64,000 nt of DNA from Symmachiella dynata (GTDB lineage: Bacteria > Planctomycetota > Planctomycetia > Planctomycetales > Planctomycetaceae), in the NCBI RefSeq assembly GCF_007747995.1, contig NZ_CP036276.1, positions 5,818,001 to 5,882,000 on the forward strand, written 5' to 3'. Position 1 is the stretch's first letter. Every line of letters starts with the position of its first letter. The position numbers were made by a program, and so were the translations under genes. Positions 1 to 64,000 of the stretch are shown here, piece after piece. The notes under the pieces are model-generated. The model did no database searches, was not told the DNA's origin, and worked only from the letters and a program-made list of their open reading frames with translations.

Positions 1-6
1 ATTTCT

Positions 7-66
7 TTGCGAACTTGGCGGCTTTGCGTGAGGCTTTTTTGTCCTGCGGCTAACTGGCACCCCACC
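7..66 (+). repeat. Dispersed TTTGCG-type repeat, copy 1
   Basis: About 60 bases starting CTTTGCGAACTTGGCGGC recur at 2811-2870 with only a few differences. The core also appears inverted at 45031-45062. No protein is coded convincingly here. The two direct copies bracket the two genes at 362-2773. Confidence 0.7.
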
Positions 67-73
67 GCAAAAG

Positions 74-104
74 TAGGGTCAGCTGTGTGTACAGCCGGAC
101 CCTA
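74..104. repeat. Imperfect palindrome
   Basis: TAGGGTC and GCTGT are followed, after a three-base loop, by their complements TACAGC and GACCCTA. This is a compact hairpin in non-coding DNA with no U-run. It looks like one of the small palindromes scattered through this genome rather than a terminator. The rest of bases 1-361 shows no supportable gene. Confidence 0.5.
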
Positions 105-285
105 TGAGGCTTATTACACCCCAGACCATTGGCGAGACCTACAACGTAATGTCTGTTGGTTTCGCCCTTCCCCATTTGAATGCGTGGCGAGGTCGTATAC
201 GGTAGTGGTATTTAAAGAGCGCATGGCAGACCTGCTTGTCCGGATGTTGAAACGCATTGTCATGTGACGGGAGACCTACGGTCCG

Positions 286-320
286 GTTAAGTGCGGGGTC
301 AGGAGACCCGCGCACAACGT
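286..320 (+). repeat. Direct repeat flanking hypothetical gene, left copy
   Basis: The 33-34 base stretch beginning AAGTGCGGGGTCAGGAGACC is repeated almost exactly at 1149-1183. Each copy contains a small inverted repeat, GGGTC-AGGA-GACCC. The copies lie immediately before and after the gene at 362-1141. Confidence 0.75.
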
Positions 321-361
321 TGTGGCGGAAACGGTAACCATGCGGTCAAGGCTCTAATCCG

Positions 362-1141
362 ATGCAACCGACGCCTCAATGGTGGATTGTCGACAAACTT
401 AACATTCGAGACGTTGAGTTAGATTTCACTTCATCGAGCGGGGAACGGTTTAGTACGCAGGCGGTCTATGCCGGGGTCACCTGTCTGGTTAACGCACTGG
501 ACTATGTGCAGTTCCATGCTGATCCGACGCAAGTCATTGTCTGTGCGGAATGTGGGAACACGGGATGCGCGGCAGGTGGATGGATTTGCATTCGACGGTT
601 CGGCGACTTCGTTGCGTTCTTCCCCGCTTTTAGCCAAATGTTTGACGCGTGGAACGACGCGTCGAAAGGCTTCGGAGAACCCGAGGAGTTTTCGCCACCA
701 CCGTATGTTGCGACGCACGGGATTCCATTGATCCCTTCTTGTGTCTACACGGAATGCAATACAGCAACGTCGGCTCTCCCTGGCTTGGATGCGATAAAGC
801 CGATCACTGCAGGCGAAGCCGTTTGGCTAACCCAGTGGTTGGCTCCCTTGCATGTTCTCGGGAAAAATCCACGGCGGCCACGCCTGCTGCATGAGGCGAT
901 TCTAGCGGTAAAAGATGGCAACCTCATCGACGAAATCGACTGCCTGAGGCGATTTTTGGACGACAACTTTAACTCGTCCGCAGTACTTGCACCGGTCGCT
1001 ACTTACGAGAACTCAATAATCGAATTCTATCTCGAAGGTCCCGGGACTCCAGCTTGGCGGCCACTCTCCCACATTGGAGATCGATTGGCTTTTCATTTTG
1101 AGCCCAACGCAACCTTGGACTTTTTGGTCGAAGATTCGTAA
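362..1141 (+). CDS. Hypothetical protein with CxxC-rich N-terminal region
   Basis: A 259-residue protein I do not recognise. It has no signal peptide or membrane segment. A cysteine cluster near residues 61-75 (VCAECGNTGC, then C in the next strand) could bind a metal. The remainder is a mixed alpha/beta sequence rich in aromatic residues, of the kind seen in small immunity-type or uncharacterised cytosolic proteins, but I assign no function. The ATG at 362 has only a weak upstream AAGG. The gene sits between two near-identical 34-base direct repeats, which may mean it arrived or is moved as a unit. The next gene starts 150 bases downstream on the same strand. Confidence 0.7.
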   Translation: MQPTPQWWIVDKLNIRDVELDFTSSSGERFSTQAVYAGVTCLVNALDYVQFHADPTQVIVCAECGNTGCAAGGWICIRRFGDFVAFFPAFSQMFDAWNDASKGFGEPEEFSPPPYVATHGIPLIPSCVYTECNTATSALPGLDAIKPITAGEAVWLTQWLAPLHVLGKNPRRPRLLHEAILAVKDGNLIDEIDCLRRFLDDNFNSSAVLAPVATYENSIIEFYLEGPGTPAWRPLSHIGDRLAFHFEPNATLDFLVEDS

Positions 1142-1148
1142 GCTTACC

Positions 1149-1183
1149 TCAAGTGCGGGGTCAGGAGACCCGCGCACAACGTT
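1149..1183 (+). repeat. Direct repeat flanking hypothetical gene, right copy
   Basis: Near-identical to 286-320, including the GGGTC-AGGA-GACCC inverted repeat. It begins eight bases after the stop codon of the enclosed gene. Confidence 0.75.
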
Positions 1184-1294
1184 GCGGCGGATTGGCGAAA
1201 ACGGTAGGAATCCGGTGGGCTGTGCGAACCACTTTTGTGATTTTTCGCAGCATTTATTTCGTTTTTTTGCCTTGCCTAGTAGGAGTCACATAAT

Positions 1295-2773
1295 GTGACA
1301 GGCAATAAAAAGCGGAGGTACCCCCAAGTGGTTTCCGAGCGCGACGGAGATGCAACCACGACACGCTGTTATCGGATTGACCGGCAACATCTATGGTTCG
1401 GCATTTGCCAAACCATTTATTGCGGCGCCATAGCGATCGCCTGTTATTACGTGGCTTTTGTGGGGACCACAATCCCCGATTCTGATGCGGGTGGTCTCCG
1501 CTTATTTTCAGCTATTTTTTGGAGCTGTAGTATTGCGATCGGTCTGTTTCAGGTTCTCTCGTATTTCCGTGATCGCCTGATTCTTTCTCCGGATAGCATC
1601 GCGAAACGAGCTTGGACTGGAAAGACATCGTCGATTCAAAACGTTGATGTTTTGAGACTGATTTGGAACGAAAGCGGTAAAAGAAGGATTCGGCTCCAAA
1701 CGGCTACGGCAACGCTCACGATCAATTTCTACGAATACCCGATTCGGGATGGTAAAGAAATCATCGCCTACGTCCGCCGCCAGTTTCCTGCGGAGATCCA
1801 ACAAGGGTGGGACATATTTTGCCGTAGTGAACCGCAGCGTAACCGCTCGCCGCAATATCTCATTCGCATCACGACTGCCGCAGCTGCGCTGTTGTTTTTT
1901 GCCACCGCGATTCTGTCCAGCTTGTACGCATTCGGTCAGCAAACAGTCTTCTCGCTATTGGTAGGCTTCCTCTGTGGGACGGTAGGCCAATTGTTGTTGA
2001 TGCGAGTTTTTCCTGTGATCGATGGCCCGAAATCCATAATGAAGTCTCAGGGCGATGAGGACATCACAGTTCAGGAAGACACTCGGACCTTTCGCAGTGA
2101 TCAAAGTTATATCTTCAAAGGTCTATTAATCGTCGTTCTCTGCAGCGTCATAGGAATCTTCTCAACAGTAAGTGCAATTTTTGAGATGCTCGATTCCGAG
2201 CCTGGATCGATTGGCGCATTAATCTCTATGGCATTCATTTGGGGCGGGGCCGTCGCAGGTGGGATTTTTGTGATAATCTCAAGCGTTCGCGCACGACTGT
2301 ATCTTTCCAAAACGGGAATTGTCCAGCAAGGTTGCATCGGTCGAGAATCGATACGTAGCGACGATGTGAGCCGAGTCCAATGGGGCGTACGTGCGGCGCG
2401 GAATGTCTTTATTTCGGGGGTTACGGGTGAAATCCAAATAAACGTTGATGGCTATCAACAATTTGAGCAAGATGAGATCATAGATTTCATCCGTAACATG
2501 TTCCCGGCAGAAATCCAAGAGAACTGGCTAACGTATTCCCAACGGGAAATTCGCCGTAAGGAATGGGAAGCTCTCCGAAGAGAACCGGAACAACCGTCAC
2601 AGAAAAAGGCAATCGCATGTGCCCTGATCTTCTTTGTCGTCGCGGCAGCATTCGCTGCTGCCGGACTATGGGGAGTCGGGGCACCAGCGTTTGGAGTGGC
2701 CGCGTTTTGCGGCGTTGGTGGGATGTGGTACGGTTGGCGGATCTGGCAGCGATGGCGGATGAAGTCACAGTAG
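1295..2773 (+). CDS. Membrane protein with duplicated PH-like module
   Basis: A 492-residue integral membrane protein built from two similar halves. Each half has a pair of hydrophobic segments (about residues 31-50 and 72-90; again about 265-290 and 310-330), then a soluble domain. In the first half it runs RDRLILSPDSIAKR to FPAEIQQGW; in the second RARLYLSKTGIVQQG to FPAEIQENW. This layout (two helices, then a strand-rich domain) resembles bacterial PH-domain membrane proteins. A final pair of helices ends the protein. The GTG at 1295 has AGGAG at 1281-1285. A second GTG at 1328, preceded by GGAGG, is an equally good start. Function is unknown; the internal duplication is seen directly. Confidence 0.75.
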   Translation: MTGNKKRRYPQVVSERDGDATTTRCYRIDRQHLWFGICQTIYCGAIAIACYYVAFVGTTIPDSDAGGLRLFSAIFWSCSIAIGLFQVLSYFRDRLILSPDSIAKRAWTGKTSSIQNVDVLRLIWNESGKRRIRLQTATATLTINFYEYPIRDGKEIIAYVRRQFPAEIQQGWDIFCRSEPQRNRSPQYLIRITTAAAALLFFATAILSSLYAFGQQTVFSLLVGFLCGTVGQLLLMRVFPVIDGPKSIMKSQGDEDITVQEDTRTFRSDQSYIFKGLLIVVLCSVIGIFSTVSAIFEMLDSEPGSIGALISMAFIWGGAVAGGIFVIISSVRARLYLSKTGIVQQGCIGRESIRSDDVSRVQWGVRAARNVFISGVTGEIQINVDGYQQFEQDEIIDFIRNMFPAEIQENWLTYSQREIRRKEWEALRREPEQPSQKKAIACALIFFVVAAAFAAAGLWGVGAPAFGVAAFCGVGGMWYGWRIWQRWRMKSQ

Positions 2774-2810
2774 GATCCGCTACAGTGGACCGTTCAACAC
2801 AGCATACTAC

Positions 2811-2870
2811 TTTGCGAGCTTGGCGGCTTTGCGTGAGGCTTTTTTCGACCTGCGGCTGAATGGCATCCCA
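2811..2870 (+). repeat. Dispersed TTTGCG-type repeat, copy 2
   Basis: Direct repeat of bases 7-66, starting CTTTGCGAGCTTGGCGGC and including the following T-run. It lies just downstream of the membrane-protein gene. Confidence 0.7.
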
Positions 2871-2904
2871 GTAGCACGAGATCCCAGCTCTCAACACCGC
2901 CCAT

Positions 2905-3837
2905 CTAATGCATGACGGCGGGCTTCATGTTGGCGATTCGTACGACAAGTAGTCGTTGAAAATCTCCTTCCGTCGCAAGATCTTCATCTGCGGCTAAGGA
3001 GACGCTTTCGCCCGACGGATCGGCCGCTTTCTGTTGAGTGCGGCGGCGATACTCTTGCAGTTGTTGGTCATCCGCTTCGGTCCCGAAGTAGAATTGATGC
3101 CCCAACGTGCCGGGTTGGTCGCGGTTGCCGCCGATGACGACCCATTCTCCAACCATCATCCGCACCTGAAAACGATTCGGGTGAAAGATCTTCCGCTTCT
3201 GGCCGTGCTGCAAAGTGTAACTTCCGGCGGCAGCGGCAGTGAAACGGGGTGTTGCGTGAGAGTGATACATCACTGGCACAATTTCCAACTCGACCCAACC
3301 GTCTTGAGTCTTGCGAGCTGTGATCTGATATTTTCCCTGCGCCAATTCAAATTCGCGATAGGTCGTTTCCGCCCCTTCAGCAACTGCAACTTTACAACGA
3401 GTGAAATAAGGGCTGGCCGTTACTTCCGTCGGCGTGCCGTCGCGAACGACCACCGACTGTAACTTTGTGGGGCTGGGAGTCCAGGAGGCTCCCGATCTTG
3501 AGGCTGGCGGTTGCAGCAGTGTGACCAGAGAGTCGGGCGGTTGGGCGGCGGCGATGCCTACGCGAAATCCGTTGTCTCGGATCCGCTGCCAGCTCATCTC
3601 CTCATCGCCCGCCACGACTTGGTTGATATCATTCCACAGCCGTTCGCCGATGAGCGGGTCGTCGATCGGGCGGCGAATGTGTCCGATTTCCAGCTCGATT
3701 GCGTTGGGCGCCGCCGTGATGGGAGGAAGTTTGCTTTTCTCCGGTCCAGAGGCATCATCCGGCGCATCATCAAACACGTGACAGCCGGTTAAGCTGCACG
3801 TAATGACTAGCAACCAAAGGGAGCTCACAGAGTGCAT
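2905..3837 (-). CDS. Hypothetical lipoprotein
   Basis: A 310-residue predicted lipoprotein. The first 20 residues form a signal peptide ending in a good lipobox (SLTGC), so the mature protein would be lipid-anchored at the cell envelope. The rest is a soluble, Pro- and Gln-rich sequence without a family I recognise. It carries a central segment (VELEIVPVMYHSHATPRF) suggesting a beta-sandwich. The ATG at 3837 is chosen because it begins the signal peptide directly; the frame stays open upstream, but that extension is not signal-like. It is a monocistronic gene on the minus strand. Confidence 0.75.
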   Translation of the reverse strand: MHSVSSLWLLVITCSLTGCHVFDDAPDDASGPEKSKLPPITAAPNAIELEIGHIRRPIDDPLIGERLWNDINQVVAGDEEMSWQRIRDNGFRVGIAAAQPPDSLVTLLQPPASRSGASWTPSPTKLQSVVVRDGTPTEVTASPYFTRCKVAVAEGAETTYREFELAQGKYQITARKTQDGWVELEIVPVMYHSHATPRFTAAAAGSYTLQHGQKRKIFHPNRFQVRMMVGEWVVIGGNRDQPGTLGHQFYFGTEADDQQLQEYRRRTQQKAADPSGESVSLAADEDLATEGDFQRLLVVRIANMKPAVMH

Positions 3838-4164
3838 CGAAACATCCACTGGTGAGGCAAAATTTCGCCAAAACGGGCGAGAGGCTGGGGAAAAGGGAGC
3901 GGGAGTGTACGGCAGATAAAAAGGAGTGTCAATCGGTGATATCTTGGCCGAATTCGCATGCTGCAACGCTAGAATCCGACGCATCGAGGCTGTATAATGC
4001 CCGCGACCTGTTCAACTCGTGGTTATGTGAACAGGTGTGCGCTTTGCTACCCAAGCAGGCACACAAACCAGGTGCGATGCTTGCGATTCCCTCACAGCAA
4101 AAAAAGCCGCACAAAAAACCACAACTCGTTTAATTGGGGGAGGTTAGTAATCAGCCCCCCAGCA
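3838..4164. other. Intergenic region before tRNA-Leu
   Basis: About 330 bases between the lipoprotein gene and tRNA-Leu. Nothing beyond promoter space for the two divergent genes is evident; no open frame here looks real. Confidence 0.5.
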
Positions 4165-4250
<86 letters not shown>

Positions 4251-4260
4251 CTTTAAGTGA

Positions 4261-4296
4261 AAGGACTTACGTCGATTTGGCGTGAGTCCTTTTTTC
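4261..4296 (+). terminator. Rho-independent terminator after tRNA-Leu
   Basis: An 11-base stem (AAGGACTTACG with CGTGAGTCCTT, wobble pairs included), a nine-base loop and a run of Ts. Confidence 0.85.
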
Positions 4297-4413
4297 GTTT
4301 GGGGGCGGCAAATCTGCCGCCCATGACCCGCAAGCCACATTTGTGTGTCAGTTGAGTCGTGTTCCTTTATACTTTGAGAACTTTCTTTTTTGATCCCTAG
4401 GAGCCAACCCGTG

Positions 4414-5406
4414 ATGAAAAAATCCGCTGCCACTGACGCGATGCAAAGCCGTTTATTTCTCTGCTGGAGCAGCTTATTGCTGGCGGTTGCCACTTTCATC
4501 ACGTTGAGCATGTACGGGGAGTTGGCGTGTGCGGCGGAGGACGCTGCCGTTCAGCATTCTTTTCTCGGGGTCGGTCTTGCCAATCAAGCTGTGATTGTTG
4601 GTGAAGATAGGGAGGTGGAATGGAAATTTGAGATGCCGGCTAGTGATGGCTGGGTGCTGCCCAATGGCAACGTGTTGCTGGCGCTGTATGGGACGAAAGA
4701 ATTTCCCAGCGGTGGCATTGTGGAAGTCGATCGCGAAACCAAAGAGATTGTTTTTCAATACAAGGCCCAGCAAAAAGAAACCAGCACCGTACAACCGTTG
4801 CCCAATGGCAAGTATCTGCTTGCCGAGTTGGGGCCCAAGCCGCGCGCTTTGGTGATCAACAGCCAGGGAGAAGTCGTCAAGTCGACGCCGCTGCAGTGTC
4901 AGACAGACAATGCCCATATGCAAACACGGATGCTGCGGGTGTTGCCGAATGGAAATTACCTGGCGCCGCACTTATTTGATTTTGCCGTCAAGGAATACAA
5001 CCCCGATACGGGCGAGGTTGTCCGCTCGTTTGCAACGGATGACCGTGGCCGCGAGAAACGTGACTGGCCCTTCACCGCCATCCGCCTGAAAGATGGCAAT
5101 ACGCTGATCGCTTGCACAAACGGTAATCGGATTATCGAAGTCGATGCCAATGGCAAGATCGTTTGGAGCGTCACGAATGACGACCTTGGCGAAGATCTCT
5201 TCGACGATGCCTGCGGCGCGCAGCGTTTGCCGAACGGGAACACGGTGATCTCCAGCTATCACGCCAAAGGCGATGCGGTCAAACTGTTTGAAATCACGCG
5301 CGATAAGAAAGTCGTTTGGCGGTATTCGGGAATGAATGACGGGTTTCACCATTTCCAAATCCTCACGACCAACGGGAAGCCGGTCCAGGAAAACACTTGG
5401 AAATAG
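4414..5406 (+). CDS. Secreted beta-propeller (PQQ/NHL-like) protein
   Basis: About 330 residues. An N-terminal hydrophobic segment ending near AxxACAA acts as signal peptide or anchor. It is followed by at least six blades with the recurring motif LPNGNxL (for example WVLPNGNVLLAL, PLPNGKYLLAE, VLPNGNYLAP, RLPNGNTVIS). Each motif precedes an 'I-x-E-V-D' style strand, typical of a seven-bladed propeller of the PQQ-like or arylsulfotransferase type. No catalytic residues can be assigned. AGGAG at 4399-4403 supports the GTG at 4411 or the ATG at 4414. The protein probably acts outside the cytoplasmic membrane; substrate unknown. Confidence 0.8.
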   Translation: MKKSAATDAMQSRLFLCWSSLLLAVATFITLSMYGELACAAEDAAVQHSFLGVGLANQAVIVGEDREVEWKFEMPASDGWVLPNGNVLLALYGTKEFPSGGIVEVDRETKEIVFQYKAQQKETSTVQPLPNGKYLLAELGPKPRALVINSQGEVVKSTPLQCQTDNAHMQTRMLRVLPNGNYLAPHLFDFAVKEYNPDTGEVVRSFATDDRGREKRDWPFTAIRLKDGNTLIACTNGNRIIEVDANGKIVWSVTNDDLGEDLFDDACGAQRLPNGNTVISSYHAKGDAVKLFEITRDKKVVWRYSGMNDGFHHFQILTTNGKPVQENTWK

Positions 5407-5416
5407 CGATCCGCGA

Positions 5417-6808
5417 CTAGACCAATTCCGGCATGGGTTGAGCTTCGCCTTCGACCAGATATTGTGGGCGACCGTTGAGGTCGGTGATCGTGGTCTGGCC
5501 GGTATCGATGCCGAGATGTCGGAAGAGTGTGGCGTAGACTTCGCCAAACGTCACCGGGCGGGCGACCGCTTCTCCGGCGATGCGGTCGGTCGCGCCGATC
5601 ACCTGTCCATGTTGCATTGCTCCACCAGCCATCAACGCACAATTCACTTTCGGCCAATGGTCGCGTCCGACTCGGGCACTGATTCTCGGCGTCCGGCCGA
5701 ATTCTCCCCAGACGACGACGGCGCAATCTTCGGCGAGCCCTCGCTGATTGAGATCTTCCACCAGCGCGCTGAGGCATTGATCGAAGATTGGAAAATCCTC
5801 CGCTTCGCGCAGGAAGATGGAGTTATCGGCCCGCCCTTCGGTATTCCGTCCGCCGTGCCAGTCCCACTTGCTGTAGTTCAGCGTGACGACGCGGACACCG
5901 GCTTCGATTAAACGGCGGGCGAGCAGCAGGCTTTGCGGCACGCGCGGAGCGCCATTGCTGTCGATCATAATGGTCGGGTCGCCGGTCCCGTAACGCTCGA
6001 CTGTACGCGGATCTTCTTGAGAGAGGTCCAAAGCCTCGGCCAGCTTCGATGAGGTGAGCAGCCCCATCGCTTGTTCAGTGAAGGCATCCAGACCCTCCAT
6101 CGTCGAGGTCTGATCGATCTCCCGACGGATGACGTCCAACCCTTTGAGAAGCGATTTCCGGTCGGCCAGTCGATCGAGCGTGACGCCGTTGAGGACCATA
6201 TCGTGTCGTGTCTCACCCATCGGTCGAAAGGGCGAGTGCGCTGCTCCCAGAAACCCCGGACCGGGTTCATTGTAAGGACCGTGGGTGCAGGTGTAGCACA
6301 GGCTGACAAAGGGCGGGGATTCGGGACGTGCCGGACCTTGTACTTTTGACACTATCGTCCCAAACTGCGGCCAGCCGCCTGATGGCTTTTGATTTTTGGG
6401 GTGGTGGCCGTTGAAAACTTGGATCGCATCGTGACCTGCTTGATTGCCAACCAGCGAGCGGATCACCGTCAACTTGTCCGCCATGGTGGCGAGCCGGGGA
6501 AACGCCTCGCAGATTTCAAATCCGGGAACATTGGTCGCGATCGGTCGCCATGGCCCGGCGATTTCCTTGGGGGCTTCCGGCTTGAGATCAAACATATCCT
6601 GGTGCGGCGGCCCGCCGACCAAGTAGATCATGATGACCGATTTTGGCGACTTGCTGCCCGACAGCGATTCCGCACGCAGCAGGTCCGGCAGCGACCACGC
6701 GCCGGCGGTTCCCATCGCGGCCAGACTCCCAATCCGCAGAACATCACGTCGCGAAACACCATCGCAAAATTCTCCAGTGGAGTGGGCGCGTCCTGCAATC
6801 GTCAACAT
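5417..6808 (-). CDS. DUF1501 family protein, Tat-exported
   Basis: A 463-residue member of the DUF1501 family, very common in planctomycetes and structurally related to the alkaline phosphatase/sulfatase superfamily. The N-terminus carries a twin-arginine signal (SRRDVLRIG) followed by an Ala/Gly-rich hydrophobic stretch, so it is predicted to be exported folded. Family landmarks are visible: IMIYLVGGPPHQDMFD near the start, RSLVGNQAGHD, and VVWGEFGRTPRI with GRDHWP near the end, which include likely metal-binding Asp/His residues. The ATG at 6808 has GGAG seven bases upstream; the frame continues upstream to 7093 but has no signal there. Its usual cytochrome/DUF1549 partner is not adjacent. 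The exact reaction is unknown. Confidence 0.9.
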   Translation of the reverse strand: MLTIAGRAHSTGEFCDGVSRRDVLRIGSLAAMGTAGAWSLPDLLRAESLSGSKSPKSVIMIYLVGGPPHQDMFDLKPEAPKEIAGPWRPIATNVPGFEICEAFPRLATMADKLTVIRSLVGNQAGHDAIQVFNGHHPKNQKPSGGWPQFGTIVSKVQGPARPESPPFVSLCYTCTHGPYNEPGPGFLGAAHSPFRPMGETRHDMVLNGVTLDRLADRKSLLKGLDVIRREIDQTSTMEGLDAFTEQAMGLLTSSKLAEALDLSQEDPRTVERYGTGDPTIMIDSNGAPRVPQSLLLARRLIEAGVRVVTLNYSKWDWHGGRNTEGRADNSIFLREAEDFPIFDQCLSALVEDLNQRGLAEDCAVVVWGEFGRTPRISARVGRDHWPKVNCALMAGGAMQHGQVIGATDRIAGEAVARPVTFGEVYATLFRHLGIDTGQTTITDLNGRPQYLVEGEAQPMPELV

Positions 6809-7065
6809 ACTCAGACTCCAGCAGACAGGAATGTTCCACGAACCGCACAATGTTCTGGCCATTCTGTTTATATCAACAAATCTACATGGATGCCATTCTG
6901 ATCCTGGCTTATAATGCCGTGAGTGGCTGGCCCCGAAAAGTTGAAACCGCAGCGAACGGTTTTCCTTAAGCAGCTTTACGTGCGGATGCGCGTCAAGTAG
7001 AATCGCGTTCGACAGTTCATAGCCGGTCGCGTGAACAGGATGAACGTCATTTGACAGAATAATCT

Positions 7066-7139
7066 GCACCCGTAGCTCAACTGGATAGAGCATCGGTCTT
7101 CGGAACCGAGGGTTGGGGGTTCGAATCCCTCCGGGTGTA
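7066..7139 (+). tRNA. tRNA-Arg (TCG)
   Basis: Standard cloverleaf. Acceptor GCACCCG pairs with CGGGTGT, D-arm TAGCTCAACTGGATAGAGCA, anticodon loop CTTCGGA (TCG), T-loop TTCGAAT, discriminator A. Confidence 0.95.
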
Positions 7140-7180
7140 CTTCACTAAAATAAATTCAGTCAAATCTTTTGACTTACAAG

Positions 7181-7210
7181 CTCCTCAGCGGATAGCTGGG
7201 GAGTTTTTTT
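7181..7210 (+). terminator. Terminator after tRNA-Arg
   Basis: CTCCTCAGC, a five-base loop, GCTGGGGAG, then seven Ts. It lies 40 bases after the tRNA. The following 7211-7467 holds no gene I can support. Confidence 0.85.
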
Positions 7211-7467
7211 ATGGTTCTCACGAATTCCCCGGCGAATGCTGAATTCTTGTTAGGGGATTTTAGTTTTTCCTGGATTTCAACGGCGACTGTTTGGGTGGAT
7301 CGTTGAGGGCCGTAGAGTGTCTCCGCTGCGGCATTTTGGCGATGCCTTGGGAGGAGTTTCGGCATCATAGCAGAGACACCCGTGTAGATGAGACGTTGAG
7401 CACAGCCTCGACGCATATTGTGGGGACTGGGAAGAGAGGGTCGTCACGCTTGCGAATGGTTTTCGCA

Positions 7468-8490
7468 TCAATTCTGCGTTAGGGCGGGTGTGACCTTTTC
7501 GGTCTTTACTGGGAGTTGATGAATAAACCTCAGTTTCTCAACGACGGAATCGTTGAATATCTGGGGGACCAAATCGAGTAGCCCCATATCCCGGTTTAGT
7601 TCGTTGGCGATAATTCCCACCCGACTATAGGCTGCGAGCATGGAATCAAAGTTCTCGTAACTGGTGGTTACGAGGCCAAAATGTTCTGTCGTCGACAGAA
7701 TGGTCGCCATATCCAAGTATGCCTGGAACGTTTCAGCAAAATCTTCCCAAGGATGCATGGAAGCGTATCCCGAGACATAGCTCTGTTGCCAGTTTTTGGC
7801 AGGGCCCTGCTGATAGTACCGCTTCTGAGAATCGGCATACGTTGGATTGCGCTCGTCTCCAAAGAGATGGCGACTCTCTTCCACTCGAAAATCTCTGACG
7901 AGCAAATCCCAATAATAGTGTCCGAGTTCGTGTCGAAAGTGACCGACAAGAGTTCGTTTGGGTTCTTGAAATTCGACGCGCGTTTTTTCACGTTCGACGC
8001 TGTCCGCTTCTCGCAGGCTGATGGTAATGCAACCGTCAGCGTGTCCTGTGGAGACTTTGCCGTTTTCATCGGATTTGAATTCAAACGTCAAATTCGGTTG
8101 GAGTGCGTTATTTCCAGAGACGGGAAATCCCAATCGCTCGACGACCCACAAGACTCGATGTTTGGCAGCTTCTAATTTTCTCCAAAGTGTCACATTTTCA
8201 TTGCGTGATAGATCAGGGACGACCGAATTCAACCGACAGTAACTGCACAGCGCATTCACATCGTTCGCATCGAGCGCGCGATTGCAGGCGTCGTACTGTA
8301 AGTCGTTTGAGCAACGACGCAGTAGCGCCCCGCAAGCGGTGTTCCCGCATTGAAGCGCCCCTGAAGGCGTCTCTTCCACAGGTGTCACGTTTGCGCAGTG
8401 CGGGCACGTTACGGTGTCTCGTTTACAATTGACACAGAAATTGCTGTCGAAGAATAACGTGTTTCCGCACTGGCAGTTAAAAGTTTGCAT
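7468..8490 (-). CDS. Zinc-ribbon and putative zinc metallopeptidase-like protein
   Basis: A 340-residue protein of the 'zinc-ribbon and putative zinc-binding metallopeptidase' family. The N-terminal 85 residues hold several CxxC pairs (CQCG, CVNC, CPHC, CSYC), i.e. one or more zinc ribbons. The C-terminal domain has RHELGHYYWD, an HExxH metalloprotease motif at about residue 190. Downstream, HPWEDFAETFQAY supplies a likely third ligand. No signal peptide is present, so it should be cytosolic. Physiological substrate is unknown. The start ATG gives the first zinc-ribbon cysteine at residue 6. It is followed on the same strand, about 65 bases upstream, by the YetF-like gene. Confidence 0.85.
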   Translation of the reverse strand: MQTFNCQCGNTLFFDSNFCVNCKRDTVTCPHCANVTPVEETPSGALQCGNTACGALLRRCSNDLQYDACNRALDANDVNALCSYCRLNSVVPDLSRNENVTLWRKLEAAKHRVLWVVERLGFPVSGNNALQPNLTFEFKSDENGKVSTGHADGCITISLREADSVEREKTRVEFQEPKRTLVGHFRHELGHYYWDLLVRDFRVEESRHLFGDERNPTYADSQKRYYQQGPAKNWQQSYVSGYASMHPWEDFAETFQAYLDMATILSTTEHFGLVTTSYENFDSMLAAYSRVGIIANELNRDMGLLDLVPQIFNDSVVEKLRFIHQLPVKTEKVTPALTQN

Positions 8491-8555
8491 GCGATTTTTT
8501 CTAAAAATGAAAGGTTCCTAATGACGGCAGTTGCCGGTTGTGATGCTATCGGACC

Positions 8556-9119
8556 TTATTTGCCAGCATGTTTTTGGTCATAGATCAATTCGTGGTCAAT
8601 CACATCTCGAACAAAATCCTGTTCCAGCGACGCGTCTGAAGCATTGGAATGCAGCACAGAAATATCGCCTGTCGTTTCGAACACCACTGCCAAGACCTCA
8701 TCGTACTTCAGCGCATTCGCTTCGCGGAGCTTTCCATAAACGTCCGACTGAGTCACGTTTGCTCGCTTTAGGTTTTCGTCAAGCATTTGATTGCCGGCCA
8801 TCAACAGCAGCGGTTGGTTATCCACAAGCTGGCTGAAGCTGTGGGAATTGCGTCTAAAGAAAGCCAGCATCCATTGGCCCACGAACAAGACGGCCAAGGC
8901 CGTTAATCCAACAAACAGCGTCGGGGTCGAGCTTGATATCGTGGAAGCAAAAATTGATCCCACCGCCACGGTCATTGCGAAATCCGCAGCGGACATTTTT
9001 GAAAAACTTCTTAAGCCGACCAGCCTCGTGTAGATCAAGATGGCAGCGTAGGTGAGGACACCGGAGAGCAATACCATTCCTAATTCCGACCAATCGGAGT
9101 AAATCCATTCTTTAAACAT
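8556..9119 (-). CDS. YetF-like (DUF421) membrane protein
   Basis: A 187-residue protein. Three hydrophobic helices (about residues 12-32, 45-65 and 68-88) are followed by a cytoplasmic DUF421 domain with the characteristic segments LMAGNQMLDENLKRANVT and LREANALKYDEVLAVVFE. Family members (YetF, YcaP) are small inner-membrane proteins linked to stress or sporulation; their activity is unknown. AAGGAG precedes the ATG with a rather long 11-base spacer. It may belong functionally with the stress island that begins five kilobases further on. Confidence 0.88.
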   Translation of the reverse strand: MFKEWIYSDWSELGMVLLSGVLTYAAILIYTRLVGLRSFSKMSAADFAMTVAVGSIFASTISSSTPTLFVGLTALAVLFVGQWMLAFFRRNSHSFSQLVDNQPLLLMAGNQMLDENLKRANVTQSDVYGKLREANALKYDEVLAVVFETTGDISVLHSNASDASLEQDFVRDVIDHELIYDQKHAGK

Positions 9120-9826
9120 GAAAATGCAAACTCCTTAAGGGGAGTGGTTGGTCGTCCGAGTTTTCGGACCGATGCGGTTCGCCGCCGTGAACTAGATGCT
9201 TGGTGTTCGCTAGTATTTTGGCCATGTGTCCGTTTTCCCGGAGAAGTACTGTCCTGCAACGCTGATGAAGAGGAAGTTAAGAAACGGACACTCTCGCCAA
9301 CCGAAGTCCGCTGCTAGATGGGCGAGATAGACGCGATGCCTGGACAATCGCAAAAACTATGCCACTCGACAGGCCCCTCAAATAACAAAGCACGCATGTC
9401 GCTCGATCGCATGAATCCCTGCTATCTGGTGGACAGGAATGGCAAATTGCAAGCATTCGCCGGTCTGGAGCGGCGTAGAGAATAGGGCGGCGGATTGATC
9501 GCTTCGCAGTCAGTCTGGTCACCGGGCTACCTCTCCGCAGTGAATACGGCAGCCTAAACCGCACTGCCCGCTGCTTCGATCTCGAGAAGACCAGATCCGC
9601 TGAAGTTTGAAAGGGGCGTTCTGTCTCTACAAAGGTTCTATCTCTGCAAAGAATGAGCAGCTAACCGTGAGGAAATCCCGCAGGCTAAACAGCAAATACT
9701 TTGCATTCGCGTGCTAAACGTCGAGCCCTGCACGCGAGTTGCCGTGGCTGACAGTGTGAATCAAATTATCTGTCTGATCACATCCGGCGCGCCATTTGCA
9801 AGTTGATGTTTCTGGAGAGGACTCCG
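9120..9826. other. Long intergenic region upstream of the sbnA-like operon
   Basis: About 700 bases with no supportable gene. The notable element is the tandem 17-base repeat at 9619-9652, annotated separately. It lies where a regulator of the downstream operon could bind. Confidence 0.5.
9619..9652 (+). repeat. Tandem 17-base direct repeat
   Basis: TTCTGTCTCTACAAAGG is followed directly by TTCTATCTCTGCAAAGA, 14 of 17 bases identical. It lies 175 bases before the first gene of the three-gene operon, in an otherwise featureless stretch. It may be an operator for that operon. Confidence 0.55.
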
Positions 9827-10915
9827 TTGAGCATCCCACAGCGTGAGGCGAAGAGAGCCGTGACCACAACGATGACAACAATCGAGCAATCAACATCTGC
9901 AGGCATCATGGCGGCAGTGGGCAACACTCCATTGGTACGGCTATCCCGGTATTTAGAGAATCCAACGGTCCAACTGTATGCCAAGCTCGAATGTTGCAAT
10001 CCGGGCGGCAGCGCTAAGGATAGGCCCGCCTATGAAATGATTAAGGCCGGGTTAGAAGCAGGCCAGATTGATGCGACGTCGACCATCGTCGAATCGTCTT
10101 CGGGCAATATGGGAATTGGCTTGGCACAGGCTTGCGGCTTTTTTGGACTCAAGTTGATTTGCGTCGTGGATCCCCGTACGCAGGCACAAAACATCCAGAT
10201 CATGCAGGCTTTGGGAGCTGAGGTCCAGATGGTGGAACGGCCGGTGGAAGATGATTTTTTACAAGCGCGTCTCAATCGTGTCTGCTGGTTGCTGGAGAAT
10301 ATTGAAGGAAGCTACTGGCCCAACCAGTATGCCAACGAATATAACCCACGGTCTCACGAACTAGGGACCATTCGAGAAATCGATGAGGAGCTGAACGGAG
10401 AGATCGACTTTCTTTTTGTCGCCACCAGCAGTACCGGCACTGCACGCGGTTGTCAGGATTATTTACGTCGCCATCGCCGACGGACTGAGGTTGTCGCCGT
10501 GGATGCGGTCGGCAGTGTCTTGTTTGGTGGAGAACCCGGCCCACGACATATCCCTGGTCTGGGAACCGGGCGGGTCCCCAAATTGGCTCGTGGTCAGGCG
10601 TTTGATTTCATTCGCCGCGTGACGGATCTGGACTGTGTAGTGGAATGTCGCCGATTGGCGAAGCGCGAGGCGATCTTAGCCGGAGGATCGGCAGGCGGCG
10701 TTCTATCAACCATCCGTGCCATGCAAGAACAACTGACAGGCAAGTCCTGTGTTGCGATCTTACATGATTCGGGCACACGCTACCTAGACACAGTCTTTAA
10801 TGATGCCTGGGTGGAATCGACGCTGGGATGTTCATCGGCAGAGTTACAACGACTGATCCACTCTAGCACTCCTGTCAGCGAAGGGGTTGAAGATCAATGT
10901 CAAGTGCTAGCGTGA
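9827..10915 (+). CDS. sbnA: SbnA-like N-(2-amino-2-carboxyethyl)-L-glutamate synthase
   Basis: A fold-type II PLP enzyme of the cysteine synthase superfamily, closest in style to SbnA. SbnA joins O-phospho-L-serine and L-glutamate to give a precursor of 2,3-diaminopropionate in staphyloferrin B synthesis. The PLP lysine lies in NPGGSAKDRPA (about residue 64), the Asn/Ser-rich loop is ESSSGNMG, and the cofactor phosphate loop region is TSSTGTARG. Near the C-terminus AGGSAGG precedes a helix. The start is uncertain: TTG at 9827 has GGAGAGG six bases upstream; GTG 9860 or ATG 9872 are alternatives. The reading frame overlaps the next gene by 19 bases. SbnA assignment rather than plain cysteine synthase rests on the gene partners and motif style. 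Confidence 0.82.
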   Translation: MSIPQREAKRAVTTTMTTIEQSTSAGIMAAVGNTPLVRLSRYLENPTVQLYAKLECCNPGGSAKDRPAYEMIKAGLEAGQIDATSTIVESSSGNMGIGLAQACGFFGLKLICVVDPRTQAQNIQIMQALGAEVQMVERPVEDDFLQARLNRVCWLLENIEGSYWPNQYANEYNPRSHELGTIREIDEELNGEIDFLFVATSSTGTARGCQDYLRRHRRRTEVVAVDAVGSVLFGGEPGPRHIPGLGTGRVPKLARGQAFDFIRRVTDLDCVVECRRLAKREAILAGGSAGGVLSTIRAMQEQLTGKSCVAILHDSGTRYLDTVFNDAWVESTLGCSSAELQRLIHSSTPVSEGVEDQCQVLA

Positions 10916-12606
10916 AAGACAACATAGTCGGTTCTCCGCAATCGAGTTGCGGAGAGGCACGGTTTCGAATCGCTGTTATCGGATGTGGTCCCAAAGGGCT
11001 GTTCTGTTTAGAGCGGTTGCTGGAGAGGCTCACTTCAGTAGAGAATCGTCGGGGGCTGGAAATTGTGATCTTTGAGCAGGCTCCCTACCCTGGTGCGGGG
11101 CAAGTGTACGATTTGCGTCAGCCGGACTACTTGCGCATGAATTTTGCATCACACAACATCAGTGCATGGCCGCCGAATGGTCACTTGAACTCGTTTCCCC
11201 AACCTACGCTGGTGGATTGGCTGCAGCAGTATTTTCCGCACATGGCAAAACCGGATGCGTTCATCCCCAGAGCTTTAGTCGGGGAGTATCTCCATTGGTG
11301 TTTTCAAGAGGTATTTAAGCAACTCAAGCGACTTGCCGCTGTTCGCATTGAACGCGCGTCCGTGTCGCAAATCACACGGGAGGGACAATCATGGCGTGTC
11401 GACTCCCCCCACGACTCCACGGTTTACGATGAAGTTCTCCTCACAGTGGGACACGAAGGTTGGCGAACGTCTTTGCCACAGAAGCTTGCGGGCCATCCAG
11501 CAGATGTGAATTCTGTGTTTCCCACCGAGAAGCAACTGTCGGTGGACCATGTTCGCCCCCAATCGACGGTGGTGATTCGAGGCTTCGGACTGACCGCTAT
11601 CGATGCGATCCTGGCCATGACTGAAGGGCGTGGCGGACATCTGAAAAGACGTGATGGAAAATGGTTTTATACACCGTCAGGCCAGGAGCCGAGCACGATT
11701 ATCCCCTGCTCCCGCTCAGGTAGACCGATGTTTGCCAAGCCGGTTCCGGGAAAAGCATTGGTCCCTGAAAAGGTTAAGAACATTTGGCCTCGATATCGCG
11801 AGGTATTGTTACAATTGCCGGCACAGACAGATGGATTGGATTTCGAACGTGACATGTGGCCGGTCATTCAAGACGCTGCGAAGTATGCCTTTAATCTTTG
11901 CGGAGGACGAGGCGCAAGACAGTGGTTTGACTCGTGGTACATGGTCGATTGTGATGGCCAAACAGCGGCGGAATTGATGCAGCAGTCCTACCGTGTGGCG
12001 ATGGGTCAACAGAATCCATCCGCGGCTTGGGCATGGGGTGAAGCCTGGCGACAACTTTATCCGGCTTTGGTCGCGCGAATCAGCCACGGAGGGTTAAAGG
12101 ACAATAGCTGGGCAGATTTCCACCCGTTGGCAGCGGAGATGGAACGCTTGGCCTTCGGTCCACCCGCTGAGAACCTAGGGCGACTGCTGGCATTAATTGA
12201 GCACCAGATTGTCGATCTACGCTTTGTGAGCGGTTGCTACCCAGGGACAGAGTCGAGATCCATCGAGACAGAATCAGGAACCACGCAACTCGCTGTCGAC
12301 CACTTTGTGAATGCCGTCCTCCCCGCACCATCGGAACTGGCCCCGGAAGGATTGTTGGCAGCGTTGGTTCAAGACAGACTTGTTAGTCGGCATGAGCCTA
12401 GCCAAGCGTTGTTGGTCAACCGTGAGGCGCGTCCCTTGGACAGTGCTGGACACCCAACCGCTGGATTAGCACTTTTCGGGCGCTGCACAGAAGGGTGCAT
12501 TTTAGGAAACGATACTTTGAGCCGGACGATGCACGATCATCCCGAGACTTGGGCAAATTCCGTTTGCAGGCATCTGCTCTGTTCGAAAGGCAAAACTCAT
12601 GAATGA
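10897..12606 (+). CDS. FAD/NAD(P)-binding oxidoreductase-like protein
   Basis: A 569-residue protein of the FAD-NAD(P)-binding family (PF13454 type). A dinucleotide-binding motif VIGCGPKG lies at residues 28-34 after a short tail, with the acidic strand end IVIFEQ about 30 residues later. A second Rossmann-type region appears near TVVIRGFGLTAIDAI (about 215-230). Members are flavoprotein oxidoreductases of unknown specificity, often found with natural-product genes. Here it occupies the position where staphyloferrin B clusters have the SbnB dehydrogenase, so it may oxidise the SbnA product; this is inference. It overlaps its upstream neighbour by 19 bases and the downstream gene by 8, indicating translational coupling. 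Confidence 0.85.
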   Translation: MSSASVKDNIVGSPQSSCGEARFRIAVIGCGPKGLFCLERLLERLTSVENRRGLEIVIFEQAPYPGAGQVYDLRQPDYLRMNFASHNISAWPPNGHLNSFPQPTLVDWLQQYFPHMAKPDAFIPRALVGEYLHWCFQEVFKQLKRLAAVRIERASVSQITREGQSWRVDSPHDSTVYDEVLLTVGHEGWRTSLPQKLAGHPADVNSVFPTEKQLSVDHVRPQSTVVIRGFGLTAIDAILAMTEGRGGHLKRRDGKWFYTPSGQEPSTIIPCSRSGRPMFAKPVPGKALVPEKVKNIWPRYREVLLQLPAQTDGLDFERDMWPVIQDAAKYAFNLCGGRGARQWFDSWYMVDCDGQTAAELMQQSYRVAMGQQNPSAAWAWGEAWRQLYPALVARISHGGLKDNSWADFHPLAAEMERLAFGPPAENLGRLLALIEHQIVDLRFVSGCYPGTESRSIETESGTTQLAVDHFVNAVLPAPSELAPEGLLAALVQDRLVSRHEPSQALLVNREARPLDSAGHPTAGLALFGRCTEGCILGNDTLSRTMHDHPETWANSVCRHLLCSKGKTHE

Positions 12607-14107
12607 AGTGATTCTCGACCACCGGGATATTAACTGCGAAGAAGTCCGCAAAACAGATGCTGATCGGTTGCCATGCGAAGGAGTATTGCCGCTAAAGGGG
12701 CGGGTGGAACCTTGGATGCATTCGGCTTGCAACAGTGGTGCGCTACACCAGTGGGTGCAGCAGTACGGATCTCCATTGAATGTCGTTCATTCCGAACCAT
12801 TGCAGCGAAATATTCGCCAATTCAACGATGTCGCCGAATCACGTGAACTCGACTTCCAGGTGTTTTTCGCCCGCAAAGCCAATAAATGCGCGACGTTTGT
12901 GGATGCCACCAACCAGATGAGTGCGGGGATCGATACCGCCAGTGAAATCGAACTTCGCCAAGCGTTGCAATGCGGTGTTCCTTCCAGTCGCATCATTTGC
13001 ACTGCTGCGATCAAAAGCACGCAATTGCTGCGTTTGTGTGTCGACTCCCAGGTGACCATCGCGATTGACAATGCGGATGAGTTTCTGGCACTCAAAACGT
13101 TGGCCGCTGACAAGCAAATGCAGGCAAATATTGCCTTGCGGCTGAGTGGATTCCAGCATGCAAATGCCAAACTAGAATCACGATTTGGATTTGACGTCAA
13201 TGAGGTCATGCCATTCGTATTCAAACATTTGCCCAACGCAGCAGACGATCATTTGAGGATTCAAGGACTACATTTTCATTTAGACGGATACTCAGCCGAG
13301 CAGCGAGTTTCCGCCATTCAACAGACGTTGAGCGTCATCCAGGAATTACGAAACGTTGGCCATTGCCCGTCATTCATTGATATCGGCGGCGGCATTCCGA
13401 TGAGTTATTTGGAGTCCGAACATCAGTGGGATGACTTTTGGCGTGAGCATCGACGCGCACTCTTAGACCAGCGGACTCCGATCACATATCGCAATCATTC
13501 ACTTGGCCTGAACGTTGTTCATGGCGAGATATTTGGTAAGGCGCACTGCTACCCCTTCTTCCAGCGACTGGTCGGAGCCGATTGGTTGGCACACATCCTG
13601 GATAGTGATTGCGCTGGACAAACGATTACTGAGGCCATTAACGATTACAAGCTCCAATTGCGTTGCGAACCTGGGCGTAGCCTTCTCGATGGTTGCGGGA
13701 TGACGATTGCCCGTGTTGAGTTTCGCAAGCAGACCTCACAGGGCGATTGGCTGATTGGTTTATCGATGAATGGCACGCAATGCCGCACCTCCAGCGACGA
13801 CTTTATGGTTGATCCGCTCCTGGTACGCAGCCCAGAGAACATAGAGGAATCCAATGGTGTCACTGACAACTGTCTGGAAGGCTATCTCGTCGGTGCCTCC
13901 TGCACCGAGTCGGATTTGTTGATTCAACGGAAGTTGCGATTTTCCGGAAATCTCCATCCTGGTGATCTCATCGTGTTCCCCAACACCGCTGGTTATTTCA
14001 TGCACTTTCTGGAGAGCCGGACTCATTTGTATCCGTTGGCACGCAACATAATACTTCCGCGCGAGGTGAATGAGCCACCGAGACTCGATGCGATCGATGC
14101 AGAGTGA
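12599..14107 (+). CDS. Y4yA-like PLP-dependent decarboxylase (fold type III)
   Basis: A 502-residue enzyme of the alanine racemase/ornithine-diaminopimelate decarboxylase fold. The PLP lysine is in FFARKANK (K93), the substrate-side HFHLDGYS follows near residue 225, the glycine-rich phosphate loop is FIDIGGGIP near 260, and CEPGRSLLDGCG lies near 355. It most resembles the Y4yA family of rhizobia rather than LysA or SpeA. SbnH-type enzymes of the same fold decarboxylate citryl-diaminopropionate in staphyloferrin B synthesis, so a decarboxylation late in a small pathway is plausible. It is the last gene of the operon; the start overlaps the upstream stop by eight bases. Confidence 0.85.
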   Translation: MNEVILDHRDINCEEVRKTDADRLPCEGVLPLKGRVEPWMHSACNSGALHQWVQQYGSPLNVVHSEPLQRNIRQFNDVAESRELDFQVFFARKANKCATFVDATNQMSAGIDTASEIELRQALQCGVPSSRIICTAAIKSTQLLRLCVDSQVTIAIDNADEFLALKTLAADKQMQANIALRLSGFQHANAKLESRFGFDVNEVMPFVFKHLPNAADDHLRIQGLHFHLDGYSAEQRVSAIQQTLSVIQELRNVGHCPSFIDIGGGIPMSYLESEHQWDDFWREHRRALLDQRTPITYRNHSLGLNVVHGEIFGKAHCYPFFQRLVGADWLAHILDSDCAGQTITEAINDYKLQLRCEPGRSLLDGCGMTIARVEFRKQTSQGDWLIGLSMNGTQCRTSSDDFMVDPLLVRSPENIEESNGVTDNCLEGYLVGASCTESDLLIQRKLRFSGNLHPGDLIVFPNTAGYFMHFLESRTHLYPLARNIILPREVNEPPRLDAIDAE

Positions 14108-14364
14108 GAATATTCGTGACGCACGATCTCTCCGGGCAAGTTGGTGATTGCTTCTCGTTTGCATCCCGGCTAACGGGTGGTGAGAAGTTGAGGCAATTTA
14201 CAACGATGGGTCGTGAGGTCGACATTAGATCCAACAGCTAGAGACCGTGCCTGGTTATCCGAAGAGGCTTGTGTGATATCACTCACTCAAATTTGATTCG
14301 GCCGCTTCAGTCATCTTCTCAACTTGCTCGGCCACCGACACTTGTTCACTCACCAACTTGACCG

Positions 14365-15159
14365 CTAAGCAAGACTGCTGTCGGATTGCTCCAGTTCTTC
14401 CTCTTCCTGCTTTTCAATCTGCATCTGCTTGCCGATTGCTTTGTGGTGCTCCCAGTTCCCGGTGGCTCCGGAACGACGCTCGTCGAGATTGGCGATGACT
14501 TCCTGGCGGCCGTAGAGGAGGAGTGTGTCGTGCTCTTCTAGGATGGTCTTGCCGCGGGGGGCTCCGAAATAGTTTCCATTTGCTTTTTCGACACCTAGCA
14601 CAAGCACGCCCTCATCGGCCAGATTGAGGTCGCCCAGTGCCTGATTGGCGAGCCAGTCATCCGCTTGGACACTCAATTCCAGGACCACGTAGTCTCCCGT
14701 GAGATGCAACAACCCGGCATAGTCACGCACTTCCAGTGCGGTCCAACGCTTTAAGGCCCAACGAATGTACTTGGAAAGCTCACGGTCAATCCACCGGCTA
14801 TGGGCGAACATCCACAGTACGGAGAGACTCGCTAACAGGCAGGTAATGCGGAACCAAATGTTCCCGGTAATGCCGGTCGCGGTCTGTGTCCCCATAAAGG
14901 AGAGGATCAACGACGACATTGCCGTGACGATTCCCGCATTACCCAATAGCATCAACAACATAATGATGCGTCGCCTTACGGGATGACGGACCACTTTTTC
15001 TGATTCGGTGGTGCTAAACCCCGTCCCAGAGAATGCCGAACGTGCTTGGAACCGCGCGAGTTCATTGGAGAGGCCCGTCAATGTCAGTGCTACGGACGCA
15101 ATACGTACGACGACCATAGAAACAAGCACGACAACAATTAAGGAGATGATAGGAATCAT
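14365..15159 (-). CDS. Membrane protein with TrkA-C domain
   Basis: A 264-residue protein. Three transmembrane helices lie at about residues 3-25, 65-90 and 100-120. A cytosolic TrkA-C (RCK_C) domain follows from about 145 to 225, with the segments VVLELSVQADDWLANQALGD and FGAPRGKTILEEHDTLLLYG. TrkA-C domains usually bind a small ligand and gate transport, but the protein is too short to be a transporter alone. A charged tail (EKQEEEELEQ) ends it. It starts the minus-strand part of the stress island, 64 bases downstream of a small lipoprotein gene on the same strand, so the two may be co-transcribed. Confidence 0.82.
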   Translation of the reverse strand: MIPIISLIVVVLVSMVVVRIASVALTLTGLSNELARFQARSAFSGTGFSTTESEKVVRHPVRRRIIMLLMLLGNAGIVTAMSSLILSFMGTQTATGITGNIWFRITCLLASLSVLWMFAHSRWIDRELSKYIRWALKRWTALEVRDYAGLLHLTGDYVVLELSVQADDWLANQALGDLNLADEGVLVLGVEKANGNYFGAPRGKTILEEHDTLLLYGRQEVIANLDERRSGATGNWEHHKAIGKQMQIEKQEEEELEQSDSSLA

Positions 15160-15223
15160 TACGGGCGATTTGAGTTGGTTTTAGAAAAGGGGCGACAGAC
15201 CAAGAATAATTTGCGTGACGAGA

Positions 15224-15430
15224 TCATTCCGTTGTCTCGTCTTCTGACTTCTCGATTTCGATGTCCGCTCCCGGCACATCAATGTCAATATTTGATTCTG
15301 TGTCCATGTTATCTTCCGCGGCCGGTGCGGTGACGGGGTCGGGTTCTGTGGTCGACTGGTCGCATCCCGTTGCACAGAAAGTCGACAGTCCGAATAACGT
15401 CAGGCACAAAGCGTTCATCCAGTGACGCAT
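15224..15430 (-). CDS. Small acidic lipoprotein
   Basis: A 68-residue lipoprotein. The signal peptide ends in a CATGC lipobox, so the lipidated cysteine is residue 23. The mature part is short, disordered and strongly acidic (repeated D/E with a single IDIDVPGADIEIE strand-like stretch). AGGAG lies six bases before the ATG. Function unknown; similar tiny lipoproteins are frequent in planctomycetes. It neighbours the TrkA-C gene downstream and a coiled-coil lipoprotein upstream. Confidence 0.75.
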   Translation of the reverse strand: MRHWMNALCLTLFGLSTFCATGCDQSTTEPDPVTAPAAEDNMDTESNIDIDVPGADIEIEKSEDETTE

Positions 15431-15523
15431 GATTTTCTCCTAGTGATTATGGGGATATGATCCTATTGGCGTTGAGCGACATACGTTGAGATCCATCACT
15501 CCGCCTGCTGACATAACAAATCA

Positions 15524-15602
15524 CTGGTTTCAAAACCTCATTGCGTGGGGGAGACCCTTTGCCCAAGGACGGGGTGACGCAATCGAGGATTTTGAAACCA
15601 GT
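15524..15602. repeat. Long imperfect inverted repeat
   Basis: TGGTTTCAAAACCTC-ATTGCGT is mirrored by ACGCAATC-GAGGATTTTGAAACCA, with two single-base bulges and a central loop. It lies between the ends of two minus-strand units. The TTTTGAAACC core recurs at 38713-38795 and 47110-47134. Confidence 0.6.
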
Positions 15603-15619
15603 TGATTCTGCAAAGTTGA

Positions 15620-16255
15620 TTATTTCGTCTCTGCCAACTCTTTGGCTAACACTTGTTTTGCCGTTTCAACTTCGGCTTGCTTGCTTTGCCATTTCAAAGC
15701 GTCGAGCGATTTCATGTCATCGATCTCATCTTGCAGGCGTTCTTGGTGAGTGTGCAATTCTTCGATTTGCACCTCAATGGCATCTTTTTCCGCACCATCC
15801 AAGCCGTCGGCTTTTTCTTCCAAGGCTTCGATTCGTAATTCCGCTTCATGAACTTGGGCCTGGGCCTGCTTCAGGTAAGCATCGCGTGATTGCTGAGCTT
15901 TCAGTTTGGCTTCGATCCGATTGGCTTCTTGCTCTGCTTCTCGTGTTTCTTGCTCTTCTTCAGCAATCGCTTCGTTGGCTTCTTCACGCGCCTCTTGAGT
16001 CTCGCGTTGTTCTTCGTTCAACTCGTCGAAATTCGGCCGCATTACCTTTTGGCGTTCGGCTTCTGTTTCGTTCCGTTCCTCGTTGATTTCTTCTTGTGCG
16101 TCTTGGCGAGCGACCTGTGTTTCTTGCCGTTCTTCGATCACCTCGTTGCGAGCATCCGAAAGATCTTCGCGTGTGACATCTTGATTGCAACCAGATCCCA
16201 CGGCGATGGCACTGCTACAAATTCCATACATTGTTACTCGAATAATCCGACTCAT
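15620..16255 (-). CDS. Coiled-coil lipoprotein (stress island)
   Basis: A 211-residue lipoprotein. The signal peptide ends in the lipobox GSGC. Almost all of the mature sequence is a long charged coiled coil rich in repeated 'EERxETxxAR' and 'EANEAIAEEEQETREAE' heptad-like units. This is typical of envelope proteins that span or organise the periplasm. ATG at 16255 is favoured because AGGAG stands six bases upstream and a signal peptide starts there. A strong sigma-54 box lies at 16314-16333, about 60 bases upstream, so it is likely activated by the NtrC-type regulator encoded divergently at 16621. Confidence 0.8.
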   Translation of the reverse strand: MSRIIRVTMYGICSSAIAVGSGCNQDVTREDLSDARNEVIEERQETQVARQDAQEEINEERNETEAERQKVMRPNFDELNEEQRETQEAREEANEAIAEEEQETREAEQEANRIEAKLKAQQSRDAYLKQAQAQVHEAELRIEALEEKADGLDGAEKDAIEVQIEELHTHQERLQDEIDDMKSLDALKWQSKQAEVETAKQVLAKELAETK

Positions 16256-16313
16256 GTCTGTCTCCTGTTCTGAAAGACTGAAGTTGTAATCGCTGAATAC
16301 TTGAAACTGATCT

Positions 16314-16333
16314 AATGCAAATCGCGGGCCAAA
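16314..16333 (-). promoter_or_regulatory. Sigma-54 promoter (P1)
   Basis: TTTGGCCCGCGATTTGCATT on the minus strand. GG and GC are separated by 10 bases and it differs from TTGGCACG-N4-TTGCAT at one key position. It stands about 60 bases before the coiled-coil lipoprotein start. Confidence 0.75.
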
Positions 16334-16477
16334 CTTCCCGCAATGCATGGCGAAGTTGGATTGCTCTCGCAGAAGGCTGATTTACAGGAACGATTTGTAG
16401 AGAAACGGAACATGCAGAATTAGCGGGAGACCGCCGTCCGTAGGGCGTTGGAGCGGAAATGGCTTTCTTTTTCGAGC

Positions 16478-16492
16478 GTTGATCGCTCAACC
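16478..16492. promoter_or_regulatory. Candidate activator site for P1
   Basis: GTTGATCGCTCAAC is an inverted repeat, GTTGA-N4-TCAAC, about 145 bases upstream of P1. It shares CGCTCAAC with the better-conserved sites at 20378, 26907 and 27141. Confidence 0.45.
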
Positions 16493-16620
16493 TGGTTGAG
16501 TTGCGATCAATGGGTTGTGGAGCAAACCGTGGGGTTTAAGAATTCTAAGAGCAAGGGCTATCACGTATGCCGGGACGGTAGTAGAATGAGCTGAGTCCCT
16601 GGATGAACGAGGATACCTGA

Positions 16621-18105
16621 ATGCACAAAGTGCTTGTGATCGATGACGACCGTACGGTTTTGCGGTTAGTGGAAAAAGCTCTCGCCGATGTCGACATCGA
16701 ACTTTTTTCTGCTGAGACAGCTGAAGACGGAATGGCCCTGCTCAAGCAAGAGCAGCCCGACGCGCTCTTGTTGGACATTATGCTGCCGGACAAAACGGGG
16801 TTGGAACTGGCCCAGGAGATTCGCGCGTTTGATGCCAAGTTGCCGGTGGTCTTCATCACGGTCTCGGACGATAGTGACGTGGCCATTGAAGCGATGAAAT
16901 TGGGCGCCTATGAATACGTGCTCAAGCCGCTGGGGATTGAGCAGATTCAGGATCTTGTTGAGCGGGGCTTGGAGACCCGGCGGTTGATGCAGGCTCCGGT
17001 ACTGCTGCAGGAAAACAATGATCAATCGCTCGATGGCGAGGTCCTGGTTGGGCGCAGCCCGCAAATGCTTGAGGTCTATAAACAGATTGGGCGTGTGGCC
17101 GCCCAGGATGTGTCAGTCTTGATTCGCGGCGAAAGCGGAACCGGTAAAGAGCTCATCGCACGGGCCATCTATCAGCACAGCCATCGTGACGACAACTGTT
17201 TTTTAGCGGTCAATTGCGCTGCTTTGACCGATACCCTGCTGGAGAGCGAGTTATTCGGCCACGAGAAAGGCGCGTTTACGGGGGCGGATCACCGGCGAAT
17301 CGGACGGTTTGAGCAGTGTAACGACGGCACCATCTTCCTGGATGAAGTGGGAGATATGTCACCGCTGACGCAGAGCAAAGTGCTGCGGTTACTGCAAGAA
17401 CAGCGATTTGAGCGTGTGGGCGGCAGCGATATGATCCAGGTCGATGTGCGGATCATTTCCGCCACGAATTGTGATCTAGAACGGATGATTGAGGATAGTG
17501 AATATCGCCTCGATCTGTTCCATCGGCTCAACGCATTTGAGATTCATCTCCCGCCGTTGCGCGATCGCGGGAACGACATCCAACTGCTGATCGAACACTT
17601 TTTAGCAAGATTCAACCAGAAGCTCGGCAAGGGCATCACCGGGATCTCGGATGAAGCTATGGAGCTTCTCTTCGGCTACTCCTGGCCGGGCAATGTGCGG
17701 GAACTGCAAAGCGTACTTCGCAAAGCTATGCTGATGGCCACTGGCCCGGTACTTGTGCCGGAGTTTTTCCCTCAGGAATTACAAAGCAAGAAACCAGCAG
17801 AACCATCCGCCGCCACAGCGGATAACAAAGCCACCGACATTGCCGGCTTTCTGGATGAACGTGAGGCGGCCGGGTCCAACGACTTGCATGCGGAATCGAC
17901 GGAGTGGATGGAGCGTTACCTGCTCTCGCGGATTTTGCAAAAGCACAATGGCAACCAGTCGAAGGCCGCTGAAGAATTGGGGATCACCCGGGGGAGCTTG
18001 CGGCACAAGATCAAGACGCTGGGGATCTCGATCAATCACGTAGTGAAAGCCGATGCCGATGCCGATGAAAGCCCTGATCCTGTAGGTGAAGACTGCGATT
18101 GCTGA
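16621..18105 (+). CDS. NtrC-family sigma-54-dependent response regulator
   Basis: A 494-residue response regulator. The receiver domain at residues 1-120 has the acidic pocket DDD (8-10), phospho-acceptor D52 and K102. The central AAA+ domain follows, with Walker A GESGTGKE (170-177), the sigma-54-contacting GAFTGA loop (217-222), Walker B TIFLDE (237-242) and the C-terminal lid SWPGNVRELQ. A Fis-type helix-turn-helix (ILQKHNGNQSKAAEELGITRGSL) ends it. All catalytic motifs are intact, so it should activate sigma-54 RNA polymerase. It lies inside an island where at least six promoters carry sigma-54 boxes, and the only kinase nearby is the hybrid kinase at 20663. I infer it is the activator of the island. 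Confidence 0.95.
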   Translation: MHKVLVIDDDRTVLRLVEKALADVDIELFSAETAEDGMALLKQEQPDALLLDIMLPDKTGLELAQEIRAFDAKLPVVFITVSDDSDVAIEAMKLGAYEYVLKPLGIEQIQDLVERGLETRRLMQAPVLLQENNDQSLDGEVLVGRSPQMLEVYKQIGRVAAQDVSVLIRGESGTGKELIARAIYQHSHRDDNCFLAVNCAALTDTLLESELFGHEKGAFTGADHRRIGRFEQCNDGTIFLDEVGDMSPLTQSKVLRLLQEQRFERVGGSDMIQVDVRIISATNCDLERMIEDSEYRLDLFHRLNAFEIHLPPLRDRGNDIQLLIEHFLARFNQKLGKGITGISDEAMELLFGYSWPGNVRELQSVLRKAMLMATGPVLVPEFFPQELQSKKPAEPSAATADNKATDIAGFLDEREAAGSNDLHAESTEWMERYLLSRILQKHNGNQSKAAEELGITRGSLRHKIKTLGISINHVVKADADADESPDPVGEDCDC

Positions 18106-18141
18106 CTGACGCGACGATTGAATCGCTGGGTGCCCACCAAC

Positions 18142-18176
18142 AAAAAAAATGCAGGTCGTTAAAAAAACGGCCTGCA
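18142..18176 (-). terminator. Terminator of the PRC-barrel gene
   Basis: Read on the minus strand: GCAGGCCG, a T-rich loop, CGACCTGC, then a run of eight Ts. It lies about 70 bases after the PRC-barrel stop codon. Confidence 0.75.
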
Positions 18177-18247
18177 ACGGACGAGTCATACTTTTGCGGA
18201 ATCCGAACTCACAAAAGTCGACTCGTTATTTTCGCGGTTTCGAGTCG

Positions 18248-19210
18248 TTAGCGTTTATCGATTTCGACTTCAATGTCGGCATCGCGGTCGTGTTTCACCT
18301 TGTAGCGTTTATACAGTTCGTTGGTGTATGAACGATCGGCGAAGTTCGGCCAATGCTCTTGGTCAAATCCGCGAGCCCCTTCCAACTGCTCCTGCGTAAC
18401 ATTCAGGACAGCAATATGCTCGTTCTTGTCATCCGGATTCGGTTGGCATTTGAACGCTTCGAAAGGTACGGCGAACATTTTGTCGCCCAAACCTAAAAAC
18501 CCGCCATAGGTCACGGCTGCGTATTGAACGTCGCCATTATTGGCATTGATCACAAGATCTTGGATTTCACCCACGCTTTTGCCTTCCGGGTTTTGGATAT
18601 TCAAACCATGGAGTTGGCTGGCACGGATGTTTGCACCTGCGGTCTTCTTGTCAATCGCCCCGGTCCGCTCACGCGCCGAGTTGGCAGCGGTCTCACGATG
18701 GGCTTTTCGGTGTTTCACCTTATAACGTCGATCGACGGTTCTGGTGAATTTTTGATCGGCAAAGTTGGGCCAATGGTCTTCATCAAACCCGCGATCCCCT
18801 TCGAGCTGTTCCTGCGTGACATCCAATACGAGGACGTATTCGTTCGCATCATCGGAGTCCTGACGGCAAGTGAAGGCGTCGTAAGGAACGGCAAACATTT
18901 TGTTTCCGATTCCTAGGATTCCACCGTAAGTGACTGCGGCGTAGCGGATGTTGCCGTGGTTGGCGTCGATCACCAAGTCACTGATTTCCCCCACGCTTTT
19001 GCCTTGTGGGTTATAGATATTCCTGCCCAACAGTTCGGTTGTGCGGACGTTGGCGCCGGCCGTTTTCTCGTCCAGCTTGCCGATTTTGTCCCGTTTCGTT
19101 GCCGGGGATTTGCGTTTTGTATTGGTGTCATCGTAGGCGATCGCCAGCATCGTGGCGGACGCCAAAAAGATGACGGCTAAACTACTGCTTATCAAGTGTG
19201 TGCGTTTCAT
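18248..19210 (-). CDS. Exported protein with two PRC-barrel domains
   Basis: A 320-residue protein. A signal peptide (residues 1-25, ending AIA) is followed by two tandem PRC-barrel repeats, about 50-165 and 195-300. Each repeat contains NxQGKSVGEIsDLVIDAnhGnirYAAVTYGG-type sequence, then KMFAVPYdAFtC and VLDVTQEQLEGdRGFDedHWPNFAD. The repeats are far more alike than unrelated PRC domains, showing a recent duplication. PRC-barrels occur in ribosome maturation and in envelope-stress proteins; the signal peptide points to the latter. A terminator follows. I found no sigma-54 box upstream, so it may be controlled differently from its neighbours. Confidence 0.88.
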   Translation of the reverse strand: MKRTHLISSSLAVIFLASATMLAIAYDDTNTKRKSPATKRDKIGKLDEKTAGANVRTTELLGRNIYNPQGKSVGEISDLVIDANHGNIRYAAVTYGGILGIGNKMFAVPYDAFTCRQDSDDANEYVLVLDVTQEQLEGDRGFDEDHWPNFADQKFTRTVDRRYKVKHRKAHRETAANSARERTGAIDKKTAGANIRASQLHGLNIQNPEGKSVGEIQDLVINANNGDVQYAAVTYGGFLGLGDKMFAVPFEAFKCQPNPDDKNEHIAVLNVTQEQLEGARGFDQEHWPNFADRSYTNELYKRYKVKHDRDADIEVEIDKR

Positions 19211-19406
19211 GGCTTTTTCCTCCGTAAAAGTTCACTGTGGGAATTGGCTGCGACGTTTTGTGTTTGCCGTGACGATTACGAAATCTGCCGATAGCAATTG
19301 AGGGCACATACCCTTTGCGGTGCGTCGATACGCGTGCAGTTCGTGCGTCTGGGGCAATTAAAAAAAACGTGGCTTCAGTTGGAATGACGCATTCCGACTG
19401 CTCGTT

Positions 19407-19610
19407 TCAGCACGTGCAGGATTTCTCAAATGACTGAACCTGCTCTTCCGCTTTCTCGCGGGCAATTCCGTAACGTTCTTGAATTTTCCCAACGAGAACG
19501 TCCCGTTTTCCATCGATTGAATCCAGTTCGTCATCGGTCAGATCGCCCCATTTTTGTTTGGCTTGACCTTTGACCTGTTTCCATTTTCCTTCGATTTGAT
19601 CCCAATTCAT
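19407..19610 (-). CDS. CsbD family stress protein
   Basis: A 67-residue CsbD-like protein: MNWDQIEGKWKQVKGQAKQKWGDLTDDELDSIDGKRDVLVGKIQ-type sequence spanning the whole family domain, then a short helical tail ending in two cysteines (KSCTC). CsbD is a general-stress protein in Bacillus; its molecular role is unknown. It lies 90 bases downstream of the BON gene on the same strand and probably shares its sigma-54 promoter P2. Confidence 0.92.
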   Translation of the reverse strand: MNWDQIEGKWKQVKGQAKQKWGDLTDDELDSIDGKRDVLVGKIQERYGIAREKAEEQVQSFEKSCTC

Positions 19611-19700
19611 GTCTGTGCTCCTTGTTCATAGGTGACAATGTGCCGTCTGCGCGGCGTGTTAAAACAGATTTTGCGTTGCCGACAAGACAACGCCCGTTGT

Positions 19701-20012
19701 TCAGAGTGTCGGGTGGGCATCAATCACCTGTAACTGATTGATGACGTGATGCACTCCCGGTACTTTTGCTGCGATTGTTTGTGCAAGCTGCTTTTGATAG
19801 TAGGAGTTTGCCGTCCCGCGAAGCACGATCGTGGTTCCACGCGATTCGCATCGCACGCGGGTCAGCCGGTGGACCCCTAAACGCTGCATGGAATTCCAGA
19901 CCCGCTCGGCGAGTTGATCTTTTGAATGCTCCGAGGTTGCGTTGATGAACATGGTTCCATTTCTTTCACTCGACTCGCAATGAATTGTGCCTTGGGACAG
20001 GCTGACGAACAT
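19701..20012 (-). CDS. BON-domain protein
   Basis: Up to 103 residues with a single BON domain (about 33-100): LAERVWNSMQRLGVHRLTRVRCESRG, then TIVLRGTANSYYQKQLAQTIAAKVPGVHHVINQLQV. BON domains bind lipid surfaces and occur in OsmY-type osmotic stress proteins. No signal peptide is evident. The start is uncertain; ATG 19952 (MFINATSEHS) would still include the domain. It is the first gene after sigma-54 promoter P2 and is followed by csbD. Confidence 0.82.
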   Translation of the reverse strand: MFVSLSQGTIHCESSERNGTMFINATSEHSKDQLAERVWNSMQRLGVHRLTRVRCESRGTTIVLRGTANSYYQKQLAQTIAAKVPGVHHVINQLQVIDAHPTL

Positions 20013-20174
20013 CTGATTTCGTCATCGCTCAATCAGCTTGTTCCCTGGTGAATAGCTTGCGGCCAATCCTCGACAAGTGGCGTTGTGCGGTAAGTGGCTG
20101 CGGCTAGTTTGACGCTCGGCTTTGATTGAAGCCGCCCTACGACTACCGCTTGCCATGCTTGTTACACCATCTGT

Positions 20175-20193
20175 TTTGCACATGCCGTGCCAA
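20175..20193 (-). promoter_or_regulatory. Sigma-54 promoter (P2)
   Basis: TTGGCACGGCATGTGCAAA on the minus strand, nearly the ideal sigma-54 sequence with GG-N10-GC. It lies about 165 bases upstream of the BON-csbD pair. Confidence 0.8.
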
Positions 20194-20377
20194 TAGAAAA
20201 TAATGCAGCGAGACTTCGGCGCATTTCTACATCGCGAAGTCTCCAAGGCTATTGATTGCGTGGAGATACTAGTCGGATCAGATTTCAAACAATTCCGTTG
20301 ACCGCATTCACCACCATGAAATTGTGGTTGGTGGATAAAAATGGCGCACCGATATCTGGTTGCCGATCTACCGCAAT

Positions 20378-20389
20378 GGTCGTTGAGCG
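20378..20389 (-). promoter_or_regulatory. Candidate activator site for P2
   Basis: Minus strand CGCTCAACGACC, an exact match to the shared YGYTCAACGACC sequence, 185 bases upstream of P2. Confidence 0.55.
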
Positions 20390-20662
20390 TTCTCGCATTT
20401 GATCCAGCAACGGCGCATAACGGCTGGAGAACATCAGAGGGGGAGCAGAGCAGTTCTTTGTTGAACCGTCGGCTCTTTAAGCGACCGACGGCTCAGTCGG
20501 ATTACATCTACAGATAAATCATCCGTCATCGAGACTCGCGTGACGTGTGGTCGATTTCAAACCACACGGCAGCACGTTTTGCAAGCGCGTCTGGCGACAC
20601 TGAAGTTTCAACTCGCCAACATATGAGCATCCGCTTTTGTTTGGCTAAGCGGGCAGCGCTGA

Positions 20663-23600
20663 CTATTCTCGATATTTTGCCAATGCGAGGTCGAGTTGTG
20701 CGACGTGTTGCTCGAGTTGTGTTTGCAATGCTTTCGCCCCCGTCAAATCGCCGGCTTTGCCAAGTTGCTCTAACTCGTTGGCCGTGGAGAGACAGTTCTC
20801 AGCACCGAAATTGGCAGCGATGCCTTTGAGGCTGTGCGCTGCGTGTTGCACGGCTGAGGGGTCGGCGGCGTCGATTGCTTTCCCGAGATCCTCAAGCAGC
20901 TTGGGTGAGTCTTCTTGAAAGTAGCCGATAAACTCCAGAAACAGGTTCTTGTCCCCATTCAGGCGCCGCATCGTGCCTGCATAATCGACAACGTCATCTG
21001 GCGAAGCGGGTAACTCCGGCTGTGGTGTAGAAGATGCGTTCTCAACAATTTCAGCGGATTCTTCAAAGTCATAATCGTCTTCGAGATCGTGTAGGTTGTC
21101 GCGGCCGAGAGAGGCATTTTCTACCAACTGGACCAGTTCCTCCACATCAACTGGCTTGGAGAGGTAGGCATCCATGCCGGCCGCTAAACATTTCTCGCGA
21201 TCTCCCCGCATGGCGTGGGCGGTCATGGCAATGATGGGTGTTGATTTTTTAGAATCATTTTCAACGGCGCGTATTTTTGCAGTCGCTTTATAACCGTCCA
21301 TGACCGGCATTTGCACATCCATCAAGATCACATCGAAGGCCCGATCATGGTACAACTGAATCGCTTCCTGGCCGTTCTGAGCAACGGTGACCGTATGCCC
21401 GTACTTTTGTAGGATGATTCTCACGACTTTCTGATTGGCGGGTGTATCCTCCGCCAGCAAAACCGAAAGCGACCGATGTGAGGTGCGGTTGTTGTGTGGG
21501 TTCACTTCGTCATTGGTTTCGTCGACTTGGACATGCATGGCCTGCATGACGGCGTCCAACAGGTCGGATTGCGAGACCGGTTTCTGTAAAAAGTGATCGA
21601 CTCCAGACTCGGTTTCCCGCTGTTTGAATTCCTGTCGATCAGACGAAGAGATCATCAAGATAATTGGCGGCGGATTGGTGGTTCGTTCGCAGATACGTCG
21701 CGATAACGTATATCCGTCTACTCCCGGCATCTGCGCGTCGAGGATGACTAACGGATAGGGAGCACCGTTTTCGCATGCTCGATCCATCCGGCGAATCGCT
21801 TGTTCGGCTCCCTCCACGGTATCGGGTTGCATGGACCAATTCTTCAACATTTGGGCTAGAATGCGACGGTTCGTCTCGTTGTCATCCACGACCAGAACCG
21901 GCAAATTTTGCAGTTGCTTGAGCGACAATCCTTCCGACGGTTTTCTCGTCGCGATCGATTGACGGGCAAGTGTCACCTGAAACGACAGACAACTTCCTTT
22001 CTCCGGTTCGCTTTCGACGGAGAGTTTTCCGCCCATTAAACGCAGTAGCTGGTTGCAGATGGCCAGTCCCAGACCCGTTCCTCCATGTCGCCTGGTGGAA
22101 GAGGCATCGACTTGAGTGAACGGTTCGAGAATGCGGCGTTGGTCATCCGGAAGAATACCGACGCCGGTATCGCGAACCGAAAAACGGAGTCGCACTTTAC
22201 TGGGCCATTTTTTCAATGTTTCCACAGCAACGACCACTTCGCCGGCATCGGTGAATTTCACCGCATTATTGATGAGGTTGGTCAAAACTTGCTTAAGCCT
22301 AACCGTGTCGCCCACTAATTCGTCGGGGACATTGCTTGCCACATCGCAGGCCAATTCCAACCCTTTATCAAACGCATGCAGCGATAGCGGCTTGATGGCC
22401 ACATCCAGCATTTCGCGTAGATGAAACGGTTCGTTTTCGATCGTAAATTTCCCGGACTCCAGCTTCGAGAAGTCGAGGATGTCGTTCACCAACGTCAGCA
22501 ACGAGTGCGCTGACTCGTTGGCTGTTCGAATGTAGTCCTCCACATCGTCTGTCAACTTTTCACCGAGTGCGATTTGCGTCATGCCAATAATTGCGTTCAT
22601 GGGCGTTCGCAATTCATGACTGACATTGGCTAGAAATTCTGCGCGCGAGCGATTGGCTTTTTCGGCATCTTCCTTGGCGACAAACAGCTCTTTTTGTTGC
22701 CGTTTACGTTCGGTGATATCTCGCTCGATCGTTGACGAGCCAATGTCCACCCCGTTCTCATCGGCGATCGGCGATACGGTGACGGAGACGGAGAGTAATT
22801 GCCCATCTTTTCGTTTCCGGATCGTTTCAAATTGTTCCAACCGCCTCCCCGAATGTATCGCCTCGGTGATGACTTTCGTTTCTTCTTCAATATCCGGCGG
22901 CAAGAGAAAATCGATGGTTCTACCAAGCGTTTCTTCTTCCCGATAGCCATAGACGCGTTCGGCCCCCAAGTTCCAACTGTTGATCGTGCCATCGATGTCG
23001 ATGCCGATGATTGCGTCGTAGGAAGAATCGACAAGTGCCGCCAAGCGAGCCCGATATTTTGAGTTTTCGCTCTTCTGCGAAATATCGCGGACAAAGGCAT
23101 TGAAGAGGACTTTGCCGTCAAGCGACACGGCAACGACGCTCAATTCGATGGGGAATTCTTCTCCGTTTTTTCGTAAGGCGGTCAGCTCCACCCGTTGGCC
23201 CAGGATCGGTCCCATCCCCGTTTTAAGAAATCGCGCTAACCCTTGGCGTTGAGCGGTCCGATATTCCGGCGGGATGATGCGCGATGCGAGTTCTTCACCA
23301 ACAACTTCTGATCGTGTCCAACCAAACGTGGTTTCCGCCTGGGCATTCCAGTCCACGATGCGGCCGCGTTGGTCAATCGAGACGACGGCATCCATCGCAG
23401 TTTCAACGATGCTGCTGCGATAACGTTCTCGACTGAGTAGCGTACGTTTGGCACGCACGATTTTACCACACAAGGCGGCCGTCAACCAAATGGCGAACAT
23501 CCCCAACAGCCGGTTCATGACGGAGATCCAAACAACCTCGTCACTCGTTGAAGAGATATACAGGTCGATCACCAACATGACCGAACATAATGCCGCGGTG

Positions 23601-23803
23601 GCGTAGATATCTAAAGCTTTTCCGGTTCGGAAAGCCAACCAGATAATCGGCAAATACAATATGTAGCCAGCCACATCGACTGCCAGAAACGAATCGAGCA
23701 GAAACACTGCTCCAACGGCCGCTAAGACACTCACGCGTGCCAAGACGTACGATTCACGCGAGTTATCCACGACGTCTTGGAACGGCATCGAGTCAGAATT
23801 CAT
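20663..23803 (-). CDS. Hybrid sensor histidine kinase (PAS-PAS-HisKA-HATPase-REC-REC-Hpt)
   Basis: About 1046 residues. An N-terminal membrane region has four to five helices (residues 20-115). Two PAS domains follow (about 130-245 and 255-370), then HisKA with phospho-acceptor in NVSHELRTPMN (H396) and an ATPase domain with N-box LINNAVKF and G-boxes DTGVGI and HGGTGLGL. Two receivers follow: the first has DDN with LDAQMPG, the second AED with MDVQMPVMDG. A C-terminal Hpt domain carries AAHSLKG. The architecture supports a multistep phosphorelay with an external response regulator as final acceptor. ATG at 23803 has AAGGTAGG upstream. The nearest separate response regulator is the NtrC-type gene 2.5 kb away, and a sigma-54-like box precedes this gene too. 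Confidence 0.93.
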   Translation of the reverse strand: MNSDSMPFQDVVDNSRESYVLARVSVLAAVGAVFLLDSFLAVDVAGYILYLPIIWLAFRTGKALDIYATAALCSVMLVIDLYISSTSDEVVWISVMNRLLGMFAIWLTAALCGKIVRAKRTLLSRERYRSSIVETAMDAVVSIDQRGRIVDWNAQAETTFGWTRSEVVGEELASRIIPPEYRTAQRQGLARFLKTGMGPILGQRVELTALRKNGEEFPIELSVVAVSLDGKVLFNAFVRDISQKSENSKYRARLAALVDSSYDAIIGIDIDGTINSWNLGAERVYGYREEETLGRTIDFLLPPDIEEETKVITEAIHSGRRLEQFETIRKRKDGQLLSVSVTVSPIADENGVDIGSSTIERDITERKRQQKELFVAKEDAEKANRSRAEFLANVSHELRTPMNAIIGMTQIALGEKLTDDVEDYIRTANESAHSLLTLVNDILDFSKLESGKFTIENEPFHLREMLDVAIKPLSLHAFDKGLELACDVASNVPDELVGDTVRLKQVLTNLINNAVKFTDAGEVVVAVETLKKWPSKVRLRFSVRDTGVGILPDDQRRILEPFTQVDASSTRRHGGTGLGLAICNQLLRLMGGKLSVESEPEKGSCLSFQVTLARQSIATRKPSEGLSLKQLQNLPVLVVDDNETNRRILAQMLKNWSMQPDTVEGAEQAIRRMDRACENGAPYPLVILDAQMPGVDGYTLSRRICERTTNPPPIILMISSSDRQEFKQRETESGVDHFLQKPVSQSDLLDAVMQAMHVQVDETNDEVNPHNNRTSHRSLSVLLAEDTPANQKVVRIILQKYGHTVTVAQNGQEAIQLYHDRAFDVILMDVQMPVMDGYKATAKIRAVENDSKKSTPIIAMTAHAMRGDREKCLAAGMDAYLSKPVDVEELVQLVENASLGRDNLHDLEDDYDFEESAEIVENASSTPQPELPASPDDVVDYAGTMRRLNGDKNLFLEFIGYFQEDSPKLLEDLGKAIDAADPSAVQHAAHSLKGIAANFGAENCLSTANELEQLGKAGDLTGAKALQTQLEQHVAQLDLALAKYRE

Positions 23804-23838
23804 ACGGCCTACCTTCATCACTGACACTGAACACAAAG

Positions 23839-23855
23839 AGCATCAGTATAGCCAA
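23839..23855 (-). promoter_or_regulatory. Possible sigma-54 promoter (P3)
   Basis: TTGGCTATACTGATGCT on the minus strand keeps TTGGC and TGC with GG-N10-GC but lacks the CACG bases. It is 36 bases before the kinase start. Weaker than the other boxes. Confidence 0.45.
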
Positions 23856-23986
23856 TCTGTCCGTGATCCAGCTAACGAGACGAGAGAGATCAACGGAAGT
23901 GGCCCCAGTCTGCTCCTTGCTGCGCAGCATTTTTCGCGACGTCGCAATCAACAGTGCTCCATGCCTCCGCCACCCAATGGGAGATC

Positions 23987-24181
23987 CTACCAGGGCTTCA
24001 ATTTCCAGCCCAGTACAAAGCCGATTCCAAACGCCCATAAGGTCACGACCTCGGGTCGTTCTTGAGCGTACTGTTTCATGCACTCAATCGCCGCATCGCC
24101 GGCCGACATGGCCTCTTGACCTGCGAGATGAATCGGCTTCGAGTGACGTTCATGGGATTGGATATTCATATCGTCTGTCAT
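23987..24181 (-). CDS. Small YqjD/ElaB-like C-terminally anchored protein
   Basis: 64 residues: a short charged N-terminus, a helix (AMSAGDAAIECMKQYAQERPEVV), then a C-terminal hydrophobic segment ending in a lysine-tagged tail (GFVLGWKLKPW). This is the layout of DUF883/YqjD proteins, which attach ribosomes or stress factors to the inner membrane in enterobacteria. AGGAG lies six bases before the ATG. It is last of a run of similar small genes on this strand. Confidence 0.7.
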   Translation of the reverse strand: MTDDMNIQSHERHSKPIHLAGQEAMSAGDAAIECMKQYAQERPEVVTLWAFGIGFVLGWKLKPW

Positions 24182-24265
24182 CGATTGCTCCTTTGTGGCA
24201 GAACTGAAGCAAGTTCACTTCTCAGGATTACCTTGAAAGTGACTTGCCCTGGGGTTTCCATATGG

Positions 24266-24706
24266 TCATATCGAACGGGTCTGTTTTTCCGCAGTCCCTT
24301 TTAACGCGAGTTTTATCCACGTCAGGTTGCTGCGAAATTCTTGTTTGGATCGACGGAATGCGTTAAACGACTTGCCCATCCACAGCCAGCCGGCGATACC
24401 GCTCAGGCTGGCGATGATCAGGCCGGTTACGGTTGCTATTAAAAATGCCAACCAAGTTTGCAGGCCGGCTTGAACCAGCCCCAAAGCCAATGTTGCCAAG
24501 GCCATCGGAACACAGCCCAATGCGACGACCAGTGTGATCGCCAGCGCGATGAGCGGTTTGGCAGTGCGTTTCAGATAATCCTCGGCATCGACCTTGAGCA
24601 GTTCGGCCTGCAATTCGGCTAAGGAGACGACGTCGTGTGCGAACTGGCCCACATTGCGGGCGACGGTGCGCGGTGGAAAGTGCGTTGAGCCGTTGTGTTC
24701 ACTCAT
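24266..24706 (-). CDS. YqjE-like phage-holin-family membrane protein
   Basis: 146 residues of the putative Actinobacteriophage holin X / YqjE family. An amphipathic helix (VGQFAHDVVSLAELQAELLKVDAEDYLKR) precedes two long transmembrane helices (about 55-80 and 85-110) and a basic C-terminal tail. The domain is widespread in non-phage stress loci, including E. coli yqjE beside yqjD, and there is no sign of a prophage here. Its ATG overlaps the stop of the upstream gene (ATGA), so the two are translationally coupled. Confidence 0.82.
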   Translation of the reverse strand: MSEHNGSTHFPPRTVARNVGQFAHDVVSLAELQAELLKVDAEDYLKRTAKPLIALAITLVVALGCVPMALATLALGLVQAGLQTWLAFLIATVTGLIIASLSGIAGWLWMGKSFNAFRRSKQEFRSNLTWIKLALKGTAEKQTRSI

Positions 24707-24924
24707 TTTCGTTTCACCCACCAACCCAGAACCAGACCGGTCGCGACTGCCGCCCCCAATGCCACTGCCGGGTTAGCAGAGACGACTTGTTCCAGTTTTT
24801 TGACGAGTTGTTTCCCCTGCCCTAATGCGGCAGCTGCGATTTCTTCGGGGCTACCACATTCGGTGAATGATTTTGGATCGATACTGTGATCGGCGAGGGG
24901 CGAGTCGGTCATACGGTTCGTCAT
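24703..24924 (-). CDS. DUF883/YqjD-like small membrane protein
   Basis: 73 residues. A helix with SPEEIAAAALGQGKQLVKKLEQVVSANP leads to a C-terminal glycine-rich hydrophobic anchor (VALGAAVATGLVLGWWVKRK). ATG at 24924 is preferred: GGAG lies six bases upstream, whereas upstream in-frame ATGs lack one. The stop overlaps the next gene's start in ATGA. Pairing of a YqjD-like with a YqjE-like gene matches the arrangement of yqjD-yqjE in E. coli. Confidence 0.78.
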   Translation of the reverse strand: MTNRMTDSPLADHSIDPKSFTECGSPEEIAAAALGQGKQLVKKLEQVVSANPAVALGAAVATGLVLGWWVKRK

Positions 24925-24977
24925 TGATTTCTCCATCGAGTTGTATTGTTGAGTCAAAAAGCGAATGTTGACGCGCA

Positions 24978-25379
24978 TCACTCGGTATCAGCGGCGATCT
25001 GCTCGCCACCTTGTTGGCCGAAATAATTCCCGGCGTAAGCGACAGCGCCACGCATGGCCATTGTCCCCATGAGACTTAACAAGGTGCTGGTCACGCTGCC
25101 GCGAGATTGCGGCTTTGGGTTCGCTTCGACGACTAATTTGTGTTTTTTTGCCAATTTGATCAGCGTGTCCGCATCGGGAGCCACGAGTTCCACCTGCTTG
25201 GGAACCACGGCATAGCCGGCGGCAAGCGCGGCCCCCATACAAACCCACGGATATCGTTTGACATAGGTTCGCCAATTCGTCATCTCGCGTGTCGATTCAG
25301 CAATATCGTCCACGCCCTCTTTGAGTTCGTGGCGCACGTTTTGCATTTTTCGTCGGATGTCGTCGGCGGGACTGATCAT
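24978..25379 (-). CDS. Hypothetical small protein, DUF883-like N-terminus
   Basis: 133 residues. The first part (KMQNVRHELKEGVDDIAESTREMTNWRTYVKRYPWVCMGAALAAGYAVVP) has a helix plus membrane segment in the style of YqjD. The second half adds a basic linker and another small hydrophobic, glycine-rich stretch (LLSLMGTMAMRGAVAYAGNYFGQQGG). No known family is certain. It leads the group of coupled minus-strand genes ending at 23987. Confidence 0.68.
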   Translation of the reverse strand: MISPADDIRRKMQNVRHELKEGVDDIAESTREMTNWRTYVKRYPWVCMGAALAAGYAVVPKQVELVAPDADTLIKLAKKHKLVVEANPKPQSRGSVTSTLLSLMGTMAMRGAVAYAGNYFGQQGGEQIAADTE

Positions 25380-25432
25380 GGCAATGCTTTGGGGGGTTCC
25401 GTATCAGGATGATTAGCAGACCGTTAACAAAA

Positions 25433-25513
25433 GGGTGCCACTGGCGACTTATCCGCCAGTGCAAACGGTGTGACCTGAAAAACACTGCTGGGCAAGCCAG
25501 CGGTGGCACCCGA
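25433..25513. repeat. GGGTGCCAC dispersed palindrome, copy 1
   Basis: Bounded by GGGTGCCACTGGCG and its rough complement GTGGCACCC, with internal GGCGACTTATCCGCC and GCTGGGCAAGCCAGC hairpins. Related copies lie at 33482-33563 and 40375-40454, always between genes. Confidence 0.7.
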
Positions 25514-25544
25514 CTTTCGATATTTTGCGATTCTTAACAGGCTG

Positions 25545-25796
25545 TTAACGTTTCATAAACGAATCAGGCACGACCGCACTTAAGGAGTCCAACAGTTGTG
25601 CGCCCAACCGCTCCGCGGCCGCCGCCCTGCGCGGCGGCCCGGAGTCAGAGAGTAGGCTGACCACTGTCAGTCCGACCCCCACACCTAACCCAAAGGTGAC
25701 AAGTGCGGAGGACAATGCGTGATCACCGACAAAATCCTTCGACTGCTCGGTGATTGATTCCTGAATATCGTCCAAACGATTACGAGGTTCAGACAT
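25545..25796 (-). CDS. Hypothetical small membrane protein
   Basis: 83 residues: an N-terminal amphipathic helix (RLDDIQESITEQSKDFVGDHA), one transmembrane helix (ALVTFGLGVGVGLTVVSLL), and a basic then Leu-rich tail. It resembles YqjD-type proteins with the order changed. ATG at 25796 has GGAG nine bases upstream. It lies in the same series of small envelope genes; co-transcription from P4 is possible. Confidence 0.72.
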   Translation of the reverse strand: MSEPRNRLDDIQESITEQSKDFVGDHALSSALVTFGLGVGVGLTVVSLLSDSGPPRRAAAAERLGAQLLDSLSAVVPDSFMKR

Positions 25797-25848
25797 GGTC
25801 ACTTTCTCCAAAAGGTGACATATTCAAAAGTTGAATCAGCAGGTCAGA

Positions 25849-26016
25849 TTATGACGGTCGGCGTATCGACCCCGTCACGGCACTGATCAAAAACAACACG
25901 AGGAAAACGACGAACAAGATTTTTGCAACACCGGCGAAACTGGCAGCGATGCCGGTAAATCCCAAAACAGCGAAAGCCAACGCCACGATCAATAAGAAAA
26001 TTGCCAGATTTAACAT
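25849..26016 (-). CDS. DUF1328 family membrane protein
   Basis: A 55-residue protein of the DUF1328 (YtjA) family. The sequence begins MLNLAIFLLIVALAFAVLGF, continues with TGIAASFAGVAKILFVVFLV and ends ISAVTGSIRRPS, i.e. two transmembrane helices joined by the family's GIA-x-AGVAK turn. AAGGAG lies six bases before the ATG. These proteins are stress- or starvation-associated with unknown mechanism. Its small size makes it easy to miss. Confidence 0.9.
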   Translation of the reverse strand: MLNLAIFLLIVALAFAVLGFTGIAASFAGVAKILFVVFLVLFLISAVTGSIRRPS

Positions 26017-26064
26017 TTCAAACTCCTTGAGGTGAAAGGGAAAAGAGGGTGAACAGTTGCGGTA

Positions 26065-26517
26065 TTATCGAGACCGCAAAGCGAGACCGAGCACGACACC
26101 GGTGATTAACCCGGCGCCAAAACAGACTGCTAAAGATTCCGCGGGACGGCGACGGACTAGCTCTTCGGTTTGCTTGTATCCATCGCGCATTTGATCAGCG
26201 GCCCGCGTTGCAGCCACTCTGGCTGACTCGCCAGCATGCGCCGCATAGTCACTGACATTGTCGGCGACATCGTGGACACCTTGGCGGACGGCATCCGAGA
26301 CTTTTTCGACCGTGGAAGTTGAGTTGCTCACGATCTCTTCGAGAAAGTCTTCCACATCGCCACGAGCCTCGCCGGTCTTCCGCTGAATCATTCCGACCAG
26401 CTGAGCGGCGTTGCCGTCGAATTGTTTTAATTCGTTGTCCGTCAGTTCTCCCCAACGGTCGAGTAATTTGCCTTGAATTTCATTCCAGTGCCCTTGCAAA
26501 ACTTGTTTATTGAGCAT
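26065..26517 (-). CDS. CsbD domain fused to a YqjD-like anchor
   Basis: 150 residues. Residues 5-60 are a CsbD domain (VLQGHWNEIQGKLLDRWGELTDNELKQFDG). Residues 65-120 form an amphipathic helix rich in Ala and Glu. Residues 122-150 are a membrane anchor (RRRPAESLAVCFGAGLITGVVLGLALRSR) of the kind seen in DUF883 proteins. The fusion combines the two recurrent modules of this island and would tether a CsbD domain to the cytoplasmic membrane. Confidence 0.88.
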   Translation of the reverse strand: MLNKQVLQGHWNEIQGKLLDRWGELTDNELKQFDGNAAQLVGMIQRKTGEARGDVEDFLEEIVSNSTSTVEKVSDAVRQGVHDVADNVSDYAAHAGESARVAATRAADQMRDGYKQTEELVRRRPAESLAVCFGAGLITGVVLGLALRSR

Positions 26518-26580
26518 GACGTGTTCCCTTGTGTTTTATGTGTTGTCGAATAAGAAACCATCGGACGGGTGGGGATGACC

Positions 26581-26736
26581 TCAGATGACCTTCATCACCA
26601 AAAGCACGATCACAATGATGAGAAGCAGGCCCACGCCGCCGCTGGGTCCATACCCCCAATTCCGACTGTGCGGCCATGTCGGCACTGCGCCGAGAAGCAG
26701 CAAGATCAAAATGATCAGCAAGATGGTTCCCAACAT
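26581..26736 (-). CDS. DUF3309 family small membrane protein
   Basis: A 51-residue protein of the DUF3309 type. MLGTILLIILILLLLGAVP is followed by TWPHSRNWGYGPSGGVG and a second helix LLLIIVIVLLVMKVI. The WPHSxxWGYxPSGG loop is the family signature. It is the first gene after sigma-54 promoter P4, 58 bases downstream of the box, and may lead an operon with the CsbD fusion (63 bases away). Confidence 0.9.
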   Translation of the reverse strand: MLGTILLIILILLLLGAVPTWPHSRNWGYGPSGGVGLLLIIVIVLLVMKVI

Positions 26737-26793
26737 GGCGGTCTCCCCGATGAGTTGTATGTCTTAAAGTTTTGAGCAACGAAACGACGAAAG

Positions 26794-26810
26794 AGCAGGT
26801 TCCGTGCCAA
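26794..26810 (-). promoter_or_regulatory. Sigma-54 promoter (P4)
   Basis: TTGGCACGGAACCTGCT on the minus strand, with complete TTGGCACG and TGCT and GG-N10-GC. 58 bases upstream of the DUF3309 start. Confidence 0.8.
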
Positions 26811-26906
26811 TCGCCAATTCTCATAAAATCCGCTGAAATACGAGGGCGATTGAAGCAGCAATAGAGACACTTCCGCAAATTTCGCGCGACGTGCGGTCAA
26901 GCTGAG

Positions 26907-26918
26907 CGCTCAACGATC
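26907..26918 (+). promoter_or_regulatory. Candidate activator site for P4
   Basis: CGCTCAACGATC, 11 of 12 to YGYTCAACGACC. It lies about 97 bases upstream of P4, the usual distance for NtrC-type activators. Confidence 0.55.
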
Positions 26919-27140
26919 AAGCCTGTTCGCCATCCCCTCACATGCAGAAGGCTCCCCCTCAACGCCCCCGACAGAACGCGGCATGAGGGAACGGATCAGC
27001 GGATGCAGTCGTCGCGCCGGCGGCAATATTTGGGAGCGCTCGACGTACCTCTTAGGTTTCGAGCTTATCAGGCTTCCAGCTCATTCCACCGAAAGGCAAG
27101 CTCGGTGGACGTCAGTCAATCGTCACTCCACCACTCTGAG

Positions 27141-27152
27141 TGTTCAACGACC
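27141..27152 (+). promoter_or_regulatory. Candidate activator site for P5
   Basis: TGTTCAACGACC, an exact match to YGYTCAACGACC, 43 bases upstream of P5. The preceding CTGAG is also shared with the site at 26907. Confidence 0.55.
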
Positions 27153-27194
27153 GGTCTCAGCCACCAAAAACGCTCAAATTCCGCGATTTTAGTG

Positions 27195-27214
27195 TTCGGC
27201 ACACGGCTTGCTTT
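27195..27214 (+). promoter_or_regulatory. Sigma-54 promoter (P5)
   Basis: TTCGGCACACGGCTTGCTTT, with GGCAC, TTGCTTT and GG-N10-GC. 63 bases before the GTG start of the PH-domain gene. Confidence 0.8.
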
Positions 27215-27276
27215 AACCACATAGAAGAGGAAGCTGGTTGACCAAGCACTGAACTTAAAAAATCAAGGAGATGGTC

Positions 27277-27975
27277 GTGAACACCACCGAAACTTTGACG
27301 TATCGCTGCCCGCACTGTACTGCAGTGATGGATGTGGAATCACAACTGATTGGAGAAAACATCGCGTGTGTCGACTGCGGCAAGCCGATTCAAATCGAGG
27401 CGCCGCAGTCAATCCCGGTCAGCGAAACTTCATCGACCGGTGTTCAGAGTCCCCCGGTGGTTGAAGTGCCCGCCGATGAAGAGCGGACTCTTCAAACGCT
27501 GCACCCAGCGATGTTTCGCAACCATCCTTTCATCTACCTGGGCATCGTATTGTTGTTTGCCCTCGGTTTGGCAGGTCTCGTGTTATTCCTTGCGGCTGAG
27601 GCGAACGTCGATCTTGTCGCGTGGGACCTCAACAACTGGGACGTGCTGGAAGGGGAATCGTTGCTGTGGATCAGCCTGGCGTTGATGGCGGTCAGCACTG
27701 TCACTTACTTGGCTTGGCGAATCAAGATCATGTTTGTCACTTTGCAGGTCACAACGGACCGTTGCATCTTTCAGCGAGGGCTCATCGCACGCACCACCTC
27801 TGAAGTCCGACACGATGACGTTCGTAATATGCAGATCGATCAAACCGTCCTCCAGCGCATACTGGGTGTGGGCTCGCTGGCCATCTCCAGCTCTGGACAA
27901 GATGACTTTGAAATCCGCGCCAAAGGGATTCCACAACCTGAATCCGTGGTGGAAACCATTCGGAATTACCAATAA
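27277..27975 (+). CDS. Zinc-ribbon bacterial PH-domain membrane protein
   Basis: 232 residues. The N-terminal zinc ribbon has CPHC and CVDCGKPI pairs. A linker is followed by two transmembrane helices (about 83-105 and 128-148) and a bPH_2 (DUF304/YdbT-like) domain with VTTDRCIFQRGLIARTTSEVRHDDVRNMQIDQ and ILGVGSLAISSSGQ. GTG at 27277 is the likely start: AAGGAG ends at 27270, six bases before it, while the ATG at 27271 abuts the Shine-Dalgarno directly. It is driven by P5 and precedes the AI-2E permease by about 70 bases. Confidence 0.85.
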   Translation: MNTTETLTYRCPHCTAVMDVESQLIGENIACVDCGKPIQIEAPQSIPVSETSSTGVQSPPVVEVPADEERTLQTLHPAMFRNHPFIYLGIVLLFALGLAGLVLFLAAEANVDLVAWDLNNWDVLEGESLLWISLALMAVSTVTYLAWRIKIMFVTLQVTTDRCIFQRGLIARTTSEVRHDDVRNMQIDQTVLQRILGVGSLAISSSGQDDFEIRAKGIPQPESVVETIRNYQ

Positions 27976-28047
27976 GTCTGGGCCGTGTTGTCGTTAGTCG
28001 GTTGTCTGTTAAAAAATGCCTCAAGCGCGAGACAAGGGATATCTGTC

Positions 28048-30009
28048 ATGGTAGATAAAAACGCGGCAACGCATGGTTCAGGACGTTCGTACACGCTGTT
28101 GATCTTGGCATTCGTGATTGCCGCGCTCTATTTGGCCAAAGAGATATTATTGCCGCTTTCTCTCGCCATCTTGCTAAGCTTCGTCCTCACCCCCCTGGTG
28201 AGCCGTTTGGAACGGTTGCGTCTTGGGCGAATCCCTTCAGTGATCATCGTATGTGCGATTGCATTCTCTGCCATTGGAGGCGCGGGCTGGCTGGCTACGA
28301 ATCAACTCATTGAGTTGAGTACGCGACTGCCGGATTATAAAGACAATCTGATCGATAAGATCCACAACCTGCAAAACGGGACCGGTGAGAAACTCGAAAA
28401 GGCCAAGCAAGCACTCGAAGACATTGGCACAGAATTGTCGGAAGGCGGCGACGTTGCCGACAAAGAGCAAGATTCCGCCGAGACCTCTGATCAGCCGGCA
28501 TTGCAGAAAAACATACTGGGGTGGCTAAACCCTCAAAAACAGGCCGATGGCTCGAAAGACAACCCGGTGGAAGTCAAAGTGGTCTCCCTGCCCCCTTCCC
28601 CGTTGAATCAGATTCAAACGTGGTTGGGGCCGCTTGTGGCGCCATTGTCCACGGCGGGTATCGTCGTCGTGCTGGTGGTTTTTATTCTGGTCAAGCGAGA
28701 AGATTTGCGGAATCGGGTGATCCAACTCGTCGGCACTTCGAAACTGTACGCCACAACAGAAGCGATCGAAGACGCCACCGACCGCTTGAGCCGTTATCTA
28801 CGGATGCAGTTGTTGATCAACATCATTTATGGTGTCGTCGTTGCTGTTACTTTGATGTTTTTGGACGTCCCCAACGCGATTCTGTGGGGCGTGATGGGGA
28901 CGATGCTGCGGTTCTTGCCATATATCGGTCCCTGGATCTCAGCCGCTATGCCGATCGCACTGACAATGGCGATCTCCGATGGCTGGTCGCTTCCCTTGAT
29001 GACCATCGGACTGTTCGTCAGCTTGGAACTGGTGGTGAACAATGTGCTGGAACCTTGGTTGTACGGCAGTAGCATTGGTGTCTCATCGTTGGGTGTTATC
29101 CTCGCAGCGATTTTCTGGACCTGGCTGTGGGGACCGGTGGGATTGGTACTGGCGATGCCGTTGACGGTCTGTTTGGTGGTTCTAGGCAAGTATGTTCCGC
29201 AACTCGGTTTCCTGCCATTATTGTTAGGAGACCGCTCAGCTCTTGAGCCGTATGAACAGATGTATCAAAGATTATTGACGGCAGAAGACTATGAAGCGAA
29301 CGAATTGGCTGAAGAGTACCTCAAAAATGCGAGCGTGACGGAATTTTATGACGACGTGTTGATGCCCGCCCTGCAGTTGGCCGAGCAAGACCGACATGCG
29401 GCTCTGCTCAGCGAACAACAAGAAACCGTGGTGAACGACTCTGCACGAGAACTCGTCGAGGAGTTGGGCGAACGATTGCCCCAAGAACCACTGCCGGAGA
29501 ACGGGGCTTGCGGACCAGAGGCTCAGGAGCACGTACTTTGTATTCCGGTGCGCGACCAAGCTGATGAAACGGTCGCGTTAATGACCGGTCAACTGCTGCG
29601 GTCTGAAGGATGTCACGTCGAAGTGGGATCAATCGATATGCTGGCGAGTGAAGCGATCAACCGGATTGAAACTCAACAGTGCCAAATCGCGATCCTCATC
29701 CTGCTGCCGCCGCTGGGGGCACGCAAGGGACGCTACCTTTGTAAACGGTTGAGCCAGCAGTACCCCGATTTGCAAATCGTCGTTGCACTGATGCATGGTG
29801 AAAAGTACGGCAAATCGAAGCAACGTTTATTAAATGCCGGGGCCAACGTCGTTGCAACGAGTCTGCCGGACTTAATCACCTCCGTACGCCAGGCACGCTT
29901 CAATGTCCAACAAGCGTCCCACTCGCACAGTTCCACAGAGGAGTCCGTCCCAGTAGAGCAAAATGCCGTCCCTGTTGCCGCCGCACAGCCCGTTGATCAC
30001 CAACCCTAA
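28048..30009 (+). CDS. AI-2E family permease with large C-terminal cytosolic extension
   Basis: 653 residues; typical AI-2E/PerM/YdiK family members have 340-400. The N-terminal two helices, the long soluble insert (about 100-185) and the six-helix core with LMFLDVPNAILWGVMGTMLRFLPYIGPW and LAAIFWTWLWGPVGLVLAMPLTV mark the family. Beyond residue 390 it continues with a helical region, then a domain (about 500-620) reading VLCIPVRDQADE, CHVEVGSIDMLASEAINRI, IAILILLPPLGARKG and LQIVVALMHGE. This resembles a cobalamin-binding or receiver-like Rossmann fold lacking its active Asp or His. ATG at 28048 has AAGGG upstream. Substrate is unknown; AI-2 transport should not be assumed. Confidence 0.88.
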   Translation: MVDKNAATHGSGRSYTLLILAFVIAALYLAKEILLPLSLAILLSFVLTPLVSRLERLRLGRIPSVIIVCAIAFSAIGGAGWLATNQLIELSTRLPDYKDNLIDKIHNLQNGTGEKLEKAKQALEDIGTELSEGGDVADKEQDSAETSDQPALQKNILGWLNPQKQADGSKDNPVEVKVVSLPPSPLNQIQTWLGPLVAPLSTAGIVVVLVVFILVKREDLRNRVIQLVGTSKLYATTEAIEDATDRLSRYLRMQLLINIIYGVVVAVTLMFLDVPNAILWGVMGTMLRFLPYIGPWISAAMPIALTMAISDGWSLPLMTIGLFVSLELVVNNVLEPWLYGSSIGVSSLGVILAAIFWTWLWGPVGLVLAMPLTVCLVVLGKYVPQLGFLPLLLGDRSALEPYEQMYQRLLTAEDYEANELAEEYLKNASVTEFYDDVLMPALQLAEQDRHAALLSEQQETVVNDSARELVEELGERLPQEPLPENGACGPEAQEHVLCIPVRDQADETVALMTGQLLRSEGCHVEVGSIDMLASEAINRIETQQCQIAILILLPPLGARKGRYLCKRLSQQYPDLQIVVALMHGEKYGKSKQRLLNAGANVVATSLPDLITSVRQARFNVQQASHSHSSTEESVPVEQNAVPVAAAQPVDHQP

Positions 30010-30059
30010 AGTATTTCCGGATCATTATTAATCCCTGCATTCTGCTTTGCCCCGTATCT

Positions 30060-30071
30060 GGTCGTTAAGCA
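30060..30071 (-). promoter_or_regulatory. Candidate activator site for P6
   Basis: Minus strand TGCTTAACGACC, 11 of 12 to YGYTCAACGACC, about 87 bases upstream of P6. Confidence 0.5.
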
Positions 30072-30112
30072 GCCAATTCGAAAGTTGATCTACCAATTGA
30101 GAGGAGTTTTCG

Positions 30113-30151
30113 ATGAAATTATCACAATTCATCGCTGTTTTGGGCAGCTAG
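30113..30151 (+). CDS. Very short open frame with strong ribosome site
   Basis: MKLSQFIAVLGS followed by TAG, preceded six bases upstream by GAGGAG (30101-30106). The start looks like the beginning of a signal peptide, so this may be the remnant of a truncated gene; alternatively it is a leader peptide. It ends six bases before the sigma-54 box P6. Coding status is unproven. Confidence 0.3.
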   Translation: MKLSQFIAVLGS

Positions 30152-30157
30152 AAATGC

Positions 30158-30174
30158 TTGGCATGCTATCTGCA
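30158..30174 (+). promoter_or_regulatory. Sigma-54 promoter (P6)
   Basis: TTGGCATGCTATCTGCA: TTGGCA and TGCA with GG-N10-GC. 61 bases before the DUF2383 gene. Confidence 0.75.
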
Positions 30175-30234
30175 GTATAGATGGAATTACTACATTTTCA
30201 GGAGATATCAACGACAACTGATCGGAGAAATCCC

Positions 30235-30702
30235 ATGACATCCGAATCTCAAAATAGACTCAATCAAAGAACGATTACCGCTTTGCAAGAACTCATCGAG
30301 ATTAATCTCGATAGCTATAACGGGTTTACGAAGGCAGCGAATCTGATCGAGGATACGACATTACAACATCATTTTGCCGGCGTCGCCCAGGAACGAATTA
30401 GGCAGGCTGTCGGTCTACAGCAACTCATTGACAGTGATGATGAGCAACCGCTAATCGAAGGCAGTATCGCCGGACGAATTCATCGAGCGATCATGGATTG
30501 GAAAGATACGTTTAGTGAAGGGCCCAATGCGGTATTGACCGAAGTGAAACGCGGCGAAGACTACATCAAAGCCAAATACGAGGCTGTACTCTCACGAACG
30601 GCCGGTAGCAAAGCGGCTGGCCTTCTCAAACGCCAATACGCCGCCGTTCAACAGGCACGCAACCGCATTTGCGAACTTCGCACGAAATTTACCGCGACCT
30701 AA
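30235..30702 (+). CDS. PA2169/DUF2383 family four-helix-bundle protein
   Basis: 155 residues forming a predicted ferritin-like four-helix bundle of the DUF2383 family: LNQRTITALQELIEINLDSYNGFTKAANLIED, then LQHHFAGVAQERIRQAVGLQQLI, and the C-terminal pair with RGEDYIKAKYEAVL. The name derives from a Pseudomonas protein of unknown role; members are commonly found in stress loci with CsbD and BON genes. GGAG lies about eight bases before the ATG. It is the first gene downstream of P6. Confidence 0.87.
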   Translation: MTSESQNRLNQRTITALQELIEINLDSYNGFTKAANLIEDTTLQHHFAGVAQERIRQAVGLQQLIDSDDEQPLIEGSIAGRIHRAIMDWKDTFSEGPNAVLTEVKRGEDYIKAKYEAVLSRTAGSKAAGLLKRQYAAVQQARNRICELRTKFTAT

Positions 30703-30865
30703 TTCTCGACGTCGCCGTTGACGTTGAGAGGGAAGCATGTTGGTATGCCATGAGGTCGAGTGCGTATTCCACTGGTTTGGATTGCCGACTTCACTCAGAT
30801 CGAATACGGTTTGCTCGTCTCCATGTTACCTTCGAACGACAGTCTCTTTTGAAAAGATCAAACAG

Positions 30866-31144
30866 ATGTCATTTCTTGAAATCCTGGTGTTGTTATTAAT
30901 TGCTGGAATCTGTGGCGGACTGGCACAGGCGCTCTGTGGCTATTCTCGCGGAGGGTGTCTGATCTCCATCGTGATTGGGTTCATTGGTGCCTTCTTGGGC
31001 ACATGGCTGGCGCGACTCGCTGAATTGCCAGAGATGTTCGCCATCACCATTGGCGACACAACCTTCCCAATCCTCTGGTCAATTATTGGCGGGGCACTGT
31101 TTGCCGCCATCATAGGTTTCATCACACAACGTCCGTCCAAATAA
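30866..31144 (+). CDS. GlsB/YeaQ/YmgE family membrane protein
   Basis: 92 residues, three transmembrane helices with the glycine-rich turns of transglycosylase-associated/GlsB proteins: LLLIAGICGGLAQALCGYSRGGCLISIVIGFIGAFLG. A 20-residue insertion between helices 2 and 3 (ARLAELPEMFAITIGDTTFPI) makes it slightly longer than average. Family members are stress-induced; function unknown. The Shine-Dalgarno is weak. No clear sigma-54 box precedes it, so it may be read from the upstream unit. Confidence 0.85.
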   Translation: MSFLEILVLLLIAGICGGLAQALCGYSRGGCLISIVIGFIGAFLGTWLARLAELPEMFAITIGDTTFPILWSIIGGALFAAIIGFITQRPSK

Positions 31145-31256
31145 AGTTACTCTTCCCCTTTCGGTTGGCTGGCCGACCAGGCGCTCGTCATCGATAGGTC
31201 CGCAGCACTCCGTCAATCGCCAGCAGCTTTGATCAATTCATTGAGGAGGTATCAAG

Positions 31257-31709
31257 ATGAGTGATTCCCGTGAAGATCTGGAAGCGCGCGTCGAAAAACT
31301 CGAACATGAACTTCAGGTTGAACAAAATTCGCACAAGGCAAAGAAGTCCGTTCGCGCCCGCTCCCACAAAAAACTCCTTGGTTTGCCGCTCTACGATGTC
31401 GCCATCGGTCCCGATTTTGAGAGCGGCGAGGCACGCGGGCATGCCAAAGGGATTTTCGCCATCGGTGATCAAGCCACCGGAGTGATCGCTGTCGGGGGCA
31501 TCGCTCAAGGCGGGGTGGCCATTGGCGGACTGGCGTGTGGACTTTTGAGTTTAGGGGGCTGCGCGTTCGGTCTGTTGGGAGTTGTCGGTGGCGTGGCCCT
31601 TGGTGGATTCGCTTACGGGGGAGTGGCGGTCGGGTTGAAAGCCATTGGCGGTGTTGCTGTCGATCCGGGATGGTTTGGCGACGCACAATTGCCCATCACC
31701 AAGCCGTAA
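31257..31709 (+). CDS. Coiled-coil protein with glycine-rich 10-residue repeats
   Basis: 150 residues. An N-terminal heptad coiled coil (DLEARVEKLEHELQVEQN) and a basic linker lead to about six degenerate 10-residue repeats of the form G-hydrophobic-x-small-hydrophobic-G-G-x-A-x (for example TGVIAVGGIAQ, GGVAIGGLAC, GLLSLGGCAF, GGFAYGGVAVG). The periodicity suggests a compact beta-solenoid or membrane-inserted sheet rather than helices. No family name can be given. GAGGAGG precedes the ATG. Unknown function; its place in the stress island suggests an envelope role. Confidence 0.75.
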   Translation: MSDSREDLEARVEKLEHELQVEQNSHKAKKSVRARSHKKLLGLPLYDVAIGPDFESGEARGHAKGIFAIGDQATGVIAVGGIAQGGVAIGGLACGLLSLGGCAFGLLGVVGGVALGGFAYGGVAVGLKAIGGVAVDPGWFGDAQLPITKP

Positions 31710-31723
31710 AACTGCTGTCGCTC

Positions 31724-32647
31724 TCAGGTCGGCAGGTTGGGCGACGCCACATAATCGGCACCGACAATCACTTTCAGAGCAGAGGGACAGATCTCGAACT
31801 CTACGGTGCCCTTGGTGAGCAAATTTCCGTCAGCGGTGAAGGCCATCGGCGGGTCCGATTCAATACGGACTTTTTTTGTGCGCTGGAAAAGAATGTTCTC
31901 ATTTTCCCGATAGTCACCCAACGCATAATCGGTGGCGAGACCGGCGATTTGTATCGGCTCGCAATCGCGGACGATCACAACATCCATGAAGCCATCTTCA
32001 AGACTCGCGTCTGGTGCAACCGTGAGACCGGTGCCCGATGTGCGACCGTTGGCCACAAAAACATTCAGCGCCTCGATCTGTTGCGGGGGGTGGTCGTCAA
32101 ACTGCACGGTTAAGTCATAGCAAATCAACTCCGACAGGACGTCGACCACACCGCGGAGATAGACCAGCGGGCCCCAGAATTGTTTCATGTCAGCGGTCAA
32201 TTGATCCATGAATTGACCGGTGTTGCCTCCCGTGGCCATGTTGCTGAAGTGTGAGCATTCGCTGTCGTTCACAGCCCGGACGAGGTCAACCTGCCTTGTC
32301 TCAGCCACATCGACAAGTTCGGCCGCCTGCTGAACGTCGAGAGGAATGGCCAGCGTCCGGCAAAAGTCGTTTCCGGTCCCTAACGGCAGGATCCCTAAGG
32401 TCGACGTGGCACCTGCATGCATTAACCCCTGCACGGCAGAGTTCACGGTCCCGTCCCCCCCGGCAGCAATCACCGTCTGAGCACCGTTGCGGGAGACCTG
32501 TTCCACCAGCTTGCGTGCTTCTGCATCCGAACCAGGTTGATGCACCGTCACATCAGGGCGGCTTTGAAACAACGCCAGCACATCTTGATTCGCCTCAGCA
32601 GAGCCGGCGTGACTGTTCCAGAGAAGATGAATGGGCGTTTCACTCAT
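31724..32647 (-). CDS. Diacylglycerol kinase-like lipid kinase (YegS/BmrU/DgkB type)
   Basis: 307 residues of the DAGK catalytic domain family. NSHAG begins the nucleotide site (residues 10-14), GGDGTVN lies at about 65-71 and LGTGNDFCRTL at about 92-102. The C-terminal beta domain includes NVFVANGRTSGTGLTVAPDASLEDGFMDV. It phosphorylates diacylglycerol or a related lipid alcohol at the membrane surface. ATG at 32647 starts MSETPIHLLW; the frame is open further upstream without a better ribosome site. It is convergent with the preceding gene and divergent from ferritin. Confidence 0.9.
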   Translation of the reverse strand: MSETPIHLLWNSHAGSAEANQDVLALFQSRPDVTVHQPGSDAEARKLVEQVSRNGAQTVIAAGGDGTVNSAVQGLMHAGATSTLGILPLGTGNDFCRTLAIPLDVQQAAELVDVAETRQVDLVRAVNDSECSHFSNMATGGNTGQFMDQLTADMKQFWGPLVYLRGVVDVLSELICYDLTVQFDDHPPQQIEALNVFVANGRTSGTGLTVAPDASLEDGFMDVVIVRDCEPIQIAGLATDYALGDYRENENILFQRTKKVRIESDPPMAFTADGNLLTKGTVEFEICPSALKVIVGADYVASPNLPT

Positions 32648-32721
32648 GGGTGAGCTTTCTTTAATCCTTGAGCACATTGAGTCAGGCTGGACAACACTGT
32701 TCGCCCTCCCATCGAGTTGGT

Positions 32722-32733
32722 TGTTCGGCGACC
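32722..32733 (+). promoter_or_regulatory. Weak activator-site candidate for P7
   Basis: TGTTCGGCGACC, 10 of 12 to YGYTCAACGACC, 118 bases upstream of P7. Confidence 0.3.
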
Positions 32734-32850
32734 ATTTCCAGGTCATCTCAGCCGGAAGCCAATGCAATATTTCCATCAGCCATGGCGAAATCAACTCAAT
32801 TCCAAACGTTTTGCGTCAAAAAACGCTCCCGGGTTATCGCATAGGCAGGA

Positions 32851-32869
32851 TCGGCACGGCAACTGCTCT
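32851..32869 (+). promoter_or_regulatory. Sigma-54 promoter (P7)
   Basis: TCGGCACGGCAACTGCTCT: GGCACG and CTGCT with GG-N10-GC, 74 bases upstream of the ferritin ATG. Confidence 0.75.
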
Positions 32870-32942
32870 TAAAAGAAAACTATTGCGAGAAATGCAAAAC
32901 GAACCTTCGAATCTTCACTAAGACAGTCAGTTGAGGTCAATC

Positions 32943-33455
32943 ATGACTAAAGAACTCGTGTTCAACGCCTTGAATGAACAAGTCGGATCAGAATTATCGG
33001 CGTGGTATTCCTATCTAGGAATGTCAGCTTGGTGCTCGTCACAACAACTCAACGGCAGTGCGAGATGGCTGCGGGCACAGGCCCAGGAAGAGTACACGCA
33101 TGCGATGAAACTCTATGATTTCTTGGTCGAACGGAATGCCCCCGTGCAATTGAAGCAGATCGAACCTCCCCAAGCAGAGTTTGAATCGATTGTCGAAATC
33201 TTTCACGCTGCATTGAAGCAGGAGGAAGAGAACACACAGCGGATCGACGCTATCTTTCAAATGGCATTGGACCAACGCGCATTCGCTTCGCTTGTCGAGC
33301 TGCAGTGGTTCATCACGGAGCAGGTTGAAGAGGAAAAAACGGCCCGTGAAAACCTGGCCAAAGTCAAAATGGTCAGCCAGGATCCGGCAGCCATCCTGGA
33401 ATTCGACCGCGTGTTAGGGGAACGCGACTTGGTGCTGGACACCAGCCCCGCTTAA
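32943..33455 (+). CDS. ftnA: Bacterial non-heme ferritin
   Basis: 170 residues. Numbered from ATG 32943, all ferroxidase and third-site residues of E. coli FtnA fall at identical positions: E17, Y24, E50, H53, E94, E126, Q127 and E130. The protein should oxidise and store iron as a 24-mer in the cytosol. GAGG lies six bases upstream of this ATG. A sigma-54 box (P7) precedes it, which is unusual because bacterial ferritins are normally controlled through Fur or small RNAs. Confidence 0.95.
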   Translation: MTKELVFNALNEQVGSELSAWYSYLGMSAWCSSQQLNGSARWLRAQAQEEYTHAMKLYDFLVERNAPVQLKQIEPPQAEFESIVEIFHAALKQEEENTQRIDAIFQMALDQRAFASLVELQWFITEQVEEEKTARENLAKVKMVSQDPAAILEFDRVLGERDLVLDTSPA

Positions 33456-33481
33456 TGCTGGCCGATGAGCCGGTTGAAAAA

Positions 33482-33563
33482 GGGTGCCACGGGCGGCTTG
33501 TCCGCCAGTGCTAACTGTGTGACGGGCAAAAACAGTGCGGGACAAGCCAGCAGTAGCACCCGA
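33482..33563. repeat. GGGTGCCAC dispersed palindrome, copy 2
   Basis: GGGTGCCACGGGCGGCTTGTCCGCC through AAGCCAGCAGTAGCACCC; same element as 25433-25513, here between ferritin and the Pmp3-like gene. Confidence 0.7.
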
Positions 33564-33667
33564 CTCGCATATGTTTTTTTTTCAACGGACTGTTATACCG
33601 CCGTCATCAACGCTGGCACTGAATCTCTCATCATTTTCAACAAAAAACGATTTACCAGGAGTCCAAA

Positions 33668-33874
33668 ATGTCTAACCAGGTTTCGCCCGTTTCCCACGAT
33701 GTAAAATCACCGACGGCAGATGTCATCCGTATTTTATTGGCCATCCTGTTACCCCCGGTCGGGGTGTTTTTACAGGTCGGCTTGGGAATGCATTTCTGGC
33801 TGAATATTCTGCTGACGATTCTGGGATACGTCCCGGGGATCATTCATGCGGTCTGGATTATTGTGCGGAAATGA
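33668..33874 (+). CDS. YqaE/Pmp3 family membrane protein
   Basis: 68 residues with the Pmp3/YqaE signature ILLAILLPPVGVFLQVGLGMHFWLNILLTILGYVPGIIHAVWII: two transmembrane helices joined by a GxxFWLNIxLT turn. Homologues are induced by salt or cold and modulate membrane potential. CAGGAG ends seven bases before the ATG. Last clear member of the stress island. Confidence 0.93.
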   Translation: MSNQVSPVSHDVKSPTADVIRILLAILLPPVGVFLQVGLGMHFWLNILLTILGYVPGIIHAVWIIVRK

Positions 33875-33996
33875 ACCTGGAATGTATTTCTTGAAAGGAC
33901 ACTTGTCATTCTTGAGCTCCTTAAAAGGAGTCCCGACGAGTGTATGGTCGACACGTGATTGACTTCATGCACGAGCATCACGGCTGAAGGAGTACT

Positions 33997-34632
33997 ATGG
34001 AACAGCTTGCCCTACTATCATCGGCCGTCAATTTGAACACGGTCGCCGTGACGGTCTCGATCTTGGTCGTGTTCGCGATTCTGGTCACGATCGTGCTGCG
34101 CAGACGCAGAGAAAATGTTTGGCAAGCGTTCGCCCGGCGAAACGGATTTCAGTACACCGTTGTCGAGGGGCAACCCCAGGTCACGGGGCTGCTTGAGGGA
34201 CGCCGTTTTGAATTGGCGATTTCTCCGGAAAGCTCTGATACAGGGCCACTGGGTGTGGAAGTCATTTCCATGGCTGTTTTCCTACATCATCCCCCGCCAG
34301 GCAATCTGCACCTCGAATCCGCCGGCGGCTTGGTGGGGGATGTGCAATTGGCCTTCAATGAGCAGCGATACCAAACTGGTAATGAAGAGTTTGACCAGAA
34401 TGTGAATGTCGAAATCACTGAGTCCGCAGATGGAGTGGCTTGGCTCACCCCCAAAAAGCAGCAGGCGTTTTTGCAACTGGTTCTGGCGACTCCGACCGAC
34501 ACCTATCAACTTGCGGCCGGGCAATTGCGATGGCAATGCCGGACAGCCATTAGTGTTCCCGACAAACTTGATGAGCATCTCAGATCACTCGCGACCGCTG
34601 TGCGCGAACTGGATGCCCCACCCCAGGTGTGA
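33997..34632 (+). CDS. Membrane-anchored hypothetical protein
   Basis: 211 residues. One N-terminal transmembrane helix (about 17-36) is followed by a basic stop-transfer (RRRREN) and a soluble domain beginning WQAFARRNGFQYTVVEGQPQVTGLLEGRRFEL. This style of 'FARRxGFxY...GxxxGR' sequence occurs in DUF3137-like or PH-like proteins, but I cannot assign it firmly. AAGGAG stands four bases before the ATG. No clear partner. Confidence 0.7.
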   Translation: MEQLALLSSAVNLNTVAVTVSILVVFAILVTIVLRRRRENVWQAFARRNGFQYTVVEGQPQVTGLLEGRRFELAISPESSDTGPLGVEVISMAVFLHHPPPGNLHLESAGGLVGDVQLAFNEQRYQTGNEEFDQNVNVEITESADGVAWLTPKKQQAFLQLVLATPTDTYQLAAGQLRWQCRTAISVPDKLDEHLRSLATAVRELDAPPQV

Positions 34633-35293
34633 GGCAAGCACGGCGCCTCGTACAAAGTGATCTGCTCAGCGCTGCGCTCCGGGAATCCGCCAGCATCCAG
34701 GTGATGAGCGAGAATGATTTGGCTCGCTTCGACATGCTTGTCGGTGCCGTGTCTCAGAAGTCCATCTGTTGGAACTGACGACGCTCCGGCGTTTGCAGGC
34801 CACTTCCAGGCGGGTTGGCCAGGAAGGTTGGCCAGGAACGAGATAGGCAGTTTCAGCACAACATCTTGGAACGCATGCTGTGCGAACGTATCTCGAAATG
34901 CGAACAGTTTCGCAGTCCTGCCAGTACTCCTAAACCCCCAGGCAACGAGTGAATAATCGGTAACTCTTACCTGGATTCCAATTTCCTGGGGGATTCGACT
35001 CAACTTACGGCTCGAATATTCCGAACAATCAGAATACTGCGAACATTCATTACAACCGTCAAAGTCTATCTCCTCTGTGGAGGGCGGTTGAAATGTGGAT
35101 GCTCTGCCACAAATCGGAGCGGGCAGCACGGGGTTATTGGCCGTGTGGGAGCATTTTTTTTGTCGCAGTAGGGGGCGTTGAGTTGCAGCGGCATTTCGCC
35201 GATTTCGGATACAAATTCGGATGAAATCAGAGTAATCCTGACTGGTGAGACAACATTATGCGTGTTCACGCGGCAAGCCTTTTGGAGCGATCC
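34633..35293. other. Intergenic region without supportable gene
   Basis: About 660 bases. Open frames here are antisense or lack ribosome sites. Nothing beyond promoter space for the downstream autotransporter-like gene is seen. Confidence 0.5.
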
Positions 35294-38200
35294 ATGAATA
35301 CGAGACGAGTAAACGTCCCCTTGAGAATCGTGTTGATCACGGCCATGCTATGGTCACCGGTCCATGCGGCAGACGACGCGGGTAGCGTACGTCTTGCTAA
35401 CAATGAAACCACTGGAACGGCTTATGTCACTCCCACATCGTGGAGTACCGAGTCGATGAATGGTGGGCCCACCGGGATGACATCCGTGGGGAGTCCCGGA
35501 CCGAGTCGCGCAGCGGATCCCTTTGGGATTCAATTCCGCTTCCGCAGCGACATTCAGCCTTCGTTCGTTAAGGACGGGTATCAAACACTGGGTGCGATGG
35601 TCCCGTTCCACATCGATCCGGGGACCAGCTTGGTCTTCATCGAAGGTCGCGGCTACGCCACGAACCATGCCGAATACGGCGGCAACGTCGGCTTGGGCTA
35701 TCGTTACTACAGCGAAATGATGAATCGCATGTATAGCATCAGTGGTTGGTGGGACTACGATGATAGTAACGTATTCAACTACGATCGCTGGGGCATCAGT
35801 TTGGCGTCATTGACCGACAATGGTCTCGACTATCGCGTGAACGCCTATATCGCTGATAACACAGCTGGGAAATTCGTCGGTCGCACGACGGGCATTCCGA
35901 TCTTCTCGGGATACAACATTGGGCAAGCGACTGATTCACTGTATGAAGTCCCCTACTCGGGGTTTGATGCTGAAATCGGCATGCCGGTTCCCTTCTTGGG
36001 TGACTATGGCATTAAGGTTTATGCCGGTGGCTACTACATGCAAGCCGAAGGCGAGAAAGATGCTTCCGGTCCTAAGGTTCGCCTGCAAGGTGACATCACA
36101 GAATCGATCTGGGGCCAAGTGGAATGGACCAGCGACAGCGTCTTCGGCAGCAACGTGATGGGGTCGGTCGCAATCGACTTCCCCGGTGGCGGACGGCGTC
36201 CGGCCTTTACACGCCAACCGACCAACATGATGCTCGCACAACAAGTCCAACGGCAATATCGCGTTCCTGTTAACGAAAAAGTCGTTCGGGAATCGAGCGT
36301 GGCAATCAACCCGGTTGATATGGAACCGTTCATTGTCTATCACGTCGACAACACCGCACCTGGCAGTGGAGACGGTTCGGCAGAAGCTCCGTATAGCACC
36401 CTGCCCGGCTCGGTGCCTTCTGAAGCTGACATTATCTTCGTCAACCGTGGCGATGGCACATCGTCGGGCATGACGGGCGACTTTTTCCTGCAAGACGATC
36501 AACGTCTGTTGGGTGAAGGCACGGTTCACTTCTATACGTCAACCGCAGGCACGTTTGAAATGCCTGGATACACACCGGGAGTCAACCCGCTACTGGGTGG
36601 CACGGTCTCCATGCTGGGTGACCGCGTCGAAGTCGCTGGCTTCCGCTTTGCGGTGCCGGACGGTCAGCCTGCGATCTTCGGGTCCGGGGATGACTTCTTG
36701 ATCCGTGAAGTCGCGGTCAGTGGAGGCGGACGTGGTGTCGATCTGATGAATGCCACTGGTGTTGGCCTGATCACTGATTCGACCTTTGTCGGAACGGGTG
36801 CTGACTCGATTCGTGCGGAAAACGCCGATGGGACGACCTTAGACTTGGCAATCATCGATACGATCATCGCCGACGGGGATGAGGATGGTGTTTATGTCAC
36901 TGTCGACACCGCCGCCACGATCAACTTGCTGATGGATAACGTGGATGTCTCGGGTGTGGCCGGTAACGGTTTCGGGACGGATGTCAGCTTCTTCAACACG
37001 ACACTGGCAGTCGATGTGTTTAATAGCTCCTTCTCAAATAACTTTGGCGACGGGTTCTTCGTGGAGCGGGTCGATGATTCCGGATTCAGCATTAACATTG
37101 CTGACTCGACATTCGACAACAACGGACGTAACGGTGTCTCCATTTTCAGCTACAACGGTCGCGTGCCGAATGGCATGGTCGACATCGTACGCAGCTCAAT
37201 GTCTGACAATGCCAACATCGGTCTGCAACTGCATGGTGAGGCGGACGTGACGTTGGATGTGGATCTGGCAGACAACTTCATCAACCGCAACGGCTTCGGC
37301 GGTATCCAAATGACTTCGGCTGAGCGTATCCTGCTACAAGGTGTCTGGGAACGCAACGAAATCAACAATAACGGATACGACGACGCAGTCGGCGACGGCG
37401 ATGGTATCTTTCTGCAGTCGAACCTGGATCTGGTGCTCACCGACAACGACGTCCTTGCCAATAACGGCGACGGATTGCAGGTTGAAATCTTCGGAGCGGC
37501 GAGTACGATCCTGGACCTCAACGGTAACCGGATCAACAACAACCTTGGTGCTGGTTTCGACTGGGAATCAATCTTCGGCAGCTCATTGTTGCTGATGGAC
37601 GTCGATGCGAGTGCGACCCGCATCAGCCAGTTTAACAACAACGACGGCGACGGTATGGAATTCCGTTCGAACGGGCTATCGGGATTCGCTGACTTTGTCG
37701 TTGCCACGATCAACGACACCGAGATCAACTTCAACGAAGGACGCGGTGTCGACCTGTTGACGCAAGAAGATGCAGGTATGGAAATCTACATCACAGACTC
37801 GCAGATCTCAGCCAACGGCGAAGAAGGGGTCTATCTTGTCAACACCGCATCGGGAACTCAAACTCAAGATGTTTCCAGCTCCGTGGCCTTGGCTGACGAT
37901 GGCCTAATCGACACCATACCGACGACAACGTTGGTGATCGATAATAGCGAAATCGATGCGAACGGCACCATCGGAACAATGGGCGGTGTTGTCATCCGCG
38001 TGGGAACCTCCGATGGCGGTCGTTCTTACACCTTCGACGGAGGATATGCTAGCGACGGTTACGGCGGTGTGATCGCCGGCTTGACCAACAGTATGTTGTC
38101 AGGGAACTACGGGGAGGACCTTGTCATCGAAAGCTTTACGTCGACGGTTGATCCGCCTGATACCGATGGCACTTGGACCGACGCAGAATTCACAGTGGAC

Positions 38201-38617
38201 AATTACGAGTCCGATCCGCTGGCGAGAATCGACGTGGTCTTCCACGGCAATACGGCTGACTCGATCGATGTCATCAACTTCGGAGCCTTCTACGACAACG
38301 CCGAAGCGGTCTTCAAGTCACGCGATGTTGATCAAACCGATCCAGGACCGTTTACCGATCCGGCCAGACGGCGAAACGCAACTCGCTTGGCAGCCAGAGA
38401 TGGTTTGCCGCCGGCAACACCAGGTGGAGCATCGGACACTTTCCTCTATCCAGGTATTGGCGAAAGCACGATGCGGGTCGAAGGGCCTCTGCCAGGCATC
38501 GAAGATGGTGTCGACATCCTGGACCCCGGCTTCGGCGGTGGAGTCATCTTGGGTGTCCTACCCGGCGAGTTTCCGTTTGTCTGGCAAGTGGTGCCTCCGG
38601 GAACAATCTTCCCCTAA
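35294..38617 (+). CDS. Inverse-autotransporter-like outer-membrane protein with parallel beta-helix passenger
   Basis: 1107 residues. A signal peptide (residues 1-25) is followed at about 75-310 by a beta-barrel-like region. It reads FIEGRGYATNHAEYGGNVGLGYRY, MYSISGWWDYDD and FDAEIGMPVPFLGDYGIKVYAGGYYM, in the style of the intimin/invasin inverse autotransporter barrel. The rest (about 350-1000) is a right-handed beta-helix of repeated 'x-DNxFxNNGxxGVxxxS' turns rich in Asn, Asp and Gly. A hydrophobic Pro/Gly-rich tail ends it. GGAG precedes ATG 35294 by six bases, and a strong terminator follows. Such proteins display the helix outside the cell; ligand unknown. Confidence 0.85.
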   Translation: MNTRRVNVPLRIVLITAMLWSPVHAADDAGSVRLANNETTGTAYVTPTSWSTESMNGGPTGMTSVGSPGPSRAADPFGIQFRFRSDIQPSFVKDGYQTLGAMVPFHIDPGTSLVFIEGRGYATNHAEYGGNVGLGYRYYSEMMNRMYSISGWWDYDDSNVFNYDRWGISLASLTDNGLDYRVNAYIADNTAGKFVGRTTGIPIFSGYNIGQATDSLYEVPYSGFDAEIGMPVPFLGDYGIKVYAGGYYMQAEGEKDASGPKVRLQGDITESIWGQVEWTSDSVFGSNVMGSVAIDFPGGGRRPAFTRQPTNMMLAQQVQRQYRVPVNEKVVRESSVAINPVDMEPFIVYHVDNTAPGSGDGSAEAPYSTLPGSVPSEADIIFVNRGDGTSSGMTGDFFLQDDQRLLGEGTVHFYTSTAGTFEMPGYTPGVNPLLGGTVSMLGDRVEVAGFRFAVPDGQPAIFGSGDDFLIREVAVSGGGRGVDLMNATGVGLITDSTFVGTGADSIRAENADGTTLDLAIIDTIIADGDEDGVYVTVDTAATINLLMDNVDVSGVAGNGFGTDVSFFNTTLAVDVFNSSFSNNFGDGFFVERVDDSGFSINIADSTFDNNGRNGVSIFSYNGRVPNGMVDIVRSSMSDNANIGLQLHGEADVTLDVDLADNFINRNGFGGIQMTSAERILLQGVWERNEINNNGYDDAVGDGDGIFLQSNLDLVLTDNDVLANNGDGLQVEIFGAASTILDLNGNRINNNLGAGFDWESIFGSSLLLMDVDASATRISQFNNNDGDGMEFRSNGLSGFADFVVATINDTEINFNEGRGVDLLTQEDAGMEIYITDSQISANGEEGVYLVNTASGTQTQDVSSSVALADDGLIDTIPTTTLVIDNSEIDANGTIGTMGGVVIRVGTSDGGRSYTFDGGYASDGYGGVIAGLTNSMLSGNYGEDLVIESFTSTVDPPDTDGTWTDAEFTVDNYESDPLARIDVVFHGNTADSIDVINFGAFYDNAEAVFKSRDVDQTDPGPFTDPARRRNATRLAARDGLPPATPGGASDTFLYPGIGESTMRVEGPLPGIEDGVDILDPGFGGGVILGVLPGEFPFVWQVVPPGTIFP

Positions 38618-38662
38618 GCACGACCTAATGGTCACCTGACCAACGCAACTGAAAAACGAACA

Positions 38663-38699
38663 CTGGGGATGCCGATTTGACGGCATCCCCAGTTTTTTT
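38663..38699 (+). terminator. Strong Rho-independent terminator
   Basis: Perfect 12-base stem CTGGGGATGCCG / CGGCATCCCCAG with a six-base loop and seven Ts. It ends the beta-helix protein gene. Confidence 0.92.
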
Positions 38700-38804
38700 G
38701 TTTGTCGACAAGGAGTTTCAAAACTCTCTGACGCGTCACGCAACCACTTGTATTATAGATTCCTGAACAGGCGCAACCTGGTTTTGAAACTGGTTCTACG
38801 CAAA

Positions 38805-39338
38805 TCAAGTCGCCTTCACCCGCGCGTAAGTCAGCGTGTCCAGAAACTCATCCCATTTCTTGATCGCTTGCACCTGCCGACCTTCATAGGTCAGCCCCGC
38901 TTTTTCCAGCACTCGCGCAGAAGCCGGGTTGTTGGCGAAGACCGAGGCATAAATCCGGTGCAGCCCCAGATCCTCAAAACCGAACCGCACGATCTCAATC
39001 GCCGCTTCGGTCGTATAGCCGCGGCCCCAATAGGGCACGCCAATCCAATACCCCAGCTCGGCCCGCTCCCATTCCCGTTGCACGGTCAGCCCGACCGAAC
39101 CGAGAAATTCATCGGTTTCAGTCAGCACCATGGCAAAGTGATAGGCCTTGCCGCTCGCCGCTCTCTCCAGGGCGCTGGCAATCCACTCTTCTGCAACACC
39201 GTCCGGATAAGGATGCGGAATCCGCAGAGTCGTGGCTGCAATCGCTCGTTCTCCGGCCAGTTGTTGCATCCCCGGCGCATCGGTCAATTGATACGGCCGT
39301 AATGTGAGGCGTTTTGTTTGCAGTGTGAGTTGGCGCAT
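38805..39338 (-). CDS. RimJ/RimL-type GNAT acetyltransferase
   Basis: 177 residues, GNAT fold of the N-terminal-acetyltransferase (Acetyltransf_3) type: LTLRPYQLTDAPGMQQLAGE at the start, ELGYWIGVPYWGRGYTTEAAIEIVRFGFEDLGLHRI as the acetyl-CoA site (GRGYT turn), and NPASARVLEKAGLTYEGR near the C-terminus. It would acetylate an amine of a protein or metabolite. ATG 39338 starts the fold directly; the frame continues upstream across the tRNA-like gene at 39416 and so cannot be the real start. Confidence 0.9.
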   Translation of the reverse strand: MRQLTLQTKRLTLRPYQLTDAPGMQQLAGERAIAATTLRIPHPYPDGVAEEWIASALERAASGKAYHFAMVLTETDEFLGSVGLTVQREWERAELGYWIGVPYWGRGYTTEAAIEIVRFGFEDLGLHRIYASVFANNPASARVLEKAGLTYEGRQVQAIKKWDEFLDTLTYARVKAT

Positions 39339-39415
39339 GCGGGATCTTTCGGATTTCGGGCGCAGAGTACGACGGCGAGCCGTCGGTTTGGACGAGGCCT
39401 GGGAACACGAGAAAG

Positions 39416-39486
39416 CACGTCCGCAAGGATTCGCACCCTGACCCGCCGGGTTGGAGCCGGCAATGCTGCTGTTACACCACGGACGT
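39416..39486 (-). tRNA. tRNA-Trp-like gene (CCA)
   Basis: Acceptor ACGTCCG pairs perfectly with CGGACGT. Anticodon stem GCCGG/CCGGC holds loop CTCCAAC (anticodon CCA), D-arm GTGTAACAGCAGCA, T-stem CAGGG/CCTTG with loop TGCGAAT, discriminator G as expected for tRNA-Trp. The T-loop has G in place of the second T. Confidence 0.8.
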
Positions 39487-39598
39487 GTGTGGGCAATTGA
39501 TGTATTGAGGCGTATGCTGATCGATCCCCAGCCGACCACCTGCCGCTGTCGGTGATGTGCGGTGAATTGGTGCAAGAATTACATCCAATCGACGTCCA

Positions 39599-40351
39599 CT
39601 AAGTCTCGTCTGGGTCATCGACTTCAACGAATTCGATCAACAAAGTGACAAACACTACCACAAAGGCCGCAATCGTAGTGAACGCAATAACACCGCGCAC
39701 TGCACGACCGGAAGGCACGCCGATGACAATGCATATTGATAAGAAGGCTGCAAATCCGACGGCCGTCAGAAGTGGCCGTCGATACGTGGGAGACACGAAT
39801 AGTCCTACCAAGGTTCCTCCCCAGGTTGCTAAACCTAGTGCGAACACGGCGGCGATCAGGTAAATCTCTCCCTCCTCTTGAGGGTTGGAGGGGCGCGTTA
39901 GCAACCAGCCTGCACGGCCATCGTGGATAGCCATAATGTCGTGCACACCAATTCCAGCGCCAATAATGAGTGCAACCAAGGCACCCGCGATTACGGACCA
40001 GCCACCGCGTCGTTCCAAGCCATCCGCCAACACCCAGTCCAGCAGACGTTGCGATACGGTCTGACTCGATGACTCTTTGGCAGAATGCGTTTGCGGCAAA
40101 ATCTCATCTGCTTTTTCCAGTCCTGGCAGGAACGTATTGCGAGAGATGAGCGCGCCGATGGTCAGACCGATCAGTCTCAACGGTGACATTTCCGGAAGAC
40201 TGCACGCCGCACCGATGCCGGCGAAAAGCGTCGCCATCAAAATCCGCTGCGCGACACCCCCGCCGGTGTCAATTAGCGAGCCGAGTAGCATGCCAACAAG
40301 GCTGTAAGCGATGCATCGCCAGAGACGAAACGTATTCTTCTTTTGATGCAT
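39599..40351 (-). CDS. Hypothetical multi-pass membrane protein
   Basis: 250 residues with about six predicted transmembrane helices: around 10-27, 35-55 (with GLTIGALISRN just after), 118-140, 165-190, 195-212 and 220-243. A cytosolic loop between the second and third is polar. No recognisable family. Its last helix ends in an acidic tail (FVEVDDPDET). Single gene on the minus strand. Confidence 0.75.
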   Translation of the reverse strand: MHQKKNTFRLWRCIAYSLVGMLLGSLIDTGGGVAQRILMATLFAGIGAACSLPEMSPLRLIGLTIGALISRNTFLPGLEKADEILPQTHSAKESSSQTVSQRLLDWVLADGLERRGGWSVIAGALVALIIGAGIGVHDIMAIHDGRAGWLLTRPSNPQEEGEIYLIAAVFALGLATWGGTLVGLFVSPTYRRPLLTAVGFAAFLSICIVIGVPSGRAVRGVIAFTTIAAFVVVFVTLLIEFVEVDDPDET

Positions 40352-40374
40352 CGCAAATTCTCAAATCGAGCGCC

Positions 40375-40454
40375 GGGTGCCACTGCTGGCTTGTCCAGCA
40401 GTGACGTGGCAGGTCGCACGGTTGGTACTGGTGGACCAGCCAACAGTACCAACC
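40375..40454. repeat. GGGTGCCAC dispersed palindrome, copy 3
   Basis: Two adjacent hairpins: GCCACTGCTGGCTTGTCCAG with CAGTGacgTGGC, then GGTTGGTACTG with CAGTACCAACC. Related to the elements at 25433 and 33482. Confidence 0.7.
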
Positions 40455-40487
40455 GTTTTGTGCCAAAGGTTTATCAGCAGCGAGCAG

Positions 40488-41084
40488 CTACTCTTCCAAC
40501 TCCACGTTCCAGTACGCTTCGCTAATGAACTTGGACCAACTGTCGATCCGTTGTCCGTGCGTTGCGTACAGCGGCTTCCATTGGGGGCGCACTGGTTCCT
40601 TGCGCAACAACATGCGGGCTTCTTCCGGAGTGCGGTCCGCCTTGCGGGAATTGCACTCCACACACGCCAGCACGCAGTTCGTCCAACTCGAGCCACCCCC
40701 TTGCGACCGGGGCAACACGTGGTCGATCGTCAATTCGTTGCTGCCTGGTTGGCAACCGCAATACTGACACGCATAGCGATCACGTTTGAAAACGTTGCGG
40801 CGGCTGAAAGTGACAGCGTTGACCGGGACCCGGTCGTACTGCACGAGCGTAATGACCTCAGGCACGCGCAAGCGCAATTGGCTAGTGCGGATGACCAATT
40901 CATCGTCCTCCGGCATGACTTCGGCCCAATCGGACCAGTCGTACGTCTGGTAGTTCGCCGGGTCGACGATGCGGGCGTTTTCGCTGAACACCTTGACCAA
41001 TGCGCGGGCGACGGTCGCCACGCCTACTGGTTGCCAGTTGCGATTCAAGACCAGCGTCGGTCGATCTAAAACGGCAGCTACCAT
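40488..41084 (-). CDS. HNH endonuclease family protein
   Basis: 198 residues. The N-terminal half (LVLNRNWQPVGVATVARALVKVFSENARIVD) is the 'domain of HNH proteins' common in actinobacteria, cyanobacteria and planctomycetes. The C-terminal HNH nuclease has CQYCG, the catalytic LTIDHVLPRSQGGG and the second zinc pair CVECN. It probably nicks or cuts DNA; no target or immunity partner is visible, so a housekeeping repair role is as likely as defence. Confidence 0.92.
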   Translation of the reverse strand: MVAAVLDRPTLVLNRNWQPVGVATVARALVKVFSENARIVDPANYQTYDWSDWAEVMPEDDELVIRTSQLRLRVPEVITLVQYDRVPVNAVTFSRRNVFKRDRYACQYCGCQPGSNELTIDHVLPRSQGGGSSWTNCVLACVECNSRKADRTPEEARMLLRKEPVRPQWKPLYATHGQRIDSWSKFISEAYWNVELEE

Positions 41085-41221
41085 CGTATCCTCCTATGAG
41101 AAGTCCTTCGGCATGCGGTATGAGACTGCAGCCTGATCCGTCGGCATACAACCTGTCGGCATTTTCTCAGGTGAGACCTGCGAGGTCAATTGTTACGGGA
41201 AATTGTTAAATTTTTATCAAG

Positions 41222-41296
41222 GGTATCCGGGGGGAATCGAACCCGCCACCACGACCTTCACAGGGTCGCATGCATAGCCACTACACTACGGATACC
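41222..41296 (-). tRNA. tRNA-His (GTG)
   Basis: Anticodon loop CTGTGAA between CGACC and GGTCG; T-loop TTCGATT. If the acceptor is read as eight pairs, an encoded G-1 faces C73, the tRNA-His identity pair. Confidence 0.93.
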
Positions 41297-41423
41297 ATAT
41301 GTCCGCTAGGACACGGACCGCCGTCAGTCGGTTCAATCGTTTGCCGACGTTTCGGTGGAAATTCTCCATGACCGCATTTGATTTAAGTGTCACCACCCGC
41401 CCGGGATGCGCGGGACTGGTCCC

Positions 41424-41840
41424 TCAATGGTCATCTCCGGCATAAATCCACATCGCTGCGGTTTGCCCTGCGCGCTCGAATCCACACTTGCGATAAAAAT
41501 CGAGCGCCCGGCCGTCGGCCACCAGCATCTGTTGATGCAAGCCGGCGTATTTGTCCATGAGCAGCCGCATCAAACCGGTCCCGATTCCCCGACCGTGATA
41601 TTTCGGCCATACCAGCAAGTGTGGGTAATAAACCACCAAGTGGCCATCAGAAATCGCATTCCCCAATCCAACTAGCTGCTCGCCGTCCCAAGCGGTGACC
41701 AAGGAATCTGATGCCAATAACCCCTTGTGCAAGACGTCCGGCTTGTCAGCCGACGACCATTGATTGGCGAGGTAGAGCGGCAAGATTTCCTCGATCGTCG
41801 GTCGGCGATTGTCGCTGTATTGAATTGCGAGCGGTTCCAT
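41424..41840 (-). CDS. GNAT acetyltransferase
   Basis: 138 residues. The acetyl-CoA motif LLVWPKYHGRGIGTGLMRLLMDKY lies at about 75-98 and is followed by the typical DGRALDFYRKCGFERAG segment. This is a short stand-alone GNAT of unknown substrate. It lies between tRNA-His and the large tRNA array and is transcribed in the same direction. Confidence 0.9.
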   Translation of the reverse strand: MEPLAIQYSDNRRPTIEEILPLYLANQWSSADKPDVLHKGLLASDSLVTAWDGEQLVGLGNAISDGHLVVYYPHLLVWPKYHGRGIGTGLMRLLMDKYAGLHQQMLVADGRALDFYRKCGFERAGQTAAMWIYAGDDH

Positions 41841-42062
41841 AAATCGTGTGCGTCCTGCTATGAGGGATTGTGAATTTGCCGCTTGTCGGGATTGAAAAAA
41901 AGTGGCCAGTGGTCGGTGGCCAGAAATGTGGGGAAAGACAAACGGCTGTTGAATGCCAACCCTACGGTCTAAGGACTATGGCCTACAGCCTTTTCCCTCA
42001 AGCCTCAAGCCTCAAGCCTGCGCCCCCCCGCACAATGCAGGGCGTCTTTCAATTGTCAAAAG

Positions 42063-42133
42063 TGATCCCGGATGGAATTGAACCATCGTTGCCAGCATGT
42101 CGAGCTGGAGTCGTACCATTGGACCACGGGATC
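42063..42133 (-). tRNA. tRNA-Val (GAC)
   Basis: Acceptor GATCCCG/CGGGATC, anticodon stem CCAGC/GCTGG with loop TCGACAT, T-loop TTCAATT, discriminator A. Confidence 0.93.
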
Positions 42134-42549
42134 GGGAACCAAATTTCAGACGCGTTGAATCGCCGAATGTCGTCTTCCTCCCCCGTTACTACAAATTGCA
42201 TCTACGAGACGGGTAATGATCTAAGTGTTCGATTGATAAAAAATCCGGGGTGGCCGCGATGGCGCAGACATCGGGGCGGGCGCAGCCCGCAAGAAGCCGC
42301 AATTTCCGCATTCTTAAACAAGCAGACTCTCGCTGACGAGGACAGCTGAAATTGCTGCGTCTTGTGCCTACGGCACACCGATTGCCGTTGGCAATCGCTG
42401 CCACCCGATGATTATTTCACCACGGCGAAAGGCAATCTATTGCTCTGGGAGAGGGTCAGGGGTGATGGCTCCACGAGCCGGACGGTGTCGCCAAGGTCGT
42501 GCACAGAATCCGGCAAGCGGCCACAAGCCGTTCGCCGCACGATCAAAAG

Positions 42550-42620
42550 TACCCCACCGAGGAATCGAACCTCGTCCAACAGTTTCGAAGACTGTCATGC
42601 ATCCATCACAACCGCAGGGC
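42550..42620 (-). tRNA. tRNA-Arg (TCG), second copy
   Basis: Anticodon stem ACAGT/ACTGT with loop CTTCGAA, T-arm CGAGG/CCTCG. The acceptor GCCCTGC/GTGGGGT closes with several G-U pairs. It is unlike the tRNA-Arg at 7066, which has the same anticodon. Confidence 0.82.
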
Positions 42621-42725
42621 TTGTTTAGTAGGCAGTAGGCAGAAAGGAGTGGCCAGTGGCCAGAGACGGCGGGGGCTACCGGCTATTGAGGCTTAGGTTT
42701 AGCTCATGATTGAAAGTACTTATAT

Positions 42726-43226
42726 TCAACTTCCGCGAATGTCATCTGCAAGTTTTTTTGCGTCTTGTATGAGAAGATCGACGCGAGAAACGGAAGTCTC
42801 AGCGCGTACGCGGCGACGCAATGGGAGAGCTTGCTGCTGAACGTCATCACAGATATTGGCTAGACGAGTTGCGGAAAAACGGCCACGGCAAAGCTTCACA
42901 TATTTCAGGAGATACTCTAGATAAGCGCACTTCTCCCAAAATACGCCTAGCGGTATTGCTGCAGCAGCGGCAATCAAGTGTCGCTTGTCACGATGATCAA
43001 CCAGAAAACTGACAACCCGCCAATTCCCCCGAGAACCAAGTTTTTTAAGTTTCAACGCTGTTAATTCTTCAAGCCATTCTAATCGGAGAGATTTTGGCAG
43101 CTCCTCTAGCAGATACGTCGCCTCAACACTGCGGCAGCCGTCATGCCAAATATGGAAACACAATCCGTCATATTGAAAGAACAGTCGTTTTGCTTTTTGG
43201 AGATTCATGAGTTTTACCAGCACCAT
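42726..43226 (-). CDS. Hypothetical protein inside the tRNA array
   Basis: 166 residues, unrecognised. The sequence is basic and largely helical (for example LQKAKRLFFQYDG at the start, ELPKSLRLEWLEELTALKLKKL in the middle, DLLIQDAKKLADDI at the end), with a conserved-looking HIWHDG segment near residue 26. There is no signal peptide. No good Shine-Dalgarno is present at 43226 or at the alternative ATG 43208. It is one of only two protein genes in the array; a role in tRNA metabolism cannot be claimed. Confidence 0.6.
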   Translation of the reverse strand: MVLVKLMNLQKAKRLFFQYDGLCFHIWHDGCRSVEATYLLEELPKSLRLEWLEELTALKLKKLGSRGNWRVVSFLVDHRDKRHLIAAAAAIPLGVFWEKCAYLEYLLKYVKLCRGRFSATRLANICDDVQQQALPLRRRVRAETSVSRVDLLIQDAKKLADDIRGS

Positions 43227-43337
43227 ACGAAATGAAGGAAAGGCCCATCGTCATTCTGCTGACATTCACCTGCCAACCCGATCGTCTAAGGTCTAAGGCC
43301 TACAGCCTCTTCCCCTCAAGCCTCACGCCTCCAAAGT

Positions 43338-43404
43338 AGCGGGTCCGGGAGTCGCACCCGGCGGTCAAGGCTTATGAGGCCCCGCTGAGCACTCGCTCAC
43401 CCGC
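43338..43404 (-). tRNA. tRNA-Met or tRNA-Ile2 (CAT)
   Basis: Anticodon loop CTCATAA in stem GGGGC/GCCTT, T-arm CCGGG-TGCGACT-CCCGG, acceptor GCGGGT/ACCCGC with a mismatch at pair seven. The anticodon stem lacks the three G-C pairs of an initiator. Short D-arm; total 67 bases. Confidence 0.82.
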
Positions 43405-43525
43405 GTTGTTTTTAGGCTGTAGGCTGTAGGCTGTAGGCTGTAGGGAATTTTCCCTAAGGCCTACGGACTAAAGCCTACGACCTTCGTCCTCAAGCCTGTT
43501 CCCTCAAGCCTCACGCCTACCGAAG

Positions 43526-43607
43526 TGACCAAGGGGAGAGTCGAACTCCCATGCCCGCAGGCACGGCGGTCTGAACGCCGCGTGTTTACCAGTTTCACCA
43601 CTTGGCC
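43526..43607 (-). tRNA. tRNA-Leu (CAG)
   Basis: Class II. Acceptor GGCCAAG/CTTGGTC, anticodon loop TTCAGAC, variable arm TGCCTGCGGGCA, discriminator A. Confidence 0.94.
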
Positions 43608-43836
43608 GTGTGTTTCCGTTAAAAAAATTCACGCTCCGCCGATACGACGGTAATCCTGAACGACAGAAGAGTTACAGATCGACGCTCGAGATGCGTTGAG
43701 CGAAGGCTGTGACGTCACGTTCATTCTCATTTTTTTATCCGTGTTTCATCCGTGTTCATCCGTGGCTTTTAAAATCTGCGTTTAATCTGTGTTCAATCTG
43801 TGGCAACGAAGTCCGTTAAACCATCATGTCACAAAA

Positions 43837-43907
43837 TAGCCCGTACGGGATTTGAACCCGTGTCTCCGGCGTGAGAGGCCGGTATCCTTGGCCGCTACGA
43901 ACGGGCC
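43837..43907 (-). tRNA. tRNA-Glu (CTC)
   Basis: Acceptor GGCCCGT/ACGGGCT, anticodon stem CCGGC/GCCGG with loop CTCTCAC, T-loop TTCAAAT. Confidence 0.92.
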
Positions 43908-44070
43908 GTTTGCTAGTAGGCAGAAAGGAGTGGCCAGTGGTCGGTGGCCAGTGGCCAGAGATGGTGGGGATCGCCGAACGACGTTCGCCTGCCAACCCTA
44001 CAGTCTACGGTCTAAAGCCTACAGTCTTTTCTTCCTCAAGCCTGTTCCCTCAAGCCTCACGCCTCCCCAG

Positions 44071-44154
44071 TGCGTCGAGACGGAGTTGAACCGCCATAGT
44101 CCGTTGGGACGGGTGGGTTACAGCCACCGGGGCTCGCCAATGCCCAGCCGACGC
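44071..44154 (-). tRNA. tRNA-Tyr (GTA)
   Basis: Class II. Acceptor GCGTCGG/TCGACGC, anticodon stem GGTGG/CCACC with loop CTGTAAC, variable arm CGTCCCAACGGAC, discriminator A. Confidence 0.93.
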
Positions 44155-44180
44155 GTGTTGACGGCGGTCGGCTCGTGGCG

Positions 44181-44741
44181 TCACGTCGTCTTGGCAATCA
44201 GTTCTTCAAACCATTCGCGTCCTACTTGTGATTTGTCTCCTGTTTCGTTGTCGCAGCGATAGAAAGCGCGATAGAGGTCGAGGTTGTTGTCTAATCGCTC
44301 GATCAAGCGCGTTGCCCGTTTTATCGCTGTCTTCCATTTGCCACGGCGGTCGCCTGCGACCCATGCGTTGTAGGCTTCGTCGTGCAATTCAATGATTTCC
44401 AAAACTGCTTCGTCGGTGATGTATTGCTCTGCGAATCTCCGGGCATAGGCGCCATGGTGATTCGGCCCGCTGCGCTGTTTGGTCGGATCGACTTGAAACT
44501 TAAACGTGTCATGAATCAGCGCAACGAGCCGTAATGAGTGGTAATACGGCGATGGGGCATACCACTGCTCGATGTTTTGGATCACGGCGGCGATGTGGTA
44601 TTTGATCGCCCCCTCGGGATGCCCCCGCCGCGGCCGTCCATATTCGAGCCCCTGCCGAAACAGGGGGTCGGCGGCGAGTGTCCGTTCGATGTCGTTGATG
44701 AGTATAAATGGGAATTCCTCCATGGTGTTGTTTTCGATCAC
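44181..44741 (-). CDS. HD-domain-like hydrolase
   Basis: 186 residues. Histidine/aspartate spacing fits an HD-type phosphohydrolase: KYHIAAVIQNIEQW (about 48-61), LVALIHDTFKF (about 73-83, the HD pair), GPNHHGAYARRFAEQY (about 92-107) and IIELHDEAYNAW. It is short and lacks extra domains, so it may act on a nucleotide or phosphoester. It lies within the tRNA array; an involvement in tRNA processing is possible only by position. Start at ATG 44741, with an alternative at 44723. Confidence 0.75.
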   Translation of the reverse strand: MIENNTMEEFPFILINDIERTLAADPLFRQGLEYGRPRRGHPEGAIKYHIAAVIQNIEQWYAPSPYYHSLRLVALIHDTFKFQVDPTKQRSGPNHHGAYARRFAEQYITDEAVLEIIELHDEAYNAWVAGDRRGKWKTAIKRATRLIERLDNNLDLYRAFYRCDNETGDKSQVGREWFEELIAKTT

Positions 44742-45251
44742 GTCTTCGCCGGTGGCGACGGTGTCATCACGTAACCACGTGAATGCGGCCGCGGCCGTTC
44801 GGCGAGCATGCTGTCTCCTATAAATAACAAAACGCTGTGCATCCGCTCTTGGATCAAATTATCTCGCTCCGGCGGCGGTGCATTTACAGATGCCGGAGCA
44901 GAAATCGGTAAAGGGTCGGGTTCAAAATTCGTAATATGTGTCATTGAAAAATATCTTTCGTCAGCCGCTATGGGCCGGATGATTCAAAAGGGAGACCGAT
45001 CGTCTTGTCGTGACCATCGGTGTGGAAAATACCTCACGCAAAGGCGCAAAGCCGCGGAGGATAAAGTTGGCGATGTTGAAACACTGAATCCGTTTTTTAA
45101 ATCTCAACGTCTCTCTGTGATCTCTGTGTTCTCTGTGGCTAAAAATTTTTATTGAATGGTGTGCAGCAAATTGTTTCGTTGGGATGCCCAACTGTCCGAC
45201 ACAGAAAGGTGCGTCGCGACGCACCCTACGGGGTGATGTTGCGCTGTGGAG
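44742..45251. other. Repeat-bearing spacer in tRNA array
   Basis: 510 bases with no gene. It contains the inverted TTTGCG element (CCTCACGCAAAGGCGCAAAG at 45031), a CTCTGTGATCTCTGTGTTC run near 45112 and the palindrome GGTGCGTCGCGACGCACC near 45208. Confidence 0.6.
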
Positions 45252-45328
45252 TAGCACGGGTGGGAGTCGAACCCACAGACGATCACGAAGGTTTGAGCTT
45301 CGCCGCTTTTCCGTTTGCGTACCGTGCC
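45252..45328 (-). tRNA. tRNA-Leu (CAA)
   Basis: Acceptor GGCACGG/CCGTGCT, anticodon stem CGAAG/CTTCG with loop CTCAAAC, T-arm GTGGG/CCCAC. The variable loop is only nine bases. Confidence 0.9.
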
Positions 45329-45359
45329 ATTTACTGCTGGGCCGTTTGCTGATCAAAAG

Positions 45360-45434
45360 CGTCTCCGATGGGATTTGAACCCACGACCTCCACCGTGACA
45401 GGGTGGCGAGCACTCCGGACTGCTCTACGGAGAC
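45360..45434 (-). tRNA. tRNA-Asp (GTC)
   Basis: Acceptor GTCTCCG/CGGAGAC, anticodon stem CCACC/GGTGG with loop CTGTCAC, discriminator G as expected. Confidence 0.94.
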
Positions 45435-45481
45435 TTGGTTTCTTGAATGTCGAGGATTGGATAATTTCCAACTCTGTCATC

Positions 45482-45555
45482 TACCCAGAGTGAGATTCGA
45501 ACTCACAATCGCTCGGGTTTAAGCCGAGCCGCTCTGCCGATTGGCGTATCTGGGC
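45482..45555 (-). tRNA. tRNA-Leu (TAA) with short variable loop
   Basis: Acceptor GCCCAGA/TCTGGGT, anticodon stem CTCGG/CCGAG with loop CTTAAAC, T-arm GTGAG/CTCAC. D-arm resembles that of tRNA-Leu(CAA). Only five bases lie between anticodon and T stems. Confidence 0.88.
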
Positions 45556-45594
45556 GTGCAATTCACACCAATAAGTTTCAAAACCGATGACAAG

Positions 45595-45667
45595 TAGTCC
45601 TGGAGGGACTCGAACCCTCGATCCGCTCCGTGTAAAAGAGCCGCCTTCGCCGCTAGGCCACAGGACT
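45595..45667 (-). tRNA. tRNA-Val (TAC)
   Basis: Acceptor AGTCCTG/CAGGACT, anticodon stem GCTCT/GGAGC with loop TTTACAC, T-loop TTCGAGT. Confidence 0.92.
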
Positions 45668-45820
45668 TTGTAGTAGGCCTGAGGCTTGAGGCGACAGGCG
45701 TGAGGGTAAGAGGCCGTAGGCTTTAGTCCGTAGACCGTAGGGTTGGCATTCAATTGCCGTTTGGTTTACCCCCGCATCTCTGGCCACTGGCCACCGACCA
45801 CCGGCCACTCTTTTCCAAAA
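45668..45820. repeat. Array spacer repeat, unit copy
   Basis: About 140 bases running GCCTGAGGCTTGAGG, GTAGGCTTTAG, GGGTTGGCATTCAATTGCC, then CTCTGGCCACTGGCC. Two further tandem copies follow at 45900-46036 and 46046-46192. Inverted partial copies lie at 41903-42030, 43270-43330, 43418-43520 and 43918-44066. Confidence 0.8.
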
Positions 45821-45895
45821 TTGCGGGGGCAGGAATCGAACCTGCGGACACGTGGTTCAAAGCCACGTATTTCTACCAGCAGAAACTACCCCGCA
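45821..45895 (-). tRNA. tRNA-Gln (TTG)
   Basis: Acceptor TGCGGGG/CCCCGCA, anticodon stem CGTGG/CCACG with loop CTTTGAA, discriminator A. Confidence 0.94.
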
Positions 45896-45899
45896 TTGG

Positions 45900-46192
45900 G
45901 GAAGGCCTGAGGCTTGAGGGGACAGGCGTGAGGGAAAGAGGCCGTAGGCTTTAGGCCGTAGACCATAGGGTTGGCATTCAATTGCCGTTTGGTTTCCCCC
46001 CCATCTCTGGCCACTGGCCACCGACCACCGGCCACTCTTTTCTGCCTTAGGCTTGAGGCTTGAGGGGACAGGCGTGAGGGAAAGAGGCTCTAGGCTTTAG
46101 GCCGTAGACCATAGGGCTGGCATTCAATTGCCGTTTGGTTTCCCCGCGTATCTCTGGCCACTGGCCACCGGCCACCGGCCACTCTTTCCCAA
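45900..46192. repeat. Two tandem copies of the array spacer repeat
   Basis: Two near-identical units of about 140 bases, each running from GGCTTGAGGGGACAGGCGTG through GGTTGGCATTCAATTGCCG to GGCCACTGGCCACCG. They differ from the copy at 45668 by a handful of bases. Confidence 0.8.
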
Positions 46193-46194
46193 AG

Positions 46195-46269
46195 CTGCGG
46201 TGGCAGGAATTGAACCTGCGTCCAGACAGTTAACAGCCGCCCGCCCGTTCCAGCACAGGCCCCACCGCA
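46195..46269 (-). tRNA. tRNA-Asn (GTT)
   Basis: Acceptor TGCGGTG/CACCGCA, anticodon loop CTGTTAA in stem GGCGG/CTGTC, discriminator G as expected, T-loop TTCAATT. Confidence 0.92.
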
Positions 46270-46729
46270 ATAGTTTGTTGATTCAATGCGTTGATCAGCC
46301 ACAGATGGAACACAGATCAAACACAGATAAGTTGCTGACTCGCCAAGCCCCTTCGGCCCGACATTTGTTTGAGGTAAGTGCCTAACTTCTTCGCACTATG
46401 ATCCCCGCCAACCTTTTCGTCGGTGTTCAATCCGTGCTAGTCACGTTTTAAACATTTTGCATTTTGCGCAAATATTCGTACGACGAGGCATCATGAAATT
46501 CAGCTGCACAGCGGCCATTTCGATAATCCATAGTGAACGAACCGGTCGAGTGTTTTACGTTGGAGACCATTGGGACACACTGCTGGACAAGGAGCCCCGT
46601 GCACGACGGCAAGCCGTCGGTTTGGGATGTTGTGTTTCACGTCTGCGAATCTGTGTTTTATCTGTGTTGCATCTGTGGCTAAGTACCCCGTGGCCAACGC
46701 ATCGTCGTTAAACCACACAATCAAATGAG
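46270..46729. other. Spacer with CTGTG-type repeats
   Basis: 460 bases without a gene. It contains repeated ATCTGTGTTxxATCTGTGGC phrases in both orientations (46295-46335 and 46640-46682) and a palindrome CGACGGCAAGCCGTCG near 46603 that recurs as CGACGGCGAGCCGTCG near 39369. Confidence 0.6.
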
Positions 46730-46800
46730 AGCGCCCAGCGGGAATTGAACCCGCGCTTCCGCCATGGCAAGGCGGTAGGCTTCCGCTACATCATGGGCGC
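46730..46800 (-). tRNA. tRNA-Gly (GCC)
   Basis: Acceptor GCGCCCA/TGGGCGC, anticodon stem CCGCC/GGCGG with loop TTGCCAT, discriminator T. Confidence 0.94.
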
Positions 46801-46856
46801 TTGTTGTGGAGTGAATTGTCAAAGAGCAGCGTGAGAGTTTCGTGATTCGTTTTAAG

Positions 46857-46928
46857 TGAGGCCGGAGGGTTTCGAACCCCCACCCGCCTGGTTAAAAGCC
46901 AGGGATGCTGCCGTTACACCACGACCTC
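46857..46928 (-). tRNA. tRNA-Lys (TTT)
   Basis: Acceptor GAGGTCG/CGGCCTC, anticodon stem CCTGG/CCAGG with loop CTTTTAA, discriminator A. Confidence 0.94.
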
Positions 46929-46998
46929 GAATTTGTGCGTGGTGCCGGTGTTTATGTCGAAGGTGTGTCATTGGGTTTCTCCTGTTCCGTGTCAATAA

Positions 46999-47070
46999 TC
47001 GGGATGGTCGGAGTCGAACCGACGACTACGTGGTCCCAAACCACGTGGGGTACCGTTCCCCTACATCCCG
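46999..47070 (-). tRNA. tRNA-Pro (TGG)
   Basis: Acceptor CGGGATG/CATCCCG, anticodon stem CGTGG/CCACG with loop TTTGGGA, discriminator A. Confidence 0.94.
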
Positions 47071-47143
47071 CATGTGGTCTCGCAAAACAAAACGAGACTC
47101 AAAAACTCTTGTTTCAAAACCAGGTTTTGAAACCAAAAAAAAG

Positions 47144-47214
47144 TACTCCGTAGGGGAATCGAACCCCCGTCTGCGGACTGAAAAACCGCGATCCTGCCAT
47201 TAGACGAACGGAGC
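47144..47214 (-). tRNA. tRNA-Glu (TTC)
   Basis: Acceptor GCTCCGT/ACGGAGT, anticodon loop TTTTCAG, T-arm GGGGG-TTCGATT-CCCCT. The top pair of the anticodon stem is T-T. Confidence 0.9.
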
Positions 47215-47335
47215 TTGCTCAGTAGGCAGTAGACGGTAGGCAGTAGACAGATGATTCCTCCAACTTCAAACACATCCCCAACAATCCCTTTTCTGTCTAC
47301 CGCCTACTGCCTACTGTCTACTGCCTACTAAAAGG

Positions 47336-47407
47336 TGGGTCGGGAGGCGCTCGAATCCTCGTCTGCGGTGCTTCAAACCGCCGCTATGCCGTCTCAGCTA
47401 CCGACCC
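47336..47407 (-). tRNA. tRNA-Phe (GAA)
   Basis: Acceptor GGGTCGG/CCGACCC, anticodon stem GCGGT/ACCGC with loop TTGAAGC, discriminator A. First tRNA of the array in the direction of transcription. Confidence 0.92.
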
Positions 47408-47456
47408 GAGTTGTGTCGTGCGCGACTTTACGTGGCGTCGCCCGAATTTTTGAAAC

Positions 47457-47496
47457 GAAAAAAGCCCGGTGTCGCGTCTGTGACACCGGGCTATGG
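47457..47496 (-). terminator. Strong terminator upstream of the tRNA array
   Basis: Minus strand AGCCCGGTGTC, a short loop, GACACCGGGCT, then six Ts. It ends something transcribed from the 47500-47780 interval and insulates the tRNA array. Confidence 0.85.
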
Positions 47497-47783
47497 AGAG
47501 TCTCTCCCTAAAATCAAACCAGGTGTCACGTGCGCAATGGATAGACCGTCAGCATATTCGCCGGGTAGGCGATCGACTGTTGATCCATCTGGGGTTCGCG
47601 GTGAAAACTTGGTTTTAGGTAAGACATCTTTTGACTCGTTGGCAAAAATTCGCGTTGGCTTCTGTTTTCATCCAGCAATGAATTGTTTTCACTGCTTCTG
47701 AAACTTAAGACGCACAGCACGGCAATTGGTTCACGGAATTTGCTATTTTTTTATAAAAGCCTGGGAAGGCGCGGCCGGCGCAT
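47497..47783 (-). other. Possible small transcript between two terminators
   Basis: About 290 bases bounded upstream by the sigma-factor terminator and downstream by the terminator at 47457. On the minus strand it holds a 33-codon frame (MSYLKPSFHREPQMDQQS...) without a ribosome site. A small RNA or small peptide is possible; neither is proven. Confidence 0.35.
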
Positions 47784-47810
47784 AAAAAAACCCCCGGACA
47801 TTCCGGGGGT
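47784..47810 (-). terminator. Terminator of the sigma-factor gene
   Basis: Minus strand ACCCCCGGAATGTCCGGGGG followed by seven Ts, 30 bases after the stop codon. Confidence 0.92.
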
Positions 47811-47839
47811 GATGTGGATTTCATGGGATCCTCTGGGCA

Positions 47840-48697
47840 TCAATCGACAGCTAAGCCGGTCGCCAGTTTTGCCAGCGATTCGCTTTCGATTTGCCGCACA
47901 CGTTCGCGGGTCAGCCCCAATGTTTCGCCGATTTCTTTCAGCGTGCGCGGTTCGCCGTCGTCGAGGCCGAATCGCATGCGGAGGATCGTGGATTCGCGAT
48001 CATCCATTTTTTCGAGCATTTCGAAAACGTGGCGGAGGTTGTCGCTATCGACCAGTTCCGCTTCGGGACCTTTGGTCCGCTCATCGGCGATCATTTCACC
48101 GAGCGACCAGCCGCCGTCGGTTTGGTCGGTTTGCGGATTGTTGTTGTAGAGTTGAATCGCTTTTTTCACGATCCCCAATTTCTTCTTGGGGATATCCAGA
48201 TCCCGCGCGATTTCCTCAGCGGTCGGCGTTCGTTTTAACTCATCTTGCAGACGGGCCGAGGAGCGACGCCACTTGGAAAGCAATTCCACCATATAGGCGG
48301 GGATGCGAATTGTCTTGGCCGAATTGACCAAAGCCCGTTTGATGGATTGTTTGATCCAATAACTGGCATAGGTGCTAAACCGCGTTCCCATTTCCGGGTC
48401 GAACCCTTCCACGGCGCGAAGCAATCCCAGGTTGCCCTCTTCGATCAAATCTGGCAGCGGCAGACCTTTGCCGGTGTAGCTGCGGGCGATATTCACCACC
48501 AGCCGCAAGTTGGCCCGTACCATGCGATCCCGGGCTTCGGTATCGGATTCTGCAATCCGATAAGCCAGATCCTTCTCCTCTTGCGCGGTGAGCAACGAAG
48601 TTTCGTTGATCTCGCGGAGGTAAGTCTCCAACGGACTTTGCACGGCCGAAGAAGATCGACGTCGCGTTTTTTGTGTAGATTCTATGTCGGTTTTCAT
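47840..48697 (-). CDS. Sigma-70 family RNA polymerase sigma factor (RpoD/SigA-like)
   Basis: 285 residues, group 1/2 sigma-70 without region 1.1. Region 1.2 is SPLETYLREINETSLLTAQEEKDLA. Region 2 is RMVRANLRLVVNIARSYTGKGLPLPDLIEEGNLGLLRAVEGFDPEMGTRFSTYASYWIKQSI, including the -10 reading helix. Region 3 and the region 4 helix-turn-helix (RTLKEIGETLGLTRERVRQIE) follow. Its short form is typical of the multiple RpoD-like factors in planctomycetes, so it may be an alternative rather than the main vegetative factor. ATG 48697 begins MKTDIESTQ; the frame extends upstream to a TTG at 48742. Confidence 0.92.
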   Translation of the reverse strand: MKTDIESTQKTRRRSSSAVQSPLETYLREINETSLLTAQEEKDLAYRIAESDTEARDRMVRANLRLVVNIARSYTGKGLPLPDLIEEGNLGLLRAVEGFDPEMGTRFSTYASYWIKQSIKRALVNSAKTIRIPAYMVELLSKWRRSSARLQDELKRTPTAEEIARDLDIPKKKLGIVKKAIQLYNNNPQTDQTDGGWSLGEMIADERTKGPEAELVDSDNLRHVFEMLEKMDDRESTILRMRFGLDDGEPRTLKEIGETLGLTRERVRQIESESLAKLATGLAVD

Positions 48698-49128
48698 ATT
48701 GATTCTGCGAGTCGAGTGGAAGATCACGATATTGCCGGACAATCCTGTGGCTCATTCGCATTCCATGCGCCGGACCACCCTTGGCGGACGAGCGGGCGTT
48801 CCAAACGACCGTTTAGAACACCTGCAACGATTCTCCGCTTTGGCGGCGGGCTGAGACGTACCGTTGAACACTCATTCAATACCGGTAACGGAACGTTCGC
48901 CGTTTTGAGTTATCGGCCTGTGATTTGGGATAGCTGAACTAGAAAGCCGCTGCAGATCCCTTACCCGCCATTGTGCGAATCACGTGGCGCAATAATAACG
49001 GCCTCTCATGCTGGGCAGTGTGGACCAGAGATGTTCTGACGGTTAGATGGGCGCGGATCGAAGCGGGGCGGGGCGACGTGACCTCAGTCATCAACGCGGG
49101 GAGGCGCCGGCAATTTGCAGCTTTTTAC
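48698..49128. other. Sigma-factor upstream region
   Basis: About 430 bases holding the sigma-factor promoter and the tail end beyond the S1 terminator. No gene is supported here. Confidence 0.5.
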
Positions 49129-49167
49129 GAAAAAACTCGTGGCCGCACTCAGGCGACCACGAGTTTC
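49129..49167 (-). terminator. Terminator of rpsA
   Basis: Minus strand AAACTCGTGG, a 14-base loop, CCACGAGTTT, then more Ts. It lies about 90 bases after the S1 stop codon. Confidence 0.8.
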
Positions 49168-49253
49168 TTATGAACTGCAATTTCTAAAACCCAATAGTGA
49201 AACGTCGAAACCAATCATCGAATCGACAGTCACGGTTTGTATTCGGGTTTGTC

Positions 49254-51224
49254 CTACTCGGAGACCGGTTTCTCCTCGGCTTCCTCTGCAGGAGCCTCTT
49301 CGGCATCCTTGTCAGTTGCTTCCGCTTCGGCTGTCTCAGCAACGGGTTCTTCGGTTGTTGCTTCTTCAGTCGCCGCTTCTTCGGCAGCAGGTTCCTCGGT
49401 AGCAGCTTCTTCGGTGGCAGCTTCGGCCGTCGCCGTTTCGGCTTCGGGCGAATCCATTGAGAACAACGGACCTTGTCCGCCGCCGATGCCTCCTTTGAGC
49501 GGCTCGCGTAGAGCGGCCGAATCGCCTGAAGCGGTACCACCTTCGGTACCTCCGTCGGCTGCGGCAGCTTGCTCTTCTTCCTCAGAAAGTTTGCGGCTCA
49601 GGCCGATCTTGCGGTCAGCGGTATCGACACGCAGAATGCGAACTTCGATGTCCTCACCGACTTTGACTACGTCTTCGGGGTTTTCGACCTTATGGTCAGC
49701 CAATTCCGAAACGTGCAACAAGCCTTCCAGGTTGTCTTCCAACTCGACGAAGACACCAAAGTTGGTGAGCTTGGTGACTTTGCCTTGTACGATCGATCCC
49801 GGTTGGAAACGGTCGGGGATGTCTTTTTCCCACGGGTCCTCTTCCAATTGTTTCAAGCCCAAAGCGATCCGTTTCCGCTCTTGATCGACTGAAATGACCT
49901 GACATTTGATCGAGTCCCCTTTTTGCAGCATTTCGCTGGCATGCGAAATTTTGCGGGTCCAGGACATGTCGCTGATGTGCAACAGCCCGTCGATCCCCTC
50001 TTCGATTTCGATAAACGCACCATAATTGGTGAGGTTCCGCACGGTTCCGTCGATGTTGGCACCGGGCGGGTATTTGGCGGCGACTTCGTCCCAGGGGTTG
50101 GGAGTCGTCTGTTTCATACCCAAGGAGATTTCCTTTTTCTCCTTGTTGATTCCCAAGACCATCACATCGACGATGTCGCCGATATGGACCAGGTCGTTGG
50201 GGTGATTGATCCGCTTGGTCCAGGACATCTCGCTGATGTGCACCAAACCTTCGATCCCGTCTTCCAGCTTCACGAACGCTCCGTAGGTCATCACGTTGAC
50301 AACTTCGCCGGAGACTTTGTCGCCGACCGGATAACGTTCTTCGACCGCGTCCCACGGGCTCGGTTCTTTCTGCTTCAGCCCCAACGCGATCTTTTCGCGT
50401 TCGGTATCGACATTCAGAATCATGACGTCGATCTCGTCGTCGATCGACAGTTTTTCTGAGGGGTGATTGATCCGGGCCCAGGTGATGTCCGTAATGTGCA
50501 ACAAACCATCGATGCCGCCCAGGTCGACGAACGCTCCAAAGTCGGCGATGTTTTTGACCACACCGCGACGGATTTGTCCGACTTCGATCCGGGACAACAG
50601 GCTCCGTTTCATTTCCTGCCGCTGGTCTTCGATCAGTTTACGCCGCGAAACCACGATATTGCGGCGGGTTTCGTCGATCTTGAGGATCATGCACTGCACT
50701 GTGCGGCCGATGTAATCGCCAATGTCCGAAGGACGACGGATGTCGACTTGACTGGCGGGCAAAAAGACGTTGACGCCGATATTGACCAGCAGTCCGCCTT
50801 TGATTTTTCGTACCACTTTTCCGGTGACAATGTCGTTTTCCTCGTGCTTGGAAATGACCTTTTCCCAATCACGAATCCGGTCCGCTTTCCGTTTGGAAAG
50901 CAGCACCATCCCCATCTCGTCCTCGACTTCTTCCAGGAGGACTTCGATGGAATCGCCCGGTTGCGGGAAATCTTCGTCCGCATCCCATTCATTGCCGGGG
51001 ACAATGCCTTCGCTTTTATATCCGACATCGACCAGAACGTCGGTGCCTTCTTGACGCAGCACAACGCCGGTCAGGATGCTGCCCGTTTCGTAGGAAGGCA
51101 TCTCGCGGTAGATCGCATCGATCTCCTGAGAATCGTCCTCACCTTCTTGCAACGCCGTGTCAAAATACGACTCAAACTCGTCGTCGCTGATACTGAATTC
51201 ACGAATTAAATTACGATCGACCAT
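49254..51224 (-). CDS. rpsA: 30S ribosomal protein S1
   Basis: 656 residues with six S1 RNA-binding repeats (about 48-115, 130-196, 215-285, 302-370, 388-457, 475-545). The third to sixth have the strong GxVxxxxxFGAFVxLxxGxxGLxHISxxxW pattern. S1 recruits mRNA to the small ribosomal subunit. Beyond residue 550 a 100-residue low-complexity tail is made of Ala, Glu and Thr (repeats such as EEAATEEP and AEEA). The tail is longer than in most phyla but seen in relatives. The ATG starts MVDRNLIREF. A terminator follows. Confidence 0.96.
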   Translation of the reverse strand: MVDRNLIREFSISDDEFESYFDTALQEGEDDSQEIDAIYREMPSYETGSILTGVVLRQEGTDVLVDVGYKSEGIVPGNEWDADEDFPQPGDSIEVLLEEVEDEMGMVLLSKRKADRIRDWEKVISKHEENDIVTGKVVRKIKGGLLVNIGVNVFLPASQVDIRRPSDIGDYIGRTVQCMILKIDETRRNIVVSRRKLIEDQRQEMKRSLLSRIEVGQIRRGVVKNIADFGAFVDLGGIDGLLHITDITWARINHPSEKLSIDDEIDVMILNVDTEREKIALGLKQKEPSPWDAVEERYPVGDKVSGEVVNVMTYGAFVKLEDGIEGLVHISEMSWTKRINHPNDLVHIGDIVDVMVLGINKEKKEISLGMKQTTPNPWDEVAAKYPPGANIDGTVRNLTNYGAFIEIEEGIDGLLHISDMSWTRKISHASEMLQKGDSIKCQVISVDQERKRIALGLKQLEEDPWEKDIPDRFQPGSIVQGKVTKLTNFGVFVELEDNLEGLLHVSELADHKVENPEDVVKVGEDIEVRILRVDTADRKIGLSRKLSEEEEQAAAADGGTEGGTASGDSAALREPLKGGIGGGQGPLFSMDSPEAETATAEAATEEAATEEPAAEEAATEEATTEEPVAETAEAEATDKDAEEAPAEEAEEKPVSE

Positions 51225-51730
51225 GGAGATCCTTAACTGTCGTCATCATCAATTTTTGAGCGGAACATACGGAGGCATGCACAGCGGAAATTTTGCGACT
51301 GCCAAGCAAGTCCGTCGATAAAACGATGTTCTCGGTTTCCGTGGGAAATCCCCGTTGCAGCGGTTGGACTTCCCGAATGCTGGGAAACAACTTTTGACAA
51401 CCGGTTGGGGAGTCGAGAGACACGTCGTCGCGGACAGCAGCCGCCTCAAGAAACGCGCAAAATTGTGAGCTGACAGACGATTGAACGAAAAAATGTAAAT
51501 GGGTTTCAGAAAAGGCTCGTTGAGCAGACAAACCTTTGCCCCCGTGGGCGATTACACAACATCACCACGAAAAACGGGGGCCCGCCTCCTGTATGTCATT
51601 GGGAAAGTACGGCGACTATAGCAAATATTCCCGTATTGAATCTAGCAACATACGCCCCATTCCCCGGTCTGGGAGGAGGAATTTGCCACTTTTTCTCGCC
51701 GACAACCCTGTGCCCTCGCAGCGGGATTCA
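51225..51730. other. rpsA upstream region
   Basis: About 500 bases between rpsA and the DUF4432 gene, presumably containing the rpsA promoter and leader. No convincing reading frame or named leader element was identified. Confidence 0.5.
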
Positions 51731-52927
51731 TCAACTGCCAGAGTACTTTGGCAGCGCAGTACGGTGCACCTGGGGGACGAAATGTTCCTGAAGCGCGCGG
51801 ATTTCGTGTTCTGTGGTGGCGACCGCTTCGGCGGTTCCGTGTATCTCAAAATCGATGCGGACTTGATAGCTTCCTCCCGGGGGCAGGACGACCACCCGTC
51901 CTTGCTCGCGTTCAAAGGTTTTGAGATTGGGGAAATCGGTTCCCGGTTCAATTCCCGTAACATACCCATCCGCTTCGAGTTGTGTACATTTCCATTGTGT
52001 TAACCACGGAAGCTGGCTCTTCGCATATCGCATACTCAGTCCGCAATCCCCGGCACGGTTGCGCAGCAAAACGCGCGTTTGACCCGCTTCGTCAGCGGCG
52101 AGTTCGAAGAAATAGCATTGCTCCGCATATCCGGCGGTCGGCCCCAGATAAACGTCGTAGCTGTCGATGTCGGCGGCGGCGTGGGTGTCGCGGGGGGCCA
52201 TTTCCAGAATTGGAGCCACCAATTTGGCGCCTTCCTCCAGTAACGGTTTTCCAAAATTCGTGTGGTACAGCAATTCCAACTCCGCCGGCGTCCCTTGCAG
52301 ATTCCGCACTTCGTCAATAATCGAAAACGAATTGCTGCCGGCGGTCGTCGAAAATGTGGAGACCAACTGCAGACTGGGGCCGAACATCATCGTTTCGTCG
52401 ACCACGCCCGTTACGGAAATCGTGCCTGCATCCGTATCACAGATTGAAACCGCGACATGGTGCGCGGGCGTATTGGCGATTTTGCCGTGCAGCGTCAATT
52501 CCGTTTCGGTGGCGTTCCCCTCGTTGTTTTTGATCACGTCCGTCCCGGGTGCTCCGTTGGACGATAATCCGCAGCGGCACAACAATTCGTTGAATCCACT
52601 CAGCCACCCGAGTCCACTGCGGTCGGATTGATTCACAAACGCCGGATTGACCGGTTGCGGGACGGGGGAATTCCATCCCAACGCCAAACCGTCGCAGGCC
52701 CCCTTCCAGAGTCCCATGCCGCGGGTCGGCAAAATCGACATCGTCAAACGCCCATTATCGACCTCCACCACATCCACCCCGGCGGAAACCCCGCCCTGCA
52801 AGGTCCGTTTCTGCACCGACCAATTCGTCGCCCCGGCCAGGGACGGTCCGTCTTGGGGATCTAAGTCAAAATCATCCAACCAAATTCCACCAGCGACGTC
52901 GGTTAATACCCACTGTTTTTCAGTCAT
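51731..52927 (-). CDS. DUF4432 family aldose-epimerase-like protein
   Basis: 398 residues of the DUF4432 family, galactose-mutarotase-like beta-sandwich. Landmarks are LTMSILPTRGMGLWKG near residue 62-77, GLGWLSGFNELLCRCGL, LLYHTNFGKPLLEEGAKLVAP, and the C-terminal YVTGIEPGTDFPN. Conserved His and Glu (HTNFG, GIEPGT) probably bind a sugar. Family members are found with sugar-catabolism genes and their exact substrate is unknown. It is divergent from the nitrilase-family gene, separated by a perfect 23-base inverted repeat. Confidence 0.9.
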   Translation of the reverse strand: MTEKQWVLTDVAGGIWLDDFDLDPQDGPSLAGATNWSVQKRTLQGGVSAGVDVVEVDNGRLTMSILPTRGMGLWKGACDGLALGWNSPVPQPVNPAFVNQSDRSGLGWLSGFNELLCRCGLSSNGAPGTDVIKNNEGNATETELTLHGKIANTPAHHVAVSICDTDAGTISVTGVVDETMMFGPSLQLVSTFSTTAGSNSFSIIDEVRNLQGTPAELELLYHTNFGKPLLEEGAKLVAPILEMAPRDTHAAADIDSYDVYLGPTAGYAEQCYFFELAADEAGQTRVLLRNRAGDCGLSMRYAKSQLPWLTQWKCTQLEADGYVTGIEPGTDFPNLKTFEREQGRVVVLPPGGSYQVRIDFEIHGTAEAVATTEHEIRALQEHFVPQVHRTALPKYSGS

Positions 52928-52965
52928 TTTCTGTTCGCTTTATTTGTGTAAGATTTCGAGAGACC

Positions 52966-53038
52966 GTAGGGCAGGCTCCCGCCTGCCGTAAACTACGAAC
53001 GACTTGATGACATGGCGGCAGGCGGGAGCCTGCCCTAC
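52966..53038. repeat. Perfect 23-base inverted repeat
   Basis: Arms at 52966-52988 and 53016-53038, beginning GTAGGGCAGGCTCCCGCC and ending with its exact complement, around a 27-base loop. It sits between divergent genes, with no U-run matching either gene. Confidence 0.8.
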
Positions 53039-53258
53039 AATTTCTCGGTGTGGTGTCAGGTAGATTACGTCGCGCACGACCGCAAGCGGTCGGTTTGGGA
53101 GACGATTGACAACGGTGTTCCCCTGTGTTGTCATCAAATCGCTGCTTGGTCTGGACGATGCGATCTCGATCGATCATTCTACGGGGATCACTCTCGAAGT
53201 GCTACAATCTTGGCCGAAACGTGGAACGATCTCGCTTCCAAACTGAGCAAAGCCCCTC

Positions 53259-54071
53259 ATGACTAAAATCCTTGCTGCTGTTGTGCAACTGCAGTCCACT
53301 GAAGAGAAGTCACGAAACGTCGATGCGGCTGCGCGGCTTGTCACCGAAGCGGCACAGCGCGGCGCTTCGTTTGTGGCGCTACCGGAATTATTCAATTGCA
53401 TTGGTCGCTGGGAAGCCGTCGTTGCTGCGGCGGAACCGATCAGCGGACCGACGAGTCAGCGGATGAGCGAATTGGCGGCGAACTTGGGCATTACGCTGCT
53501 GGCCGGCAGCATCGCGGAGCAATCCGAAGTTGCAGGGAAAATCTACAACACCAGTCTGCTGTTCGGCCCCGACGGCCAGCAGTTGGCCTGCTATCGCAAA
53601 CGGCACTTATTTGACGTCGATGTTCCGGACAAGGTGACTGTCCGCGAATCGGAATTCGTCATGCCGGGCGCAGAGATTGTCGGCACAACATTGCCGGACT
53701 TCACACTCGGGCAATCGATTTGTTACGACCTCCGCTTTCCGGAACTGTTCCGCGCGTTGGCTGATCGGCGGGCGGATGTGATTGCCGTTCCGGCGGCATT
53801 TGCTTTTGGAACCGGTTGCGACCACTGGGAGGTATTGCTCCGCGCGCGGGCGATTGAAAACCAGGCCTTTGTGATTGCCCCCAATCAACATGGCCGACAT
53901 ACGCCGACGCTGCAGTCGTATGGGCGTTCGATGATTGTCGATCCCTGGGGAACGGTCTTAGCAACGGCGGCCGACGGCGAGTCGTTGGCACTGGCTGAAC
54001 TCGATTTTCAGCGATTGCAAGACATCCGCCGCCATTTACCGGCACTATCGCATCGTCGCGATGGTCAATGA
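53259..54071 (+). CDS. Carbon-nitrogen hydrolase (Nit/omega-amidase type)
   Basis: 270 residues, nitrilase superfamily. The catalytic triad is visible as E43 in ALPELFN, K in CYRKRHLFDVD (about 112) and C in GQSICYDLRFPELF (about 147). The KRHLFDVD and SICYDLRFPELFR context is that of the Nit1/Nit2 branch, which deaminates alpha-keto amides or deaminated glutathione. Cytosolic. The ATG follows the stop-free upstream region directly; no operon partner on this strand. Confidence 0.92.
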   Translation: MTKILAAVVQLQSTEEKSRNVDAAARLVTEAAQRGASFVALPELFNCIGRWEAVVAAAEPISGPTSQRMSELAANLGITLLAGSIAEQSEVAGKIYNTSLLFGPDGQQLACYRKRHLFDVDVPDKVTVRESEFVMPGAEIVGTTLPDFTLGQSICYDLRFPELFRALADRRADVIAVPAAFAFGTGCDHWEVLLRARAIENQAFVIAPNQHGRHTPTLQSYGRSMIVDPWGTVLATAADGESLALAELDFQRLQDIRRHLPALSHRRDGQ

Positions 54072-54090
54072 GACTCCGGAGACTGGCTGA

Positions 54091-55785
54091 TCAATCACCC
54101 TGATCGGCGTTCGTGACAGCGGCGGAGTACAACGCATCGAGTTGGTCGCGGTACTTGTCGATAATGAATCGCCGGCGGACCTTCAGCGTGGCGGTCAGTT
54201 CATTCTCTTCCAGTTGAAACGGCCGGGCGAGTACCAAAATGCGTTTGACCCGTTCCGGTTGGCTGACTGCTTCCATGACGCGGGCGACGCGTTCCTCATA
54301 GAATGCGACGAGCGCCTCGTTGCTAAGAAAATCGCCATCGGCGGTTAACGTTGCTCCCAACTCGGCTGCCTTGGCTTCGAGTTGCGGGAAATTGGGGACC
54401 AACAATGCAGAAACAAATTGTCGCCCATCACCATAGGTCACAGCTTGGTCGATAAACACGTCGCTGACCAACAGCGTTTCCAATTCGGTGGGCGAAATGT
54501 TTTTGCCGCCGGAGGTGATGATCAGGTCCTTCTTGCGGTCGGTGATTGTGAGAAAACCGTCGTCGTCGATCTCACCCACATCGCCGGTATGCAACCACCC
54601 ATCGACAATGGTTTCGGCGGTGGCGTCTGGGTTTTTCCAGTACCCTTTCATCACGTGCGGGCCACGGGTGAGAATTTCGCCTTCGTCGCCGATTTTGATT
54701 TCCACGCCGGGGATCGCTTTGCCCACGGTGCCGGGTTTATTGTCGTCCAAACGGTTGAAGGTGATCACCGGTGACGATTCGGTCAAACCGTAACCATCCA
54801 TCAGCGAAATGCCCGCAGCGATGAATCCCTCAGCGATATGCTTAGGGAGCGGTGCGCCGCCGGAGGAGAGTTGTCTCAACCGGGGGCCAAAAATCTTCTG
54901 CAATTGTTGGCTGCGGACTTCCGGGTCGAGGTGGCCGACCATGGCCCACAGCTTTTCGTAAAACCTTGGCACCGAGGCCATCCAACTCGGTTGCGTTTCT
55001 GCCAGATTGAGGACCAACGTCTCGACCGATTCGGCAATGCAGACCGTCATTTGGGCTAGAATCGCCTGATAGTGATCAACCGTCCGCGCATAAATATGGC
55101 TGTACGGCAGCCAACTCAGCGAAAGGTCTCCCGGTTGCGAGGCTCCGGATTGAAGCATCGCTACGGAATTGGACTGCAAGTTGCCATGGGTCAGCATCAC
55201 CCCTTTGGGATTGCCGGTCGTGCCGCTGGTATAAATGATTGTTGCTAAGCTGTCGGAACCGACCATCCCTTCACGGCTGAGCACGCGGTATTGTCCATCC
55301 CTACCCAGGTTTCGACCTGCTTGCAAAAAGCCATCCCAGGTCCAGTATTTTAACTTGGTTTGTGGCTTGAGTGGTTCAAAGGAGATTAAGAATTCTAAGT
55401 TGGGCAGGTCGCCGGCAACTTCCAGCACTTTGTCAGCTTGGAGTTGATTGCTGACAATCACCCCCCGTGCTTCGCTGTGGCCCAACTGGTATTCCACTTG
55501 TTTTGGAGACAACGGTGCATGCATCGGCACGTCGGCAGCACCGGTGGAGAGAATGCCGATGTCGGCGATCAACCATTCGTAGCGATTCTCGGAGAGTAAT
55601 CCAATGTGATCGCCCGCTTGAATCCCCAGATTAATCAATTGGGCGGCAAAGGCATCGGCGTCGCTACGGTAGTCGGCGTAGGAATAGTCGCGATACCGAC
55701 CGTGCTCTTTATAGCGAAGCGCCGTGCGCGGCCCCAAACGTTCGGCGACTCGGCGGTGTAGTGCCCCCAAATTGTATTCGCTCAC
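54091..55785 (-). CDS. Long-chain acyl-CoA synthetase (AMP-forming)
   Basis: 564 residues, ANL superfamily. The AMP-binding P-loop TIIYTSGTTGNPKGVMLTH lies at about 187-205, the YGLTESSP motif near 330, the hinge with GWLHTGDVGEIDDDGFLTITDRKKDLI near 400-430, and the C-terminal lysine region ELTATLKVRRRFI. The overall order matches bacterial FadD/FACS of the short type. It activates free fatty acids with CoA and ATP. It is the last of three collinear minus-strand beta-oxidation genes. Confidence 0.94.
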   Translation of the reverse strand: MSEYNLGALHRRVAERLGPRTALRYKEHGRYRDYSYADYRSDADAFAAQLINLGIQAGDHIGLLSENRYEWLIADIGILSTGAADVPMHAPLSPKQVEYQLGHSEARGVIVSNQLQADKVLEVAGDLPNLEFLISFEPLKPQTKLKYWTWDGFLQAGRNLGRDGQYRVLSREGMVGSDSLATIIYTSGTTGNPKGVMLTHGNLQSNSVAMLQSGASQPGDLSLSWLPYSHIYARTVDHYQAILAQMTVCIAESVETLVLNLAETQPSWMASVPRFYEKLWAMVGHLDPEVRSQQLQKIFGPRLRQLSSGGAPLPKHIAEGFIAAGISLMDGYGLTESSPVITFNRLDDNKPGTVGKAIPGVEIKIGDEGEILTRGPHVMKGYWKNPDATAETIVDGWLHTGDVGEIDDDGFLTITDRKKDLIITSGGKNISPTELETLLVSDVFIDQAVTYGDGRQFVSALLVPNFPQLEAKAAELGATLTADGDFLSNEALVAFYEERVARVMEAVSQPERVKRILVLARPFQLEENELTATLKVRRRFIIDKYRDQLDALYSAAVTNADQGD

Positions 55786-55828
55786 AATGCAACTCCATCT
55801 GGGATAGCAAATAAAACACGATCAAAAA

Positions 55829-55860
55829 GAAAGGTGCGCCGCGACGCACCTTTCTTTATA
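55829..55860. terminator. Bidirectional hairpin GGTGCGCCGCGACGCACC
   Basis: 13-base stem AAAGAAAGGTGCG with CGCACCTTTCTTT around a six-base loop, between the thiolase and acyl-CoA synthetase genes. The core recurs at 45208. It may be a dispersed palindrome rather than a dedicated terminator. Confidence 0.5.
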
Positions 55861-55904
55861 AGGCAACAGGCTTCCACTGGCAAACTGGCGCCGTATGTTG
55901 CCAA

Positions 55905-57068
55905 TTAGTTGTCCATCGACTCAAACACCGTGGCAACCCCCTGCCCTTGCCCCACACACATAGTCGCAATGCCGTATTTCGAACCTTCGTCGCGCATGCG
56001 GTGCAGCAAGGTGGTGGCAATACGGGCGCCACTGGCACCGAGCGGATGGCCGATGGCGACGGCTCCGCCACGGGTATTGACCTTGGTTTCGTCGATACCC
56101 AGCATTTTCAAACAGGACAACACTTGTACGGCAAAGGCTTCGTTGAGTTCGATCGCGTCGATATCATCCAACGTCAAACCCGCACGCTTCAGGACCTTGT
56201 GAACTGCCGGAACCGGTCCGATCCCCATTTCGACCGGATCGACACCCGCCACTGCCATCGCACGAATTTTGGCCATCGGTTTTAGCCCCAATTCTTGGGC
56301 TTTTTGTTCCGACATAATCAGCATCGCCACCGCACCGACGTTGGTGGGAGAACTGTTCCCTGCGGTCACCGAACCGCCGGCGGGATTGAAGACCGGGCGC
56401 AGTGCGGCGAGTGCCTCCAAGTTGGTCTCTCGGCGAATGCATTGATCGCCATTCAGCAACACCTTGCGTCCGTCGCTGTCGCGGCCCCAGGTGGGAATGA
56501 TCTCGCTTTCAAACTGGCCGCTGTCAGTCGCCTTTGCCGCCAATTCGTGACTGCGACAGGCATAGGCGTCTTGTTTTTCCCGCGAGATGCGATACTTCGA
56601 AGCCATGTATTCGGCGGTCATGCCCATATTCATCATGGCTTCGGTGTATTTGCGGAACAGTCCCGGACAGGGATTGTAACCGTCGTTCATGCCGACGTGA
56701 TCCATGTGTTCCACACCGCCGGCGATTTGAATGTCTTCGCATTCGCCGCGGATGCTCATCGCACAATCATTGATTGCCTGCAGACTCGACGCGCAGTTAC
56801 GGTTGATGGTGACGCCGCCGGTTTCGATCGGCAAATCGGCCATCAGTGCGGCAATGCGACCGATGTCGAAAGCTTGTTCGCCCTGTTGTTGTACGCAACC
56901 CCATTTGACGTCCTCGATCAGATTGCGATCGATGCCGGTCCGCTCAACGAGGGCTTTGATGATGCCGGCCGACAGATCTTCGGCACGGACATCCCGATAA
57001 TATCCTTGGTCTGCAGAGGCCCGTCCCACGGGAGTCCGCACAGCATCGATGACGACTGCCTGTTGCAT
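55905..57068 (-). CDS. fadA: Acetyl-CoA acyltransferase (thiolase)
   Basis: 387 residues, thiolase family. The nucleophile is C92 in INRNCASSLQAIND. The catalytic His is in GGAVAIGHPLGASGAR and the second Cys in YGIATMCVGQGQG near the C-terminus. It cleaves 3-ketoacyl-CoA in fatty-acid oxidation and works with the FadB-like protein encoded immediately upstream (72 bases). A degradative rather than biosynthetic role is inferred from that pairing. Confidence 0.95.
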   Translation of the reverse strand: MQQAVVIDAVRTPVGRASADQGYYRDVRAEDLSAGIIKALVERTGIDRNLIEDVKWGCVQQQGEQAFDIGRIAALMADLPIETGGVTINRNCASSLQAINDCAMSIRGECEDIQIAGGVEHMDHVGMNDGYNPCPGLFRKYTEAMMNMGMTAEYMASKYRISREKQDAYACRSHELAAKATDSGQFESEIIPTWGRDSDGRKVLLNGDQCIRRETNLEALAALRPVFNPAGGSVTAGNSSPTNVGAVAMLIMSEQKAQELGLKPMAKIRAMAVAGVDPVEMGIGPVPAVHKVLKRAGLTLDDIDAIELNEAFAVQVLSCLKMLGIDETKVNTRGGAVAIGHPLGASGARIATTLLHRMRDEGSKYGIATMCVGQGQGVATVFESMDN

Positions 57069-57140
57069 GGATTTGTCCTTTATTCTTTTCCGCTATTATT
57101 TTCCGTAGAAGTAGTGTGCATCTTGACGCAAACTACAAAA

Positions 57141-59276
57141 TTATTCGTAGATCTTCTTGCCGCTGCTTGCTAGTTGCTTGAGCATGTCGGTGGGCTCAAA
57201 GCGTTTGCCGAGTTGTGAGTATGGTTCCAAGTCTTTGAGAATTTGGTCCGCTCCGACGGAATCGGCCCAACGCAAGATGCCGCCGCGGAAAGCGGGGAAA
57301 CCGATTCCCAGAATCAAGCCCATGTCGACGTCGCCCGGTTCGCGGACGATGTTTTCTTCCAGCACCCGCGTTGATTCCAGGAACATCGGTAGGAACAACC
57401 GTTGCGTAATTTCTTCTTGCGAGATCTCGCGATTGTCGACGCGGTTTTTTTCCAAAAACGGTGTGAATTCGGCATCCGGTTCTGGTTTGCCCTTTTTGCC
57501 GGTGTACTTGCGAAATCCACTGCCCGATTTTTTGCCCATCCGACCGGCATCGACCAAGTCCTTGAGCAGCGGGGTGAGGATCGCGCGATCGGAGTAGGCA
57601 TTGACCATCGTCATGCCGGCGTAATAGGACGTATCCAGCCCGACAACATCCTGCAGAGCGATCGGTCCCATCGGCATGCCGAACTTCAGTGCGGCTTTGT
57701 CGATCGCGTCCATCGAAGCCCCTTCGAGCAATAACTGCAAAGCTTCGTTCATATAAGGAAGCAACACGCGGTTGACCAAAAAGCCGGGGCAGTCGCCCAC
57801 GACAATCGGCGTTTTCTTAATCCGTTTCGAGAGGGCGACAATCGTGGCGATTGTTTCATCGCTCGTATCATCACCACGAATGACCTCAACCAGTTGCATG
57901 CGATCAACAGGAAAGAAGAAGTGCATGCCCACGAATCGTTCGGGGTGCGGAGCCGATTTGCCCATGCGGGTGATGGAGATCGTCGAGGTGTTGCTGGCCA
58001 GGATCGCATCGTCGCGCATCAGGCCGGCCAGTTCTTTGTACAACGCCGTTTTGACTTCTTCGCGTTCGGTGATGGCTTCGACCACGACATCACAATCATC
58101 GACGTGTGATTTGTCGGTCGACGTATCCAGGCAACTCAACATGTTGGCCAGATCGTCGTAAGTCGCGCGGCCGATTTTGATGCGGCCTTCGACGACCTTG
58201 CGGGCTCGTTTCATGCCATCGGCAATGCGGTCGTCGTCGACGTCCAACATCAATGAGCGAATGCCCACGCGGGCGTGCGAGGTGGCAATCCCCGCTCCCA
58301 TCAACCCCGAACCGAAAACCGCAACGCGATTCACGTCGCGGGGAACGATACTGGTGTCGGCCACACCGGGATCGCGGGCTAAGCGGGTATTCATGAAGAA
58401 AATGGCAATCAGATTGGTCGAGATTTCGCTGCCGACCACTTCCAGCGACGCTTCCTGCTCGACCTTCAAGGCTTCGTCGAGCGGCAAGTTGGCCCCTTTC
58501 ATGATTGCCCGAATGGCAACGATCGGCGCTGGGTATTGCCCTTTGGTTTTGCCCATGATGTAGCCTTCGGCGGTCGCTTGCGAAAAGTGCAATTGATCCT
58601 CCGAGAGTCCCAACGGCAGTGCCAGCTCCGTGCGGCGTTTTCGCCAATCGTCGGATTCACGGGCATAGGCAATCAAACGCCGGCCTTCGTCGATCAGGTG
58701 TTCGGGCGGCACCGCATCAAACGCGAAACCAAGCTCCGCCGCCCTTTTGCCTGTGATCGGATTGCCGGAGCAAATCATATCCAGCGCGGGATTTAGTCCA
58801 ATCAGTCGCGGCAACCGCTGTGTGCCGCCCCAACCGGGAATGATTCCCACATTGACTTCCGGCAGTCCAATTTTTGTCTTGGGTGTATCGGCGGCGATGC
58901 GGTAGTCCATCGACAACGTGATCTCCGTGCCGCCTCCCATGCAGTTTCCGTCGATGAGCGCGACGGTCGGAAACGGCAGTTTGCTAATGCGGCTGAACAA
59001 CGCGTGACCGACCTTCATGCTCTCGCCGAGCTGTTCCGGCGTGGCATGCATCAGTGCGCCCAGTTCGGTGAGGTCGGCGCCGGCGATGAATTGCCCCGGC
59101 TTTCCGCTTTTCAGGAGCAGTCCTTGCAGATCCTCACGCGCCTCAAGCTGAGTGACGATCTCGGTCAATTCCGCCAACACAGGCTGCCCGAACGTGTTGA
59201 CCTTTTTGCCCGGCGCATCAAATGTCAGCAAGGCAATCTTGCCGTCCAATTCCGTCAGTTCAAAAACATTAGCCAT
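57141..59276 (-). CDS. fadJ: FadB/FadJ-like fatty-acid oxidation complex alpha subunit
   Basis: 711 residues. The N-terminal enoyl-CoA hydratase domain (about 1-190) has AGADLTELGA and IDGNCMGGGTEITLSMDYRIAA (oxyanion hole), with catalytic Glu candidates in LPEVNVGIIPGWGG. The 3-hydroxyacyl-CoA dehydrogenase domain starts near 310 with VAVFGSGLMGAGIA and includes SNTSTISITRMG and HFFFPVDRMQLVEVI. It performs hydration and NAD-linked oxidation of beta-oxidation. ATG 59276 (MANVFEL) has AGAG six bases upstream. First gene of the three-gene operon with thiolase and acyl-CoA synthetase. Confidence 0.95.
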   Translation of the reverse strand: MANVFELTELDGKIALLTFDAPGKKVNTFGQPVLAELTEIVTQLEAREDLQGLLLKSGKPGQFIAGADLTELGALMHATPEQLGESMKVGHALFSRISKLPFPTVALIDGNCMGGGTEITLSMDYRIAADTPKTKIGLPEVNVGIIPGWGGTQRLPRLIGLNPALDMICSGNPITGKRAAELGFAFDAVPPEHLIDEGRRLIAYARESDDWRKRRTELALPLGLSEDQLHFSQATAEGYIMGKTKGQYPAPIVAIRAIMKGANLPLDEALKVEQEASLEVVGSEISTNLIAIFFMNTRLARDPGVADTSIVPRDVNRVAVFGSGLMGAGIATSHARVGIRSLMLDVDDDRIADGMKRARKVVEGRIKIGRATYDDLANMLSCLDTSTDKSHVDDCDVVVEAITEREEVKTALYKELAGLMRDDAILASNTSTISITRMGKSAPHPERFVGMHFFFPVDRMQLVEVIRGDDTSDETIATIVALSKRIKKTPIVVGDCPGFLVNRVLLPYMNEALQLLLEGASMDAIDKAALKFGMPMGPIALQDVVGLDTSYYAGMTMVNAYSDRAILTPLLKDLVDAGRMGKKSGSGFRKYTGKKGKPEPDAEFTPFLEKNRVDNREISQEEITQRLFLPMFLESTRVLEENIVREPGDVDMGLILGIGFPAFRGGILRWADSVGADQILKDLEPYSQLGKRFEPTDMLKQLASSGKKIYE

Positions 59277-59692
59277 GGACATCTCTCTTTTGATTATTGC
59301 AAGGTGGCCGAAGCATATAACGGCACAACCCGTTCCGTCGACGCACAGTTCAGGCGTCGACTACCGCTGAATTGATTGAAAGGAAAAGCAACTGTCGTGG
59401 TCGCCTGCCGACCCTGTCCCCAATAGAATTGTTCGCCCGCATCGTGGCGTTGGAGATTTAGAATATCGAATCGGTCGCAGGGAATCCACCGAAAACCAAC
59501 CGACCGGAAGGGAGGTAAGGGAAAGTCTTATTCGCTACTTTCTACCCACTGCGTCCCATTGCCCCACATTGATGAGCCTCTGCAACCGCAATGACTGGCC
59601 ATTGAATCGCCAATTGAGCAAGAGTACCATCGGTCTTAACAAAATCATACCGTCACCAAAGCCAAACTCTGCTCCCTAAAGGAACCATCACC
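59277..59692. other. Divergent promoter region
   Basis: About 415 bases between the beta-oxidation operon and the FAH-fold gene. No gene or clear regulatory motif was recognised. Confidence 0.5.
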
Positions 59693-60625
59693 ATGCACCG
59701 CCGCACATCGATGTTTCAGCTCTTTAAACTCTCCACGATGTTTGTCGTTTTCAGTTTGGCGTTCCAAGGTCTCACGCGCGCGGAGGAAGCACCGGGCACC
59801 AAAAAATTTGCGCGAATCAAAGTGGGAGACAAAACCACCTTTGCGATTGTCGAAGGGGACCAGGTGCGGGAGATCAAAGGCAACCTGTTTCGCAAATGGG
59901 AAGAAACCGACACTACCCATGCGCTGAGCGACGTTAAAATCTTGGTTCCCACGTCGGCGCGACACGTCTTCGCCATGGCTGGCAATTACAAAAGCCATCT
60001 CGCCGGAGCGGAGGTTCCCAAGAAATTCCAGATTCCCCAACCGTTTTTTAAAAGTCCGTCGTCATTGTTACCCGAGGGAGGAGTGATTCGCATTCCGCCG
60101 GGTGACGAAAACGTGCATTACGAGGCGGAGCTGGTTGTCGTCATCGGCAAACGGGCCAAAAACGTGCCTGTGGAAAAAGCGATGGACTATGTATTCGGCC
60201 TGACCTGTGGCAACGACGTCAGCGCCCGCACCTGGCAAAACGATGCCGAGACTAAAGACGTACAATGGTGGCGGGGTAAAGGAGCCGATACGTTTGGTCC
60301 TTGCGGACCGTTCATCGTGCAGGGATTGGATCCGAGCAATCTGAAAATGACTTTGCGACTCAACGGCGAAGTCCGTCAAGAAGAAAACACCAGCCAATTG
60401 TTGCACGATGTGCCGAGCACGGTCAGTTTCATCAGCAAGCATGTCACGCTGTTGCCGGGCGACTTGATCTTCACGGGGACCCCCGGAAAAACCGACCGGA
60501 TGAAATCGGGAGACGTCGTCGAAGTTGAAATCGAGGGAATCGGCATTTTGCGCAATACCGTGGCCAAAAAAGGGGAGCGGGTCAAAGGCGAGAAAGGTAA
60601 AAAGCGAAAACGCAAAAAGGATTAA
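59693..60625 (+). CDS. Fumarylacetoacetate hydrolase-fold protein with signal peptide
   Basis: 310 residues. Residues 1-30 form a signal peptide (SMFQLFKLSTMFVVFSLAFQGLTRAEE, probable cleavage after TRA). The FAH domain follows: AGNYKSH, PPGDENVHYEAELVVVIGKRAKNV (metal-binding Glu pair), FGLTCGNDVSARTWQ (metal-binding Asp), DTFGPCGPFIV, and LLPGDLIFTGTPGKT. It ends with a lysine-rich tail (KGKKRKRKKD). FAH enzymes cleave C-C bonds of acylpyruvates or isomerise them in the cytosol; export is unusual. AAAGGAA precedes the ATG. Confidence 0.9.
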   Translation: MHRRTSMFQLFKLSTMFVVFSLAFQGLTRAEEAPGTKKFARIKVGDKTTFAIVEGDQVREIKGNLFRKWEETDTTHALSDVKILVPTSARHVFAMAGNYKSHLAGAEVPKKFQIPQPFFKSPSSLLPEGGVIRIPPGDENVHYEAELVVVIGKRAKNVPVEKAMDYVFGLTCGNDVSARTWQNDAETKDVQWWRGKGADTFGPCGPFIVQGLDPSNLKMTLRLNGEVRQEENTSQLLHDVPSTVSFISKHVTLLPGDLIFTGTPGKTDRMKSGDVVEVEIEGIGILRNTVAKKGERVKGEKGKKRKRKKD

Positions 60626-60769
60626 TTTTCCGTCGCACAAAACTCTTCGCGATCGTGGCAACATACGCGTTGGAGCGCGCGTCCAAATCGGTTAAACTCG
60701 ATAGCCAATCAACTGGGAAACGGTCGTCGCATCAATGGAATTGATATCAGCAGATCAGGAGCGGCAAAC

Positions 60770-61279
60770 ATGCCAACCACACCTTTGGAACGTATGAAAG
60801 TCGATCTTTGCTCGCAAATCGAAGAAATGATCGCCGAGTTGAGCAACGCCGAGAACTCCGTCAAGCAAGGTGACTTTAACGTTTCGGCAGAGATCCTCGA
60901 GTCGGTGTCGCAGCGCATCAATGCCGCCGCACAGGCAGCGCGGAACTCCGGAGAAGAAGCACACCAAACGACCTGGATTCACTTTAAGCGTCCGATCTTG
61001 GAAGTCTTGGTCCGCGAAGGGGGCTCCGCCCGGAATTGGCAAGTCTTTCAATATCTGGAAGACCATCTGCGGCTCACGGCCGGCGACAAACAGCAGCATG
61101 TTGATGAGACGCGTGAAACCGAATGGCAACATGAATGCCGTATTGCCGGCAAAACGATGCGGGAAGAACCGCTGAACTATCTCGAGCCGATCACGGTTCC
61201 CGGAGTTTGGACGATCACCGAAGCGGGCCGCGAACATCTCGAAGAATTACGCCGCGCCGACGGCCTGGCAATGCAATGA
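60770..61279 (+). CDS. Hypothetical protein with Mrr-N-like winged-helix domain
   Basis: 169 residues. The N-terminal 60 residues are a helical coiled-coil-like segment (MKVDLCSQIEEMIAELSNAENSVKQGDF). Residues 75-165 resemble the N-terminal winged helix of Mrr restriction proteins: PILEVLVREGGSARNWQVFQYLED, then EWQHECRIAGKTMREE and PGVWTITEAGREHLEEL. No nuclease domain is present, so it is more likely a DNA-binding accessory or regulator. AGGAG lies eight bases before the ATG. It is followed 37 bases later by the symporter gene and may be in its operon. Confidence 0.75.
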   Translation: MPTTPLERMKVDLCSQIEEMIAELSNAENSVKQGDFNVSAEILESVSQRINAAAQAARNSGEEAHQTTWIHFKRPILEVLVREGGSARNWQVFQYLEDHLRLTAGDKQQHVDETRETEWQHECRIAGKTMREEPLNYLEPITVPGVWTITEAGREHLEELRRADGLAMQ

Positions 61280-61316
61280 GCGCGCAAGCGGATCACGGAA
61301 CGTTTACGGAGAGTCT

Positions 61317-62858
61317 ATGACGGGCGGCCTGCACTGGATCGACGGAGTCATTGTCGCGAGTTATATCGCGTTGGTGCTCTGGCTGGGGTGGTACTACAGC
61401 CGCCGACAAACCGATACCGGAGACTACTTCACCGGCAATCACGCCATGCCGCCGTTGCTGATCGGCATTTCCCTCTTCGCGACGCTCTTCAGCACGATCA
61501 GTTTTCTCTCCACCCCGGGTGAACTGATCAATAAAGGCCCCGTCATCCTGACTGGCATGCTGGCGATTCCACTCTCCTATATTATCGTCGGCTATCTGCT
61601 CATTCCCGTCTATATGCGGCAACGTGTGACCAGTGCCTATGAGCTGTTGGAAACGCGACTGGGCCTGCCGGCGCGGATGTTGGGAGCCGTGATGTTCGTG
61701 CTCTTGCGATTGTCTTGGATGTCGATGTTGATCTACCTCGCCTCCAAAGCTGTTTTGGAAATGTTGGACCTGTCGCACGACCAACTCCAAATCGTGGCTG
61801 CCGCCACCGGTGCGATTGCCATTATCTATGCCTCGATGGGAGGCCTACGAGCAGTCGTGATTACCGACCTACTGCAATTTCTGCTCCTGTTTGGGGGAGC
61901 GGTCTTGGTGATCGTGATGGCCACCGTCAGGATTGGCGGCATCGACTGGTTTCCCACCTCATGGAATCCCGCGTGGGACACGCAGCCATTGTTCAGTTGG
62001 GATCCGTATGTACGAGTCACCGTGTTCGGCACCATTTTACATGGTGTGTTATGGTGGGTCTGTACAGCGGGAGGCGACCAAACGGCGATTCAACGCTTCA
62101 TGGCCACCCGCGATGCCAGCGCGGCCCGCCGTTCGTTTTTAGTCAATTCGATTGCCGGAGCAGCTGTTATCACTGTGTTGGCACTTGTGGGATTTTCGCT
62201 TCTGGGCTTTTATCAAGCATTTCCAGCGGAACTTCCCGAGGGGAAAACGATCGCCGCCGATGCCGATATTCTGTTCCCGCGCTTCATCTCTCACGAACTT
62301 CCGGTGGGACTGTCCGGTTTGGTCGTGTGCGGCATGTTCGCCGCGGCGATGTCGAGTATCGATTCCGGCGTGAACTCGATCAGTGCGGTGGTGATGACCG
62401 ATTTCATCGACCGTTTCCGCCGTCATCCCGTCTCAGAACAACATCGCCTGCGAATCGCGCGCTGGTTGGCCTTTGGAATTGGTGTGGCTGTGGTGATGGC
62501 CAGTGCGCATCTGGATCACGTTCCCGGTAATTTTTTAGAAAAGACAAAACGCACGATCGGATTATTCGTCGCGCCGATGTTTTCGCTCTTTTTCATGGCC
62601 GTCTTCGTTCGTTTCGCCACCGCCTGGGGCGCGATTGTCGGGGCTGCGTGTGGTTTTCTAGCCGCCGCGATTGTGGCGTATTGGAACTTTGGCGTCGATT
62701 ATTTCAGCCAACTCTCCGCCACGTCGGACGCCTCATTGATTGCATCCGAATCGATCAGCTATCAATGGATTTTTCCCGTCTCACTCGTAACGGCCATTGT
62801 GTGTGGTTGCATCGCCAGCATGTTGAATCGCCTATTCCGCCGCGATGCCGCCAGCTGA
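61317..62858 (+). CDS. Sodium:solute symporter family protein
   Basis: 513 residues with about 13 transmembrane helices and the SSS family landmarks: YYSRRQTDTGDYFTGNHAMPPLLIGISLFATLFSTISFLSTPGE at the start, ATGAIAIIYASMGGLRAVVITDLLQF, the GGDQTAIQRFMATRDASAARRSF loop, and GMFAAAMSSIDSGVNSISAVVMTDF. It imports a solute, perhaps a sugar, amino or organic acid, with Na+. GGAGAG precedes the ATG. The gene downstream is a PhyH dioxygenase; a shared catabolic role is possible. Confidence 0.93.
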   Translation: MTGGLHWIDGVIVASYIALVLWLGWYYSRRQTDTGDYFTGNHAMPPLLIGISLFATLFSTISFLSTPGELINKGPVILTGMLAIPLSYIIVGYLLIPVYMRQRVTSAYELLETRLGLPARMLGAVMFVLLRLSWMSMLIYLASKAVLEMLDLSHDQLQIVAAATGAIAIIYASMGGLRAVVITDLLQFLLLFGGAVLVIVMATVRIGGIDWFPTSWNPAWDTQPLFSWDPYVRVTVFGTILHGVLWWVCTAGGDQTAIQRFMATRDASAARRSFLVNSIAGAAVITVLALVGFSLLGFYQAFPAELPEGKTIAADADILFPRFISHELPVGLSGLVVCGMFAAAMSSIDSGVNSISAVVMTDFIDRFRRHPVSEQHRLRIARWLAFGIGVAVVMASAHLDHVPGNFLEKTKRTIGLFVAPMFSLFFMAVFVRFATAWGAIVGAACGFLAAAIVAYWNFGVDYFSQLSATSDASLIASESISYQWIFPVSLVTAIVCGCIASMLNRLFRRDAAS

Positions 62859-62901
62859 CCTTTGACTTTCAGCGCAGCTTCTCAGGGTTTGGACAACGAC
62901 C

Positions 62902-63711
62902 ATGGATGATAACTCCTTATTGCGGACGTTTCGAACGAGCGGGTTTTGCATTATCGACAACGTGATCCCCGCCGACCGCTGCGACGAAATCCGCAGTAGT
63001 GTCGAAGCTACGGTCAAGCGCGAATGCGGTCAGTATGCATCACCGCAGGGTGTTGATTTTGTTCCCGGTTTGATCAACCACGATCAATCCTTCGCCCCCT
63101 ATTTAGCCGAGACACGATTGTTGGAATTCGTGCAGAGGGTGCTCGGCGAGCAGGTGCGGATTTCGTTCACCTCGGCCATTATCAATCAGCCGGGAAACGT
63201 CCGCGGCAAATGGCACGCCGACTGGCCGTTCAACCAGAATAACGCCGGACATGTGCCGGCGCCTTATGGCGATGCGGTGCTGCATCTGACCACGTTGTGG
63301 ATGCTCTCGCCGTTTGATGCCGGCAACGGCGGCACCTTGGTTGTTCCAGGCAGCCATCGCATCTCCACCAATCCCACCGACTCGGCTTACGGCGTCGATG
63401 CCGAAGCGCCGCACCCCCAAGAGGTCCATGCCGCCGGTGCCGCCGGCAGCGTGTTGGTTTTCGACAGCCGCCTGTGGCACACCACCGCACCGAACAATGC
63501 CCCAAACGCGCGCGTCGCGTTGGCGGTTCGCTATGCACCCTGGTGGTTGAATCTCGAAGTCTTGCGCCCCGAATCCGACCTGCGAAAACAAATGGTCACC
63601 GAGCCTGGAGCCAGCGAAAACCTCGTCCCCTCCGTCAATCCGGCCGTCTACGAGAAACTACCCGCCAACGTGCAACCGCTCTACCGCCATTGGATCCAAC
63701 CCCATCCGTAG
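62902..63711 (+). CDS. Phytanoyl-CoA dioxygenase (PhyH) family protein
   Basis: 269 residues, Fe(II)/2-oxoglutarate-dependent oxygenase. The facial triad is visible as H-x-D in GKWHADWPFNQ (about 103-106) and the distal His in SRLWHTTAPN (about 192), with an Arg about ten residues further (ARVALAVRY) for 2-oxoglutarate. Substrate is unknown; planctomycete genomes carry many such genes. It starts 43 bases after the symporter stop and is probably co-transcribed. Confidence 0.92.
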   Translation: MDDNSLLRTFRTSGFCIIDNVIPADRCDEIRSSVEATVKRECGQYASPQGVDFVPGLINHDQSFAPYLAETRLLEFVQRVLGEQVRISFTSAIINQPGNVRGKWHADWPFNQNNAGHVPAPYGDAVLHLTTLWMLSPFDAGNGGTLVVPGSHRISTNPTDSAYGVDAEAPHPQEVHAAGAAGSVLVFDSRLWHTTAPNNAPNARVALAVRYAPWWLNLEVLRPESDLRKQMVTEPGASENLVPSVNPAVYEKLPANVQPLYRHWIQPHP

Positions 63712-63784
63712 GTCATGCTGTGCATGACGAATCGCCAAATTGTGACGCTATTCCAAGCCCCGTCATGCACAGCATGACCTACGA
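63712..63784. repeat. Inverted repeat between convergent genes
   Basis: TAGGTCATGCTGTGCATGACG is matched by CGTCATGCACAGCATGACCTA, 21-base arms, around a loop of about 30 bases. It could serve both convergent genes as a terminator or be a dispersed palindrome. Confidence 0.7.
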
Positions 63785-63797
63785 ACGCGCTGACATT

Positions 63798-64000
63798 TCA
63801 CTTATCCGCCGGTAATGACTTTAAGACCACTGGCACGATCGCCTGATTCAGGTAGCGGTGGCCTTCGGGGTTGGGATGGCATTGGTCAGTTGTCCAATCG
63901 CCGATGGTTGTTCCGGCGGTTTCGGCGTCGGTCCAGATTTGATAATGATCCACAAGCGGAACCTCCATTTTCTTGGCGACTTCTCGGCAGGCGGCCACGT
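63798..64000 (-). CDS. SGNH/GDSL hydrolase, C-terminal part (runs off window)
   Basis: The last 66 residues of a gene that continues beyond base 64000. CREVAKKMEVPLVDHYQIWTD is followed by QCHPNPEGHRYLNQAIV, whose Asp/His (DQCHPNPEGH) form the block V catalytic pair of SGNH hydrolases, esterases often acting on acetylated sugars. The Ser, Gly and Asn blocks are outside the window. Confidence 0.8.
   Translation of the reverse strand, partial: VAACREVAKKMEVPLVDHYQIWTDAETAGTTIGDWTTDQCHPNPEGHRYLNQAIVPVVLKSLPADK

Follow-up and report, generated by a model that had tools for sequence, protein, structure and literature searches.

Envelope stress in enterobacteria is answered by the sigma-54 systems PspF, ZraSR and GlrR/QseF, and sigma-54 control of envelope stress is itself an already known kind of system. 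PspF and QseF are both named in a table within the excerpted part of PMC3162934. The locus analyzed here resembles these systems in its sigma-54 promoters, its GAFTGA-bearing AAA+ activator and its envelope-related targets. It differs from them in that its targets are CsbD, BON, DUF1328, DUF3309, DUF2383, ferritin and AI-2E genes, arranged in six units with another operator; neither the pspA nor the zraP family was found among the Pfam matches of 20 island proteins plus ferritin and Pmp3. Solved PspF and ZraR chains match the AAA+ domain of the island's activator, and its best solved relatives are 4l4u and 1ny5 (receiver and AAA+), which we take to be NtrC1-type activators of Aquifex, followed by ZraR 1ojl (AAA+ part). 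The DNA-binding domain of 4l4u aligns weakly with the activator in the one alignment shown, and the target genes of NtrC1-type activators and of ZraR differ from those of the island.

The RpoS, SigB and EcfG regulons overlap the island in their gene families, whereas the island's genes sit behind sigma-54 promoters. Salmonella YtjA (DUF1328) and YjbJ (CsbD) are tabled, in the excerpted part of PMC5437024, among coding sRNAs that are tightly controlled by RpoS. The preliminary description had set the island apart from such control, and this contrast was partly borne out by the Salmonella table, by a CsbD outgroup and by a genome search in which no homologue of RpoS or SigB/F/G exceeded its family cut-off (EcfG and PhyR lay outside the search). 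None of 12 proteobacterial plasmid CsbD genes, chosen among the 25 matches listed of 294 records with a match, has a same-strand sigma-54 box at a score of at least 12.5; a Pantoea locus matches strongly, at 18.1, on the opposite strand, and three of the 12 genes have GGAAC...GTT, presumably an EcfG-like promoter pattern. A weak match (10.1) lies on the same strand at the Escherichia coli yjbJ locus. Because plasmid searches turned up no relatives of DUF1328 or DUF3309, the outgroup consists of CsbD only. The island's route of control appears different from the stress sigma factors reported for such genes in other bacteria.

Planctomycete envelopes are unusual, and to our knowledge little is known about the control of planctomycete stress genes. 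In Planctomycetia, sigma-54 enrichment was predicted for MscS, UspA, chaperones and NtrC-type regulators (Carrera-Reyna et al. 2025, PMC12316311); its main text mentions neither CsbD, ferritin and BON domain nor the COG numbers taken to be those of CsbD, DUF1328, GlsB, Pmp3, AI-2E and BON. A stress transcriptome of Rhodopirellula baltica (PMC2754498) places a proposed sigma-54 promoter ahead of a thioredoxin gene induced by stress and names a ferritin/Dps stress cluster; its excerpted passages describe no regulon, activator or operator, and CsbD occurs 0 times in the main text. Among the papers searched, we found no prior description of this gene set, this operator or their class-wide use under sigma-54.

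We analyzed a 64,000-nt stretch of Symmachiella dynata (GCF_007747995.1, contig NZ_CP036276.1, positions 5,818,001-5,882,000, forward strand), hereafter the window, which contains a ~17.8-kb island (15620..33455) of envelope-stress, iron-storage and transport genes. Our main reading, to which we assign a probability of roughly 0.8, is that the island is one sigma-54 regulon under its own NtrC-type activator and hybrid kinase, acting through a shared operator. The preliminary description had proposed such a regulon, and the clustering of the boxes, their conservation before orthologues and the shared operator all argue for it. In the proposed mechanism, a membrane-anchored hybrid kinase (20663-23803) would sense envelope or osmotic stress and, by way of its own receivers and Hpt domain, pass phosphate to the NtrC-type regulator (16621-18105). 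Regulator dimers would bind adjacent dyads, a stronger and a weaker copy spaced 20 bp centre to centre, that start ~60-200 bp upstream of six -24/-12 promoters, and a regulator hexamer would use ATP to open the RpoN polymerase there. Read as operons, the six promoters would drive ~19 genes, with CsbD, BON, PRC, DUF1328, DUF3309, holin-X, PH and lipoprotein products protecting the envelope and the others serving iron handling (ferritin, DUF2383) and transport. What the sequence shows directly are the boxes, the operators, the conservation of both, and intact RpoN and activator domains; we infer which activator pairs with the operator, the phosphorelay, how far the operons reach and which stress is signalled.

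The six boxes, already located by the preliminary description, all have the correct GG-N10-GC spacing and orientation, with TGGCAC and TTGC-like elements in each. They were scored with a sigma-54 weight matrix based on a general consensus, independently of the window's sequence. On the minus strand, TGGCCCGCGATTTGCA (16316..16331; score 16.7) precedes a gene for a coiled-coil lipoprotein-like product (15620..16255), which has no Pfam match and whose character was judged by eye from its sequence, and TGGCACGGCATGTGCA (20177..20192; 16.3) precedes genes for a BON-domain protein (19701..19952; PF04972), a CsbD protein (19407..19610; PF05532) and a protein with two PRC-barrel domains (18248..19210; PF05239). 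The short spacing to the start codon that had been claimed for every box holds for the BON gene only when ATG 20012 is taken (163 bases); from ATG 19952 it is ~222 bases. The best score of the window (17.1) belongs to TGGCACGGAACCTGCT (26794..26809, minus strand), which precedes genes for DUF3309 (26581..26736; PF11752), CsbD-domain (26065..26517; PF05532) and DUF1328 (25849..26016; PF07043) proteins, followed on the same strand by a small protein with no family over cut-off (25545..25796), two small proteins without a Pfam match (24978..25379 and 24703..24924), a Holin-X (Phage_holin_3_6) membrane protein (24266..24706; PF07332) and, as the last small gene of the cluster, another without a Pfam match (23987..24181).

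On the plus strand, CGGCACACGGCTTGCT (27197..27212; 14.0) precedes genes for a bacterial PH-domain protein (bPH_2; 27271..27975; PF03703) and an AI-2E transporter with a long C-terminal extension (27985..30009; PF01594). TGGCATGCTATCTGCA (30159..30174; 16.4) precedes the gene for a DUF2383 protein (30235..30702; PF09537), presumably ferritin-like, beyond which lie genes for a small membrane protein (30866..31144), which by eye only we take to be GlsB/YeaQ-like, and a small glycine-rich protein (31257..31709), both without a Pfam match. CGGCACGGCAACTGCT (32852..32867; 14.0) precedes the ferritin gene (32943..33455; PF00210), from whose promoter the Pmp3 proteolipid gene (33668..33874, plus strand; PF01679) may also be transcribed. 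Of the seven top matrix scores in 64 kb, six belong to these boxes, and the remaining site (25330, plus strand) is intragenic and on the opposite strand to its gene. Not every island gene has its own sigma-54 promoter, because, within 300 bp upstream, the best same-strand match of the NtrC gene reaches 6.9, and no match of 5 or above precedes the YegS-like gene.

In a same-genus genome (G001), all 72 informative box positions are unchanged, with the flanking DNA 81% identical; the lipoprotein, BON, DUF2383 and ferritin boxes are identical throughout, and the DUF3309 and bPH_2 boxes keep their informative positions. A seventh box had been suggested before the kinase gene (23839-23855); with a score of 6.2 and, by eye, GA for GG in its G001 counterpart, it was ruled out as a sigma-54 promoter. 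Conservation upstream of orthologues, on which the preliminary description had staked its proposal, extends beyond the genus: a same-strand box lies within 250 bp of 22 of 56 orthologue starts, whereas the opposite strand gives 1, reversed sequence 1 and gene interiors 2. No start was dropped from this set; the other 34 have no box within that distance, and among homologues of four genes that seem to lie inside operons here, 0 of 11 have one.

A class-wide scan at a score of 12.5 covered 30 loci per family (the best matches, one per genome, among all matches) and found the box before 25 DUF1328, 10 DUF3309 and 8 CsbD genes, compared to 0, 1 and 0 in reversed controls; 20 DUF3309 and 22 CsbD genes have none, and 6 of the 30 DUF1328 loci also show a box in the downstream control window. 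When the own-genome DUF3309 and CsbD loci included in this sample are removed, the counts become 9/29 and 8/29. These genomes are not independent, as several genera occur twice, and the scan shares genomes with that of the 56 orthologue starts. Across the phylum, the box precedes 8 of 18 DUF2383 genes (7 of 17 without our own), with 0 in controls; 19 matches exceeded the cut-off, 18 of them with a locus, and L216 is one without a box. Among relatives' activator loci, three of 23 (L038, L043 and L047) have no box at 13 or above, and these three, like L049-L051, contain no homologue of other island genes. The counts suggest that homologues in many of the class's genomes, and in some from the phylum at large, follow a common promoter rule.

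A broader reading, which we put somewhat short of even odds, is that planctomycetes may have transferred the envelope branch of their general stress response from a dedicated stress sigma factor to sigma-54, an NtrC-type activator and a hybrid kinase, its genes being switched on through a single operator that recurs in many of the class's genomes. Such a shift would keep the genes off without ATP-driven activation, and the island would exemplify homologous stress genes placed under a different polymerase class with a strict off state. For the widespread and poorly understood CsbD, DUF1328, DUF3309 and DUF2383 proteins, the analysis names a promoter and an operator, together with candidates for the activator and the kinase, and a common trigger of such small proteins thereby becomes directly testable.

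Upstream of the boxes lies an operator, TGRTCG-N5-CGAYCA, which is frequently accompanied by a weaker copy at a distance of 20 bp. Because this operator, unseen in the preliminary description, is common to the island promoters, it strengthens the link to the activator. All six promoters have a version of it, five with at most 3 mismatches of 12 and bPH_2 with 4. On the minus strand these are TGATCGCAACTCAACCA for the lipoprotein promoter (16473..16509; 2 mismatches), AGAACGCTCAACGACCA and CGGTAGATCGGCAACCA for BON (20357..20393; 20 bp apart, 3 each) and TGATCGTTGAGCGCTCA for DUF3309 (26883..26919; 3). On the plus strand they are TGAGTGTTCAACGACCG and CAATCGTCACTCCACCA for bPH_2 (27117..27153; 20 bp apart, 4 each), TGGTCGTTAAGCAGCCA for DUF2383 (30059..30095; 2) and TGGTTGTTCGGCGACCA for ferritin (32698..32734; 1). 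The second dyads match weakly, with 3-5 mismatches of 12; those lying 20 bp off at the lipoprotein, DUF3309 and DUF2383 promoters have 5 mismatches and that at ferritin has 4. The bPH_2 promoter has a third 4-mismatch dyad 11 bp farther up, which was taken as the best in the dyad-spacing test. The window's operators were first chosen by eye; leave-one-out P-values are below 0.03 at five of the six promoters, and the ferritin operator is not significant on its own (P = 0.22). The dyad signal at lag 20 was reached by 0 of 1000 shuffles in the window and, independently, by 0 of 300 shuffles in 53 other promoters.

The same palindrome emerged from other genomes. A de novo search of 104 promoters, 42 from family loci and 62 from activator loci, with own-genome loci, promoters with <180 upstream bases and near-duplicates excluded, had TGGTC-N7-GACCA as its top palindrome (22, compared to shuffle maxima of 7-8). 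Reversed sequence cannot serve as a control for palindromes, since the maximum of 22 that it gives mirrors the motif, and shuffles were therefore used instead. An operator-matrix match of at least 8 lies within 250 bp of 23 of 68 relatives' boxes, compared to 5 of 68 when reversed. Genome-wide, the operator pattern occurs at 17 sites, compared to 15 for the reversed control, and a box lies within 420 bp of all four island sites and of none of the 13 outside. A ten-letter operator core was set aside as too weak against the background (48 matches in 400 kb at 9/10).

The boxes could be real sigma-54 promoters that answer to several activators, making the island a set of neighbouring units rather than one regulon. 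At the search threshold the genome contains 15 activator homologues besides the island's own, so another could bind the operator. Just 26 of the 104 promoters (1.4 in shuffles) have the operator with no more than 2 mismatches, and the remainder may depend on other activators or on operators that have diverged. Against several activators stand the one operator version at all six promoters, the retention of 71 of 72 arm positions in G001, and the rarity of the operator elsewhere: of the six island boxes, five are preceded by a dyad with at most 3 mismatches, compared to 3 of 28 other strong boxes (those with loci, out of 33 non-island strong sites). We consider separate activators unlikely and favor a single regulon.

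The presence of an intact NtrC-type activator inside the island was upheld: the gene (16621..18105, plus strand; PF00072, PF00158, PF25601 and PF02954) encodes the complete set of receiver, AAA+ and Fis-type HTH domains, with GAFTGA and the receiver Asp52 present. RpoN is intact, encoded by one gene in the genome (PF04552 match, 203 bits) whose 512-aa frame contains ARRTITKYRK, which we take to be the RpoN box motif. The hybrid histidine kinase (20663..23803, minus strand) has two PAS domains, HisKA, HATPase, two receivers and Hpt; its N-terminus is hydrophobic and was read by eye as a membrane anchor. Kinase matches of at least 660 residues occur in 14 of 20 activator stretches, and the kinase is the probable partner of the activator. 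Judged from sequence, the island's NtrC-type regulator is the likely activator of the operator promoters. NtrC-family sites are short-arm dyads, repeated, upstream of the -24 box. The dyads might instead bind another protein, such as a repressor or a nucleoid protein, with the sigma-54 activator acting elsewhere or without DNA binding, a view favored to the extent that the dyad was identified only through sequence statistics; however, the short arms, five-base gap, 20-bp repeat and location ~60-200 bp upstream of the -24 box fit the NtrC family, and ITRG of the activator's HTH, presumably its recognition helix, is kept in 28 of 32 relatives with an aligned HTH. We regard another binding protein as quite improbable, and binding by the island's own activator as the better account.

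The degenerate box pattern YGGCMYRNNNNNTGCW, which was chosen after the boxes were seen and catches all six, occurs 183 times genome-wide, compared to 182 times when read backwards. Therefore, the box alone is at chance level and gains significance only from clustering and position, and the case for the regulon consequently draws on clustering, position, conservation and the operator. That the boxes are chance intergenic matches, with the genes driven by sigma-70, an ECF or an RpoS-like factor, is scarcely credible: this genome-wide count and an RpoS-like sigma gene near 47843-48661 of the window, which falls short of the family cut-off, speak for it, but the clustering, the conserved position and strand in other genera and families, the full conservation of informative positions in G001 and the co-occurring operator speak against it. 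The genome-wide scan called for in the preliminary description thus gave a random level overall and strong clustering in the island. The expected count of the degenerate pattern in 17.8 kb is ~0.42. At matrix scores of 13 or above, the island contains 7 matches (the six boxes and 25330) and the other 46 kb of the window 0, compared to 15 in 20 samples of 20 kb from the same genome (400 kb; maximum 2 per 20 kb) and 13 in the same 400 kb reversed.

We found all six sigma-54 boxes (GG-N10-GC) that the preliminary description had placed before the lipoprotein, BON, DUF3309, bPH_2, DUF2383 and ferritin genes of the island (window 15620-33455), and they are as described. When the 64-kb window (G000:C1:5818001-5882000 of the 7.77-Mb, single-contig genome) was scored with a sigma-54 weight matrix based on the general consensus, the six boxes lay within the best seven sites; the seventh top-ranked site is intragenic and on the opposite strand. 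At scores of at least 13, the 17.8-kb island holds seven sites, compared to none in the window's other 46 kb. The same threshold yields 15 sites in 400 kb of sequence from this genome and 13 when reversed, and a less stringent pattern matching each of the six boxes occurs 183 times genome-wide, compared to 182 for the reversed pattern, indicating that most box-like strings in this genome arise by chance. The island is distinct through the density of its boxes and their placement before genes. The sigma-54 island, which had been read as a stress regulon from its sequence alone, is real, and its support is stronger than that first reading could give.

The boxes are conserved within and beyond the genus. 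In the same-genus genome G001, all six are retained, with 72 of 72 informative positions unchanged compared to 81% identity of the upstream flanks; the only two changes both fall in spacers. Beyond the genus, we sampled 23 loci around activator homologues (L033-L051 and L072-L075), 17 of which also carry homologues of other island genes. With homologue starts placed by tblastn (n = 56), a same-strand box was present within 250 bp at 22 (controls: opposite strand, 1; reversed, both strands, 1; inside genes, both strands, 2). Homologues of the four genes that seem operon-internal in the island had no box in any of 11 cases, the outcome predicted for genes transcribed from a promoter further upstream. 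Samples drawn independently of the activator, 30 loci per family, had boxes scoring at least 12.5 within 300 bp at 25 DUF1328, 10 DUF3309 and 8 CsbD loci (reversed-sequence controls: 0, 1 and 0; opposite-strand: 2, 0 and 1; downstream-window: 6, 1 and 0, respectively). Across the phylum, 8 of 18 DUF2383 genes have a box (controls: 0). Of 12 proteobacterial plasmid CsbD genes, none has one on the same strand.

Aligning the six promoters with those of G001 revealed common blocks upstream of the boxes, which by eye share the dyad GRTCG-N5-CGAYC, extended to TGRTCG-N5-CGAYCA. Leave-one-out analysis recovered this dyad in five of the six island promoters (P < 0.03); for the ferritin promoter, the P-value was 0.22. 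A de novo palindrome search across 104 promoters from other genomes, with the window and G001 left out, returned TGGTC-N7-GACCA, the same motif as the predicted island operator, as the top palindrome (22 promoters, compared to shuffle maxima of 7-8). The operator itself was found in 13 of the 104 promoters with at most one mismatch and in 26 with two mismatches allowed, compared to 0.1 and 1.4 in dinucleotide shuffles. In G001, operator arms are kept at 71 of 72 positions and centres at 26 of 30.

A weaker second dyad signal lies 20 bp from the first. Lag 20 ranks top in the window's six promoters (5.33 matches compared to 3.01 ± 0.44, with none of 1000 shuffles reaching this signal) and likewise in 53 promoters from other loci (4.45 compared to 3.13 ± 0.15; none of 300 shuffles), and lag 7 is slightly above it in the 26 promoters with the strongest dyads. 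The partner dyads in the window carry 3-5 mismatches per 12 positions; a 20-bp pair was found at bPH_2 in the mismatch scan, but differs from the best site used in the lag analysis.

The 15-base operator pattern occurs at 17 sites in the genome, compared to 15 for the reversed pattern. Each of the four island sites has a box scoring at least 12 no more than 420 bp away, and none of the 13 sites outside does. Conversely, a dyad with at most three mismatches stands upstream of five of the six island boxes, 3 of 28 strong boxes examined outside the island, and 1 of 15 boxes from the own-genome sample.

The genome has one rpoN copy, a 512-aa frame with an ARRTITKYRK motif. The island's NtrC-type activator (16621-18105, forward strand) comprises a receiver, AAA+, lid and Fis-type HTH, with GAFTGA and the receiver Asp52 present; its closest solved structures are the NtrC-family chains 4l4u and 1ny5, followed by 3dzd, LuxO and ZraR. 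The ITRG of its HTH is retained in 28 of 32 aligned relatives, and the named relatives (four loci, 55-71% identity) belong to Pirellulaceae and Planctomycetaceae. Two genomes (G031 and G047) each carry multiple activator paralogues at ~45-57% identity, which suggests a lineage expansion. The hybrid kinase (20663-23803, reverse strand) has two PAS domains, HisKA, HATPase, two receivers and an Hpt, and is matched over at least 660 residues in 14 of 20 activator stretches, including that of G001. Neither the activator gene (best upstream match only 6.9) nor the YegS-like gene (no match scoring at least 5) has its own box, and the activator is therefore probably expressed from some other promoter.

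In the mechanism we propose, the hybrid kinase would pass phosphate to its Hpt and the Hpt to the activator, which would act on the dyads and, through these predicted operators, on RpoN polymerase at the six promoters. The kinase-to-Hpt and Hpt-to-activator steps, like the signal, are inferred from the order of domains and the gene neighbourhood; for the dyad and RpoN-polymerase steps, the basis is conserved DNA sequence.

Elsewhere in the genome, a strong sigma-54 box (L258, G000:C1:5802619-5802634) lies 226 bases ahead of a frame that we take to be GroEL-like, consistent with the chaperone regulation by sigma-54 that has been predicted for Planctomycetia. The kind of system is already known. 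Sigma-54 was argued in 2011 to control the bacterial exterior (PMC3162934), in a paper that mentions neither planctomycetes nor Rhodopirellula. For Planctomycetia, a 2025 survey predicted that sigma-54 controls MscS, UspA, chaperones and NtrC-type regulators (PMC12316311), and CsbD, ferritin, BON domain and six related COG numbers do not occur in its main text. A Rhodopirellula study names one proposed promoter of the sigma-54 type, upstream of a thioredoxin gene (PMC2754498). Titles and abstract openings in the open literature searched contained no description of such a regulon, and there seems to be no earlier account there of this gene set, its operator or their use across the class.

Several other features were observed in the window. 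Immediately upstream of the BON promoter lies an inverted repeat, GAGACTTCG...CGAAGTCTC (20210-20243), both arms of which are altered in G001, by eye partly in matching fashion. A dispersed repeat of ~60-135 bases with inverted ends ggtgccac...gtggcacc occurs at 25425-25560 and 33478-33565, with at least 41 genome matches at 75-100% identity (40 of 169 candidates scored). The AI-2E transporter (27985-30009) has a C-terminal extension of ~270 residues, whose sole match is a sub-threshold one to B12-binding. An RpoS/RpoD-like sigma factor is encoded at 47843-48661 on the reverse strand (RpoS model 274 bits, under the cut-off of 379), and 35258-38617 encodes a 1119-aa protein that has a beta-helix and matches the inverse-autotransporter beta-domain weakly, barely over the cut-off.
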